Below, one piece after another: positions 1 to 44,606 of a stretch of 44,606 nt of DNA (the first letter of the stretch is position 1; every line of letters starts with the position of its first letter). Location: assembly GCF_000313615.1 (NCBI RefSeq), contig NZ_AMZQ01000015.1, forward strand, positions 1 to 44,606, read 5' to 3'. Below the pieces are notes generated by a model. It made no database searches, was not told the origin of the DNA, and saw nothing but the letters and a program-made list of their open reading frames with translations. This DNA comes from Campylobacter showae CSUNSWCD. GTDB taxonomy: Bacteria; Campylobacterota; Campylobacteria; Campylobacterales; Campylobacteraceae. Both the position numbers and the translations under genes were made by a program.

Positions 1-45
1 AGCCCGCGTCTGCGTACTAGCTAGCTTGTCGTCGCTACAAAAAAT

Positions 46-641
46 TTAAAGTCTAGATTTTTGATCTCGGCGCTTTTGCCCTTTTTTTACTCCGATATCC
101 ATCAGGGTTGCGAAAAATTCGCTATTGTCGGCACTTTCTTTATCATAATAATTAGTTACGGCATGAGCTTTTACCGCCTTACCCGCCGCAAAACTCTCAC
201 ATGCGGCGCCCGAGTTCGCACTAAAAACTACGCTTTCTAATATGCCGCCGCCAAACTGATAAAATTTGACCTTTTTAGCATTTCTTAGAGTCGCAAGCTT
301 GTTTTTATCGCGCATATTTATGTACTGGTAGCCAAATTTTTCCTTATCGTTAAGCTACAAAACTATAAACGAACCCCCGTTTTGCGCGCACGTATCGCCA
401 AGTTTCAAATTTTGACCGTCTTTTTTTATGAGCGCCATGCCGATGATATCGCCGTTTTTTTGCGCGTAGGTTGCGCTCAAATTTTCTGAGAAAAATGCGA
501 CATCGCCGACAGTACCGTCATTTTCTAGATATTTGATCCAGTCTGGTTCAGGCGATACTACGCTAGCCGTTAGATGATCCTGTGAAGGCATACAACCGCC
601 CAGCAACGCAGCTAGAGCGGCTATAGATAAGATTTTTTCAC
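46..641 (-). pseudogene. Decayed lipoprotein gene (frameshift plus internal stop)
   Basis: Two open stretches in one frame (355-606 and 46-315) are separated only by a TAG at 355-357 and a short linker that is itself open, so they look like one protein of about 195 residues. Upstream, a GTG at 639-641 followed by six A residues would give a classic lipoprotein signal (MKKILSIAALAALLGGC) if the A-run (plus-strand T-run 633-638) had seven residues. As written, GTG runs into TAG after six codons. The C-terminal part contains KVKFYQFGGGILESVVFS and is mostly soluble. Function is unknown. The gene follows mnmE by about 30 bases on the same strand. Two independent lesions argue for a pseudogene. 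A sequencing error in the homopolymer could explain only one of them. Confidence 0.55.
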
Positions 642-672
642 TATTTTTTTCTTTTTTATAGAGTAAATTTCG

Positions 673-1992
673 TTATTTGCCGAGGCAAAAGTTGCTAAAC
701 ATTTCGTCTAAAATTTCGCTTCTTTCAAACGGCCTCGTGATTGACGAGATTTGCTCTGTTGCCGTGTTTAACTCATAAGCAAAAAGCTCAAGTTCGGACT
801 CGGCAAGCAAATTTAACGCTCTTTTTATCGCCTCGCTCGCCGCTTCGCAGCTTGAAATTTGACGAGTGGAATTTAGTAGTATCTCACTCGTCTCCTGCGC
901 GTCGAGATAGGCTTTTAGGCTATTTATTATCTCGTCCGTTCCTTGCTTTGCGCAGATTTTTATCGGATTTTCGGGGCTTATAAATTTAACGCCGAGGTCG
1001 CATTTATTTAGGACGTAAAAAATCTTTTTTTGCGATTTTTTTAAAAGCTCCAAGATCTCGTTATCCTGCTCGTCCGCCTCCTGCGACGCGTCAAAAACAG
1101 CCAGTATGACGTCGGCCTCCTCGATAGCCCGTAGCGAATACGAAATGCCGATCTGCTCGATCTTGCCCGCGTTTTTGCGGATGCCTGCAGTATCGATGAT
1201 GCGCACTAGATGAGTGCCGATTTTTAGTGCTTCTTCGATGCTATCTCTAGTCGTACCGGCCTCGTCGCTGATGATCGCTCGCTCGTAGGACAAAAGCGAG
1301 TTTAAAATCGAGCTTTTGCCGACGTTTGGCTTGCCTACTATCGCTATTTTAAAGCCCTCGAGTAGCCCTTTTCTACTCTGACTTATGGCTACGATTTTAT
1401 CTAGTTTAGCACTGTTTTGTTGTAGCATTTGACTGATGCTCTCTAGCAAGTCAGCAGGCAGATCATCATCGGCGTAGTCGATGCTAGTCTCTACAAACGC
1501 CAGAGTTTTTACGAGTTCGGAGCGGATTTCATTTGCAAATTTAGCCAGATCTCCTCTCATCGTGCGAGCGATAATTTTTACGCTATCTTCGCTTTTTGCG
1601 TTTATGAGCGAGTTTATCGCCTCGATCTTGCTAAAATCCATCTTACCGTTTATGAGGGCGCGCTTACTAAACTCTCCGGCGCGCGCGGGTCTGGCGCCGT
1701 TTTTTATAAGCTCACCCAGGATCAAATTTGCCACCACTAGTCCGCCATGGAGTTGAAACTCCACTACGTCCTCGCCCGTGAAGCTATGCGGGGCCTTAAA
1801 GTAAATAAGTAGTGCTTCGTCGATGAGCTCGCCATCGGCGTAAATTTTAGTTAGAGTCGCGTAACGCGGGACAAGTGAGGTGATTTTGGTGAGTTTTAGA
1901 GCTAGGCCAAGGGCGTCCGCGCCGCTTAGCCTGATGATAGAGATCGAGCCTACGCCGTGTGCGGTGGCGACGGCGGCTATGGTCTCGTTCAT
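673..1992 (-). CDS. mnmE: tRNA uridine-5-carboxymethylaminomethyl modification GTPase MnmE
   Basis: 439 residues, normal length. MnmE works with MnmG (GidA) to modify U34 of certain tRNAs. The N-terminal folate-binding-like domain (about 1-115) is followed by a helical domain split by a G domain: P-loop GKPNVGKS (220-227), GTTRD (246-250), DTAG (267-270), NKCD (329-332). The invariant C-terminal FCLGK carries the catalytic cysteine. The start ATG overlaps the jag stop by 4 bases (ATGA), so it is translationally coupled and is the last intact gene of the rpmH-rnpA-yidD-yidC-jag-mnmE operon. Confidence 0.97.
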   Translation of the reverse strand: MNETIAAVATAHGVGSISIIRLSGADALGLALKLTKITSLVPRYATLTKIYADGELIDEALLIYFKAPHSFTGEDVVEFQLHGGLVVANLILGELIKNGARPARAGEFSKRALINGKMDFSKIEAINSLINAKSEDSVKIIARTMRGDLAKFANEIRSELVKTLAFVETSIDYADDDLPADLLESISQMLQQNSAKLDKIVAISQSRKGLLEGFKIAIVGKPNVGKSSILNSLLSYERAIISDEAGTTRDSIEEALKIGTHLVRIIDTAGIRKNAGKIEQIGISYSLRAIEEADVILAVFDASQEADEQDNEILELLKKSQKKIFYVLNKCDLGVKFISPENPIKICAKQGTDEIINSLKAYLDAQETSEILLNSTRQISSCEAASEAIKRALNLLAESELELFAYELNTATEQISSITRPFERSEILDEMFSNFCLGK

Positions 1993-3131
1993 TTTTTGAT
2001 AAAGTCGTTCACGACTACGAACTGCCCGTCGCTATTTGACTTTACGCTTACGTATTTGTCGGGGAATTTTTCGCGCAGTTTTTCAAGAGCGATCTTAACC
2101 AAAACGCCGTCTAAAGACTTGGTTTTGGCCTTGCCCGTTTCCTCTACGCGCTCGATTATTCCCTTTAGATACTGATCGATCGCTGCTTCTTGATTTTGCA
2201 AAAATTGCGCGATCTCAAGGCGTACCGCAAGGCCGTATTTCGAGCTGATCCAGTTATAGAGCAGATACGAAATCGCCTTGTAGCGGTAGCCCTCCTTGCC
2301 GATGAGTAGCGCCGCATCCTCACCGTCAAGCTCGACTATCACGGTCTCGTCGTCAAATTTGCGCACGTCTATCTTGTTTATAGTAAAGAAATTTCCGCCA
2401 AAAAGCTTCTCTACACCCTGCTTTATCTCAGGCAGGACTTTCTCAATGTCGGCTTTTGGTTTTTGATCTTTTTGTTTCTGAGCCTGCACTCGATCAGCTC
2501 GGGAGTCTTGTTTTTCTTTTTTAGCTAAATTTGGCACGGCTTGCGTCAAATTTGCATCGCCGACAGATGCCTGCGAGCCTAAATTTTCGCCAGCTGCGGT
2601 TTTTTCATCGCCTTCGTAAAAGTCGTTTTTATTAAAGGTATCGATTATAGAGTGATCGAGGATGTTTTTGCCGCTATCTTTTTTAGGTTGTTCTTTTTTG
2701 TGCTGCTCTTTTTCTTTTGCTTGAGGCTCTTTTTGCGGCTGTGCTTCTTCAACCTTAGGCTCGTTTGCCGAGATCGCTTCGTTTTGCTTTGCCGCATGAT
2801 TTTTGTGATGTTCGTGGCGATTTTTATGATTTTTTTTCTTTTCGCTTTTATGATTTTGCTCTTCGCCAGAGTTCTCTTTCTTCTTAAATTCCTTCTTTTT
2901 CTCGCCGCCGTTTTCTTTATGGGCGTTTTCGCGGGCGGCTTGAGGGGCTTTTTTTGCTTCTTTGTGCGCACCCTCTTTTACGGCTTCGATGATCGCCGTT
3001 TTTTTGAAAAATCCCAAAAAACCAGCGCTCGGGTTTTGTAAAATTTTAATATCAAGCTCCGTGACTGAGCACTTTAGCTCCTCGGCGGCTTTTTGAAAAG
3101 CCTCTTGTAAATTTTCAGCTTCAATTCGCAT
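1989..3131 (-). CDS. jag: Jag/KhpB-family RNA-binding protein
   Basis: 380 residues. The N-terminal Jag-N domain (about 1-52, with the GFLGFF motif) is followed by a long Lys/Glu/His/Asn-rich low-complexity linker (about 55-215), then a KH domain (about 250-325; the usual GxxG loop reads GKEG) and a C-terminal R3H domain (about 325-380). Jag/KhpB proteins bind RNA and are usually encoded beside yidC, as here. The linker is longer and more charged than in Firmicutes Jag, so the protein is above typical length. Its ATG shares one base with the yidC stop (TAATG), and its stop overlaps the mnmE start. The hydrophobic frames antisense to the linker are artefacts of its A-rich codons. Confidence 0.93.
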   Translation of the reverse strand: MRIEAENLQEAFQKAAEELKCSVTELDIKILQNPSAGFLGFFKKTAIIEAVKEGAHKEAKKAPQAARENAHKENGGEKKKEFKKKENSGEEQNHKSEKKKNHKNRHEHHKNHAAKQNEAISANEPKVEEAQPQKEPQAKEKEQHKKEQPKKDSGKNILDHSIIDTFNKNDFYEGDEKTAAGENLGSQASVGDANLTQAVPNLAKKEKQDSRADRVQAQKQKDQKPKADIEKVLPEIKQGVEKLFGGNFFTINKIDVRKFDDETVIVELDGEDAALLIGKEGYRYKAISYLLYNWISSKYGLAVRLEIAQFLQNQEAAIDQYLKGIIERVEETGKAKTKSLDGVLVKIALEKLREKFPDKYVSVKSNSDGQFVVVNDFIKK

Positions 3132-4693
3132 TAGGCCTTTACCTCGGCTTTCTTGTGCTTTTCAAAGAGTTTATTTACAAAAACTTGCTGAACAACTGAG
3201 CAGACGTTGTTTACGAACCAGTAAAGCGTAAGTCCCGCAGGGAAAGTCACAAAGAAAAACGTAAAGATAAGCGGTAAAAATTTCATTATCTTTTCTTGCA
3301 TCGGATCGCTAAAGGTCGTCGGCGTTAGCTTTTGCTGAAGGAACATCGTCGCACCCATCAAAATAGGCAACACGAAATACGGATCCATCACCGAAAGGTC
3401 GTGTATCCAGAGTATCCACGGCGCCGCTTTTAGCTCGATCGCGTTTAGCAGTACGCGGTAAATCGCAAAGAAAATCGGGATCTGCATAAGTATCGGCAAG
3501 CAGCCGCCCATAGGGTTCGCGCCGTTTTTCTTATATAGCTCCATCATATGCATATTTAGCTTTTGCGGATCACCTTTGTATTTGGCTTGCAGCTCTTTTA
3601 CCTTCGGCGCTAGATCTTTGAGCTTGTTCATCGATAGCATACCCTTGTAGGTTAGTGGGAAAAGCACGATCCTGATAACTAGCGTCAGAACGACGATCGC
3701 CCAGCCCCAGTTTCCGATATAGCTGTAAAGTAAATTTAAGAATACGAACATCGGCTTTGCTATAAAGGTAAACCAGCCGTACTCGATGACATCGACAAGC
3801 TCCTCATTGATCTGGCTTAGAGTAGCGTGGTCTTTGGCGCCGATGTAGCCTTTGGCTTTAAAATTTTGCTCACCTTTTACAAATATTACGGCATTACCTG
3901 CGCCATCTTTTGAAACGACGGGATTTAAAAGTCCGTCAAATTTAAAAAACAAAGCCGTGTAGTATCTGTCGCTAGCTGCGGCTATATTTACGTTATTAAA
4001 GCTCTCGGTCGCGTCTACGTCGCCGTCCTCGATGATAGTTAGCTTACCGTCGTTATGCTTAAGTAACGCGCCGTGGACGGTATAGCTGTCGATAGCGACG
4101 TTTGGACGAAAGCCCGGAGTTACGTAGTATTCGCCAGCACTCACGCTAAGATCCAGATCGTAGCTTCCGTTTGGATAAAATGTGATTTTTTTAGTTACGC
4201 TAGAGCCTTCCAAATTTTGCGTTAAAACTATGCTTTTTGGCTCGCTAGTTAAATTTATCTCGCTAACGTCGCTTGCGTAGGCTACTTTGAATGCTTGCTC
4301 GTTTAAAGCCTTATCGCTAAAGCGTACCTCAAGCGGCAGCGGCTGCGTGCCGGCTAGCTCTATGCGCTCACCCTCGGCGTTCTTGTATTTTTCGTCATTT
4401 AAATAAAATTTCGAAATCCTGCCCAGCTCGTCTATGCGCGCCTCAAAGTGTTCGCCCTTTATCACAGCGATCTCGCGGCTTTGAGTCGATGCGGCCTGCG
4501 GAGCGCTAGTGGCCGATGCGGTATTTGCGCTTGGAGCGGCATTTGCTTGGCCTGATTGCTGCGCTGTAACGGTTTGGTTTTGATCTAACGGCAAATTTTT
4601 AGGAATAAAAAAATAATCGTAAGCGATAAAAAAGATAAAAGATAAAACGGTCGCTAATAACACGCGTTTTTGAACTGACATATTGTCTAACAC
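3131..4693 (-). CDS. yidC: Membrane protein insertase YidC
   Basis: 520 residues, a full-length proteobacterial YidC. An N-terminal transmembrane helix (about 12-28) is followed by an Ala/Gln/Ser/Thr-rich linker, a large periplasmic beta domain (about 60-310) and the Oxa1/YidC core with five predicted helices (about 315-510). It inserts membrane proteins alone or with SecYEG. The farthest start is GTG at 4693, one base into the yidD stop. An ATG four codons downstream (4681, MSVQKRVLL) is equally plausible. It is followed directly by jag. Confidence 0.97.
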   Translation of the reverse strand: MLDNMSVQKRVLLATVLSFIFFIAYDYFFIPKNLPLDQNQTVTAQQSGQANAAPSANTASATSAPQAASTQSREIAVIKGEHFEARIDELGRISKFYLNDEKYKNAEGERIELAGTQPLPLEVRFSDKALNEQAFKVAYASDVSEINLTSEPKSIVLTQNLEGSSVTKKITFYPNGSYDLDLSVSAGEYYVTPGFRPNVAIDSYTVHGALLKHNDGKLTIIEDGDVDATESFNNVNIAAASDRYYTALFFKFDGLLNPVVSKDGAGNAVIFVKGEQNFKAKGYIGAKDHATLSQINEELVDVIEYGWFTFIAKPMFVFLNLLYSYIGNWGWAIVVLTLVIRIVLFPLTYKGMLSMNKLKDLAPKVKELQAKYKGDPQKLNMHMMELYKKNGANPMGGCLPILMQIPIFFAIYRVLLNAIELKAAPWILWIHDLSVMDPYFVLPILMGATMFLQQKLTPTTFSDPMQEKIMKFLPLIFTFFFVTFPAGLTLYWFVNNVCSVVQQVFVNKLFEKHKKAEVKA

Positions 4694-5040
4694 TATTTTT
4701 CCTTTTGAAAGTCTAAATTTTTAATAACGTAGAATTTATTTTTTTTATACGGGACGAACCAAAATGCGATATGTGATTTTAAATTTTGATTGGATATAAA
4801 AAAAGAGTTGAAATTTTTACTGATGACGGGATAGTCGATGCCGCCTTTAAAGAGTTGATTACAGCGTAAAATTCTAAAAATAACCGCAAAGAGTGCCGAA
4901 AAAAAGCCGTTAAATTTGAACTGCCAAACGGCAAATTCCGAGCAAGAGGGGTAGTATCTGCAAGACTTCGGAGTAAATTTGGAGATATAATCTTGATACG
5001 CTTTTATCAAAAATAAAATAGCTTGTTTTATCATTTTCAT
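4693..5040 (-). CDS. yidD: Membrane protein insertion efficiency factor YidD
   Basis: About 115 residues when started at ATG 5040, which overlaps the rnpA stop as ATGA. The longer frame upstream would run into rnpA and is not needed. The family motif YQDYISKFTPKSCRYYPSCS is present, with the conserved cysteine pair, then RCNQLFKGGIDYPV. The N-terminal amphipathic segment agrees with a peripheral inner-membrane protein that assists YidC. The C-terminal 40 residues are Lys/Asn/Phe-rich and extend past the conserved core. Confidence 0.94.
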   Translation of the reverse strand: MKMIKQAILFLIKAYQDYISKFTPKSCRYYPSCSEFAVWQFKFNGFFSALFAVIFRILRCNQLFKGGIDYPVISKNFNSFFISNQNLKSHIAFWFVPYKKNKFYVIKNLDFQKEK

Positions 5041-5381
5041 ATGCCTGATTTTATACATCCGAGTTTTTTCATAGCCCAAGAGATATTTTTTTTGAGCTTT
5101 AAAAACGAGCTTTTATCTAGCCCGTTTTTAACGACTATCACATAAATGCCGTCCGCAAGCTCATTTGAAATCTCGACGACGACCGCTCGCAAAAGCCTTT
5201 TACATCGATTGCGAACGACGGCTTTGCCCACCTTTTTGCTGGCTACGACGGCTAATTTGTTTTCATTGCAAGGCTTAAAAAAGACTATCGCCTCCTCGCA
5301 GTGCCATTTGACGGCCTCTTTGTAGACGCTTGAAAACTCCTTTTGGCTACTTATAGAGCTAAATTTGCTTAAACGGCCAAT
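5037..5381 (-). CDS. rnpA: Ribonuclease P protein component
   Basis: RNase P protein: [19 protein letters not shown] at the N-terminus, then the signature with RNRCKRLLR. About 114 residues if begun at an ATT at 5379-5381, matching C. jejuni RnpA in length and start position. No ATG, GTG or TTG exists in frame between the upstream stop near 5432 and the GTG at 5231, and starting at that GTG would delete half the conserved fold. The coordinates therefore assume a non-standard start overlapping the 3' end of rpmH; TTA at 5370-5372 is another option. The stop overlaps yidD. Confidence 0.85.
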
Positions 5382-5503
5382 CTTGCTCTGCCTTTTGCGC
5401 GTCTTGCGTTTAGCACTTTGCGACCGTTTTTAGTTTTCATGCGGACGCGAAACCCGTGAGTGCGTTTTCTAGGGGTTTTATGAGGTTGATATGTTCTTTT
5501 CAT
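5369..5503 (-). CDS. rpmH: 50S ribosomal protein L34
   Basis: 44 residues from ATG 5503 to TAA 5369: [20 protein letters not shown], then [20 protein letters not shown] and RLAV, the complete L34 signature. It is preceded by AAGGAAAAA, a Shine-Dalgarno site about 8 bases upstream. It is the first gene of the conserved operon; the 5' ends of rpmH and the GNAT gene are divergent, sharing the region 5504-5638. Confidence 0.97.
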
Positions 5504-5638
5504 AAATTTTTCCTTATGGTGATTTTGATATAAGTCGGTGATTTTATCAACAAATCGCTTAAAATCCTTTTAATAAATTTTTAAACTTCGTTTTAAAATA
5601 ATAAAAATATAATCGCTTATTAAAATTTAGGAGCAAAT
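5504..5638. promoter_or_regulatory. Divergent promoter region rpmH / GNAT gene
   Basis: AT-rich spacer. On the plus strand a TATAAT at 5608-5613 lies 26 bases before the TTG start of the GNAT gene, with TAGGAG at 5628-5633 as ribosome-binding site. On the minus strand TTATAT near 5527-5533 is a possible -10 for rpmH. The boxes were identified by eye. Confidence 0.5.
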
Positions 5639-6115
5639 TTGCCTTATGTTATTAGAAAAGCCGTTAGAGCCGACGTCCCGGCCGTTTGCGAGCTGGTTAA
5701 AGAGCTAGCCAAATACGAAAAAATGAGCAACGAAGTAAAATTTACGCCCGAAATTTTTGCCGAGTCTGTTTTTGAGAAAAACTACGCCGAGATTTTAGTC
5801 TGCGAAACAGAGGGTAAAATCATAGCTTACGCCATATATTTTTATACGTTTTCCACGTTTTTGGGGCTTGGCGGGATGTATTTGGAGGATTTATACGTCC
5901 AAAAAGAGCATCGCAACAAAGGCATAGGAAAAGAGTTTTTTAGGCATCTAGCTCAAATTTGCAAGGACGAAAACCTCCAACGTCTCGAGTGGGCGTGCCT
6001 GCACTGGAATGAGCCCGGCATCAAATTTTACGAAAAAATGGGCGCGAAAAACCAGTCTGAGCAGTGGCGAAACTACCGCTTGGACGGCGAAAATTTAATC
6101 AAACTAGCGCTTTGA
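5639..6115 (+). CDS. GNAT N-acetyltransferase, diamine/polyamine acetyltransferase-like
   Basis: 158 residues. The acetyl-CoA pyrophosphate loop is RNKGIG (92-97), preceded by LEDLYVQKEHR. A tyrosine at 131 in FYEKMGA is in the usual general-acid position. Overall spacing and the LEWACLHWNEPGIKFYEK stretch resemble spermidine/spermine or thialysine N-acetyltransferases, which suggests a small amine substrate. That assignment is by resemblance only. The start is TTG at 5639, chosen because TAGGAG lies 5 bases upstream; the nearby ATG at 5646 is out of frame. Confidence 0.85.
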   Translation: MPYVIRKAVRADVPAVCELVKELAKYEKMSNEVKFTPEIFAESVFEKNYAEILVCETEGKIIAYAIYFYTFSTFLGLGGMYLEDLYVQKEHRNKGIGKEFFRHLAQICKDENLQRLEWACLHWNEPGIKFYEKMGAKNQSEQWRNYRLDGENLIKLAL

Positions 6116-6154
6116 TTTATCTGTTTTTAACGCCCTTTTAGATATCATCGCGCG

Positions 6155-6784
6155 ATGAGTTACGCAAACGAAATTTTAAGAGAGCTTTACTATCTGAGGG
6201 CGTTCGGGTATAAATTTGCCGACTTTTCGCCTTCGTCCGCGGCCTTGCCAAGTAGCCTTGCCGAGCTAAACGCAAGCATCAAAGAGTGCAATCTATGCGA
6301 GCTTTGCAAGAGCGCAAACCACGCGCTAACGGGCCTTGGAGATAAAAGCGCTAAAGTAGTTTTCGTATTTGACGCGCCAAACGACGCCGAGGATGCGAGC
6401 GGAGAGTTTTTGGCTGGCGACGATAAGTTTTTTCAAAATTTAAACGAGCTAGCAGGACTTAAAAAGGATGAAATTTACGTCACTAGCCTGCTAAAATGCA
6501 AGCCCGCCGCCAAAACTCCGACAAACGCTTACGAGCTTTGCGAGCCGTATTTTAGCGCAGAAGCCCGCCTAGTCGCGCCAAAGCTCATCGTAGCGCTTGG
6601 CGAAGAGGTCTTTTACAAAATGATAAAACAAAGCGCGCAAAGCTTTGAAACCATAAGGGGAAACATAATGAAATTTAAACACTCGGCCCTGCTGGCGACC
6701 TACTCGCCTGCCGTCGTAGCGAAAAACCCAAGCAAAAAAGAGCTGTTTTTCAGCGATCTAAAAAAGATAAAAGAGTACCTATGA
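6155..6784 (+). CDS. Uracil-DNA glycosylase, family 4-like, with degenerate active-site motifs
   Basis: 209 residues. Cysteines at 45, 48, 115 and 129 have the spacing of the 4Fe-4S cluster of family 4 uracil-DNA glycosylases (KCKPAAKTP then ELCEPY). Motif 1, normally GEAPGxxED, reads FDAPNDAED (72-80), and the motif 2 region, normally HPS, reads TYSPA (182-186). The fold is recognisable, but both catalytic motifs are changed. It may still repair DNA or may have another role. The stop overlaps the next ATG by 4 bases. Confidence 0.75.
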   Translation: MSYANEILRELYYLRAFGYKFADFSPSSAALPSSLAELNASIKECNLCELCKSANHALTGLGDKSAKVVFVFDAPNDAEDASGEFLAGDDKFFQNLNELAGLKKDEIYVTSLLKCKPAAKTPTNAYELCEPYFSAEARLVAPKLIVALGEEVFYKMIKQSAQSFETIRGNIMKFKHSALLATYSPAVVAKNPSKKELFFSDLKKIKEYL

Positions 6785-7980
6785 GAAAAATTTTAACCAT
6801 TTTACTAATCTGCTCGGCGCTATTTGCCAGGAGTGACAAGCCCTCCGATATCCCGCCCGCAAGCGAAATTTATATAAATTTAGAACCCATCAAATGTAAC
6901 GACACATGTTTATTAGAACTCGTTAGAGAGGGTCTTTTGCACAGCTTTTTGGCTCGCTACGAAGGCAGCTCCAATCAAGAAATTTTACAAGCCTTTAACG
7001 CGCTAAACGGCTCATACGTAAATGCCGGTACCGAGAGCCTGACGCCAAGCTCAAACGCCGAGTTTAAGATCGCCGTCATCATCCCGCAAGATAGCATAAA
7101 AAGCTACGCCGGCGTCGTCTCAAACGCGGTTATCGCCTACATAGTGAGGCAAAACGCCCCCATCGATGTTAAATTTTACAACATCGGCAACGAAGCCCCA
7201 AGCGCTATCGATGGCGCCCTAGCGCGCGCTAGAGGCGAAAATATCTCCTATATCATCGCGCCGTTTACGCCTGTGGGCGCAAAATATCTAAACGAGGCTT
7301 TAGATCCGTCTATGACGGCTTTCGTGCCGACCCTGCACATCTCTAGCGTCGATTCGCCACAGGATAATTTGATATTCGGCGGTATAGACTACAAAGGACA
7401 AGTTGAAAAACTGCTAAATTTTTCAAACAGCCAGGTTGCGGCTTTTTCTGACGGCAGCGCGCTAGGAGCGGCACTAAATCGCTACGCCGACGAGTTTAGC
7501 GGCGGACTAACCTACAAAAACGAGATCGCAAACGGCGTCACCGACCTAAAGTCAATGCTATCTGGCAACTCGAGACTAAGCGGCGCGACCGTTTTCCTAA
7601 ACGTTCCGCTCGTGAAGGCCTCGATGGTGAGCTCTCAGATGCGCCTTTACGACGTCAAATTTAACGCCCTTTTAAGCACGCAGATAAACTACGCGCCGAG
7701 CATCTTTAAACTCATGCAACCGCAAGATAGAGAAAAGCTCTACATAGCCAACTCGATTTCTAAAACCGACGGCGCACTAGACTCAAACAACGAAATTTTG
7801 GGGCAAAATTTGAACTTTAACTGGGTGGGTTACTCCGCTAGCGTCGGACTCGACTACATCTACGCGACCTACCTAAATCGCGGCGCGCAGAGGCTTTTTA
7901 GCGAGAGTGTCGAGGACTCGCAGATCATCTATGACACGAAGGTTTTAAAAGCCGGCGAATACGGCTTTTACGAGCAATAA
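6781..7980 (+). CDS. Secreted periplasmic-binding-type protein of unknown role
   Basis: 399 residues with a signal peptide (hydrophobic 4-14, then FARS). The body alternates beta/alpha segments such as EFKIAVIIPQDSIKSYAGVV, YIIAPFTPVGAKYL and ATVFLNVPLV, like type-1 periplasmic-binding folds (LpoA-like or branched-chain amino-acid-binding-like). No transporter genes adjoin it. It is translationally coupled to the glycosylase gene (ATGA overlap). Its 3' end overlaps the convergent thioesterase gene by 13 bases. I cannot assign a function. Confidence 0.7.
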   Translation: MRKILTILLICSALFARSDKPSDIPPASEIYINLEPIKCNDTCLLELVREGLLHSFLARYEGSSNQEILQAFNALNGSYVNAGTESLTPSSNAEFKIAVIIPQDSIKSYAGVVSNAVIAYIVRQNAPIDVKFYNIGNEAPSAIDGALARARGENISYIIAPFTPVGAKYLNEALDPSMTAFVPTLHISSVDSPQDNLIFGGIDYKGQVEKLLNFSNSQVAAFSDGSALGAALNRYADEFSGGLTYKNEIANGVTDLKSMLSGNSRLSGATVFLNVPLVKASMVSSQMRLYDVKFNALLSTQINYAPSIFKLMQPQDREKLYIANSISKTDGALDSNNEILGQNLNFNWVGYSASVGLDYIYATYLNRGAQRLFSESVEDSQIIYDTKVLKAGEYGFYEQ

Positions 7981-8366
7981 GAGGAGAGAAAATCAACTAT
8001 CTCCTCGCTCATCTTGGCAGGTCTTAGGTTACTAACAAACGCAACCTCGACGTCAGCTTCAAAGACGAGCTCAGGCTCGCATTTGCTGCTTAAATTTGCG
8101 ATTTTATAAATTTTTTGATTTATGAGCGCGGAGGCTTTTTTTAGGCTTGCCACGCTCGTTTTTACCTCGAGCAGATCGCCTAGGACGGCCGGTTTTTTAA
8201 ATTTCGCCCGAATCTCGCTCACGACAAAATGCCCGTCCTTGCTAAAAGGCTTAACATCCGAGCCAAAAAACATCTCGCTGCGCGCCCTTTCGCAGTATTT
8301 TATATAGTTTGCATGATAGACTATGCCGCCAGCATCGGTATCTTCGTAGTAGATTCGTATTTTCAA
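7968..8366 (-). CDS. YbgC/FadM-type acyl-CoA thioesterase (hotdog fold)
   Basis: 132 residues. The N-terminus YYEDTDAGGIVYHANYIKYC is the YbgC signature with the catalytic aspartate in DTDAGG. The rest, including VVSEIRAKFKKPAVLGDLLEV, fits the single hotdog domain. Family members hydrolyse acyl-CoA or 4-hydroxybenzoyl-CoA thioesters; YbgC is linked to the Tol-Pal system, but no tol genes are here. It lies 9 bases downstream of the 340-residue gene on the same strand and is probably co-transcribed with it. Confidence 0.9.
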   Translation of the reverse strand: MKIRIYYEDTDAGGIVYHANYIKYCERARSEMFFGSDVKPFSKDGHFVVSEIRAKFKKPAVLGDLLEVKTSVASLKKASALINQKIYKIANLSSKCEPELVFEADVEVAFVSNLRPAKMSEEIVDFLSSYCS

Positions 8367-8375
8367 GGCAGCTCC

Positions 8376-9398
8376 TTAGGCTTTTATATCAAGCCCTATT
8401 TTACCCGTTTTTCTTAAAAGCTCCATTATATCCGTCCCTTTTTCGCGTTCGACTTTCAGGAAATTTTCAAAGAATTCTCGTCTGATGTCTTTATCTACGT
8501 ATGTTTTACTTTTACTAGTAGCCTGGATGGGTTTAAACGCTGTCGCCTCACTTGTGTTTTCCTTAAATTCAGCCCTGCCCTCAAGCAGATTTTGTATATC
8601 CAGACCCTTTTCTATCGCATCTCGCACGAATTTTATAAACGCCTTTTTGCTCTGCTCGTCCTTATACTCGATACTCTCAAGCTCCCTAAACTCCACGGGA
8701 GCCTTGTTTTTATTAATGACTATCGCGATATTTTCGCCATTCACGGATATTCTTTCCGCGCCGCTCTCGCCCAGACGCTTCAGCACGGTATATTCAGCCC
8801 ACCTATCCTTAAACTCGTCCACGCTCATATTGGAGTCGAGGATTTCCATCCCCTTATTCCCTGCATTATATTCTATGCCCAAAAATGGGTATTCGTGGTT
8901 TATGTATTTTTTCGCAAATTCATCGACATTGGTCGTATCGTATCCCACCAAATCCCGAGTAAGTTTATCGAAACCAAACGCCCCACTACTATTTATAAAT
9001 TTCTTCAGATTTTCCGCTTCGCTCCTACTAAAAGAGCCGTCTAATCCACTTATCTTACCCCATACGCTTATCTTTTCATCCAGAGTATATCCGCTCAGAG
9101 AAAATATGCCTCGTATATTAGCTGGTGTGCCGGGCGGGAGCTTTTTTATCTCCCTGATGGCCGCTTCCATCTCTTTAATGTTAAAGTCTACGTCAATTCT
9201 GTTTGAATTTGATACGTTTTCGCTATTTTTTGGGTTCGCTTGATTTGTCGAATTTAGCTGCGCGACCTCCATATTCGAAGCCTGATTGGAGGTTAAATTT
9301 ATAGCCTCTTTTTCCTCGTGTGCTTTTAAATTTCGCTCGTGAGCGCTACTAAGATCATAATTCATATTTGCACTAAATCCATTTATGCTGCTTATCAT
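8376..9398 (-). CDS. Hypothetical protein, Ser/Asn-rich N-terminus
   Basis: 340 residues, not recognised. There is no signal peptide or membrane segment. The first 70 residues are rich in Ser, Asn and Ala (MISSINGFSANMNYDLSS) and look disordered, as in some flagellar-exported Campylobacter proteins. The rest is mixed helical and charged, with a GLDGSFSRSEAENLKKF segment reminiscent of a calcium-loop but not a canonical EF-hand. AAAGGAT just upstream of ATG 9398 supports the start. The long antisense frame across it is a shadow. Function unknown. Confidence 0.65.
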   Translation of the reverse strand: MISSINGFSANMNYDLSSAHERNLKAHEEKEAINLTSNQASNMEVAQLNSTNQANPKNSENVSNSNRIDVDFNIKEMEAAIREIKKLPPGTPANIRGIFSLSGYTLDEKISVWGKISGLDGSFSRSEAENLKKFINSSGAFGFDKLTRDLVGYDTTNVDEFAKKYINHEYPFLGIEYNAGNKGMEILDSNMSVDEFKDRWAEYTVLKRLGESGAERISVNGENIAIVINKNKAPVEFRELESIEYKDEQSKKAFIKFVRDAIEKGLDIQNLLEGRAEFKENTSEATAFKPIQATSKSKTYVDKDIRREFFENFLKVEREKGTDIMELLRKTGKIGLDIKA

Positions 9399-9549
9399 AT
9401 TAATCCTTTAAAACGAGTTTTAAGCTATATCGGCAAATTTGAGAAAAAATTTAGGGTAAAGATAAGAAAGGCTATCAAATTTAGCCCCTATTTCGAGAGC
9501 TAAATTTGATCCAAATTTGACGGATTGCCAAATTTTAACAAAACAATTA
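9399..9549. other. Intergenic leader with no gene seen
   Basis: AT-rich spacer between the start of the 340-residue gene and the repeat element. It contains several AAATTT palindromes. No open frame with a ribosome-binding site was seen, and no confident -10 box. Confidence 0.5.
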
Positions 9550-9669
9550 GCGGAAGTATTTTAAGATGGATTTAAATGTTGCGACGAAAATTTTGTCCCA
9601 AGACTAGACATGCAGTCTGTCGCAGGGCAAAATTTTCTAGCTCATTTAAAGACGCTTAAAAGATGCCGC
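9550..9669 (-). repeat. 120-nt nested-hairpin element, copy 1
   Basis: Nested inverted repeats: GCGG/CCGC (9550-9553/9666-9669), TTTTAAG/CTTAAAA (9559-9565/9655-9661), TTTAAATG/CATTTAAA (9571-9578/9643-9650), AAAATTTTG/CAAAATTTT (9587-9595/9628-9636) and an apical AGAC/GTCT with a five-base loop (9606-9618). The fixed internal loop is TTGCGACG (9579-9586) opposite CTAGCT (9637-9642). It ends 7 bases from the stop of the ThrE small-subunit gene. Strand given as that of the flanking genes; only the structure is seen directly. Confidence 0.8.
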
Positions 9670-9676
9670 GCAAAAT

Positions 9677-10204
9677 TTACTTTTCGCTGGGCTTTCTCGT
9701 CACCAGATCGCACTTGGCGCCGCGGGTAATCATCAACGACTGATCGTAAAATAAAATAAGCACCACAGAAACGCCCACGCCAAGCGCTAGCGAGACCGTC
9801 GTGGTCGTGATCGCGTTATCGAAAAATATAATTAGGTATTCGTTTTTCTTAGCGATATCAGGCTCGTTTAGAAAAGAAAACAGCGCCAAGATGCCTTTAT
9901 ACGCATAGACTCCCGGCACCATCGGCAAAAGCGCCGGAAATGCGATGATCTCGGCCGGCACTTTGAGCCGTTTGGCAAAGAGCATACCCAATATTCCGCT
10001 TAAAAATGAGACGATAAGGGTGGCTACGCTGATGTTAAAAAACCCCATCTGCATGATCCAAAAGCGGCTAGCGTGCGCAAACGCCGCAAGCAGCGCGCAA
10101 AAGGCGAGAGTTCTTTTAGGCGGCGAGCTAGCATAGGCAAAGCCAAGCCCTGCCACCGCGGCAAAAGCGCCGTCTATGAGCGTCGCAGTCAAAAGATCAA
10201 ACAT
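9677..10204 (-). CDS. Threonine/serine exporter, small (ThrE_2 / DUF3815) subunit
   Basis: 175 residues, about five transmembrane helices. The motif FPALLPMVPGVYAYKGI matches the C-terminal half of ThrE exporters, here a separate polypeptide. The N-terminal half is encoded directly upstream (10197-10979) with an 8-base overlap, so the two should form one exporter for threonine or serine, or a related small substrate. The stop is followed at once by a nested hairpin repeat. Confidence 0.88.
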   Translation of the reverse strand: MFDLLTATLIDGAFAAVAGLGFAYASSPPKRTLAFCALLAAFAHASRFWIMQMGFFNISVATLIVSFLSGILGMLFAKRLKVPAEIIAFPALLPMVPGVYAYKGILALFSFLNEPDIAKKNEYLIIFFDNAITTTTVSLALGVGVSVVLILFYDQSLMITRGAKCDLVTRKPSEK

Positions 10205-10979
10205 GTAAAATCTCCGCGCTACTAAGCGAGAGCGTGATATAGACGCCCACCGCTATGCAAAGTATCAGGATGCCTGTACTCACGGCTCTGCTGATACCTA
10301 CAAGCGTGTTGTCGTTTATGATATCAAAGACCGAGTTTATGAGAAAAACGCCCGGCATCAAAAAGAGTATCGACGAGCCGATCGCAACGTCGCTAGTGTG
10401 CGTAAAGCCATAAAATACGCCAAGATAGGCGATAAAAGATACGACAAACGAGGTCAAAACGTACTGGATTTTTAAATTTACGCCCATTTTAGCAAGCGCA
10501 AATTTGAGACTATAGCCAACCAGAGTCGCGAAAAATACGCAAGCTACCGAGCCCATATCGCCGCCAAAAAGCTTGCAAAACGCCGCATTTGCAAAGCTAA
10601 TCAAGACAAGCGAGCTGGCAAATTTATTCGCGCCTATACGCATGACGCCATCAAACTGCTCTTTGGCTTCATCAAGACTCAAATTTTCATCCAATATCCG
10701 CCAGCTAAGCGACGAAAGCTCGGAAATACGGTTAAAGCTCACCTGCCCTATCGGGATCTTTTTCACGTAGGTTCGGCGAAGAGAGTTGTCGGCTGAGTCC
10801 ATAACGCTAATGGTAAAATATTTCACAAAAATGGTCACGCTAACATCAAAGCCGTAGTGCTTAGCTATGCGGTCGACGCACTTTTCTACGCGCGCAGTGT
10901 ATGTGCCAGCGCTCACCATTGCTGTTGTGTATTCGGCGAGGAAATTTGTTAAGATTTGGATATCAGGCTTGGCGTTCAT
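10197..10979 (-). CDS. Threonine/serine exporter, ThrE (DUF1212) subunit
   Basis: 260 residues. A soluble N-terminal domain (about 1-115, with MVSAGTYTARVEKCVDRIA) is followed by four or five membrane helices, including FLMPGVFLINSVFDIINDNT, as in the DUF1212/ThrE family. In two-component ThrE systems this subunit pairs with the small ThrE_2 protein that follows. The gene overlaps its upstream neighbour (10963-11442) by 17 bases, but base composition drops sharply there. Confidence 0.88.
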   Translation of the reverse strand: MNAKPDIQILTNFLAEYTTAMVSAGTYTARVEKCVDRIAKHYGFDVSVTIFVKYFTISVMDSADNSLRRTYVKKIPIGQVSFNRISELSSLSWRILDENLSLDEAKEQFDGVMRIGANKFASSLVLISFANAAFCKLFGGDMGSVACVFFATLVGYSLKFALAKMGVNLKIQYVLTSFVVSFIAYLGVFYGFTHTSDVAIGSSILFLMPGVFLINSVFDIINDNTLVGISRAVSTGILILCIAVGVYITLSLSSAEILHV

Positions 10980-11442
10980 CTTGACTGATCTTAAATTTCA
11001 CAAAAAACAAAATGAGCTGCAGAACAAGCATCACTTTCATCACATATTCGCTAGCGCTATGCATCTTAGCAAACTCCGCTGTCTGCGTCGCCTCTGCGCC
11101 AAGACTTTGAGAGTGCACGATAAAAGGTGTAAAGATAAAGACAAAGCTTAGCGCTAAGGCTAAATTTAAAAATGAGAGCATAAATGTGCTAAATTTCAGC
11201 GAAAATGCGAGCTTTTTTCTTATATCAAAGAGCTCGCTAACTGCCACAAATGCGCTTACAAGTAGCAAAATGTAGTTAAATTTTAAAAATATCTTAGTCA
11301 TCATCTGTCCGCTCATAAAATGCGTAAGCACTCCCTCGCCTATGATGCTTTGTGGGAAAAATATGACTGGTGCGACCAAAATTCCAAGCGTTAGCTCAGT
11401 GCCGATCACCGCCGCTAATAGTAAAAAATATATGCTTTTCAA
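10963..11442 (-). CDS. DUF4149 (TMEM205-like) membrane protein
   Basis: 159 residues with four predicted transmembrane helices (about 4-26, 50-70, 80-105, 133-152). Spacing and the first helix (TELTLGILVAPVIFF) match the DUF4149 family, which has no firm function. It lies 10 bases after prmC on the same strand and overlaps the ThrE gene at its 3' end. Confidence 0.75.
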   Translation of the reverse strand: MKSIYFLLLAAVIGTELTLGILVAPVIFFPQSIIGEGVLTHFMSGQMMTKIFLKFNYILLLVSAFVAVSELFDIRKKLAFSLKFSTFMLSFLNLALALSFVFIFTPFIVHSQSLGAEATQTAEFAKMHSASEYVMKVMLVLQLILFFVKFKISQDERQA

Positions 11443-11452
11443 ATTCTCTCCT

Positions 11453-12265
11453 TTATAGTTTTAATCTTGCGCAAAAACCCCTATCAAAGCCCGCCAAGTC
11501 CTTGTAAAAAGTGCCCTCATAGCCACTAAATTTTAGCGCCATCTCCATGCTCGCTCTTTGATCATAGCCAATCTCGCAGGCGATATGTTTTATGCTGCGA
11601 TTTCTAGCGATAAGGATGATATTTTTTAAAATTTCATCACCCACTTCGCCGCCAAATAGCGCCTCATGCGGCTCGTTTATCACAAATTTATCAAGTTTAT
11701 AATCCTGCGCGATATATGGCGGATTGGACACCAAAATGTCGATATCACCTGAAATTTCATCGATGTATGAGCACTTTACAAACTCTATCTTCTCGCTTAC
11801 ATTAAATTTAAGCGCATTTTTTTTGGCTAAATTTAGCGCCTTTTCGTTTATATCGGTGGCTACTATTTTGGCGTTTGTTTTAAGAGCAAGCATGACGCTT
11901 ATTATCCCGCTACCAGTGCCGATCTCAGCGATCTTTGGCACTTCATACGAGCTTGCGATCTCTAGCACTTTATCGACTAAAATTTCAGTCTCCGAGCGAG
12001 GTATCAAAACCCCACTTTCTACATCAAACTCCAGCCCATAAAAGCCAGCCTTGCCAGTTATATATTCAAGCGGCTCATAGTTTTCAAAGCGCTTTACAAG
12101 GGCAAAGTAGCCGTTCTCGTCAAATTCGATCTTTTGGTTTAAAAATATCCACTCTACACTCACATCAAGGTAGCTCATGAGCAATATTTTAGCCACCCTG
12201 CTTGGGTTTTCACAAAGCGGCTTAAGCCTTAAATTTGCCTGCTTTAAAGCCTCTTCAACTCTCAT
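11453..12265 (-). CDS. prmC: Peptide chain release factor N5-glutamine methyltransferase
   Basis: 270 residues. SAM-binding motif EIGTGSG (114-120) and the catalytic NPPYI (181-185) identify PrmC (HemK), which methylates the GGQ glutamine of RF1/RF2. The N-terminal helical domain (1-70) and the SGVLIPRSETE motif are present. It overlaps the upstream M48 protease gene by 11 bases. In this genome prfA is not adjacent. Confidence 0.95.
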   Translation of the reverse strand: MRVEEALKQANLRLKPLCENPSRVAKILLMSYLDVSVEWIFLNQKIEFDENGYFALVKRFENYEPLEYITGKAGFYGLEFDVESGVLIPRSETEILVDKVLEIASSYEVPKIAEIGTGSGIISVMLALKTNAKIVATDINEKALNLAKKNALKFNVSEKIEFVKCSYIDEISGDIDILVSNPPYIAQDYKLDKFVINEPHEALFGGEVGDEILKNIILIARNRSIKHIACEIGYDQRASMEMALKFSGYEGTFYKDLAGFDRGFCARLKL

Positions 12266-13457
12266 TTTCTAGCTCATTTATCCGCTCAAAGAGGCTTGGG
12301 TGCGAGTGATAAACAAATGAGTAAAGCCAGTGCGACTTTGGAAACGCTTTGTTTTCGCTACCAAGCTTGGTTAGGGCGTTTATCATGTCGGTTTTGTTTG
12401 AAATTTCTTTTGAAAACCTATCTGCGCCAAATTCATTTTTACGGCTAAAATATGAGATGATAGGCGAGAAAAGAAAGCTAAAAATAGGCGAGAAAAGCAC
12501 CAAAAAGATGATGATACTAGCGCCGTTTTGTCCAAGCCCTATCGCCTCGTAAGCACCTACGCCCACATTTCCAAAGATGAAAAATAGACAAAAGAGCATA
12601 ACCGCACTTAGCGCTATCATTTTTATGATGTCTTTATGCTTAAAGTGCCCAAGCTCGTGACCCAAAACCGCCACGATCTCCTCGGTGCTTAGCTTTTTTA
12701 TGAGCGTGTCAAAAAGCACCACTCGCTTTGTCGCTCCAAGCCCGCCAAAATAGGCGTTTAAGCGGTTGTCACGCTTGCTAGCGTCTATCGTAAAGACGCC
12801 ACTACTTTTAAAGCCGCATTTTGCAAGCAGACCCTCTATCTTGCCTTTTAGTTCGCCATCTTCAAGCAGCGACATCTTATTAAAGATAGGTGCAATGAGT
12901 GTTGGGTATATCAAATTTATAATTAAAGCGATGCCAAAACTTAGCAAAAATGCCCAAAACCACCAAAAATTTCCAAGAAAATTTATACATAAAAGCACGA
13001 GCCAGACAAAGGCCGAGCCAAAAATGAGCATAAGAGCTAGTGACTTAATGCTATCAAGCAAAAATATCTTTGCGCTCATATTTGAAAAACCAAGTTTTTT
13101 ATCTTTAACAAAGCTCTCATAGATGCTTAGCGGTAGATCAAGAAGCGATGAGATCAGTAAAAAGCTCATCACAAATATGATATTTTCAAACGTAGTACCA
13201 TCTTTTAGGCAAGCGTCTGAGAGCATTTTTAACCCAAAGCTGATCCACGCAAAGAAAATGATAGCGTGGTAGATGAGGCTAAAAATTTCAAATTTTTGAT
13301 TTGTCACGGCGGCAACTGCGGCGTTTTTGTATTCGTTCGCTTCAAGCACCACTGGCTCATTTTTAGCCTGCGCTCTTACAAAGCTGATCTGTAAATTCGC
13401 TAAAAAAAGCTTAAAAATCACATAAAAAATGTAGATAAATAAAAGTGTATAAAACAT
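12255..13457 (-). CDS. M48-family (Ste24-like) membrane metalloprotease
   Basis: 400 residues. The zinc motif HELGH (267-271) and third ligand in NEFGADRF (about 338) sit among six to seven transmembrane helices. Length and topology match the CAAX prenyl protease/Ste24 type rather than HtpX. The bacterial substrate is unknown; a role in membrane protein quality control is an inference. It overlaps prmC downstream. Confidence 0.9.
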   Translation of the reverse strand: MFYTLLFIYIFYVIFKLFLANLQISFVRAQAKNEPVVLEANEYKNAAVAAVTNQKFEIFSLIYHAIIFFAWISFGLKMLSDACLKDGTTFENIIFVMSFLLISSLLDLPLSIYESFVKDKKLGFSNMSAKIFLLDSIKSLALMLIFGSAFVWLVLLCINFLGNFWWFWAFLLSFGIALIINLIYPTLIAPIFNKMSLLEDGELKGKIEGLLAKCGFKSSGVFTIDASKRDNRLNAYFGGLGATKRVVLFDTLIKKLSTEEIVAVLGHELGHFKHKDIIKMIALSAVMLFCLFFIFGNVGVGAYEAIGLGQNGASIIIFLVLFSPIFSFLFSPIISYFSRKNEFGADRFSKEISNKTDMINALTKLGSENKAFPKSHWLYSFVYHSHPSLFERINELENES

Positions 13458-13465
13458 ATTCTCCC

Positions 13466-14584
13466 TTAAATTTCATAAAGACTAAAGCAACCATAGTCCG
13501 TTCTAACTGCGAGCTTGCCATCTATAAATTTAGCCTCGCAGCTCTTTACGACATGATCTAGCGTAAATTCCGCCATCACATCGCCACTTTTTAGATTGGC
13601 GGCGTATGCCCTGCTTTGATCTATCACTACAAGCTTACCAGCTTTGCTGTCTAGGCAAAATTCGCTCGCTCTTAGGTATTCGTCCTTTATCCAAGGCTGC
13701 TTTGAGACTTTTGCGCTTTTGATATCTACGCAAAATAGCTTGTTTTCAAGATACTTTCTAACTAAAAGTGTCTTTTTGTCTAAAAAGCAAATTTTATCAA
13801 GCGCTCCAAATTCAGCCGCTATGACACTTAAAATTTCGCCATTTTTTGCGTTTAAAATTTGCACTTCGTTCTCTTTGGTGCAAAGCGCAAGCATGCTAGC
13901 ATCAGCGTTTAGCGCCGCACAAAGTATCGGTGTGTAGCTTTTTTCGCTGCATTTATACTCGCCGATCTTTGAAATTTTGCCATCTCTAAAAGCAAAAATT
14001 TGCCCAAACATACCAAAAACTGCCACCCCATTTGAAGCACAGATAAAGCTTGCTATCTCGCTACTTCGCTTGAGATTTTGCTCGGCTGAAATTTGGCGAA
14101 ATTTAGCATTACTTGGCTCAAAAATGTAAATTTCATGATCAAGGTCTAAAAGTAAATTTTCATCCACACGCTGGGCGTCCCACGCAAGCGGCTTTGGCAA
14201 GGCAATCTGCTCTTTTATAAGGCCATTTTTATCAAGCCTAACCAAAAGATCATCCAGCATGCCACCATCTTTTTGTCCGCCACTTTTATAAACGTAAATT
14301 TCATCTCTCACACTTGCAAACGAGAGCGCACCAGTGTATCCACCGCCGATATAAACGTGCATGCTCGCTTCTCCTGCCTTTGCTTCGCTATCTTGCAGGA
14401 CAAAGCCCTTTTTTAGGCTCTCCCACTCTTTTTTGACGCAGGCTTTTTTGGCCTCTTGCTCGCTTGCAAATTCTTTCTTAGTCTGCTTTGTTTTAGCGCA
14501 TTTTTGGCTCACGCTAACTAAAGCTTTATCCTCTACGCTAAGTCTTAGGCGCTCAGTGCTATCAAAATTTACAAGCTCTCGCAT
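13466..14584 (-). CDS. Beta-propeller-like hypothetical protein with WGR-like N-terminus
   Basis: 372 residues, no signal peptide. The first 65 residues (with KEFASEQEAKKACVKKEWES) resemble the end of a WGR domain. After that come short repeated beta segments, such as ALNADASMLALCTKENEVQI then NAKNGEILSV, which suggests a WD40/PQQ-type propeller. Function is unknown. It is 8 bases from the M48 gene and 3 bases from the NSS transporter gene, so it is probably in one transcript. Confidence 0.6.
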   Translation of the reverse strand: MRELVNFDSTERLRLSVEDKALVSVSQKCAKTKQTKKEFASEQEAKKACVKKEWESLKKGFVLQDSEAKAGEASMHVYIGGGYTGALSFASVRDEIYVYKSGGQKDGGMLDDLLVRLDKNGLIKEQIALPKPLAWDAQRVDENLLLDLDHEIYIFEPSNAKFRQISAEQNLKRSSEIASFICASNGVAVFGMFGQIFAFRDGKISKIGEYKCSEKSYTPILCAALNADASMLALCTKENEVQILNAKNGEILSVIAAEFGALDKICFLDKKTLLVRKYLENKLFCVDIKSAKVSKQPWIKDEYLRASEFCLDSKAGKLVVIDQSRAYAANLKSGDVMAEFTLDHVVKSCEAKFIDGKLAVRTDYGCFSLYEI

Positions 14585-14587
14585 ATT

Positions 14588-15961
14588 TTACTTCAAAAAG
14601 TTGTCGTAAAAACTACTGATAAATAGCACCAAAATGACAAAAGGCACGATAAATTTGATGTAGAAAAACCAAATATTTATAAGTTTTGCGTATTTTTCGC
14701 TGCCTTGCAATATCTCTTTTTTAGCCTCATCTTTTAGCACCCAGCCAACAAATACAGCACATCCAAGCGAGGTTAGCACGAAAAATATCGTCGCGCTTAT
14801 CGCGTCGTATGCGTCAAAGATATTTTTACCAAAAACCGTGACGTGGCTTAGCAAATTTGTAGCCATTAGTGATGGTAAATTTCCTAGCACGAAAATAACG
14901 CTAAGCACTAAAAATATCGCTTTTTTGCGCTTTATCTTAAATTTCTCTTGCAGCGTAGTAATGATCACTTCATATATCGGTAACGACGTCGTAAGCGCAG
15001 CGATCATAAGAAGCGCGAAAAACGCCACCGCAAAAAATCCACCAAACGGCATGTGCGAAAAGACGATCGGAAGCGACTTGAAAACTAGGCTAGGACCGCT
15101 ATCTGGCGAGACGCCGTAGCTAAAAAGCGACGGAAATATCATAAAGCCAGCAAGCACGGCTATGACGGTGTTTAAGACGCCTGTGATGATAGAAATTTTA
15201 ACTAGCCCTTCGTCTTTTTTCACAAAACTTGAGAGCGTTATCATCACGCCAAATCCAAGTGAGAGCGCAAAGAAAACCTGCCCCAAAACATCGACAAAAA
15301 GCTTTAAATTTATCTTTGAAAAATCAGGCGTTAAGTAGAATTTCACGCCATCCATCGCGCCATCAAGAGTGATGTTTTTAGCGATCATGACGAGCATTAA
15401 GATAAAAAGAAGTGGCATTAGATATTTTGCTGAGCGCTCGATGCCGCCAACTGCACCTTGCACCAAGATAGCGTAGTTTACAAGCACAAAAACAAGGGTC
15501 GCAAAGCTGATGGCTAGCGGGTTGCTGACGATATTTTGCTCGTAAAATGCGCTAGTTTGCTCAAAGCTCACGATATGCGAGAGATCAAGCAAACCAAATG
15601 AAATTTGAGCGATATAGTTTAAAACCCAGCCTCCGATAACCATATAATAAGCCATGATGCCAAATGCGCCAACAAGCCCCATCCAACCGACTATCTGCCA
15701 CTTTTTGCTGATCTTTTTGCCATTTATCGTGCCGCCAAATGCGTCTACGGCGTTGCATTTTAGGCGCCTACCGATGGCGTTTTCAACCAAAATCATAGGA
15801 ATACCAATGACTATCATCGCTATGCAAAACACAAGAACATAGGCCCCGCCGCCGTTTTGACCGACTAAGTAAGGAAACCGCCACGTCGCACCAAAGCCGA
15901 CCGTAGCCCCTGCAACAGCTAAAATATATGTAAGTCTTGAACTCCACGATCTTCTATCCAT
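14588..15961 (-). CDS. Sodium-dependent NSS-family amino acid transporter
   Basis: 457 residues, about eleven or twelve transmembrane helices. TM1 with GATVGFGATWRFPYLVGQNG is the sodium and substrate site signature of the neurotransmitter:sodium symporter family (LeuT, TnaT, MhsT). Bacterial members take up amino acids such as tyrosine, tryptophan or leucine with sodium; the substrate here cannot be read. A minus-strand TATAAT (15988-15993) precedes it. Confidence 0.93.
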   Translation of the reverse strand: MDRRSWSSRLTYILAVAGATVGFGATWRFPYLVGQNGGGAYVLVFCIAMIVIGIPMILVENAIGRRLKCNAVDAFGGTINGKKISKKWQIVGWMGLVGAFGIMAYYMVIGGWVLNYIAQISFGLLDLSHIVSFEQTSAFYEQNIVSNPLAISFATLVFVLVNYAILVQGAVGGIERSAKYLMPLLFILMLVMIAKNITLDGAMDGVKFYLTPDFSKINLKLFVDVLGQVFFALSLGFGVMITLSSFVKKDEGLVKISIITGVLNTVIAVLAGFMIFPSLFSYGVSPDSGPSLVFKSLPIVFSHMPFGGFFAVAFFALLMIAALTTSLPIYEVIITTLQEKFKIKRKKAIFLVLSVIFVLGNLPSLMATNLLSHVTVFGKNIFDAYDAISATIFFVLTSLGCAVFVGWVLKDEAKKEILQGSEKYAKLINIWFFYIKFIVPFVILVLFISSFYDNFLK

Positions 15962-15987
15962 GCTATCTACCTTTGTGAAAAATAGGG

Positions 15988-15993
15988 ATTATA
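15988..15993 (-). promoter_or_regulatory. -10 box for the NSS transporter gene
   Basis: TATAAT on the minus strand, 27 bases before the ATG at 15961. The surrounding 35 bases (CTACCTTTGTG..AGGGATTATATAAAA on the plus strand) closely match the region before the broken gene at 16116-16556, suggesting a duplicated promoter. Confidence 0.5.
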
Positions 15994-16115
15994 TAAAAAA
16001 ATTGATTAAATTTTGCTAGCGGCAGGCGATGTTTGCGTGTAAATTTGGCTTTTTTGCTAAATTTAAGGACTTTTATGTGCCGATTTTTTATCTTTGCAGG
16101 GTAAATTTAACTCTG

Positions 16116-16556
16116 TTAATACAAAACACCAAATTCTACATACCCCTCCATCGCAATAAGCAATATCCAACCCTCTTTAAGGCTGCAAAAATAGTGATGT
16201 TGCGCGATATTTTCAACAATAAATTTTAAAAAATCATAAAAGCATTCAGGCGCAAATTCAAGCTCTACGCTTGTTAGACCATCACCGACATAGCCTATCT
16301 CACTGCTTAAAATTTTACTTTGAACACTTGGATACGAGCTTAGAAAATTTTTAATATCAGCGAAATTTTCATAATCAGCCGTTTTATAATCTTTTAAATT
16401 TTACAAAAGCGGTTTTGAGCCGACAAAGGTAAAATTTCGCTCTATAAAATTTGCTATATCATCGCTTTTGTGCCATTTTTGACCCAAATTTGACAAAAAA
16501 GCAAGCATCTCATCATCAGTTGAGATGAAATTTGAAACTGGATTTTTCTCGCTCAT
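16116..16556 (-). pseudogene. 146-codon hypothetical gene, copy 1, internal TAA
   Basis: Starts ATG at 16556 after AAAAAGGAG and reads MSEKNPVSNFISTDDEMLAF to codon 51, where TTG is followed by TAA. The same frame then continues without interruption for 94 codons (NLKDYKTADYENFADIKNFL to EGYVEFGVLY) to TAA at 16116. A second diverged copy lies at 24777-25218. Comparing them shows the TAA stands where a glutamine codon CAA is expected. The product is not recognised: small, acidic, no signal peptide. The copy has its own -10 (16600-16605). Confidence 0.7.
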
Positions 16557-16599
16557 TTGTCTCCTTTTTGTAAAGTCTCTACACCTTTGTAAAAGAGGG

Positions 16600-16605
16600 A
16601 TTATA
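16600..16605 (-). promoter_or_regulatory. -10 box for the broken 146-codon gene, copy 1
   Basis: TATAAT on the minus strand, 44 bases before ATG 16556. It lies inside a segment nearly identical to the one before the NSS gene (plus strand: CTACACCTTTGTAAA then AGGGATTATATAAAA). Confidence 0.45.
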
Positions 16606-16649
16606 TAAAAATTTATGGTGGTTTTATATTTTTTAGTGACAGTTAGCGA

Positions 16650-16765
16650 GCAAATTTTAAAATTTCATGAGCGAGTAATTTCGGCTCTAAAATTTGAGCT
16701 AAGCGGCAAGCGAAGCCAAATTTTAGTAGTCAATTCTTGCGAGTGAATGGAATTTTAAAATTTGC
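16650..16765. repeat. 116-nt nested hairpin in the AT-rich block
   Basis: Outer arms 16650-16666 and 16749-16765 (GCAAATTTTAAAATTTC against GGAATTTTAAAATTTGC) match over 16 of 17 positions. Inner arms CTAAAATTTG (16687-16696) and CAAATTTTAG (16717-16726) are perfect. The apex GCTAAGC/GCGAAGC encloses a five-base loop. It has the same nested plan and similar size as the 120-nt elements but lacks the TTGCGACG/CTAGC loop. The rest of 16557-16832 holds no gene. Confidence 0.65.
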
Positions 16766-16832
16766 AAAAAGTTCAGTTAAATTTATAAATTTGCCTAGAA
16801 ATTTTCACATTCCAGGCAAATTTTACTCAAAT

Positions 16833-18773
16833 TTACCTTCTCACAACGTGTAAAAACTGCATATGTTTGCGGTATTGCTCGATGACGTCATTTATCAGCG
16901 TCGCTTCGCTCCAACCAAGCACGTCGTAGTCCTGACCGCCCTCTTTTAGATAGACTTCAGCCCTGTAGTAAAGATCATCGCCGTCAAGCTCTCTGGTGTA
17001 GTCTGGGCTATGGCTCTTGGTGAGATAGACGCCATATCTAAAGTCCATCTCGTCGCCAAGTCCGACATTTAAATTTACGAAATTTTCGCCATTTGTGACC
17101 TTTGCTTCAAGGCCGTTTTTGGCAAATTCCTCTTTTAGCTCGTTAAAGGCTTTTAGCACGACTTCGTTTAAAAATTTCTTGCCATCTTTCTTGCCTGGCA
17201 GCATAATGATCGCACTTAGGCGCTCTTGCCACGGCTTTGAAAGATCACTGATAGGCATGTTACTAAAGTTATTTGTCTCTTTTTTGGTTAGATCCACACG
17301 TAACGCCTTAAATAGCCCGTAAATGGCGCCAAGTAGCACTATGGCAAACGGCAACGCCGTAGTTATCGTAAGTGCTTGAAGCGAGCCAAGGCCGCCGGCT
17401 AGCATCAAAAATGCCGCCACGACGCCCACCGTAACGCCCCAAAAGACCTTTTGCCAAACTGGTGTATCATCCTTGCCGTTTGAGCAAAGCATGTTCATCA
17501 CGATCGCCGCTGAGTCGGCCGAAGTGATGAAAAATATGACGATCATAAAGACTGCGATCGTGCTTAGCAAGCTTGAAAAGCTAAATTTTTCTAAAAACAT
17601 AAAAAGCGCCGAAGCCGAGTCGGAATTTACGGTCGTTGCAAGCTCGCTAAATCCGCCCTGAACAAGCGCGATCGCCGAGTTGCCAAAAAAGCTCATCCAG
17701 GCAAATGTAAAGCCGGTTGGCACGAAAAGTACGCCGATCACAAATTCTCTTATCGTCCTGCCCTTTGAAATTTTGGCGATAAACAGCCCCACAAATGGCG
17801 ACCAAGATAGCCACCAAGCCCAGTATAGCAGCGTCCAACCGCCAAGCCAGCTCTCGTTTTGCCTCTCATAGGCGTAGAGGTTAAAGGTGTTTGAGATGAG
17901 CGTAGAGATGTAGTCGCCGCTGTTTTGCACAAACGACTTTAGAAGCTGCGTCGTATCGCCCAAAAATAGTATCAAAAACATAAAACATATAGCTAGCGCA
18001 ATATTTGAGTTTGATAATATCTTGATGCCCTTATCCACGCCGCTTGCCGCTGAGATAGTAGCTGCAAAACAAAGCACGATAAGAAGCGTGATATGCATAG
18101 TCGGCAGGCCAAAAACGTGCGTAAGGCCCGCATTTACCTGAAGTACACCGTATCCTAGCGATGTCGCCACGCCAAAAAGGGTCGCTACGACGGCAAATGT
18201 ATCGATGGCACTACCTATCTTGCCGTAAATTTTATCTCCGATGATCGGATAAAACGCCGATCTAAGCGTGAGTGGCAAGCCGTGTCTATACGAGAAAAAG
18301 GCTAGAATTAGCGCTACGATAGCATAAACTGACCATGCGCTCATGCCCCAGTGAAAGAAGGTGATATTCATCGCAAGCTTCTGCGCTGCGATAGTTTGTG
18401 CGTCGCCGAGCGGCGGGTTTAGATAGTGCATGAGCGGCTCGGCCACACCAAAAAACACAAGTCCGATGCCCATGCCAGCGGCAAAAAGCATAGAAAACCA
18501 CGAGATATTTTTGTGCTCTGGCTTTACGTGATCAGCTCCTAGCTTGATCTCGCCAAGCTTACTAAAGCCAAGAATGATGACGCTTAGCAGTATGACGGCA
18601 ACGACTAGGATGTAAAACCAGCCAAATTTCGCTGCGATGTAGTTTTGCATACCCTTAAAAAACTCATTTGAGAAATTTGGAAATATCGCTGCAAAAGCCG
18701 CTATTAAAAATATGACAATAAGCGATGGGATAAATACTGAGTTGTTAAATTTAGACCTTTGAAATTTAAACAT
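16833..18773 (-). CDS. BCCT-family betaine/choline/carnitine transporter
   Basis: 646 residues, 12 transmembrane helices. Glycine-rich AAGMGIGLVFFGVAEPLMHY (TM3) and the tryptophan-rich TLLYWAWWLSWSPFVGLFIA (TM8) are diagnostic of BCCT carriers. The long C-terminal cytoplasmic domain (about 500-646), with DYTRELDGDDLYYRAEVYL, is typical of BetT-type choline transporters. It probably imports choline or glycine betaine for osmoprotection; no bet dehydrogenase genes are present here, so betaine uptake itself is plausible. AAAAAGGAG precedes the start. Confidence 0.92.
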   Translation of the reverse strand: MFKFQRSKFNNSVFIPSLIVIFLIAAFAAIFPNFSNEFFKGMQNYIAAKFGWFYILVVAVILLSVIILGFSKLGEIKLGADHVKPEHKNISWFSMLFAAGMGIGLVFFGVAEPLMHYLNPPLGDAQTIAAQKLAMNITFFHWGMSAWSVYAIVALILAFFSYRHGLPLTLRSAFYPIIGDKIYGKIGSAIDTFAVVATLFGVATSLGYGVLQVNAGLTHVFGLPTMHITLLIVLCFAATISAASGVDKGIKILSNSNIALAICFMFLILFLGDTTQLLKSFVQNSGDYISTLISNTFNLYAYERQNESWLGGWTLLYWAWWLSWSPFVGLFIAKISKGRTIREFVIGVLFVPTGFTFAWMSFFGNSAIALVQGGFSELATTVNSDSASALFMFLEKFSFSSLLSTIAVFMIVIFFITSADSAAIVMNMLCSNGKDDTPVWQKVFWGVTVGVVAAFLMLAGGLGSLQALTITTALPFAIVLLGAIYGLFKALRVDLTKKETNNFSNMPISDLSKPWQERLSAIIMLPGKKDGKKFLNEVVLKAFNELKEEFAKNGLEAKVTNGENFVNLNVGLGDEMDFRYGVYLTKSHSPDYTRELDGDDLYYRAEVYLKEGGQDYDVLGWSEATLINDVIEQYRKHMQFLHVVRR

Positions 18774-18899
18774 TTTTCTCCTTTTTGTAAATTTCAGCTT
18801 CCCTTTAAAATAACAAAAAAGAGTAAATATGTCAAATTTTCTCTTTAAATTTTTTATGAAATTTTAAGCTTTAGCCACCAGAAATAGCCACTTTGAAAT

Positions 18900-20345
18900 T
18901 TATCTCAAGTCGCTTTTATCTCTCTTTGGTTTTGCAAGAGTTGTTAGCACTATGACGACAAAAGCGATGCCAAATGTGATATACAAAATGATCTTTGGCG
19001 AGTCATACTCTATCCTCGACCTTGCGACCTCTTCGCCGCTTGCCTCCACTAGCTCGCCGCGCTTTATCATATCGCTGATATCTTTTGCGCTAAGCTCTTT
19101 AGACGCTCTTGTTAAAATTTCTATGACGCCAAGGTCGGCCACCTCATAAACGCTACGCTTTATGCCATAAAATGGCTTTATCTTACTAAAAAAATAGAGC
19201 TTATCGCCATTTGCATAAACTGCGCCATACTCGCCATCTCTTACCAGCCCTACCTCACGCCAAGATGAGCTTGGGGCAAATTTATATAAAGAGACAGTTT
19301 GCGCCTCTAAATGCCTGCCATGCTTTGAGCGCCGCCACTCTTCGCCTTGCTGTAAGAAATACGCCAAGCCATCATCTACAAAAACGTCAGCATAGAGCCT
19401 TTTTAGCTCGCCTTTTAGCTGGTAGTCTGAAATTTTAGCCTGCTCGTTTTTACTGCCATCCCAAAAGTAAATTCCATCTTTACTGGCAAAAAGAGGCCAA
19501 AACGAGTGCACGTTATCCACGCTATAAATGGCGCTATAAGGCATATTTTGAGCGTTAAATTTATGCTCATTTGCAAACACAGCCCCACTTTTTGGCTCAA
19601 AAAGATATTCTATATCATGCTTTGGGTCATAGCATATCCGGCGCGTCTCATCTGAATAGCTTGCATCAAGCCTATAAAAGCCCATAAACAAGCTTTTGCC
19701 GTCTGTATAATATCCGCTAGGAGCGCCATTTTCTGCCGTGATGTATCTTAGCTCGTTAGGCTGCGCGTCAAGCTTTTCGCCCTTGTAGTAAAGCGTGCCA
19801 CCATCTCTTGCAAAGCCAGCGTCAAATATAGGCTCTAAATTTGCACTTTCAACTCGCTTTGTCCTATAAAAGTATGAGCTATCATCGTAGCTTTTTATAA
19901 AGACGTGAGCGACGCTTTTCATAACGGCGATAAATTCATTAAATCCCGCCTTTTTCTCGCTTCTAGTGCTGCAATAATAGCTTATCTTGCCGTCACTTAT
20001 ATAGCCATTGCCAAGCACTTTGGCGCTCTTTGGATCAAGACCAGGCAAAATTTCTCTAGCGCAATAGACACTATTTTTATCAGCCGCCACGTTTGAGTAG
20101 TCATACGCATGTTCTAGCTTTAAAACCCTAAAACTAGCCTCATCAATGCCTTTTAGCTCATACTTGCCGCTACCTGAAATTTGAACGTAAATTTTACCCT
20201 CAGGTGAGCGGTAAAACTCGCTACTATCTATGTTTGCAAAGTCTCTTTGATACTCGCCCTCATGCCATAGATAAAGCATCGCCAAAACGAAAAATAGCGT
20301 CAAGATGACTAAAAAATAAATAAATCTAATAGCAATTTTTCTCAT
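18900..20345 (-). CDS. DKNYY-family membrane-anchored protein (downstream copy)
   Basis: 481 residues with a hydrophobic helix near each end (about 8-28 and 449-470). The extracytoplasmic middle is built from DKNYY-type repeats such as ADKNSVYCAREILPGLDPKS and SDGKISYYCS, followed by a run of tyrosine-rich strands. DKNYY proteins have no assigned function. Its ATG overlaps the stop of the paralogous gene upstream (20342-21856), so the two form a coupled tandem pair. They share the order NGYxxDGKIxYxCxS and the closing SYxVxDLxVIEILTR-like segment. Confidence 0.75.
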   Translation of the reverse strand: MRKIAIRFIYFLVILTLFFVLAMLYLWHEGEYQRDFANIDSSEFYRSPEGKIYVQISGSGKYELKGIDEASFRVLKLEHAYDYSNVAADKNSVYCAREILPGLDPKSAKVLGNGYISDGKISYYCSTRSEKKAGFNEFIAVMKSVAHVFIKSYDDSSYFYRTKRVESANLEPIFDAGFARDGGTLYYKGEKLDAQPNELRYITAENGAPSGYYTDGKSLFMGFYRLDASYSDETRRICYDPKHDIEYLFEPKSGAVFANEHKFNAQNMPYSAIYSVDNVHSFWPLFASKDGIYFWDGSKNEQAKISDYQLKGELKRLYADVFVDDGLAYFLQQGEEWRRSKHGRHLEAQTVSLYKFAPSSSWREVGLVRDGEYGAVYANGDKLYFFSKIKPFYGIKRSVYEVADLGVIEILTRASKELSAKDISDMIKRGELVEASGEEVARSRIEYDSPKIILYITFGIAFVVIVLTTLAKPKRDKSDLR

Positions 20346-21856
20346 AATCTATAATCATCTACCCTTTTTTTAAGCTTTTTTGCTTGCTTTTTATTTTTAA
20401 AAATGGCGCCAACTACCGAGACTACAAATGCAATGGCAAGAAATATCCAGTAGGCATATTTTTGCGAGTAATCATCAAAGTCGCTTATCGCATCGATCAC
20501 CACCTCGCCCTCAGCTGGCGTCATAGCGCCTTGATCTACCATTTTTACTATCTCTTCAAGTTTTAAATTCTTAACATCTGAGCCATAAGGACGAGTGAGG
20601 ATTTCAACCACGCTAAGGTCGTTTATATCATAAACACTGCTGTTAAAATGCCAACCGTAGCCGACGTTATCAAAATAATATGTCTTATCGCCGTTTGCAT
20701 AGACTGCTCCGTAGCTATCATTTCTTACAAGACCTATCTTTCGCCACTGCTCTTTTGTATCAAGCCTAACGATACACGTGTGGCGTGAGCTTAGGCTGTG
20801 ATCATTTTTCGTGTTGTGCCAAATTTCATAGGTTTTTAGAAAATATGTCTTGCCGTCATTTATCACCACGTTGCCATATAGCGGCGTTATCTCGCCTTTA
20901 AACGGATCATCTCCGTCTCTTACAAACTCGCCCTCATCTATGCTGTTATACCACTGCCACTTTCGCTCCCAGTGATAGATACCGCCCTTGCCACGAAAGA
21001 GCGCATGATAGGAGTGCTCGTCTTCTAGGTTAAAAAGCGGCTCGTATGGGGCAAATTTTGGGTCAAATTCGTGATCATTTGCATAGACCATGCCAGAATT
21101 TGGCTCATAAAGATAGTGAATGCGCCATATCTCGCCGATATCACGCATTTGCGGGTTAAATTTGATCCCTAGTTTTGTGCTGTCATAATAGACATTTTCT
21201 CCGTCAGTCGTAAAATGTATGCTCTTTCTGCCAGATGCCTGCTCGATATATCGCATTTTGCTAGCATTTGCGCCCTCTAGCTCTTTGCCCTCATGATAGA
21301 CCTTTACGCCGTCACTTGCATAGCCAAATCCCAAGATCGCAGCTAAATTTGTGCTATCAACCTGTCTAAATTTATAGATATAAGTTTGCGCTTTTGGGGT
21401 GTTAAACATTTTATGTGAGACGATGTCCCAAAACTCTTTAAATGCGGATATTTCAAGGTTTGTCTCGCTTACGCTATCGCAAAAATATGTTATCTTGCCA
21501 TCACCAAAATAGCCATTGCCAAGCGCTCTAACGCCATTTGGATCAAGTCCGCTCATCACGAAGTTGCCACAATATACCGCCTCATCGCTAGCGCCAACAT
21601 TTCTGTTGTCGTATTTGCCAGTGTCAATATATCTAAATTTGCTGGCTCTCACGCCTATTAGCTCAAATTTACCCCCACTTGGTACCATAGCATAGACCTT
21701 ATCATCTTTGACGTAAAAAAAGCTATTATTTAACTCTTTACTATCGCCAATGTCGTCATCTAAAATAGTAGCTAACCCAAAGATAAAAAAATAGATAGCA
21801 AAAAATATCACAACTATGGCAAGTAATGTGGTGATTAGCGGATGTTTTTTTAGCAT
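20342..21856 (-). CDS. DKNYY-family membrane-anchored protein (upstream copy)
   Basis: 504 residues, the paralogue of the next gene. N-terminal (about 9-31) and C-terminal (about 470-489) hydrophobic helices flank a large domain with the DKNYY-type segments ASDEAVYCGNFVMSGLDPNG and NGYFGDGKITYFCDS, and an aromatic tail with SSVYDINDLSVVEILTRPYG. The C-terminal tail after the helix is Lys-rich, so that end is probably cytoplasmic. Function unknown. Its start overlaps the 72-residue gene by 7 bases. Confidence 0.75.
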   Translation of the reverse strand: MLKKHPLITTLLAIVVIFFAIYFFIFGLATILDDDIGDSKELNNSFFYVKDDKVYAMVPSGGKFELIGVRASKFRYIDTGKYDNRNVGASDEAVYCGNFVMSGLDPNGVRALGNGYFGDGKITYFCDSVSETNLEISAFKEFWDIVSHKMFNTPKAQTYIYKFRQVDSTNLAAILGFGYASDGVKVYHEGKELEGANASKMRYIEQASGRKSIHFTTDGENVYYDSTKLGIKFNPQMRDIGEIWRIHYLYEPNSGMVYANDHEFDPKFAPYEPLFNLEDEHSYHALFRGKGGIYHWERKWQWYNSIDEGEFVRDGDDPFKGEITPLYGNVVINDGKTYFLKTYEIWHNTKNDHSLSSRHTCIVRLDTKEQWRKIGLVRNDSYGAVYANGDKTYYFDNVGYGWHFNSSVYDINDLSVVEILTRPYGSDVKNLKLEEIVKMVDQGAMTPAEGEVVIDAISDFDDYSQKYAYWIFLAIAFVVSVVGAIFKNKKQAKKLKKRVDDYRL

Positions 21857-22068
21857 TTTAGCTCCTTGGCGATCTCAAACACTTCAAAATAGTCGTTTTC
21901 AAGCTCTTCTAGCTCGTTATAAAGCGCAGCATGGCCTACTTCTTGATAAATTTTAGAGTCGCTTGCTAGCAAAACGCCGCTATTTTCATTTATGCTAAAA
22001 TTGATACCGTTTAAAATTTCATCTGCGCCATTTTTTTTACTAACGTCTATCAGGTCATTTAATACCAT
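21850..22068 (-). CDS. Small hypothetical protein at head of the DKNYY operon
   Basis: 72 residues, acidic, no membrane segment: MVLNDLIDVSKKNGADEILN ending in FEVFEIAKELKC. Not recognised. It overlaps the DKNYY gene by 7 bases and has a -10 (TATAAT, 22096-22101 minus) 28 bases upstream, so it is probably the first gene of the three-gene transcript. Confidence 0.55.
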   Translation of the reverse strand: MVLNDLIDVSKKNGADEILNGINFSINENSGVLLASDSKIYQEVGHAALYNELEELENDYFEVFEIAKELKC

Positions 22069-22095
22069 TTTCTCTCATTTTTAAAATTTTTCGCG

Positions 22096-22101
22096 ATTAT
22101 A
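22096..22101 (-). promoter_or_regulatory. -10 box for the DKNYY operon
   Basis: TATAAT on the minus strand 28 bases before the ATG at 22068. There is no other gene start nearby on this strand. Confidence 0.5.
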
Positions 22102-22625
22102 TCAAAAGCGAGCTAAAACCAAATTTTGTTATAATCGCAGCATAAATTTATACTTTTAAGCAAGCGCTTTATGAATCTTTCTATGAAAAAATTATTAATT
22201 CCTATATTTTTTAGAGACAGTCTTAAAAGTAACGATACAAAAGACGCAATAGAGTAAACCGATCACCGGCAAATATTTATTTTGGCTCAATTAAACTTAA
22301 GAAATTCTCTTTCTTTTTCCTTTTAAATTTAGATATTCTACGCTTAGTACGAGTTAAGTTGAATTAAAACCTCTTTTCTTTTAGTTCAATAGCGTTATTT
22401 TCAAATTTTAGTCAAATTAGATGCTTTTGATACTTCTATATCCATAGGCTACGTACTTATTTTTACTTCGCTACGTTTGTTATTTTTAAGAACGCAGCTC
22501 TCATCGCAACCTACTGCTTCTTTGAATGTAGTTAAGTTATAGATAGCTTTTTTCTATAGCTCCAAATTTATAAAATTATTTATTAGTAATTTTTATTATT
22601 TAAGAAAAATTTTATTCTAAATAAG
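22102..22625. other. Long AT-rich spacer before katA
   Basis: About 520 bases with no clear gene. On the plus strand TTGTTATAAT (ending 22135) is an excellent promoter match. It precedes a 28-codon frame at 22171-22257 (MNLSMKKLLIPIFFRDSLKS, then NDTKDAIE) with a poor ribosome-binding site. An imperfect hairpin TTGAATTAAAA / TTTTAGTTCAA lies near 22350-22390. The remainder looks like decayed sequence. Confidence 0.4.
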
Positions 22626-22660
22626 TATAATTCCAAAATAACATTTTTTATTAAAAAGGA
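22626..22660 (+). promoter_or_regulatory. katA -10 box and ribosome-binding site
   Basis: TATAAT at 22626-22631 lies 36 bases before ATG 22667. AAAAAGGA at 22653-22660 is the ribosome-binding site. The region just upstream (22560-22625) is almost pure A/T and could hold a PerR site as in C. jejuni katA, but I see no clean match to the PerR consensus. Confidence 0.55.
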
Positions 22661-22666
22661 AAAAAT

Positions 22667-24103
22667 ATGAAAAAACTAACTACCACTTCAGGCAATCCGA
22701 TAGCCGACAATCAAAACTCGCTCACTGCTGGCAGCCGTGGCGGCATAATGCTGCAAGATTATCAACTACTTGAAAAGCTAGCCCACCAAAACAGAGAACG
22801 CATCCCGGAAAGAGCCGTCCATGCAAAAGGTAGCGCTGCGTACGGTACTCTAGAGATCACGCACGATATCTCACGCTATACGAAAGCAAACGTCTTGCAA
22901 AAAGGCGAGAAAACGAGGCTGTTCCTGAGATTTTCTACCGTAGCCGGAGAGGCCGGAGCGGCTGATGCCGAGCGCGACGTAAGGGGCTTTGCGATTAAAT
23001 TTTACACAAAAGAGGGCAACTGGGACTTAGTCGGCAACAACACTCCGATTTTTTTCATCAAAGATCCGTATAAATTTCCCGATTTCATCCATACTCAAAA
23101 ACGCGACCCGCGCACGCATCTACGCTCAAACGAAGCCGCTTGGGATTTTTGGAGTTTGAGCCCTGAAACTATGCATCAAGTTACGATTTTAATGAGCGAC
23201 CGCGGCATACCTGCTAGCTACCGCCATATGCATGGATTTGGCAGCCACACCTATAGCTTGATAAATGACAAAAACGAGAGATTCTGGGTCAAATTTCACT
23301 TCAAAACTCGTCAAGGCATTAAAAATTTAACCAACGATGAAGCCGCGCAAATAATCGCAAAAGACAGGGAGAGCAACCAAAGAGACCTCTTTGAAAATAT
23401 AGAAAAAGGAAATTTTCCAAGTTGGGATTTTAAAATCCAAATAATGACCCAAGATCAGGCAAAAAGCGTCAAATTTAACCCGTTTGACCTAACCAAAACA
23501 TGGTCGCATAAGGAATTTCCGCTTATCGACGTTGGCGTCATGACACTAAATGAAAATCCTAAAAATTACTTCAACGAAGTAGAGCAAGCCGCATTTAGCC
23601 CGTCAAATATAGTCCCTGGTATCAGCTTTAGCCCCGATAAAATGCTTCAAGCAAGAATCTTTAGCTATCCGGACGCTCAAAGATATCGCATAGGCACGCA
23701 CTACGCACAACTAAGCGTAAATCGTCCGATAAGCGAAATAAACACCTACGTCACGGGCGGCGCGATGAATAACGGAATGTACGAACTCGACGATAAAGCC
23801 TACTATGAACCAAACAGCTTTGGTGGCGGCAAAGAGGATAGAAGCCTGCTAGAGCCTGATATAAATTTAGAAGGCGCAATGCAAAGATACGACCATAGAG
23901 CTGAGGATCAGGATTATTACTCGCAACCCAGAGCGCTTTTTGCTCTAATGAACGACAGCCAAAAATCACAGCTTTTTAGCAATATTGCAGAGAGTATGGC
24001 TAGTGTGAGCGAAGCGATAAAAGAGCGTGCGATAGGGCACTTTGAGCAAATCTCGCCAGAGTACGCAAACGGCGTCAGAGCTGCGCTAAAGGCTAAAATT
24101 TGA
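22667..24103 (+). CDS. katA: Monofunctional heme catalase KatA
   Basis: 478 residues, clade 3 small-subunit catalase length. Distal His52 in [12 protein letters not shown], Asn125 in [12 protein letters not shown], and the proximal heme ligand Tyr334 in [12 protein letters not shown] are all present. It degrades hydrogen peroxide in the cytoplasm. A TTG-started ankyrin gene overlaps its stop by 4 bases (TTGA), as in C. jejuni, where the ankyrin protein supports heme loading of KatA. Confidence 0.97.
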
Positions 24104-24588
24104 CAAATTTAACGCAGGCTGAAGAGCAAAGATATAGCGAACTTTGCGCCATGGCGCTTGATTTTGCGAGGCAAGACGAAGCAGACGAGCTAGAAAAGAT
24201 GATAAAGGCGGGGCTTAGCGTAAATTTAAAATCAGCCAAAGGCGATACGCTTTTGATGCTGGCTAGCTACAACAATGCTCTAAATACCGTAAATATGCTA
24301 CTCTCAAACGGCGCTAGAGTAGATGAACGCAACGACCGCGGGCAAACTCCGCTTGCGGGCGCTGCGTTTAAGGGGTACTTAGACATAGTAAAAGCGTTAG
24401 TTAACGCCGGAGCCGATATCGAAGCAAATAATGGTCTAGGTATGACGCCATGCACCTTTGCGGTGATGTTTGGTAGAAGCGAAACGGCAAAATTTTTACT
24501 TAGCAAACGTAAAAAAGAAAATATATTTCAAAAACTAGCGATTAAATTTTTAGAAATTTTTGGTAACAAGAGCGCAAAAACCGCCTAA
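24100..24588 (+). CDS. Ankyrin-repeat protein coupled to catalase
   Basis: 162 residues with about three ankyrin repeats (50-135): [20 protein letters not shown], then [20 protein letters not shown], then [20 protein letters not shown]. There is no signal peptide. The C. jejuni homologue beside katA (Cj1386) is reported to be needed for full catalase activity through heme trafficking, and the same arrangement here supports that role. The start is TTG at 24100 overlapping the katA stop; the first in-frame ATG would lose the first helix. Confidence 0.9.
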
Positions 24589-24607
24589 ATTTGACTCATT
24601 TACAACC

Positions 24608-24643
24608 TTCTAAACTCCGTCTGATTTAAGGCGGGGTTTAGAA
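24608..24643. terminator. Stem-loop after the katA-ankyrin operon
   Basis: Arms TTCTAAACTCCGTC (24608-24621) and GGCGGGGTTTAGAA (24630-24643) pair over 14 positions with two G.U pairs and an 8-base loop. The run of T after it is weak, so it may be a bidirectional barrier between katA-ank (plus) and the convergent broken gene. Confidence 0.55.
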
Positions 24644-24776
24644 ACTTTAACACAGGCAACTAAAGATAGGAAACGGTAGCGTATTTTGCAAATTCGTTCA
24701 ATTTAAGCAACAGCATGTGCAAGGCTGATTTGCGGCGATTACGCAAGCTTGTAAAGGGTTAAATTTAGCGGCTCCG

Positions 24777-25218
24777 TTAGTCCAAAACGCCAAATTCTAC
24801 GTATCCCTCCATTGCGACGAGTAAAATCCAACCCGCCTCGGGAGCGCAAAAATAGCGATGCTCTGGGATGTTTTCAACCGTAAATTTTAAAAATCGTAAA
24901 AACAACTCGGGGGCAAATTTGACCCCTGTGCTGCTTAGATTGTCGCCAGTGTAGCTTACCTCGCCGCTTAAAATTTTAATTTGGATATTTGGATTTGAGT
25001 TTAGAAAGTTTTTAATATCGGCAAAATTTTTATAATCAGCCGTTTTATAATCTTTTAAATTTTTGCAAAACCGGTTTTGAGCCGGCAAAAGTAAAATTTC
25101 GCTCTATAAACTCCGATCCGTCGTCGCTAATACGCCACTTTGGGTCCAAATTTGACAAAAAAGCGAGCATCTCATCACCCGCTGAAATAAAATTTGAAAC
25201 GGGATTTTTCGGACTCAT
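24777..25218 (-). pseudogene. 146-codon hypothetical gene, copy 2, frameshifted
   Basis: Starts ATG 25218 after AAAAGGAG: MSPKNPVSNFISAGDEMLAF to codon 52, then the frame is lost in a run of five A (TTGCAAAAATTT). Removing one A restores the frame into NLKDYKTADYKNFADIKNFL and on to EGYVEFGVLD, stop at 24777. It is a diverged paralogue or xenologue of 16116-16556, broken at the same codon. The protein is not recognised. An annotation tool would call only the downstream part (24777-25088). Confidence 0.7.
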
Positions 25219-25356
25219 TTGTCTCCTTTTGCGAGATTGCCGTAAATTTTATAAAAACGTAAATTTTAGCAAGCCGCTTGCTTGTTTATTTCACACGCTA
25301 AACTCGCGGCAAAGAATTCGCAAAAACCGTAAATTTAAACAAAAAGGCGTTATATC
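25219..25356. other. Spacer between the broken gene and the tandem repeats
   Basis: AT-rich and rich in AAATTT. No gene, clear promoter or terminator seen beyond the repeat elements that follow. Confidence 0.4.
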
Positions 25357-25452
25357 TTGAGATGATTTTTGAAGTTGCGACGTAAAAATAAAACGGAGCA
25401 GACCGGTCGTCCGTGAGTATTCATTTTTACTAGCCCTTCAAAAAGCGCTCAA
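25357..25452 (-). repeat. Nested-hairpin element, copy 3
   Basis: TTGAG/CTCAA (25357-25361/25448-25452), TTTTTGAAG/CTTCAAAAA (25366-25374/25436-25444), TAAAAAT/ATTTTTA (25383-25389/25423-25429), apical GAC/GTC with a five-base loop. The fixed loop is TTGCGACG (25375-25382) opposite CTAGCC (25430-25435). All stems differ in sequence from copies 1 and 2 yet pair perfectly. TATATCTTGA before it matches the equivalent position of copies 2 and 4. Confidence 0.75.
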
Positions 25453-25503
25453 AAAACTACTCAAAAGTCACGGCGAATTTAAAATTTATCTAAAAAATGC
25501 AAA

Positions 25504-25626
25504 AGATATTATATCTTGGAGAGATTTTAAGAGTTACGAAGCGAAAAATAGGCGTAGACTGGACAAGCCAGTCCGTCAAGCCGATTTTTCGCGAGTTCCG
25601 TTAAAAGCTCCCGAGAGATAATATCT
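25504..25626 (-). repeat. Nested-hairpin element, copy 4
   Basis: AGATATTAT/ATAATATCT (25504-25512/25618-25626), GGAG/CTCC, TTTTAA/TTAAAA (25525-25530/25601-25606), CGAAAAAT/ATTTTTCG (25542-25549/25584-25591), apical GACTGG/CCAGTC around ACAAG (25557-25573). The internal loop is TTACGAAG opposite CGAGTT, the most diverged of the four. Its outer arm runs into the hisD stop codon (25625-25627). Copy 3 lies 51 bases away, so these two form a tandem. Confidence 0.75.
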
Positions 25627-26920
25627 ATTTTAAAGCTTCTAGTCTAACCGCGACCGAACGCTTATGCGCCCCCAGCCCCTCGGCATCGGCTAACTTCATG
25701 CATGCGTTTCCTAGCTCGCTTATGCCTTTTGCGTTTAGCGAGATGAGCGAGGTGCGCTTCATAAAATTTTCAACCCCGAGAGGCGAATAAAACCTCGCGC
25801 TACCGCCCGTAGGCAGCGTATGGTTTGGCCCTGCTAGATAGTCGCCCATCGCTTCAGGCGTAAAGTGTCCGATAAATATCGCGCCCGCGTGCCTGATCTG
25901 CGCGGCCAGCTCCATCGCGTCATTTGTGGCGATCTCTAGGTGCTCGGGCGCTAGCTCGTTAGCCAGCCTCACGCACTCATCCAGGTCGCTAGCTACGATG
26001 ATAGCGCCCTTTTTATCGATGCTAACCTGCGCGATGGGCTGTCTAGCTAGAGTCTTGATCTCCTCGTTGATATGCCTTTGCACTGCCGCACCGAAGGCCT
26101 GATTTGGCGTGATAAGTACAGCGCTAGCCATCTCGTCGTGCTCGGCCTGCGAGAGCAGATCCACGGCGATGTGGCGAGGGTCGGCGCTCTCGTCGGCGAT
26201 GACGCAGATCTCGCTAGGGCCCGCGATCATATCGATATTTACCTCGCCGTAGACGAGTTTTTTAGCCGTCGCGACGTATATGTTGCCAGGGCCCGTGATG
26301 ACGTCGGTTTTTTTGATCGTTTGCGTGCCGTAGGCCATCGCCGCTACCGCCGAGGCGCCGCCGACTTTATAGGCTTCCTTGATGCCGCAGATATGCATGG
26401 CTGCTAGCAGTAGCGTATTTACCTTGCCCCCAACGGCAGGCGTGCAGACTACTATCTCCCCAACGCCCGCAACCAGGGCCGGGACGGCGTTCATGAGAAG
26501 CGAACTAGGATAGGCGGCCTTACCTCCAGGGATATATAGTCCCGCGCGGTCTAGCGGGGTGTACTTGGCGCCTAGCAAAACGCCGTGCTCATCGTGCTCC
26601 ATCCAAGTTTTTGGTAGGCTTTTTTCGTGGTAGCTTTTGATGCGCTCAAAGGCTAAATTTAGAGCGTTTCGTAGGCAGCTATCTATACCGTCGTAGGCCT
26701 TTTGCATCTCTTCGGTGCCGATTTTTAGGCTATTTGCGTCAGGTTTCCAGCGGTCAAATTTTTCTATCTGCTCAAAAAGCGCCTCGTCGCCTCTAGCGCG
26801 CACGTCGTCCAGTATCTGCGAAACGGCGGGCGTAACCGCGCTCATGTCGCCGTTTGAGCGGTTTACCAAAGCCGCAAAATAGTCCTTAAAATTTTCGTTG
26901 CTAGTGAGTAAAAACTTCAT
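25625..26920 (-). CDS. hisD: Histidinol dehydrogenase
   Basis: 431 residues, normal length. Motifs include GPGNIYVATAKKLVYGEVNI, then DMIAGPSE, and LLSQAEHDEMASAVLIT, whose Gln and His are zinc ligands. The glutamate and histidine of NELAPEHLEI are in the active site. It oxidises histidinol to histidine. No other his genes are nearby. The ATG overlaps the stop of the ACC-deaminase-like gene by 4 bases. Confidence 0.96.
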   Translation of the reverse strand: MKFLLTSNENFKDYFAALVNRSNGDMSAVTPAVSQILDDVRARGDEALFEQIEKFDRWKPDANSLKIGTEEMQKAYDGIDSCLRNALNLAFERIKSYHEKSLPKTWMEHDEHGVLLGAKYTPLDRAGLYIPGGKAAYPSSLLMNAVPALVAGVGEIVVCTPAVGGKVNTLLLAAMHICGIKEAYKVGGASAVAAMAYGTQTIKKTDVITGPGNIYVATAKKLVYGEVNIDMIAGPSEICVIADESADPRHIAVDLLSQAEHDEMASAVLITPNQAFGAAVQRHINEEIKTLARQPIAQVSIDKKGAIIVASDLDECVRLANELAPEHLEIATNDAMELAAQIRHAGAIFIGHFTPEAMGDYLAGPNHTLPTGGSARFYSPLGVENFMKRTSLISLNAKGISELGNACMKLADAEGLGAHKRSVAVRLEALK

Positions 26921-28041
26921 CTCGTCTCCTTAAATTTTCTTTCGTATCTTAGTTTTTGACTGATATTTCCGAGCACGCCGCCTTGGTGGATGTATAAAAT
27001 CTCGTTTTTAAATGCGCCAAGGTTTGCCATCATCGTTAAAAAGCCCACAGGATCGTAAATGAGCTCAAACTCTATCCCCGTTTGTTCGCATACTTCGCGC
27101 CAAATTTGATAAAGCTCGGGCTTTAGATCGCCGAAATGATATTTTTTCGGCGGCGGCAAAATGTGCGCCTTTGAGTTTGGCGTCAGCTCCTCGATCTCGC
27201 TTTTTAGGTAGTCTGCGTCGCCCACGCAAGGACAGGTGTAGACGTCAAATTTGACATGCTTAGCCAAAAACGCCGCCGACGTGCCCGTGCCCGAGGGCAA
27301 AAATATATCAACGGTCTTGCCCTCCGCATCCGCCCAGCACTCTATCTGCCTAGCCTGCGAGATAAAGCCCGCCTCGGCCTGCGGCTGCCAAACGCCCTCG
27401 TTTATAAAAAGCGAATCGCCGATGAAGCAATCCTGCGCAGCGGACAAATTTGAGCTTGTTTGATCTGCGGATTTTGTTAAATTTAAGTTTTTATGGCTTA
27501 TGAATTCGCCAAAATTTGCGCTTGCGAGCTTTGCCGATCCGTCAAATTTGTTCAAATTTTCTCTGCCTAGATTTTGTAAATTCGGCGCGATCTCGGCTTG
27601 CGAATTCGGCATATTTTTCGCACTTAAATTCATACCCGCAAAACCTAGTCGTTCATTAAATTTACTTAAATTTGATCCGTTTCTACCAGAACCGCACGTC
27701 AAATTTACAGCCTCATCGCCGTAAATCTCACCCTCTTTTAGGCTAGCTAGTTCGTAAGCTAGAGCCTTAGCCCGTGCCCGTCTATCTTTATTTATATAGA
27801 TTTTCATCCCGTTTCCAAGGGCAAATTTAAAATTTCCGATCGGATTTTCTGCTAAATTTGAGTTTAAATTTGAAACTACGTAGTGAAACTCCAGGCCCCT
27901 CATCTTGGCAAAGACGCTTAGGCTATACATCGCGTTTGACTGGCTAGAGCCGTAGCTAACGACGCGCTTTATACTGCCTAGACCAGCATGCAGGAAATAC
28001 TCTAGCTTTCTAGCCTTGTTGCCGTTAAATTCGCCGTCCAT
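26917..28041 (-). CDS. ACC deaminase / D-cysteine desulfhydrase-family PLP enzyme with a large insertion
   Basis: 374 residues from the first ATG. DGEFNGNKARKLEYFLHAGL holds the PLP lysine; VVSYGSSQSNAMYSLS, SLFINEGVWQPQAEAGF and LPSGTGTSAAFLA follow the family order. Between YGDEA (about 111) and DSLFINEG (about 212) lie about 100 extra residues rich in Asn, Ser, Leu and Lys, where relatives have a few residues. The conserved KFNGLEFYVLRDDL is in frame just before the ATG, so the true start lies farther upstream, but no ATG, GTG or TTG is available there. Substrate unknown; D-cysteine is likely. Confidence 0.75.
   Translation of the reverse strand: MDGEFNGNKARKLEYFLHAGLGSIKRVVSYGSSQSNAMYSLSVFAKMRGLEFHYVVSNLNSNLAENPIGNFKFALGNGMKIYINKDRRARAKALAYELASLKEGEIYGDEAVNLTCGSGRNGSNLSKFNERLGFAGMNLSAKNMPNSQAEIAPNLQNLGRENLNKFDGSAKLASANFGEFISHKNLNLTKSADQTSSNLSAAQDCFIGDSLFINEGVWQPQAEAGFISQARQIECWADAEGKTVDIFLPSGTGTSAAFLAKHVKFDVYTCPCVGDADYLKSEIEELTPNSKAHILPPPKKYHFGDLKPELYQIWREVCEQTGIEFELIYDPVGFLTMMANLGAFKNEILYIHQGGVLGNISQKLRYERKFKETR
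27420..27725. repeat. AAATTT-rich insertion inside the PLP-enzyme gene
   Basis: About 300 bases with roughly eight AAATTT palindromes encode the extra Asn/Ser/Leu/Lys segment of the protein at 26917-28041. The frame is kept. It has the composition of the intergenic DNA in this window, not of the flanking gene. Confidence 0.5.
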
Positions 28042-28081
28042 CAGATCGTCGCGAAGTACGTAAAACTCGAGTCCGTTAAAT

Positions 28082-29149
28082 TTAGTCTTTTGAATGCTTT
28101 TGATTTTGCCGCTCCAAGAGATCTTGCATCTCTTTCATCGACTCTTTGTCCGAGATCGAAAATTTGATCTCGATGCGCCTTGAGGCGTCGGGGTCTTCTT
28201 TGCCATTTTTCATCACCAGATCGCTAAAGCTACGTCCGCTAGCGATGAGATAGTGCTCTAGGCGCTTGTCTTTGTTCCACGAGTAGATAAAGTCTAGTAC
28301 CGAATACGCGCGCTTTTGCGACAGATCAAGGTTGTACATGTAGCTACCAACGGAGTTTGTATGCCCCTCGATCACGATCCTGTCGATGTGTTTTGCGATC
28401 TCTTCGTTATTTAAAATCGCCTCAAAATAAGTCTGCAAGATTTCTTTTAGACGTGCCTTTGCTTCGTCTCTTAGTTCATAAGATCCCGTGTCAAAAAGTA
28501 TAGACTCAGGCAGCGACACGACACCCGAGCTTGGATCTATACTGACCTTGTTTCCAAGCTTAGCGCGTAAATTTGATATGACATTTGAGCGAAGCGAGCT
28601 GATGTCTTTTATCTTGTCTTTTGTTTTGTTAAAATCCTCTTCCAGTGCGGTAAATTTTGAGATTTCATCGCCGTATTTTGCATTTAGCTCATTTAGCGCC
28701 TCATCTTTTTGCGCTAAAATTTGCCCCAGCTGCAGCACTCTATCCTGCAAATCCGCGATAGTTTTATTCGCGTCGTTTAGATTTATCTCGTAGGTTTGGG
28801 TTAAATTCGTGAGTTCGTTTTTCTCTTTTTTGACGCCTTCAAGCATCTCGTTTACGAGCCTGTTTATGTCGGCAAGCTCTTTATTTTCGCTCTTTGCGCG
28901 GTCCAAATTTGAAAAAATTTCTTTTATGACATTTTCTTTACGAACGAGCTCGCTTTGAGACGAGGCGATTTGCTTTTCACGCTCGCTTAAGTCTTTTTGT
29001 AGTTTTGCCAGATCGCTTTGGCTAAGGACGTATTTTACGACAACGGCGCCGATGATGAGCATAAAAACAAACATCAGCCCAGCCATCAGGTCCGCATACG
29101 ATATCCAAAAGGTCTGGTCTCCGCTTTTGTTCTCGTTACGCGTTTTCAT
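28082..29149 (-). CDS. MotB/OmpA-domain protein (Cj0599-type)
   Basis: 355 residues. One N-terminal transmembrane helix with the proton-channel aspartate (FWISYADLMAGLMFVFMLI), a long coiled coil (about 40-195) and a C-terminal OmpA-like peptidoglycan-binding domain (about 210-345) with VIEGHTNSVGSYMYNLDLSQ. It pairs with the MotA-like protein upstream (14-base overlap). The order nth-peb4-fba-this pair is that of C. jejuni Cj0595-Cj0599. It is not the flagellar MotB by context. Role unproven, perhaps envelope-linked force generation. Confidence 0.85.
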   Translation of the reverse strand: MKTRNENKSGDQTFWISYADLMAGLMFVFMLIIGAVVVKYVLSQSDLAKLQKDLSEREKQIASSQSELVRKENVIKEIFSNLDRAKSENKELADINRLVNEMLEGVKKEKNELTNLTQTYEINLNDANKTIADLQDRVLQLGQILAQKDEALNELNAKYGDEISKFTALEEDFNKTKDKIKDISSLRSNVISNLRAKLGNKVSIDPSSGVVSLPESILFDTGSYELRDEAKARLKEILQTYFEAILNNEEIAKHIDRIVIEGHTNSVGSYMYNLDLSQKRAYSVLDFIYSWNKDKRLEHYLIASGRSFSDLVMKNGKEDPDASRRIEIKFSISDKESMKEMQDLLERQNQKHSKD

Positions 29150-30473
29150 CTAGCATACTCGCCTTTTCGATGGTTTGCAAGATCTCATTCGCCTCTTTAT
29201 CAAGCTCGTCGATGTCTTGCTTTAGCCCTTCAATGAGCGCGCTATTATCATCATAAGCTCCGATTGCTTCGTCGTCAAAAGCCTTTTTAAATGCCTGTAC
29301 GCCGTCAATTAAGCTCTCTTTAAAGCCATCCATTGCAAGTTTTTGTTTTTCTAAGATTTCACTACTAAATTTAGAAAGAGACTCACTGAAATTTTTAACA
29401 TTATACTCTAGTTCGCCCACGCTCTTTTCGAGCTTTGCGATACGCTCGCCGCCCACATCATAGAGACGGTTGTACTGCTCGGCAAATTTTAGTTGCATAT
29501 CTTTGATGTTACCGTTAAATTTATTGATAACGTTCAAGATTTCGGCATGGACTTTGATAAGATCTTTTTGATCTTTCGAGGATTTTAGCAGCGTATTCAT
29601 CGTTTGCTTGATGTGTTCGCCGCTTAGCTTGACAGCTTCTTCTTCGTTTTTCAAGATATTTGTAAAAGTTTTAAATTTAGCCTCGATAGTCTTATCCAGC
29701 TCCTCAAAGAACTCGGCATTACTAACGTGCTCAAAGATCACTCCGATCTTTTCAAAGTGTCTTAAATTCTCTTGCAAATATCTTCTATCAAGCTCCTCTT
29801 TCGTCCAGAAAAAGCCGCTCGTAGCGTTTTTCTGTCTTCGCACTAGCGTTTCAAATTTGCTCGTTCCATATTTTTCAAAAAATATCCACCAAAGCGCTAG
29901 AAAAATACCGTAAATAGAGACGTAAAACGCAGTCGCTACGCCGCTAAGAAGGGTTGAAATTTCAGTTTCGAGCTCGGTAGTATTTGAAGAGTTAAACTCC
30001 GGCATAGAAACCGCGATACTGATAAATGTTCCCAAAATACCCAGCATCGGGAAGATGCCCGCACCCACGGAAGCGAAATTTTCATTACGTAAATTTCTAG
30101 TATAGTAGGCGACAAATTCATCAAAACCGGCATTTGATTTCGTATCTTTACCGATCACTAAAAGATGTTTGATGATGTATTCTTTTAAATTTCGCTTGAA
30201 ATCAGCTCCGCTTTGCTCAAAATAACAACAAGCAAGCTCGGCGCTATTTTTAGCAAAGATTAGCGAAATCACCCAAATAATACCCATCATAACGACCGTG
30301 TGTAGGCCGATTTGAAAATCTATATACCCAAAAAACCCAAGAAGCGCGACGATATATATCGCCGTCGGCAAAAATATGATTTTCGTATATACGAAAAAAG
30401 ATTGCCTGCCTTTTACCTCAGGCAACGCCAAATCAGTGAAATTATCGTTTCTCGCTTCTTTTTTGGGTTCCAT
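29136..30473 (-). CDS. MotA/TolQ/ExbB-type proton channel protein (Cj0598-type)
   Basis: 445 residues. Membrane helices at about 28-48, 52-70, 140-160 and 185-210. ASVGAGIFPMLGILGTFISI and LSGVATAFYVSIYGIFLALW match the MotA/TolQ/ExbB core. A long cytoplasmic C-terminal coiled coil (about 240-445) follows. It should form a stator-like complex with the MotB-like partner. Synteny with C. jejuni supports a housekeeping role. Confidence 0.87.
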   Translation of the reverse strand: MEPKKEARNDNFTDLALPEVKGRQSFFVYTKIIFLPTAIYIVALLGFFGYIDFQIGLHTVVMMGIIWVISLIFAKNSAELACCYFEQSGADFKRNLKEYIIKHLLVIGKDTKSNAGFDEFVAYYTRNLRNENFASVGAGIFPMLGILGTFISIAVSMPEFNSSNTTELETEISTLLSGVATAFYVSIYGIFLALWWIFFEKYGTSKFETLVRRQKNATSGFFWTKEELDRRYLQENLRHFEKIGVIFEHVSNAEFFEELDKTIEAKFKTFTNILKNEEEAVKLSGEHIKQTMNTLLKSSKDQKDLIKVHAEILNVINKFNGNIKDMQLKFAEQYNRLYDVGGERIAKLEKSVGELEYNVKNFSESLSKFSSEILEKQKLAMDGFKESLIDGVQAFKKAFDDEAIGAYDDNSALIEGLKQDIDELDKEANEILQTIEKASMLDENA

Positions 30474-30481
30474 TGTAAACC

Positions 30482-31546
30482 TTAATTTCTATTTAAGCAG
30501 TTTAAATCTTCAAAAGCGGTTAATAGGCGCTTTACCATCGACTCCTCGCCGCTCCGTAGCCATTTGCGCGGATCGTAGTATTTTTTATTTGGCTTATCCT
30601 CACCCTCTGGGTTGCCGATCTGGCCTTGCAAGTATGCTCTATTTTTAGCCTCATACTCGCGCACACCGTCCCAAAATGCCCACTGAGTATCAGTGTCAAT
30701 GTTCATCTTAATAACGCCGTAGCTTACAGCATTTTTGATATCTTTTAGCTCACTGCCACTTCCGCCGTGAAAGACGAAATTTACGGGTTTATCGGTCGGA
30801 GTTTTAAATTTATCCGCGACATAAGCTTGCGAGTTTTTCAAAATTTCCGGTCGCAACACGACGTTGCCCGGCTTATAAACGCCGTGAACGTTGCCAAAGC
30901 TCGCCGCTATACTAAATCTATCGCTGATTTTACTTAGTCGTTCATAAGCCTGCGCGACGTCTTCTGGCTGCGTATATAAAAGCGCGTTATCAACGCCCGT
31001 ATTATCCACGCCGTCCTCTTCGCCGCCAGTTACGCCAAGCTCGATCTCTAGGCTAATACCAAGCTCGCTAAGCTCTTTTAGATACTTCTCGCAAGTGCTT
31101 AAATTTTCCTCCAAGCTCTCTTCGCTAAGATCAAGCATATGCGAACTAAAAAGCGGCACGCCGTGAGCCTTTTTGTATTCGCGGCTAAATTTAACCAGCT
31201 CGTCGATCCAAGGCAGTAGCTTTCTAGCCGCGTGATCGGTGTGCAGGATCACGGGCACGCCGTAAGCCTTAGCTAGCAGGTGCACGTGTTGCGCGCCTGC
31301 TACTGCGCCTAGTACATCGGCGTTCCCGCAAGCTTTGCCAGCATAAAAGCCGGCTCCGCCGTTACTAAATTGGATGATAACGGGTGAGTTAGCCGTCTTT
31401 GCCGCCTCTAAAACGGCATTTACCGAGTCGCTTCCGACCACGTTTACCGCAGGTATGGCAAAGCCCTGCTCCTTTGCGTATTTATACAACCTAGTTACGT
31501 CATCGCCGCTTAAAACGCCGGCTTTTACTACGTCTAAAACACCCAT
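30482..31546 (-). CDS. fba: Fructose-bisphosphate aldolase, class II
   Basis: 354 residues, matching the FbaA (long class II) length. Zinc and substrate motifs: VILHTDHAARKLLPWIDELV, EIELGVTGGEEDGVDNTGVD, NVHGVYKPGNV and NFVFHGGSGSELKDIKNAVS. It interconverts fructose 1,6-bisphosphate and triose phosphates, mainly in the gluconeogenic direction in Campylobacter. It lies 10 bases after peb4. Confidence 0.96.
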   Translation of the reverse strand: MGVLDVVKAGVLSGDDVTRLYKYAKEQGFAIPAVNVVGSDSVNAVLEAAKTANSPVIIQFSNGGAGFYAGKACGNADVLGAVAGAQHVHLLAKAYGVPVILHTDHAARKLLPWIDELVKFSREYKKAHGVPLFSSHMLDLSEESLEENLSTCEKYLKELSELGISLEIELGVTGGEEDGVDNTGVDNALLYTQPEDVAQAYERLSKISDRFSIAASFGNVHGVYKPGNVVLRPEILKNSQAYVADKFKTPTDKPVNFVFHGGSGSELKDIKNAVSYGVIKMNIDTDTQWAFWDGVREYEAKNRAYLQGQIGNPEGEDKPNKKYYDPRKWLRSGEESMVKRLLTAFEDLNCLNRN

Positions 31547-31556
31547 TTTATCGACC

Positions 31557-32369
31557 TTATTTATATTCTACTTTAGCTTTTGAGCGAAGCTCGTCGCCTC
31601 TTTTTCTGATATCGTTTCTAAATTTCTCCATCTTTAGGTTGCCCTCTATTTGAGGTTTAACCTCGTTTAGACCCACGGTACCGGCAGCTTTACTATCCTC
31701 TTTTAGGATTACGTGGTAGCCGAAATTTGATTTAACAGGTTTTTGAGTTACTTCGCCTTTTTTAAGTGCAAATGCAGCGTCCGCGAAAGGTTTTACCATT
31801 TGAGATTGGCCAAACCATCCTAGTTCGCCGCCGTTAGCCGCAGAACCTTGATCGGTAGATTTAGATTTAGCTAGCTCTTCGAATTTTTTAACCAGCTCGT
31901 CGCCTTTTAGACCTTTTAGCGCAGCTATTATATCGTTTGCGTCTTTTTCAGTAGCCACTAGGATATGTTTAGCTCTTACTTGTGCAGGCACGGCAAATTC
32001 GGCTTTATTTTTGTTATAAAAGTCGCTGATCTCGCCTTCGCTAACTTTGATATTGTCAAAAATTCTCTTCATCCAAAGATCAAGCACAAGGTTATTTTTT
32101 AGCTCTTCAAGCGCAGCTTTGTATTCGTCGCTCTTATCTAGTCCGCTCTTTTTAGCCTCTTCTAAAAGTAGTTTTCTATTAATAGTTTCGTCGATCACCT
32201 TTTTTTGAGTATCTTTAGGTAGTTGCTCTAGGGTTACGCCAGGCATCGCAGCAAGCGTGAAAGCTACGTCCTTATCGGTTACTTTTGTTCCGTTTACAGT
32301 GGCGTACTCCGCCGCACTTAGGCTTAGAGCCGCAGCCAAACTAAGAGATGCGAATAAAATTTTATTCAT
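31557..32369 (-). CDS. peb4: PEB4-type periplasmic peptidyl-prolyl isomerase/chaperone
   Basis: 270 residues. Signal peptide 1-20 (ending LSLSAAEYA), a SurA-like chaperone region (about 21-130) and a parvulin domain (about 130-225) with VRAKHILVATEKDAN, GGELGWFGQSQMVKPFADAA and NFGYHVILKED. PEB4 (Cbf2) of C. jejuni assists outer-membrane protein folding. A minus-strand TATAAT (32404-32409) lies upstream. Confidence 0.95.
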   Translation of the reverse strand: MNKILFASLSLAAALSLSAAEYATVNGTKVTDKDVAFTLAAMPGVTLEQLPKDTQKKVIDETINRKLLLEEAKKSGLDKSDEYKAALEELKNNLVLDLWMKRIFDNIKVSEGEISDFYNKNKAEFAVPAQVRAKHILVATEKDANDIIAALKGLKGDELVKKFEELAKSKSTDQGSAANGGELGWFGQSQMVKPFADAAFALKKGEVTQKPVKSNFGYHVILKEDSKAAGTVGLNEVKPQIEGNLKMEKFRNDIRKRGDELRSKAKVEYK

Positions 32370-32403
32370 CTTTGTTCCTTAAATTTAGATTTTTGCGAGG
32401 GTG

Positions 32404-32439
32404 ATTATAGCAGGAAAGTCATTAAATATAAGTTATAAT
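32404..32439. promoter_or_regulatory. Divergent -10 boxes for peb4 and nth
   Basis: TATAAT on the minus strand at 32404-32409 (35 bases before the peb4 ATG) and on the plus strand at 32434-32439 (40 bases before the nth ATG). Both are perfect -10 hexamers. Confidence 0.65.
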
Positions 32440-32478
32440 TCATCGAAAATTTAAATAAAAACGGCTAAAATCGGCGCC

Positions 32479-33114
32479 ATGAGAACAAAAAAAGATATAA
32501 ACGCTATCAAAAATTTATTTTTAGAAAATTTCAAAGACGCGGGCAGCGAGCTTAAATTTCGCAACCTCTACGAGCTGCTCGTTTGCGTGATGTTAAGTGC
32601 GCAGTGCACCGATAAGCGCGTAAATTTGATCACGCCTTCGCTTTTTGAGGCCTACCCGGACGTAGCAAGCCTAGCGCAGGCAAATCTCGGTAGCGTAAAG
32701 GCGCTCATAAATTCCTGTAGTTTTTTTAATAACAAAGCAGAAAATTTGATCAAAATGGCAAAGAGCGTGATGAGCGAATTTGACGGTGAGATACCAACGA
32801 CCGAAAAGGAGCTAATGAGTCTAGCCGGCGTAGGTCAAAAGACCGCTCACGTCGTGCTGATCGAGCATTTCGGATCAAATTTGATGGCCGTGGATACGCA
32901 CGTTTTTCGCGTGGCTCACAGGCTTGGTCTTAGTAGTGGCAAGACGCCCGAAGCCGTCGAGCTTGATCTAACCAAAGCCTTTAAAACGCAGCTAAACACG
33001 CTTCATCAAGCGATGGTGCTTTTTGGGCGCTACACCTGTAAGGCGGTCAAGCCAAACTGCAAAGAGTGCTTTTTAAACGAGCTGTGTAGTAGCAAAGATA
33101 AGAAATTTCCTTAA
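32479..33114 (+). CDS. nth: Endonuclease III
   Basis: 211 residues. Helix-hairpin-helix LMSLAGVGQKTAHVVL with the catalytic lysine, catalytic aspartate in AVDTHVFRVAHRLGL, and the 4Fe-4S cluster CKAVKPNCKECFLNELC (C-x6-C-x2-C-x5-C). It removes oxidised pyrimidines. The 3' end overlaps the convergent gene by 4 bases. Confidence 0.97.
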   Translation: MRTKKDINAIKNLFLENFKDAGSELKFRNLYELLVCVMLSAQCTDKRVNLITPSLFEAYPDVASLAQANLGSVKALINSCSFFNNKAENLIKMAKSVMSEFDGEIPTTEKELMSLAGVGQKTAHVVLIEHFGSNLMAVDTHVFRVAHRLGLSSGKTPEAVELDLTKAFKTQLNTLHQAMVLFGRYTCKAVKPNCKECFLNELCSSKDKKFP

Positions 33115-33680
33115 TCGCCAAAAAAATTTTTCTTTGAGAGATACGGGTATTGCAGCTGCGACGAGCCATCTTCGTCTATCAAATTTAACGCCTCGCCGAA
33201 TGTGCCTTGCTCTACAAGCTCGCTATTTAAAATCGTATGCTTTGAAATAGCTTCGATAAAGCGCTCAAAATCACTCCGCGAAATAAAATGCCCGCCGAGG
33301 ACAAATATCGGTTCCGAAGTTTTGCGATCGTAAAATTTAATACTACTTTTATCGACAATCGTCCACTCTTTTCTTATGACAAATTTAATATCAGCGTATA
33401 AAAACTCTAAATTTTTACTATTTTTCTGCAAGACGATGCTATTTTCCGTCAAAAACACTTTATCTATGCGAAATATTGCAAACGCCTCAAGCAAAAACAT
33501 AAAAACAGCGATTCCGAAAACAATAAAATAAAGAGTCTTGACCTCGAAAACAAGGTCATCAGCAGTCGCAATCGCATAAAAAACCAAAGCGGCGCAAGGC
33601 AAAAATATGATTATTATTGAGATTAAATTATTTTTGGCGTATCTTGCGTCCAAACGAAAAATGTAGTTATCTTTTTGCAA
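33111..33680 (-). CDS. Small membrane protein with PH-like domain
   Basis: 189 residues. Two adjacent transmembrane helices (about 18-38 and 48-68) followed by a beta-rich domain (FRIDKVFLTENSIVLQK, FVIRKEWTIVDKSSIKFY) like bacterial PH domains. Not recognised beyond that. It is preceded on its upstream side by a cluster of structured repeats (33731-33943). Confidence 0.6.
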   Translation of the reverse strand: MQKDNYIFRLDARYAKNNLISIIIIFLPCAALVFYAIATADDLVFEVKTLYFIVFGIAVFMFLLEAFAIFRIDKVFLTENSIVLQKNSKNLEFLYADIKFVIRKEWTIVDKSSIKFYDRKTSEPIFVLGGHFISRSDFERFIEAISKHTILNSELVEQGTFGEALNLIDEDGSSQLQYPYLSKKNFFGD

Positions 33681-33730
33681 ATTTTGTCCTTAAAATTTTA
33701 AAAATGCCTTTGGCTAAATAAAATTTTTAA

Positions 33731-33760
33731 CATTTTCAAGATGCAGGTCTCGGCGAGTAA
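33731..33760 (+). repeat. RTGCRGGTCTYGG motif, copy B1
   Basis: CATTTTCAAGATG folds as a mini-hairpin and is followed by CAGGTCTCGGCGAGTAAAA. The same arrangement occurs at 37031-37065 (minus) and 37216-37251 (plus). Confidence 0.55.
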
Positions 33761-33806
33761 AATTTGAAGCCGAATTTACAAATTTGGTAAACTTGGCCTC
33801 AAATTT
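33760..33806. repeat. 20-bp imperfect hairpin
   Basis: Arms 33760-33779 and 33787-33806 match at 17 of 20 positions, the other three being transitions that give G.U pairs on one strand or the other. The loop is AAATTTG. It lies between motif B1 and repeat copy 2. Confidence 0.6.
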
Positions 33807-33823
33807 GGATTTAGAAACAACGA

Positions 33824-33943
33824 GGCGAAGTATCTTGCGACGAATTTAAATGTTGCGACGAAATTTTCGACCGAAGATAGAACATATAGTTCATCGAGGG
33901 GGGAAAATTTCTAGCTCATTTAAAGGCGCGGAAGAGACAAGCC
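33824..33943 (-). repeat. 120-nt nested-hairpin element, copy 2
   Basis: GGC/GCC (33824-33826/33941-33943), TCTT/AAGA with GCG/CGC (33833-33839/33927-33935), TTTAAATG/CATTTAAA (33845-33852/33917-33924), AAATTTTC/GAAAATTT (33861-33868/33903-33910), apical GAAC/GTTC around ATATA (33880-33892). Fixed loop TTGCGACG (33853-33860) opposite CTAGCT (33911-33916). It is exactly the length of copy 1 and ends 8 bases from the pepD stop. Confidence 0.8.
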
Positions 33944-33951
33944 GTTCCGAG

Positions 33952-35229
33952 CTACTGAAGCCTAGCGATGATATTTCTCACTACCTCCGCCATCATCTCC
34001 ACCGACGCTATCTCGCAGTGCTCGTTTACGGAGTGAGGCGAGTGGATGTTGGGGCCTATGGAGCAGGCTTGCAGCTCGGGCTGTTTTGCTACCAGTACGC
34101 CGCACTCAAGGCCTGCGTGCACGGCGGCAAATTTGGCTTGCGGCTTTTGTTTTTGCAGTTCCTCAAGCACCAGATGCGCAAAGTCGCTGATGCAGGGCGC
34201 CCAGTTCGCCGAGCGGTCGGCTACCCTCACATCAAAGCCCAGCGCGCTAGCTAGCGTAGCGGTCTCAAAGCCCAGATTTTCGAGCCCATCGCGCTTCATC
34301 GCGCGAGCGAAAAAGTCAAACTCGATCACTTCGCCCTTTTGCTTGACGGTCGAGAGATTTATGCTTTCGTTTACCATGCCAAGCTGCGTGTCGTAGCTGC
34401 GCACGCCCTGGGCAAATGAGTTGATGAGCGCCAAAATTTTATCGCTATTTACCAGCACGTCCGCTTCGCCCTCGCCCAGGCTCTTTACCCACGCAAGGCC
34501 TCGCTGCTTTGGATCATGCACACAGAGCGCCTTACATACGGCATTTGCGGGGATCGAGTTACTCCTCTCGCCAAAATCCAGACTAATGAGCTCGCAGCCC
34601 TCCTCGGCGAGGAATTTCGCTAGCAGTTTCGTCGCGTTTGGGATATTTTTGTGTATCTCGTTACCCGAGTGTCCGCCGCTAAGCCCGGTAACGCCGATTT
34701 CGTAGATTTTACCGATCTTTTTAACGGTCTGCGCGCCGATTTTTGCGCTTACGTTTATACCGCCCGCGCAGCCCAGCGTCACGCGGTCGTCCTCTTCGCT
34801 GTCTAAATTTAGCAGATTGGGCGATAAAATTTTACCCTTAAAGGCGTTTGCGCCCACGAGCCCGACCTCTTCGTCGTTGGTAAATAGGCACTCCAAATTT
34901 GCAAACTCCCGCATCGCGCCCATCATCATCGCCACGCCGATGCCATCATCAGCGCCCAGAGTCGAGTTTTTAGCTCTTAGGATGCCGTTTTCTTCGATCA
35001 GCTCCAAATGCGGCGCCGCGCCCACGCAGACCATATCATAGTGGCTTTGCAAGCAAATTTTAGGCTCGCCCTTTACGGCGTGGATGTTGCCAGCCTCATC
35101 GACGCTCACGCTAAAGCCCTGAGAGCGCGCAAAATCCGCCAAAAACTCCCTCATCTGCTCCGTTTCGCAGCTGCAATGCGGTATCTCGCACAGCTTCTTA
35201 AAATCGTTCATAACCTCGTTTTTTTGCAT
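33952..35229 (-). CDS. pepD: Aminoacyl-histidine dipeptidase (PepD, M20 family)
   Basis: 425 residues. M20 metal-binding motifs: LQSHYDMVCVG, STLGADDGIGVAMMMGA, FTNDEEVGLVGA, LDSEEDDRVTLGCAGG (PepD-specific) and NIHSPHSVNEH near the C-terminus. It cleaves Xaa-His and other dipeptides in the cytoplasm. It follows the MerP-like gene by 15 bases, so it may be read from the same transcript. Confidence 0.93.
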   Translation of the reverse strand: MQKNEVMNDFKKLCEIPHCSCETEQMREFLADFARSQGFSVSVDEAGNIHAVKGEPKICLQSHYDMVCVGAAPHLELIEENGILRAKNSTLGADDGIGVAMMMGAMREFANLECLFTNDEEVGLVGANAFKGKILSPNLLNLDSEEDDRVTLGCAGGINVSAKIGAQTVKKIGKIYEIGVTGLSGGHSGNEIHKNIPNATKLLAKFLAEEGCELISLDFGERSNSIPANAVCKALCVHDPKQRGLAWVKSLGEGEADVLVNSDKILALINSFAQGVRSYDTQLGMVNESINLSTVKQKGEVIEFDFFARAMKRDGLENLGFETATLASALGFDVRVADRSANWAPCISDFAHLVLEELQKQKPQAKFAAVHAGLECGVLVAKQPELQACSIGPNIHSPHSVNEHCEIASVEMMAEVVRNIIARLQ

Positions 35230-35244
35230 GTTTGCTCCTTAAAT

Positions 35245-35505
35245 TTACTTAACTATCTCGCCCGTGTAGCCAGTCGTAGCCACCGCATCTAGCAGCTGCT
35301 TCTCGCTCACGCCGTCTTTCGTCTCGACGCGGGCGGTTTTATCGTGCAGGCTAGCCTTGGCGCTGATGACGCCGTCGACGTTTAGCAGGGCTTTTCGCAC
35401 CATCGCCGTACACAGCGGGCAGTGCATCCCCTCGACTTTGATAACAAAATTTTGATTTGCAAACGCCATGCTTGCAAGCAGTAAAATAGATAGAATTTTA
35501 TTCAT
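35245..35505 (-). CDS. Secreted MerP/CopZ-like heavy-metal-binding protein
   Basis: 86 residues. Signal peptide 1-16 (AFA-N) then a single HMA domain with GMHCPLC (Cys29, Cys32). A periplasmic single HMA domain next to a MerT-like protein resembles MerP, but no merA or merR is nearby, so the metal is uncertain. It overlaps the MerT-like gene by 8 bases. Confidence 0.88.
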   Translation of the reverse strand: MNKILSILLLASMAFANQNFVIKVEGMHCPLCTAMVRKALLNVDGVISAKASLHDKTARVETKDGVSEKQLLDAVATTGYTGEIVK

Positions 35506-35827
35506 AAATTTTTCCTAAAACTTCAGGGTATGATAGCAGAATAATCACAAAAACAGCTAAAAAAACGTAGATGAAGATCCACTTTTTGCGGCGATTTGCT
35601 AGGTCGCAGGATTTTGGTTTTTTGAAAAAATAAAACGCGCTCGCCGCAAAGCAGATCGCGGCAAGTGCGGTAAAATAGGGCCTTAGCTCGGTTAGGCTCT
35701 CGATAGCTTCCGAGCTAAGCAGGCTAAATGAAGCGCCGAAAATCAAAAACAAAAGTGCAGGCAGGCAGCAAAGAGTCGCCGCCAGCGCGCTTACTACCGA
35801 CGCCAGAGCTAGCCAAAAGCCCTTCAT
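35498..35827 (-). CDS. MerT-like small membrane transport protein
   Basis: 109 residues, three transmembrane helices (about 5-28, 48-66, 84-103). The vicinal Cys20-Cys21 in ATLCCLPALLF is the MerT metal-receiving site in helix 1; a second cysteine lies in the cytoplasmic loop (KPKSCDL). The expected role is to accept a thiophilic metal from the MerP-like partner. It overlaps the transglutaminase gene by 4 bases. Confidence 0.85.
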   Translation of the reverse strand: MKGFWLALASVVSALAATLCCLPALLFLIFGASFSLLSSEAIESLTELRPYFTALAAICFAASAFYFFKKPKSCDLANRRKKWIFIYVFLAVFVIILLSYPEVLGKIYE

Positions 35828-36897
35828 TTGACCTCTTGCGACTTGTAGTCGTAGCTAAATTCTTTAGGCGAATAGTAATTTAGCACATTGTCGTCCACTT
35901 CGCCGTAAGGATAGCCGAAGTTGTTTAGCGGGAATTCCGCAGGTTTTGGCGATAACACGAAGTCGCGCGCTTCGTTAAAGCCGATCCAGCACATCTCCCA
36001 GTTGCCGAATAGATACTCGCGAATTTTAACTAGCTTACCGTCGTCGTTGCTTAGCTTTTCGCCTAGGCGCACCTTTGCGACGTCCGCGGGATCGACAGGG
36101 ATCCAGCCGTGTCCTTTTAGATAAAATTCCGCTCTGCAGTGCTGACCGCCAGAGATCGCTGCGAGGCCCTTTTCATCGGCCTTTCCCATCTCGTTTGAAA
36201 ATCTGCTCTGCCCTACTCTGATACCGAAAATCTCGCGCGCAGGGATACCTACGGCGCGGCAAAGCCCAACGAATACGGAGTTTATGTCGGTACATTTGCC
36301 AACCAGCTTGCCGCTTTCAAGGATCGCTTTTACGTCGCCCGTACCGCAGCCCAGGACGGTGTTATCGCGCTGCATGGTGTTTGCCACCCACGTGTAGATC
36401 GCCTTCGCGCGCTCCAGATCGCCTTTTATGCCTTTTGTGATCTCCCCTGCTTTTTGCTTTACGATGCCGTCATTTGGAATGTGCTGAGTAGGTTTTAGAT
36501 ACAATTCCGTTTCAGCGCTCAGCTTTTCGTTCGGGTTAAATTTGACCTTGCTAAAGTCGGTGTTTCGCTCGAAGGTCTCGACTCTAAATTTAACGCTAAG
36601 CGTCGGCTTTGCCACCTCGGCGTAGTCCACGTAAAGCGTCGGGATCGCATCGTAGTTTACCGACGGATTGGCGAAATTACCGTCAAATTTGACGTCACTC
36701 ACGCTTTGATAATCTCTGATGAACGGCAGCGGTATCCACAGCCTGGTTTTCTTGCCCGCCTCTAAAATTTCGTGATTTAGAGTTACGTCAAAAACCCTCT
36801 TGTTGCCCATAGCTTTTTCCGCTCCCAGAACGGTGCTCGGAGTAGCCATAACGGCGCCTAAAATCGCAGTGTTTCTTAAAAAATCGCGTCTTTGCAT
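35824..36897 (-). CDS. Tat-exported transglutaminase-like protein
   Basis: 357 residues. Twin-arginine signal MQRRDFLRNTAILGAV (1-26). The transglutaminase-like core (about 150-290) has the full triad: Cys202 in GKCTDINSVFVGLCRAVGIP, His253 in GGQHCRAEFYL and Asp269 in GWIPVDPAD. It probably acts as a periplasmic cysteine protease or amidase. It leads an overlapping operon with MerT-like and MerP-like genes, an unusual partnership. Substrate unknown. Confidence 0.87.
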   Translation of the reverse strand: MQRRDFLRNTAILGAVMATPSTVLGAEKAMGNKRVFDVTLNHEILEAGKKTRLWIPLPFIRDYQSVSDVKFDGNFANPSVNYDAIPTLYVDYAEVAKPTLSVKFRVETFERNTDFSKVKFNPNEKLSAETELYLKPTQHIPNDGIVKQKAGEITKGIKGDLERAKAIYTWVANTMQRDNTVLGCGTGDVKAILESGKLVGKCTDINSVFVGLCRAVGIPAREIFGIRVGQSRFSNEMGKADEKGLAAISGGQHCRAEFYLKGHGWIPVDPADVAKVRLGEKLSNDDGKLVKIREYLFGNWEMCWIGFNEARDFVLSPKPAEFPLNNFGYPYGEVDDNVLNYYSPKEFSYDYKSQEVK

Positions 36898-37030
36898 GAA
36901 ATGCCTTGTATAAATAATAGTTGCCCCGCAACTCTTGGGCGGTATTTTACTAACGAAAGGCTAAATTTGGCTTTAAATAGAGGTGTTTTCGCGTGTCGTT
37001 TGGGCGCAGCCAAATTTGGATAGTTGTTTA
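36898..37030. other. Spacer with inverted repeat upstream of the transglutaminase operon
   Basis: CTAAATTTGGCT (from about 36961) and AGCCAAATTTGG (ending near 37020) are inverted repeats, 11 of 12 matching. No gene is seen. Any promoter for the operon must lie here, but I see no convincing -10. Confidence 0.4.
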
Positions 37031-37065
37031 AATTTTACCGGCCAAGACCTGCACCTTTAAGATGC
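37031..37065 (-). repeat. RTGCRGGTCTYGG motif, copy B2
   Basis: On the minus strand, GCATCTTAAAGGTGC forms a 6-bp mini-hairpin followed by AGGTCTTGGCCGGTAAAATT. It matches B1 and B3, with compensating changes in the hairpin. Confidence 0.55.
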
Positions 37066-37114
37066 TAAATTTGGTTTGGTTAAATTTGCCATTACGAGTT
37101 TGGCTTCCTTGCGT

Positions 37115-37144
37115 AAAAAAACAACTGTTTGAGGTTGTTTTTTT
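37115..37144. terminator. Bidirectional rho-independent terminator
   Basis: AAAAAAACAAC (37115-37125) and GTTGTTTTTTT (37134-37144) are perfect 11-base inverted repeats around an 8-base loop. A T-run follows on either strand. It would end the aguB operon on the minus strand. Confidence 0.75.
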
Positions 37145-37178
37145 GCTTTATTGTAAAGGGGGCGGGGGCTTGAATTAT

Positions 37179-37196
37179 GCTTTGCTGAGGCAAAGC
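37179..37196. repeat. Small perfect hairpin GCTTTGC/GCAAAGC
   Basis: Seven-base perfect arms with loop TGAG. On the minus strand it follows TTGCGACG directly, as arm 2 does in the 120-nt elements, but the CTAGC partner is missing. Confidence 0.45.
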
Positions 37197-37215
37197 GTCG
37201 CAAGTTTAAAATTTA

Positions 37216-37251
37216 GCACTTCCGCGGTGCGGGTCTCGGTGGCTCAAATTT
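37216..37251 (+). repeat. RTGCRGGTCTYGG motif, copy B3
   Basis: GCACTTCCGCGGTGC mini-hairpin followed by GGGTCTCGGTGGCTCAAAT. It overlaps the 3' part of the truncated binding-protein gene. Confidence 0.5.
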
Positions 37252-37432
37252 GCAAATTTGGGCATAAAACGATAAAGTGCAGGATTTTTGTTCTAGACGA
37301 GGCGCTTTTAAATTTGGCAACGGGAGTTACCTCGTCGGTAATGACCGAGCCAAATTTAAAAGTCTCTGCTTGCAGTTGCGACCACAAGGGAAGCAAAGCG
37401 AAGTATAGAGCAAAAAGACAAGCCTTAATCAA
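37244..37432 (-). pseudogene. Truncated periplasmic binding-protein gene (PhnD-like N-terminus)
   Basis: 62 codons. A signal peptide (FALYFALLPLWSQLQA) is followed by ETFKFGSVITDEVTPVAKF, which looks like the start of a PhnD/THI5-type periplasmic binding protein. The frame ends after about 20 more unrelated residues. The start is TTG at 37432 overlapping the aguB stop. It seems to be the 5' remnant of a deleted gene, with a terminator about 100 bases beyond. An inverted repeat (37305-37318/37349-37362) lies within it. Confidence 0.5.
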
Positions 37433-38297
37433 TAAATCTTTTTGTTAAATTTGCGTACGCATCTATCCTTCGGTCTCTCAAAAACGGCCAAATCCTGCGC
37501 ACTTCCTCGCTCCTGGTCATATCGATCTCGACGATGCGACACTGCTCGCTCTGGCTATCGGCGCGGAAAAGCTCCTCACCCTGCGCACCGAAAACAAAGC
37601 TATTGCCCCAAAATTTGATCCCGTCCATCACGCCGCTTTCGTCACTTTCAAAGCCCACGCGGTTTACGGCGATCACTGGTAGGCCGTTTGCGACCGCATG
37701 CCCGCGCTGCACGGCGACCCAGGCCTCTAGCTGACGCGATTTTTCCTCTTCCTCATCGCCCTCAAACCAGCCGATCGCGGTCGGATAGATGAGCAGCTTC
37801 GCACCGCGCAGAGCCATGAGGCGCGCAGCCTCGGGATACCACTGATCCCAGCATACCAAAAGTCCGAGCCTACCTACGCTCGTATCTATGGGCTCAAAGC
37901 CGATGTCGCCCGGAGTAAAGTAAAATTTCTCGTAAAAGCCCGGATCGTCCGGGATGTGCATTTTGCGGTATTTGCCGGCTACGCTGCCGTCTTTTTCAAA
38001 GACAAAAGCAGTGTTGTGATACAGGCCATCCGCGCGCTTTTCAAAGAGCGAAGTGACGAGCACGACGCCGTTTTGACGCGCTACCTCACCCCAAAATTTG
38101 ACGTCGTTTTCCCAGTCCTCGGCAAGATCAAAAAACCTCGTCTCCTCGCTCTGGCAAAAATACTGCGTCTGGTGCAGCTCCTGCAGCACGACAAGCTCCG
38201 CTCCGCCGCCGCTAGCCTCGCGTACGAGCTCGAGCGTCCTTTGCACGGTCGCGTCTTTGGTGCCGTGAAATTTTTGTTGGATTAGCGCTACTTTCAT
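37425..38297 (-). CDS. aguB: N-carbamoylputrescine amidase
   Basis: 290 residues, nitrilase superfamily. Catalytic Glu in VVLQELHQTQYF, Lys in KYRKMHIPDDPGFYEKFYF and Cys in LLVCWDQWYPEAAR. The sequence HIPDDPGFYEKFYFTPGD is typical of AguB. It hydrolyses N-carbamoylputrescine to putrescine, the step after AguA (39802-40791). Two other genes separate aguA from aguB. Confidence 0.94.
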   Translation of the reverse strand: MKVALIQQKFHGTKDATVQRTLELVREASGGGAELVVLQELHQTQYFCQSEETRFFDLAEDWENDVKFWGEVARQNGVVLVTSLFEKRADGLYHNTAFVFEKDGSVAGKYRKMHIPDDPGFYEKFYFTPGDIGFEPIDTSVGRLGLLVCWDQWYPEAARLMALRGAKLLIYPTAIGWFEGDEEEEKSRQLEAWVAVQRGHAVANGLPVIAVNRVGFESDESGVMDGIKFWGNSFVFGAQGEELFRADSQSEQCRIVEIDMTRSEEVRRIWPFLRDRRIDAYANLTKRFID

Positions 38298-38398
38298 ATT
38301 TTTCCTTACGATTTAAAATTTCAAAATTATATCAAAGCGGGGATAAATTAGGGCTTGAACGGCTGGCCGGCAATCTAAATTTTACAGCTCCCGCCGGC

Positions 38399-38866
38399 TT
38401 ATAAAATTTGCTTCAGCCTTTCAAGCAAGCCCGCGCAAGAGCTAGAAACATCCTCGTAGCACCGCTCAAAATCGCGGGTGTAGTATGGATCGGCGATTAT
38501 TTTACCGCTTGGCGCGTCGCTAAATTCGAGCAGAAATTTTACTTTTTCGTCAAATTTAGCCTCAGCGCCGAATTTGCGTTTCAAAGTCCTTAAATTTTCA
38601 TCGTCCATTATCAAAATAAGATCGCTGCTATCAAAATCTTTTTGCGTTATCAAGGTTGCTTTATGGGGCGTCACGGGTACGCCGTTTTGCTTCAAAACCC
38701 GCACCGTCTCGTAATACGGCGGCTCGCCTATCTCGTCCTCGTGCGTGGCGCGCGAGTCGATGCTAAGGCGCCCGGCTAGACCCGCCTTTTCGCTCAAATT
38801 TTGCATAACGGACTGCGCCATAGTCGAGCGACAGATATTTCCGTGGCAAACGAATAAAATTTTCAT
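38399..38866 (-). CDS. Low-molecular-weight protein tyrosine phosphatase
   Basis: About 155 residues from ATG 38866 (MKILFVCHGNICRSTMAQSV). The longer frame to 38914 would overlap the cation-efflux gene and adds nothing conserved. P-loop CHGNICRS and the general-acid motif DPYYTRDF are intact. AAAGGAAAAAT lies just upstream. Substrate unknown; there is no BY-kinase nearby. Confidence 0.92.
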   Translation of the reverse strand: MKILFVCHGNICRSTMAQSVMQNLSEKAGLAGRLSIDSRATHEDEIGEPPYYETVRVLKQNGVPVTPHKATLITQKDFDSSDLILIMDDENLRTLKRKFGAEAKFDEKVKFLLEFSDAPSGKIIADPYYTRDFERCYEDVSSSCAGLLERLKQIL

Positions 38867-38880
38867 ATTTTTCCTTTGAT

Positions 38881-39801
38881 TTAGCATTCGCACGAGCCAT
38901 TTTGATCGTCGCACGGATCAAGATGCGTCGTGATCTGCCATTCAAACTCGCCGTATTTAGCCCTGATAGTAGCCTCTATCTCGTCTGAAATTTTGTGCGC
39001 GTCGTAAAGCGAAATTTCACGGTTAAAGACTAGATGAACCGCGACATAGCAGATGTTTGCGCTCTTTCTGGTAGCTAGGCCGTGATAGCTTGCTATCTGA
39101 GGGCGCGAGCGGATTATCTCTTCGATTTGCGCCGTTATCTCGGGCTCTAGCGCGCGGTCTAGCAGCACGCCTATGCTTTCTTTCATCAAATTTATCGCGC
39201 TAACGGCGATGTAGCCGCTAATTACTATACCAAAAACGGCGTCTATCGCGGCAAATCCCGTAAATTCGACCAAGATAAGCGAGGCAATAACGGCTAGGTT
39301 ACTAAAAAGGTCGCTTTTATAGTGTAGCGCGTCGGCTCTAACGATCAAATTTCTCGTGCGGCGCGCGACGCGGGAGAGGTAGGCGACCAGTAGCCCCGTA
39401 ACCGCGACCGATAGCGCCATCGCATAGAGCGAAAAAGCCGTATCTACGGGCGCTTGCTCCGTTTGCAGCTTACGCACGCTCTCGTAAAATATAAACGCGC
39501 CGGCACCCACGATCAAAACGCCCTCAAACATCGCCGCAAGCGCTTCTAGCTTGGCGTAGCCGAAGTTAAATTTAGCATCAGGCGCAGCCTGGGATTTACG
39601 GATGGCGAAGAAATTTAGCGCGGAAACTAGCAGGTCAAGCATCGAATCGATCGCCGAGCTAAGCACCGCCACCGAACCGCCGATCAAACCCGCGGCAAAT
39701 TTAATCACAGCTAGCGCAAACGCCGTAGCGCCCGCGACTATCACGGCTCTGCGACCTAAAATGTCATTTTGCCTTTTTATGTCGGCATTGTTTAATTGCA
39801 T
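38881..39801 (-). CDS. Cation diffusion facilitator (FieF/CDF) transporter
   Basis: 306 residues, six transmembrane helices and a C-terminal metallochaperone-like domain (about 215-295). Metal site motifs SAIDSMLDLL (TM2) and HYKSDLFSN (TM5) give the D-x3-D and H-x3-D of zinc/iron exporters. The tail HLDPCDDQNGSCEC has two cysteines. The start abuts the aguA stop, so it belongs to that transcript. Confidence 0.93.
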   Translation of the reverse strand: MQLNNADIKRQNDILGRRAVIVAGATAFALAVIKFAAGLIGGSVAVLSSAIDSMLDLLVSALNFFAIRKSQAAPDAKFNFGYAKLEALAAMFEGVLIVGAGAFIFYESVRKLQTEQAPVDTAFSLYAMALSVAVTGLLVAYLSRVARRTRNLIVRADALHYKSDLFSNLAVIASLILVEFTGFAAIDAVFGIVISGYIAVSAINLMKESIGVLLDRALEPEITAQIEEIIRSRPQIASYHGLATRKSANICYVAVHLVFNREISLYDAHKISDEIEATIRAKYGEFEWQITTHLDPCDDQNGSCEC

Positions 39802-40791
39802 TTAGATTTCGCTTTCGCTTCTTGCGCCTACAAATCTATTCTGTGAGGAACAATGCAGCGAGCCGTTTTGACGTACGAAAACGAGCGAATCTACGCCGAT
39901 TATCTTATGGTTCGGCAGCTCCTGCGCTAGTCGCTCAAGCACGATTTTATCGTTGTCATCATTGTATGTCGGCACGATGGCGGCGCCGTTTATAAAGATA
40001 AAATTCGCATACGTGCACCCAAGCCTCTTGTCGCCGTAAAATTTAGCCTTCGGAAGCGGTAGCGGCACGAGCTTAAAGCCCGTGTTTTCAAGCTCTTTTT
40101 TCATCGCGGCAAGCTCCTCGAAATGCTCGTCATTTGGATCGTCGCAAGAGGCATAAGCGATGGTATCATGAGCGATAAAACGCGCCAGAGTATCGACGTG
40201 GCTGTCGGTGTCGTCGCCCTTTATAAAGCCGTTTTTAAGCCATATGACGCGCCCAAGGCCAAAAAGCTCCTTAAGCCGCGCCTCGATCTGCTCTTTGTTT
40301 AGATGGGCGTTGCGATTGTCGTTTAGTAGGCACTTTTGCGTCGTTAGTAGCGTGCCGCGCCCGTTAAAATCGATACTGCCGCCCTCAAGCACGAGATCGA
40401 TACTTCGCAAATCGCTTTTAAAACGCTTGGCAAGCTCCAAATTTACGGCATTATCCTTCGAACTTTCAAATTTACCGCCCCAAGCGTTAAATTTAAAATC
40501 ATAACTGACGATTTTCGCGCCGTCCTGCACGTCTATCATGCCGTAGTCGCGTATCCACGTATCATCGGTGTCGATTTTTACGAACTCCACGTTATCAAAT
40601 TTAGCAAATCGCTCCCGAAAAATCCCCTCATCGGGGCAGATCAAAACGACCTTTTGAAACGGCGCGATAGCTGCCACCAGCCTCTCGTAGGCATCCAAAA
40701 TTTCGCCCAGATACGGCTTCCAGTCGGTATTTTCGTGCGGTAGCGATAAAAATATCAGCTCTTGTTTTTCCCACTCTGCAAACGCTCTCAA
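39802..40791 (-). CDS. aguA: Agmatine deiminase
   Basis: 329 residues, peptidyl-arginine deiminase family. VKIDTDDTWIRDYGMI, LVLEGGSIDFNGRGTLLTTQ, DTDSHVDTLARFI and the catalytic cysteine in NGSLHCSSQ are in order. It converts agmatine to N-carbamoylputrescine, which AguB then cleaves. The family usually reads GGGNIHC at the cysteine; here it is QNGSLHC. Confidence 0.92.
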   Translation of the reverse strand: MRAFAEWEKQELIFLSLPHENTDWKPYLGEILDAYERLVAAIAPFQKVVLICPDEGIFRERFAKFDNVEFVKIDTDDTWIRDYGMIDVQDGAKIVSYDFKFNAWGGKFESSKDNAVNLELAKRFKSDLRSIDLVLEGGSIDFNGRGTLLTTQKCLLNDNRNAHLNKEQIEARLKELFGLGRVIWLKNGFIKGDDTDSHVDTLARFIAHDTIAYASCDDPNDEHFEELAAMKKELENTGFKLVPLPLPKAKFYGDKRLGCTYANFIFINGAAIVPTYNDDNDKIVLERLAQELPNHKIIGVDSLVFVRQNGSLHCSSQNRFVGARSESEI

Positions 40792-40906
40792 ATTTGTCCT
40801 TTATTTAAATAATTTCTATCAAAATTTAGGGGTTATGATACCTTTTGCAAGCTTAAATTTTAAAATAAATCATACAAAATTAGTTTTAAATTTAGTTTGC
40901 TTTCGC

Positions 40907-40912
40907 TACAAT
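40907..40912 (+). promoter_or_regulatory. -10 box for the amino acid ABC operon
   Basis: TACAAT 35 bases before ATG 40947, in the AT-rich spacer divergent from aguA. Confidence 0.45.
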
Positions 40913-40946
40913 CTCGCTAAATTATCAAAAAGAAGCTAAAAAAATT

Positions 40947-41600
40947 ATGGATTTTGAGTTTATAAAAGAATTTACGCCGATGTTCGTAAAAGCTGGCATT
41001 TTCACAGTCAAGCTCTCTGTTTACGGTATCTTGCTATCGCTTGTTATCGGCATATTTTGCACGCTGGTTAAATTTTACAAGATCAAGCTCCTAACGCCTA
41101 TCGTAAACGGCTACATCGAGGTTTCCAGAAACACTCCGCTACTTATACAGCTTTTTTTCCTCTACTACGGACTTAGTAAATTCGGGCTAAATTTGAGCGC
41201 CTTTACCTGCGCGGTCGCGGGACTTGCGTTTCTAGGCGGCAGCTACATGGCGGAGAGTTTTCGCCTTGGTTTTGAGGCGGTGAAAAAGACGCAGATCGAG
41301 GCCGCGCTTAGCGTCGCGCTCACGCAAGGGCAAATTTTACGCTACGTTATCTTGCCTCAGGCTTTTAGCGTTTCGATCCCCGCGGTCGCGGCTAACGTCA
41401 TCTTTCTCATCAAAGAAACCTCGGTCATCAGTATCATCGCCCTGCCCGATCTAGTTTACGCGACCAAGGATATCATCGGGCTTTACTACATGACCGACGA
41501 GGCGCTTTTTATGCTCGTCGTTAGCTATTTGATTATCATTTTGCCGATATCTTTGGTGTTATTTTGGCTAGAAAAAAGGATGAGAGTTGGACGGAGTTAG
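40947..41600 (+). CDS. Amino acid ABC transporter permease 1
   Basis: 217 residues, five transmembrane helices. HisM/GlnP-family motifs: GYIEVSRNTPLLIQLFFLYY and the EAA loop EAALSVALTQGQILRYVILP. It forms the channel with the second permease (14-base overlap). The operon runs permease, permease, ATPase, binding protein. Confidence 0.93.
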   Translation: MDFEFIKEFTPMFVKAGIFTVKLSVYGILLSLVIGIFCTLVKFYKIKLLTPIVNGYIEVSRNTPLLIQLFFLYYGLSKFGLNLSAFTCAVAGLAFLGGSYMAESFRLGFEAVKKTQIEAALSVALTQGQILRYVILPQAFSVSIPAVAANVIFLIKETSVISIIALPDLVYATKDIIGLYYMTDEALFMLVVSYLIIILPISLVLFWLEKRMRVGRS

Positions 41601-42261
41601 TATTTTATTCGACCCGCTAGTCTTAAAGCGGCTGATTTTCGAGGGGCTGTGGATGAGCGTGCAGATTTCGGCCATCTCGATCGCCATCTCTCTTGTTTTG
41701 GGCACGTTTTTGGGCGTGGCTATGAGCTCGAAAAACAAATTTATCTTTTTCGTGCTCAAAATTTGTCTCGAAATCGTACGTATAATGCCTCAAATCGTCT
41801 GGCTATTTTTGTTTTACTACGGTGCAAGCAAGGCGTTTGGGCTTGATATCTCTAAATTTAACGCCTCGCTCATCGTATTTAGCTTGTGGGGCGTGTTTGA
41901 GATGATGGATATCGTGCGCGGCGCGATCGTCTCGATACCGCGGCATCAGTTTGAAAGCGCGGCGGCTCTGGCGCTTAGCAAGACTCAAATTTATCTTTAC
42001 GTTGTGATCCCGCTAGCCACGCGCCGTCTAGTGCCTGCCGGCGTAAATTTACTAAGCCGTATCATCAAAACCACCCCGATCGTCGCTCTCATAGGCGTAC
42101 CCGACCTGCTAAAAGTCGGACAGCAAACGATCGAAGCCGCAAGCTTAACGGCAAACCCGACCGTGCCGTTTTGGATATACGGCTTTATATTTTTATTATA
42201 TTTTCTCGTCTGCTATCCTATCTCAAAACTATCCAAGATACTTGAAAACAGATGGGCATAA
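41587..42261 (+). CDS. Amino acid ABC transporter permease 2
   Basis: 224 residues, about five transmembrane helices. LEIVRIMPQIVWLFLFYYG and the EAA loop ESAAALALSKTQIYLYVVIP match the polar amino acid permease family. TTG start at 41587 within the end of the previous gene, with GGATG just upstream. Confidence 0.93.
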   Translation: MDGVSILFDPLVLKRLIFEGLWMSVQISAISIAISLVLGTFLGVAMSSKNKFIFFVLKICLEIVRIMPQIVWLFLFYYGASKAFGLDISKFNASLIVFSLWGVFEMMDIVRGAIVSIPRHQFESAAALALSKTQIYLYVVIPLATRRLVPAGVNLLSRIIKTTPIVALIGVPDLLKVGQQTIEAASLTANPTVPFWIYGFIFLLYFLVCYPISKLSKILENRWA

Positions 42262-42269
42262 GGAATCAA

Positions 42270-43004
42270 ATGAGCGAAATTTTAAAACTCTCAAATTTAA
42301 GCAAATCTTACGGCGACTTGCAGGTGCTAAAAGGCATCGACCTTAGCGTAAAAAACGGCGAAGTAGTCGTGATCCTAGGACCGTCAGGATGCGGCAAAAG
42401 CACGACCCTGCGCTGCATAAACGGCCTTGAGCCCTTTGACGGCGGACAGATAGAGATAGCTGGCGAAAAGATCGACAAAGACTACAAAGACTGGATAAAA
42501 ATCCGCCAAAAAGTGGGCATGGTTTTTCAAAACTACGAGCTGTTTGACCATATGAACGTCATCGAAAACATCGTGCTAGGCCCGGTAAAAGCGCAAAAAA
42601 GAAGCCGCGAAGAGGTCGAAAAAGAAGCCGAAGCATGGCTAGAAAAAGTTGGCCTAAAACATAAAAAATACGCCTATCCAAAGGAGCTTAGCGGCGGACA
42701 AAAGCAGCGTATCGCCATCGTGCGAGCGCTTTGCATGAGGCCAGAGATCATGCTCTTTGACGAGATAACAGCCTCGCTAGACCCCGAGATCGTGCGCGAG
42801 GTGCTAGACGTCGTCATAAACCTCGCAAAAGAGGGCATGACGATGCTAATCGTAACGCACGAGATGGGCTTTGCGCGCTCGGTGGCAAATCGCATCGTTT
42901 TCATGGATGAGGGCAAGATCGTCGAGGAGAGCGAACCGGAGGCGTTTTTCACGCATCCAAAAAGCGAACGCGCGAAGAAATTTTTAAATTTATTTTCGTT
43001 CTAA
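42270..43004 (+). CDS. Amino acid ABC transporter ATP-binding protein
   Basis: 244 residues from ATG 42270, chosen over 42252 because AAGGA lies just before it. Walker A GPSGCGKST, signature LSGGQKQR, Walker B IMLFDEITASLD and H-switch LIVTHEMGFARSVA are complete. GlnQ/HisP type. A hairpin follows at 43030-43061, before the binding-protein gene. Confidence 0.95.
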   Translation: MSEILKLSNLSKSYGDLQVLKGIDLSVKNGEVVVILGPSGCGKSTTLRCINGLEPFDGGQIEIAGEKIDKDYKDWIKIRQKVGMVFQNYELFDHMNVIENIVLGPVKAQKRSREEVEKEAEAWLEKVGLKHKKYAYPKELSGGQKQRIAIVRALCMRPEIMLFDEITASLDPEIVREVLDVVINLAKEGMTMLIVTHEMGFARSVANRIVFMDEGKIVEESEPEAFFTHPKSERAKKFLNLFSF

Positions 43005-43344
43005 GAGGTTTTAAATTTAATGTTTTTAGGCTAAATTTGAGAGCTTTTCGTCAAATTTAGCTGTTAAGCTCTTGCGCTTTAGTTAAATTCAAATAACTTA
43101 GATTTAACATCCTAACTCTAACTCAAATTTACGCAAAATAACGAGCCCAAATTTGATCCGCTAGCCATTTCTTAAATTTAAAATTAAATTTACAAATTTA
43201 TATTGAGTAAATTTTACACTCCATTTTAAATCTAGCGTTACGTTTTTAAACAAAATTTGATTTTTCTATACACCAGCCATCTAAAAAAATACAAATTTAG
43301 TCGCATTTTAGTCAAGCTTTTGTATATTTTGCGCACTTTATTTT
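43005..43344 (+). promoter_or_regulatory. AAATTT-rich spacer with hairpin and cjaA promoter
   Basis: About 340 bases with no gene and about ten AAATTT hexamers. GCTAAATTTGA/TCAAATTTAGC (43030-43040/43051-43061) is a perfect 11-bp hairpin that may attenuate or stabilise the upstream mRNA. TTTTGTATATTTT at 43317-43330 is a plausible -10 for the binding-protein gene, giving it separate, perhaps stronger, expression. Confidence 0.5.
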
Positions 43345-43356
43345 AAAGGAGAAAGA

Positions 43357-44193
43357 ATGAGAAAACTTCTGTTTTCATTTTTGGCAACATTCGCCGCCGT
43401 CTTTCTAACGGGTCAGGCTAATTTGCAGGCTGCCGAAGCTGACGCTTTGGCTAAAATCAAAGAGCGCGGATACGTGCGCGTGGGCGTCTTTAGCGACAAA
43501 CCGCCATTTGGCTACGTCGATAAAGAGGGCAAAAACCAAGGCTATGACATATACTTCGCCAAACGCATCGCAAAGGATTTGCTGGGTGACGAGAGCAAGG
43601 TAAAATTTGAGCTCGTAGAAGCAGCAGGCCGCGTAGAAGTGCTAGTAGCCGACAAAGTCGACATCACTTTGGCAAATTTTACAAAAACGCCGGAGCGTGC
43701 TAGAGTCGTTGATTTCGCGCTTCCGTACATGAAAGTGTCGCTAGGCGTAGTTAGCCCTGACGGCGCGGTCATAAAAAGCGTGGATGAGCTAAAAGGCAAA
43801 AAGCTAATCGTCAATAAAGGCACTACCGCGGATGCGTATTTCACAAAAAATCACCCTGACATCGAGCTTATAAAATACGACCAAAACACCGAAACTTTCG
43901 CCGCTTTGGTAGATAAAAGAGGCGCGGCGCTAGCGCACGATAACGCGCTGCTTTTTGCATGGGCTAAAGAAAATCATGGCTTTACAGTTGGTATCGAAGC
44001 TCTAGGCGAGGTCGACGTCATCGCGCCTGCGGTCAAAAAGGGCAACAAAGCGCTGCTTGAGTGGCTAAATAACGAGATTATTGAGCTTGGCAAGGAAAAT
44101 TTCTTCCACAAAGACTATGACGCTACGCTAAAACCGATCTACGGCGATAGCGTAAATCCGGAATCTCTAGTCGTCGAAGGCGGCAAACTATAA
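43357..44193 (+). CDS. cjaA: CjaA-type amino acid (cysteine) ABC binding protein
   Basis: 278 residues. Signal peptide 1-25 (NLQA-A). VGVFSDKPPFGYVDKEGKNQ, RVVDFALPYMKVSLGV, LIVNKGTTADAYFTKNHPD and YDQNTETFAALVDKRG closely follow C. jejuni CjaA, a cysteine-binding surface antigen. CjaA of C. jejuni is a lipoprotein, but no lipobox cysteine is present here, so this one should be soluble in the periplasm. AAAGGAG at 43345-43351. Followed by a strong terminator. Confidence 0.93.
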   Translation: MRKLLFSFLATFAAVFLTGQANLQAAEADALAKIKERGYVRVGVFSDKPPFGYVDKEGKNQGYDIYFAKRIAKDLLGDESKVKFELVEAAGRVEVLVADKVDITLANFTKTPERARVVDFALPYMKVSLGVVSPDGAVIKSVDELKGKKLIVNKGTTADAYFTKNHPDIELIKYDQNTETFAALVDKRGAALAHDNALLFAWAKENHGFTVGIEALGEVDVIAPAVKKGNKALLEWLNNEIIELGKENFFHKDYDATLKPIYGDSVNPESLVVEGGKL

Positions 44194-44198
44194 AACCC

Positions 44199-44224
44199 AA
44201 AGTCGGAAGAAATTCCGACTTTTT
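44199..44224 (+). terminator. Rho-independent terminator after cjaA
   Basis: AAAGTCGGAA, loop of four, TTCCGACTTTTT: ten-base stem counting the A/T extension, followed by T residues. It begins 6 bases after the stop. Confidence 0.9.
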
Positions 44225-44433
44225 CATTCTATACATTTTAAAATTTAAAGCATTAGGTAAATTTACCACCTGCACAGCCCACCGTTGCGATATTTTAAAT
44301 ACGACTAAAATTTTACACTTGCTTCTTATTAAAGCAAATTTGATCCGAAAAATACAATAAATAAATCGTCAAATTTAAGCTCACATATCAAAGTTTGTAA
44401 ATTTTAATCGCTATAGAGTTCAAGGATATTTTT
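44225..44433. other. Spacer before the transposase-like gene
   Basis: About 210 bases of AT-rich DNA with several AAATTT. I see no gene. The inverted repeat of the putative insertion element cannot be placed because its other end is outside the window. Confidence 0.4.
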
Positions 44434-44606
44434 TTGGCTCAAGATAAGTTAAAAACTTTCAAAGGAGTTTTTCTCAAAGAGTGTGCAAGCACAAGAACTA
44501 TGATTCTGTCGATGAAAAACAAGTATATAGTTCGTTCCCGAATTTCGCAGAAGAAATTTAGAGAAATTCTCAAGTATTTTGCAGAGGATATAGAGGCTAC
44601 TAAAAT
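44434..44606 (+). mobile_element. IS1595-type transposase, N-terminal fragment cut by window edge
   Basis: Open from TTG 44434 (or ATG 44500 or 44512) to the window end. MKNKYIVRSRISQKKFREIL then KYFAEDIEATKI resembles the N-terminal helical region of IS1595/ISXO2-family transposases. Only about 30-58 residues are visible; the DDE catalytic domain lies outside, so the assignment rests on this short resemblance. Confidence 0.5.

Follow-up and report, generated by a model that had tools for sequence, protein, structure and literature searches.

Structured palindromes beside genes are known from several bacterial systems. In the attC sites of integrons, which adjoin stop codons, structure is conserved above sequence and a folded single strand is the substrate, while ERIC elements are long imperfect palindromes. 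Rickettsia palindromic elements (RPE) are found between genes as well as in frame inside unrelated genes, where they give rise to a similar peptide (PMC10969869). Briefly, REPs are palindromes of 20–40 bp, one end of which carries a GTAG or a CGTC tag; the GTAG type is reported from every division of Proteobacteria, including epsilon, and the CGTC type, to which RPE-4 and RPE-6 belong, is apparently without a dedicated transposase (PMC3733652). Finally, REPs of E. coli located at most 15 nt from a stop codon have been reported to stall ribosomes (PMC12306157).

The window, i.e., the whole stretch of 44,606 nucleotides of Campylobacter showae CSUNSWCD that was analysed, carries four copies of a structured element, given here with the genes that face them:

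9548..9670, plus strand: copy 1 with its ends (model bounds 9554–9663, 111.4 bits)
9677..10204, minus strand: Threonine/Serine exporter ThrE gene (PF12821), stop codon facing the right end of copy 1
25344..25460, plus strand: copy 2 with its ends, in tandem with copy 3 (model bounds 25350–25456, 83.4 bits, the lowest score of the four)
25503..25627, plus strand: copy 3 with its ends (model bounds 25509–25618, 97.5 bits)
25625..26920, minus strand: hisD, histidinol dehydrogenase (PF00815), stop codon facing the right end of copy 3
33731..33821, plus strand: left arm (CATTTTCAAGATGCAGGTCTCGG...), seen with many copies, not all
33822..33945, plus strand: copy 4 with its ends (model bounds 33828–33937, 116.2 bits, the highest score of the four)
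33952..35229, minus strand: M20-family peptidase gene (PF01546), stop codon facing the right end of copy 4

A first-pass annotation of this DNA had already described four copies, and our covariance model recovers every one of them in its place, all on the plus strand; it had located them correctly, the consensus extending ~6 nt further to the left (AAGGCG) and 7 nt further to the right (CAAGCCG). With its outer ends, AAGGCGAAGTAT and GACAAGCCG, which flank a core of 109 positions, the element measures ~122 bp. Copy 1 lies between a minus-strand ORF (8376–9398) and the stop codon of the ThrE-like gene (9677), a place that it shares with genomes G039 and G040; in G038 and G033, no copy stands beside that gene. 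The cores of copies 3 and 4 end 6 nt from the stop codon of hisD (25625) and 14 nt from that of the M20 peptidase gene (33952), respectively. Copies 1, 3 and 4 fold far better than shuffled sequences on either strand (plus-strand z of -6.5, -8.0 and -6.2), and copy 2 (25350–25456) beats its shuffles on the minus strand only (z -4.1; plus z -1.4). The motif TTGCGACG N35-64 CTAGC occurs three times in the window, for 0.14 occurrences expected.

Nested stems make up the core, together with asymmetric, purine-rich internal loops and an apical stem whose loop mostly has five bases. Two model alignments were built from 100 source regions each. These regions are a subset of the known loci, taken without those that overlap the window, without L118 (same sequence as L117) and without many loci that related genomes have in a slot already represented. 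From one alignment, 14 rows below 39 bits, most of them a second match to a place on its opposite strand, were dropped before pair cells and gene positions were counted; one covariation control kept all 126 rows. Two-sided changes affect 22 of the 37 pairs in the first eight copies and 31 of 37 in 110 distinct copies, where 97.9% of the pair cells are paired and the covariation score is 0.62, versus 0.21 after shuffling and at most 0.13 after sliding. These controls rule out simple AT-rich palindromes and back the compensatory change from which the first-pass annotation had concluded that a folded strand is under selection. The TTGCGACG/CTAGC that it had taken as fixed in all but the most diverged copy is one among several subfamily motifs (others being GTTTTGAAG/AAAATC and GTTGTGCAG/CAAACTC), and the two-pair helix inside TTGCGACG/CTAGC covaries.

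Selection probably keeps a folded strand, the plus strand being the likelier of the two. Counted on alignments fitted to the plus-strand model, G.T cells outnumber A.C cells on the plus strand (82 vs. 26 family-wide, leaving out the one pair formed by columns 14 and 107, which is mostly U.G and was counted apart, with 57 G.T). The A.C mismatches that were said to become G.U on the minus strand are thus not a trait of the family and, instead of the minus-strand RNA proposed on that ground, folding of the plus strand is mildly favoured. Collapsed G.T:A.C counts are 20:2 beside plus-strand genes (p 0.0001), 32:18 beside minus-strand genes (p 0.065) and 6:6 elsewhere. The counts beside plus-strand and minus-strand genes are unlike each other (Fisher p 0.023), and this dependence on orientation hints at some selection at the RNA level.

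Searching Campylobacter genomes with a covariance model, as had been proposed, reveals a family that extends far beyond four loci, with 48 matches at E ≤ 0.01 in the source genome, matches in 44 of the 48 genus genomes and relatives in other genera and families of the order, Helicobacter among them. A pattern scan of genome contigs, in a collection that may omit records near the source genome, returned two Helicobacter records only, while one exact pattern of one subtype had no match in viral contigs and 201 bases around copy 1 had none in a plasmid search. The window has no Rfam match at the gathering threshold, which rules out a known Rfam RNA; at a relaxed threshold, the best sub-threshold E-values of copies L010 and L106 are 0.09 and 0.12. 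Such an element was not found described for Campylobacter or Helicobacter in the open-licence literature, as represented by the beginnings of abstracts, and the earlier impression that the family is not a described one holds as far as Rfam and this literature reach. The tables of a stem-loop survey that includes C. jejuni and H. pylori (PMC1590033) and of a study counting H. pylori REPs (PMC12306157) might hold a related entry.

The position of the element relative to genes (called as longest ORFs) is highly regular. Its right end lies at most 37 nt from a gene, mostly from the stop codon, in 93 of 108 copies, and its left end in 13 of 105. Beside minus-strand genes, 68 of 75 copies are within 37 nt of the stop codon (18 at exactly 7 nt) and, beside plus-strand genes, 25 of 33 are within 37 nt of the start, the right end adjoining either a stop codon or the stretch immediately 5' of the ribosome-binding site; hence, copies occur in both orientations relative to the adjoining transcript. 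These slots, defined as gene clusters at >55% protein identity (a few of which hold two copies from one genome), recur across species, and 18 of the 31 slots represented in several genomes have cores less than 75% identical next to neighbouring proteins that are 74–99% identical. Of the 18 slots with differing cores, 9 keep the same spacing to the gene in every genome. For example, the flanks of the slot shared by L138, L113 and L134 are orthologous up to CAAGGCGAAGTAT and again from GAC(A/G)AGCCGCTA, and the core that they enclose is a different one in each of the three. Conversely, the identical cores L024, L115 and L136 sit beside three different genes in three genomes, and 27 of the 88 copies in four genomes rich in copies have as their best match in another genome a core at least 97% identical that occupies a different slot. 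The best match falls at a different slot for 68 of these 88 copies, a figure inflated by unfetched partners because G035, G038 and G039 were only sampled (20 of 51, 20 of 58 and 17 of 48 matches fetched); neither the 27 copies nor the 18 slots are affected. Moreover, L117 and L118 of genome G038 are embedded in a sequence that is identical over at least 3.1 kb, and some copies therefore spread inside larger repeats. In this genus, slots exchange their cores in place, even from one species to another, the short ends being the probable borders of the exchange. A recent clean empty site was sought without success, and no target-site duplication could be read.

Outside the genus, the element also occurs within protein genes: of 28 matches examined, 27 of which come from other genera, 13 sit in frame within ORFs of 300 aa or more, at six gene sites, versus 0 of 114 copies of the genus itself. 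The hosts are valS, guaA, a gene of the saccharopine-dehydrogenase family, an Eco57I/TaqI-type methylase, a type III methylase and one protein without assignment. L185 and L217 encode a near-identical element peptide within host proteins that are unrelated to each other, the reading frame and strand of the element differ among host sites, and the insert is absent from 7 of the 11 valS genes searched. Such copies would be translated, as RPEs are. In the genus, 32 of 113 copies have no stop codon in plus frame 0, versus 8% of shuffles, and we do not read this as coding selection because the lengths vary modulo 3 (56, 38 and 19 copies).

The fold, the number of copies, the recurrence of slots, the exchange of cores and the in-frame copies are matters of observation; we interpret the whole as a dispersed mobile palindromic DNA element, selected for its structure, exchanged in place by its core and entering ORFs in frame in other genera, with a probability of about 0.6. 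Such traits would suit a mobile DNA cassette of a kind not yet described. DNA would be what moves and the fold would be needed for movement, a folded single strand probably being recognised by the moving machinery, while exchange may proceed by host recombination after DNA uptake or by a putative recombinase. The Y1 (IS200-like) transposase PF01797 was found in none of the 48 genus genomes, the same search being positive in 5 of 14 controls, and no integron integrase (TIGR02249) exceeded the cut-off in these 48; below it, matches appear in 48 of 48 genus genomes and 14 of 14 controls, as expected when other tyrosine recombinases are picked up. A MITE would have terminal inverted repeats, a target-site duplication and a matching transposon; no transposon was identified, and no recent empty site was available to read a duplication. 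Several results weigh against the mobile-element reading: no transposase or recombinase was identified, no target-site duplication could be read, the one pattern tried had no match in viral contigs, the strand excess is uneven and was counted on alignments fitted to the plus-strand model, copy 2 folds better on the minus strand, and some copies travelled inside larger repeats. A more specific version, which we advance tentatively, is a system in which chromosomal slots at gene edges hold structured cassettes; dedicated machinery that recognises the folded single strand would swap these in place, both inside a species and from one species to another, at two ends each some dozen bases long, and in other families of the order the same element would insert in frame into protein genes. 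In-place exchange could also be ordinary gene conversion without special machinery.

Among the alternatives, an RNA element is the most serious, although we consider it rather unlikely: the hairpin would act in the transcript, located either right after the stop codon (by slowing ribosome release, blocking 3' decay or aiding termination) or directly 5' of the ribosome-binding site, and ordinary gene conversion alone would have spread and homogenised it. The tight gene spacing, its conservation in half of the slots with differing cores, the ratio of G.T to A.C that varies with slot orientation and the ribosome stalling reported for E. coli REPs near stop codons (PMC12306157) all speak for it. 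However, the RNA would represent one strand in one class of slots and the other strand in the second class, yet A.C does not outnumber G.T in the slots of minus-strand genes, and copies occur in frame inside genes of other genera. A terminator scan around the window copies also found no full hairpin, its sole mark being a 5-pair piece in copy 2, but such a scan is unsuited to long interrupted stems. The first-pass annotation had left the choice between a folded RNA and a folded single-stranded DNA intermediate; selection on a folded strand stands, and mobile DNA fits better than RNA because of the two orientations, the cores exchanged between slots and the copies inside coding sequence.

Pairing might instead be maintained without selection if template switching corrected a quasi-palindrome by copying one arm onto the other. 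The very high share of Watson–Crick pairs (3759 of 3974 lettered pair cells, rows below 39 bits dropped) and the block-wise change of both arms in the alignment are what such correction would leave, but it should also erase the asymmetric internal loops, which persist unpaired and similar even in distant copies, and identical cores at unrelated loci indicate exchange rather than local mutation; we regard this explanation as improbable. A recombination site of a known system, either an integron attC or a REP/BIME mobilised by a RAYT, appears more improbable still. attC sites too are structured imperfect palindromes beside stop codons. REPs share this trait (PMC3733652, PMC12306157), and the GTAG type extends to epsilon-Proteobacteria (PMC3733652). 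Nevertheless, the lack of an integrase over the cut-off in the 48 genus genomes leads us to reject attC, and the lack of PF01797 in the same genomes, the length of the element and the lack of an end tag (no GTAG or CGTC was seen at its ends by eye in the alignment) lead us to reject membership in the RAYT/REP system.

The mobile palindromic element that we favour bears on an old question posed by RPE-like elements, i.e., how they spread without a known transposase, keep their fold and enter enzyme genes in frame. The family offers many copies per genome and recurring slots whose contents differ between species, so that comparing strains can test how it moves; enzymes that carry the inserted peptide can be set beside others that lack it, and the group includes culturable, naturally transformable bacteria. 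We know of no in-place core exchange in either RPEs or ERIC. Scanned against NCBIfam, which holds palindromic-element models, six peptides of the element and four proteins that host it matched none of these models, the comparison being at the peptide level. Unlike attC sites, the element is dispersed as single sites, not in arrays. By description, it resembles ERIC/IRU (127 bp, enterobacterial) in length and intergenic position (PMC2759123), and REP/BIME as extragenic hairpins often near stop codons (PMC3733652, PMC12306157), but REPs are 20–40 bp long with an unpaired end tag, whereas the element has 109–122 nt and several internal loops. RPE hosts belong to another phylum, and the reading frame of the element varies between its hosts. 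Membership among RPEs would go beyond the present evidence, but the element appears to behave like them: it is a short palindromic repeat within their ~100–150 bp, it is intergenic as well as in frame inside unrelated genes (the latter outside the genus), and it places a similar peptide in two unrelated proteins.

The four structured stretches that the first-pass annotation had read from the sequence are present at the positions and with the plan it described, all on the plus strand:

Copies of the element in the window, with the bounds of the covariance-model matches
9554-9663, plus: copy 1, facing the stop codon of a ThrE-like gene at 13 nt
25350-25456, plus: copy 2, in tandem with the hisD copy (copy 3)
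25509-25618, plus: copy 3, facing the stop codon of hisD at 6 nt
33828-33937, plus: copy 4, facing the stop codon of an M20 peptidase gene at 14 nt

Copies 1, 3 and 4 fold far better than dinucleotide shuffles on the plus and minus strands alike, copy 2 folds better than its shuffles on the minus strand only, and the motif pair is seen three times in the window vs. 0.14 expected. The tandem pair after hisD occupies 25344-25627. On the minus strand, a terminator-like hairpin of 15 pairs (9474-9510), separate from copy 1, lies upstream of the ORF at 8376-9398.

A whole-genome pattern search gave nine matches, with loci L002 and L004 absent from the covariance-model matches. Model R1, built from eight copies, has 51 matches in the C. 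showae genome at E ≤ 1, a number that falls to 48 at E ≤ 0.01; some of the weakest, about 139 nt long, may belong to a sister family. At E ≤ 0.01, this search, which the first-pass annotation had proposed, takes the element beyond the four loci and into 44 of the 48 genomes of the genus (C. showae included), with 48–58 matches per genome in G000, G035, G038 and G039, 14–19 in three genomes and 2–8 in the other 37. Locus L024 holds two oppositely oriented copies (positions 1501 and 1872) between two genes, which we take to be miaA and queH. Elsewhere, copies lie within larger repeated segments (L117 and L118 of G038, identical over 3108 bases; L074 and L080 of G042, 99% identical over 3126 bases).

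In the alignment of 126 matches, 122 of them distinct, 97.8% of the cells are paired and 33 of the 37 pairs show two-sided changes; for the 114 strong matches (110 distinct), the values are 97.9% and 31 of 37. The covariation score reaches 0.607 in the larger alignment (0.207 when shuffled, at most 0.117 when slid) and 0.621 in the smaller one (0.213 and 0.131, respectively), the slid controls flattering the structure because both alignments were fitted to it. A MAFFT alignment of eight copies has two-sided changes in 22/37 pairs. By eye, entire stems change on both arms together and internal loops remain open, following the plan GTT-NN-GAC/GAA/GCA opposite TA/GA/AA-NN-T, in which the two-pair helix NN alternates among GC/GC, TT/AA and GT/AC. 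The consensus, ends included, is AAGGCGAAGTATYTTGAGATG ... CGCTCAAAAGACAAGCCG, and many copies have an extra left arm of about 100 bp. At loci L016, L038 and L097, a small hairpin-like stretch is inserted within the left end, just left of the core, and the start of L137 resembles it.

The element usually sits against a gene by its right end. For the 112 copies placed, a gene was called on the right for 108 and on the left for 105; it lies within 37 nt of the right end in 93/108 copies and of the left end in 13/105. To the right of 75 copies lies a minus gene, met stop codon first (68 within 37 nt); 18 of these copies are exactly 7 nt from it, so that the stop codon directly follows CAAGCCG. 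The other 33 copies have a plus gene on that side, 25 of them within 37 nt, with the element just 5' of the ribosome-binding site.

When 104 copies were grouped by adjacent protein, 53 slots were obtained, of which 31 occur in at least two genomes. In 18 of these 31, cores are less than 75% identical between genomes, the adjacent proteins being 74–99% identical, and in nine of the 18 the spacing is the same in every genome seen. At the slot shared by L138, L113 and L134, orthologous flanks run up to CAAGGCGAAGTAT and resume from GAC(A/G)AGCCGCTA, with three different cores in between. Conversely, one and the same core is shared by L024, L115 and L136, which come from three genomes and each lie beside a different gene; two more pairs of copies are identical across slots. 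What is unusual about the family is this in-place exchange of cores at recurring slots. Among the 30 uvrB loci printed, the element follows the stop codon in five (L141-L143, L168, L169), a variant also found by the model does so in L155 and L160, the next gene takes its place in L170, and most others carry different repeats whose ends are partly alike; one of those repeats folds on the same strand (z −5.5). Model R2, built from the 114 copies and tried on three such loci, gave E-values of 0.003 (L145) and 0.19 (L144) and no match in L154. These further repeat families lie just after the uvrB stop codon of related genomes (L144-L167), and one of them also occurs in the left flank of L084.

Across the order, R2 at E ≤ 1e-4 finds the element in 37 of the 398 genomes sampled, 20 of which lie outside the genus, these counts being lower bounds since only nine candidates were scored per genome. 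Full-length matches go down to 2.5e-15 in another family. A scan of genome contigs matched two Helicobacter records, one of them Helicobacter marmotae. Twenty-eight R2 matches were examined, among them L182, which belongs to the genus itself, and L218, a cut copy of the L187 contig. Thirteen of the 28 lie in frame within ORFs of at least 300 aa, vs. 0/114 genus copies. They occupy six gene sites: valS (two genomes), guaA (three), a saccharopine-dehydrogenase-family gene (four; best NCBIfam match carboxynorspermidine synthase, below cut-off), an Eco57I/TaqI-type methylase (two), a type III methylase and one protein without family assignment, protein families having been run on seven of the 13 hosts. 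The insert, about 45 residues long, is missing from seven of the 11 valS genes searched and present in two; the remaining two have an insert with canonical ends whose core is barely seen by the model (E 0.0009 and 0.0015). Nearly the same element peptide occurs in unrelated proteins of L185 and L217, and genus copy L051 lies after the stop codon of the uninserted orthologue of the saccharopine-dehydrogenase-family gene. The guaA frame of L186 (G409) also holds GNAT and methyladenine glycosylase (Tag) domains before the ATP-pyrophosphatase part, and the palindromic element lies immediately before that part; L193 (G369) reads likewise, families having been run on L186 alone among the three guaA loci (the third being L204, G425). 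L187 carries additional inserts in its saccharopine-dehydrogenase-family frame, and one of these includes the repeat-like peptide CCHSERSEES.

Our best reading is that of a mobile palindromic DNA selected for its folded strand and swapped between slots at short common ends, which would act as the borders of the exchange. Core exchange and in-frame insertion argue for movement of DNA, and covariation for a need of the fold. Y1 transposases, as well as integron integrases above cut-off, were found in 0/48 genus genomes; host recombination of taken-up DNA would be enough to account for the swaps, even if the shared ends offer little length. The main rival is an RNA role at gene edges, on which strand preference bears. 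Counted in an alignment made with the plus-strand model, and excluding one mostly-U.G pair, G.T exceeds A.C on the plus strand (82 vs. 26; 51 vs. 26 with repeated local contexts collapsed, p = 0.006), which mildly favours the folded plus strand and runs against the minus-strand lean of the first-pass annotation. Split by neighbouring gene, the collapsed ratios come to 20:2 for slots at plus genes (p = 0.0001), 32:18 for those at minus genes (p = 0.065) and 6:6 for the remainder; the difference between plus-gene and minus-gene slots (Fisher p = 0.023) would allow for some selection at the RNA level.

The element had not been recognised as a described family, in agreement with the lack of any match in Rfam and of any description found in open-licence papers. 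It works like the Rickettsia palindromic elements (RPE), but no palindromic-element model matched it here.
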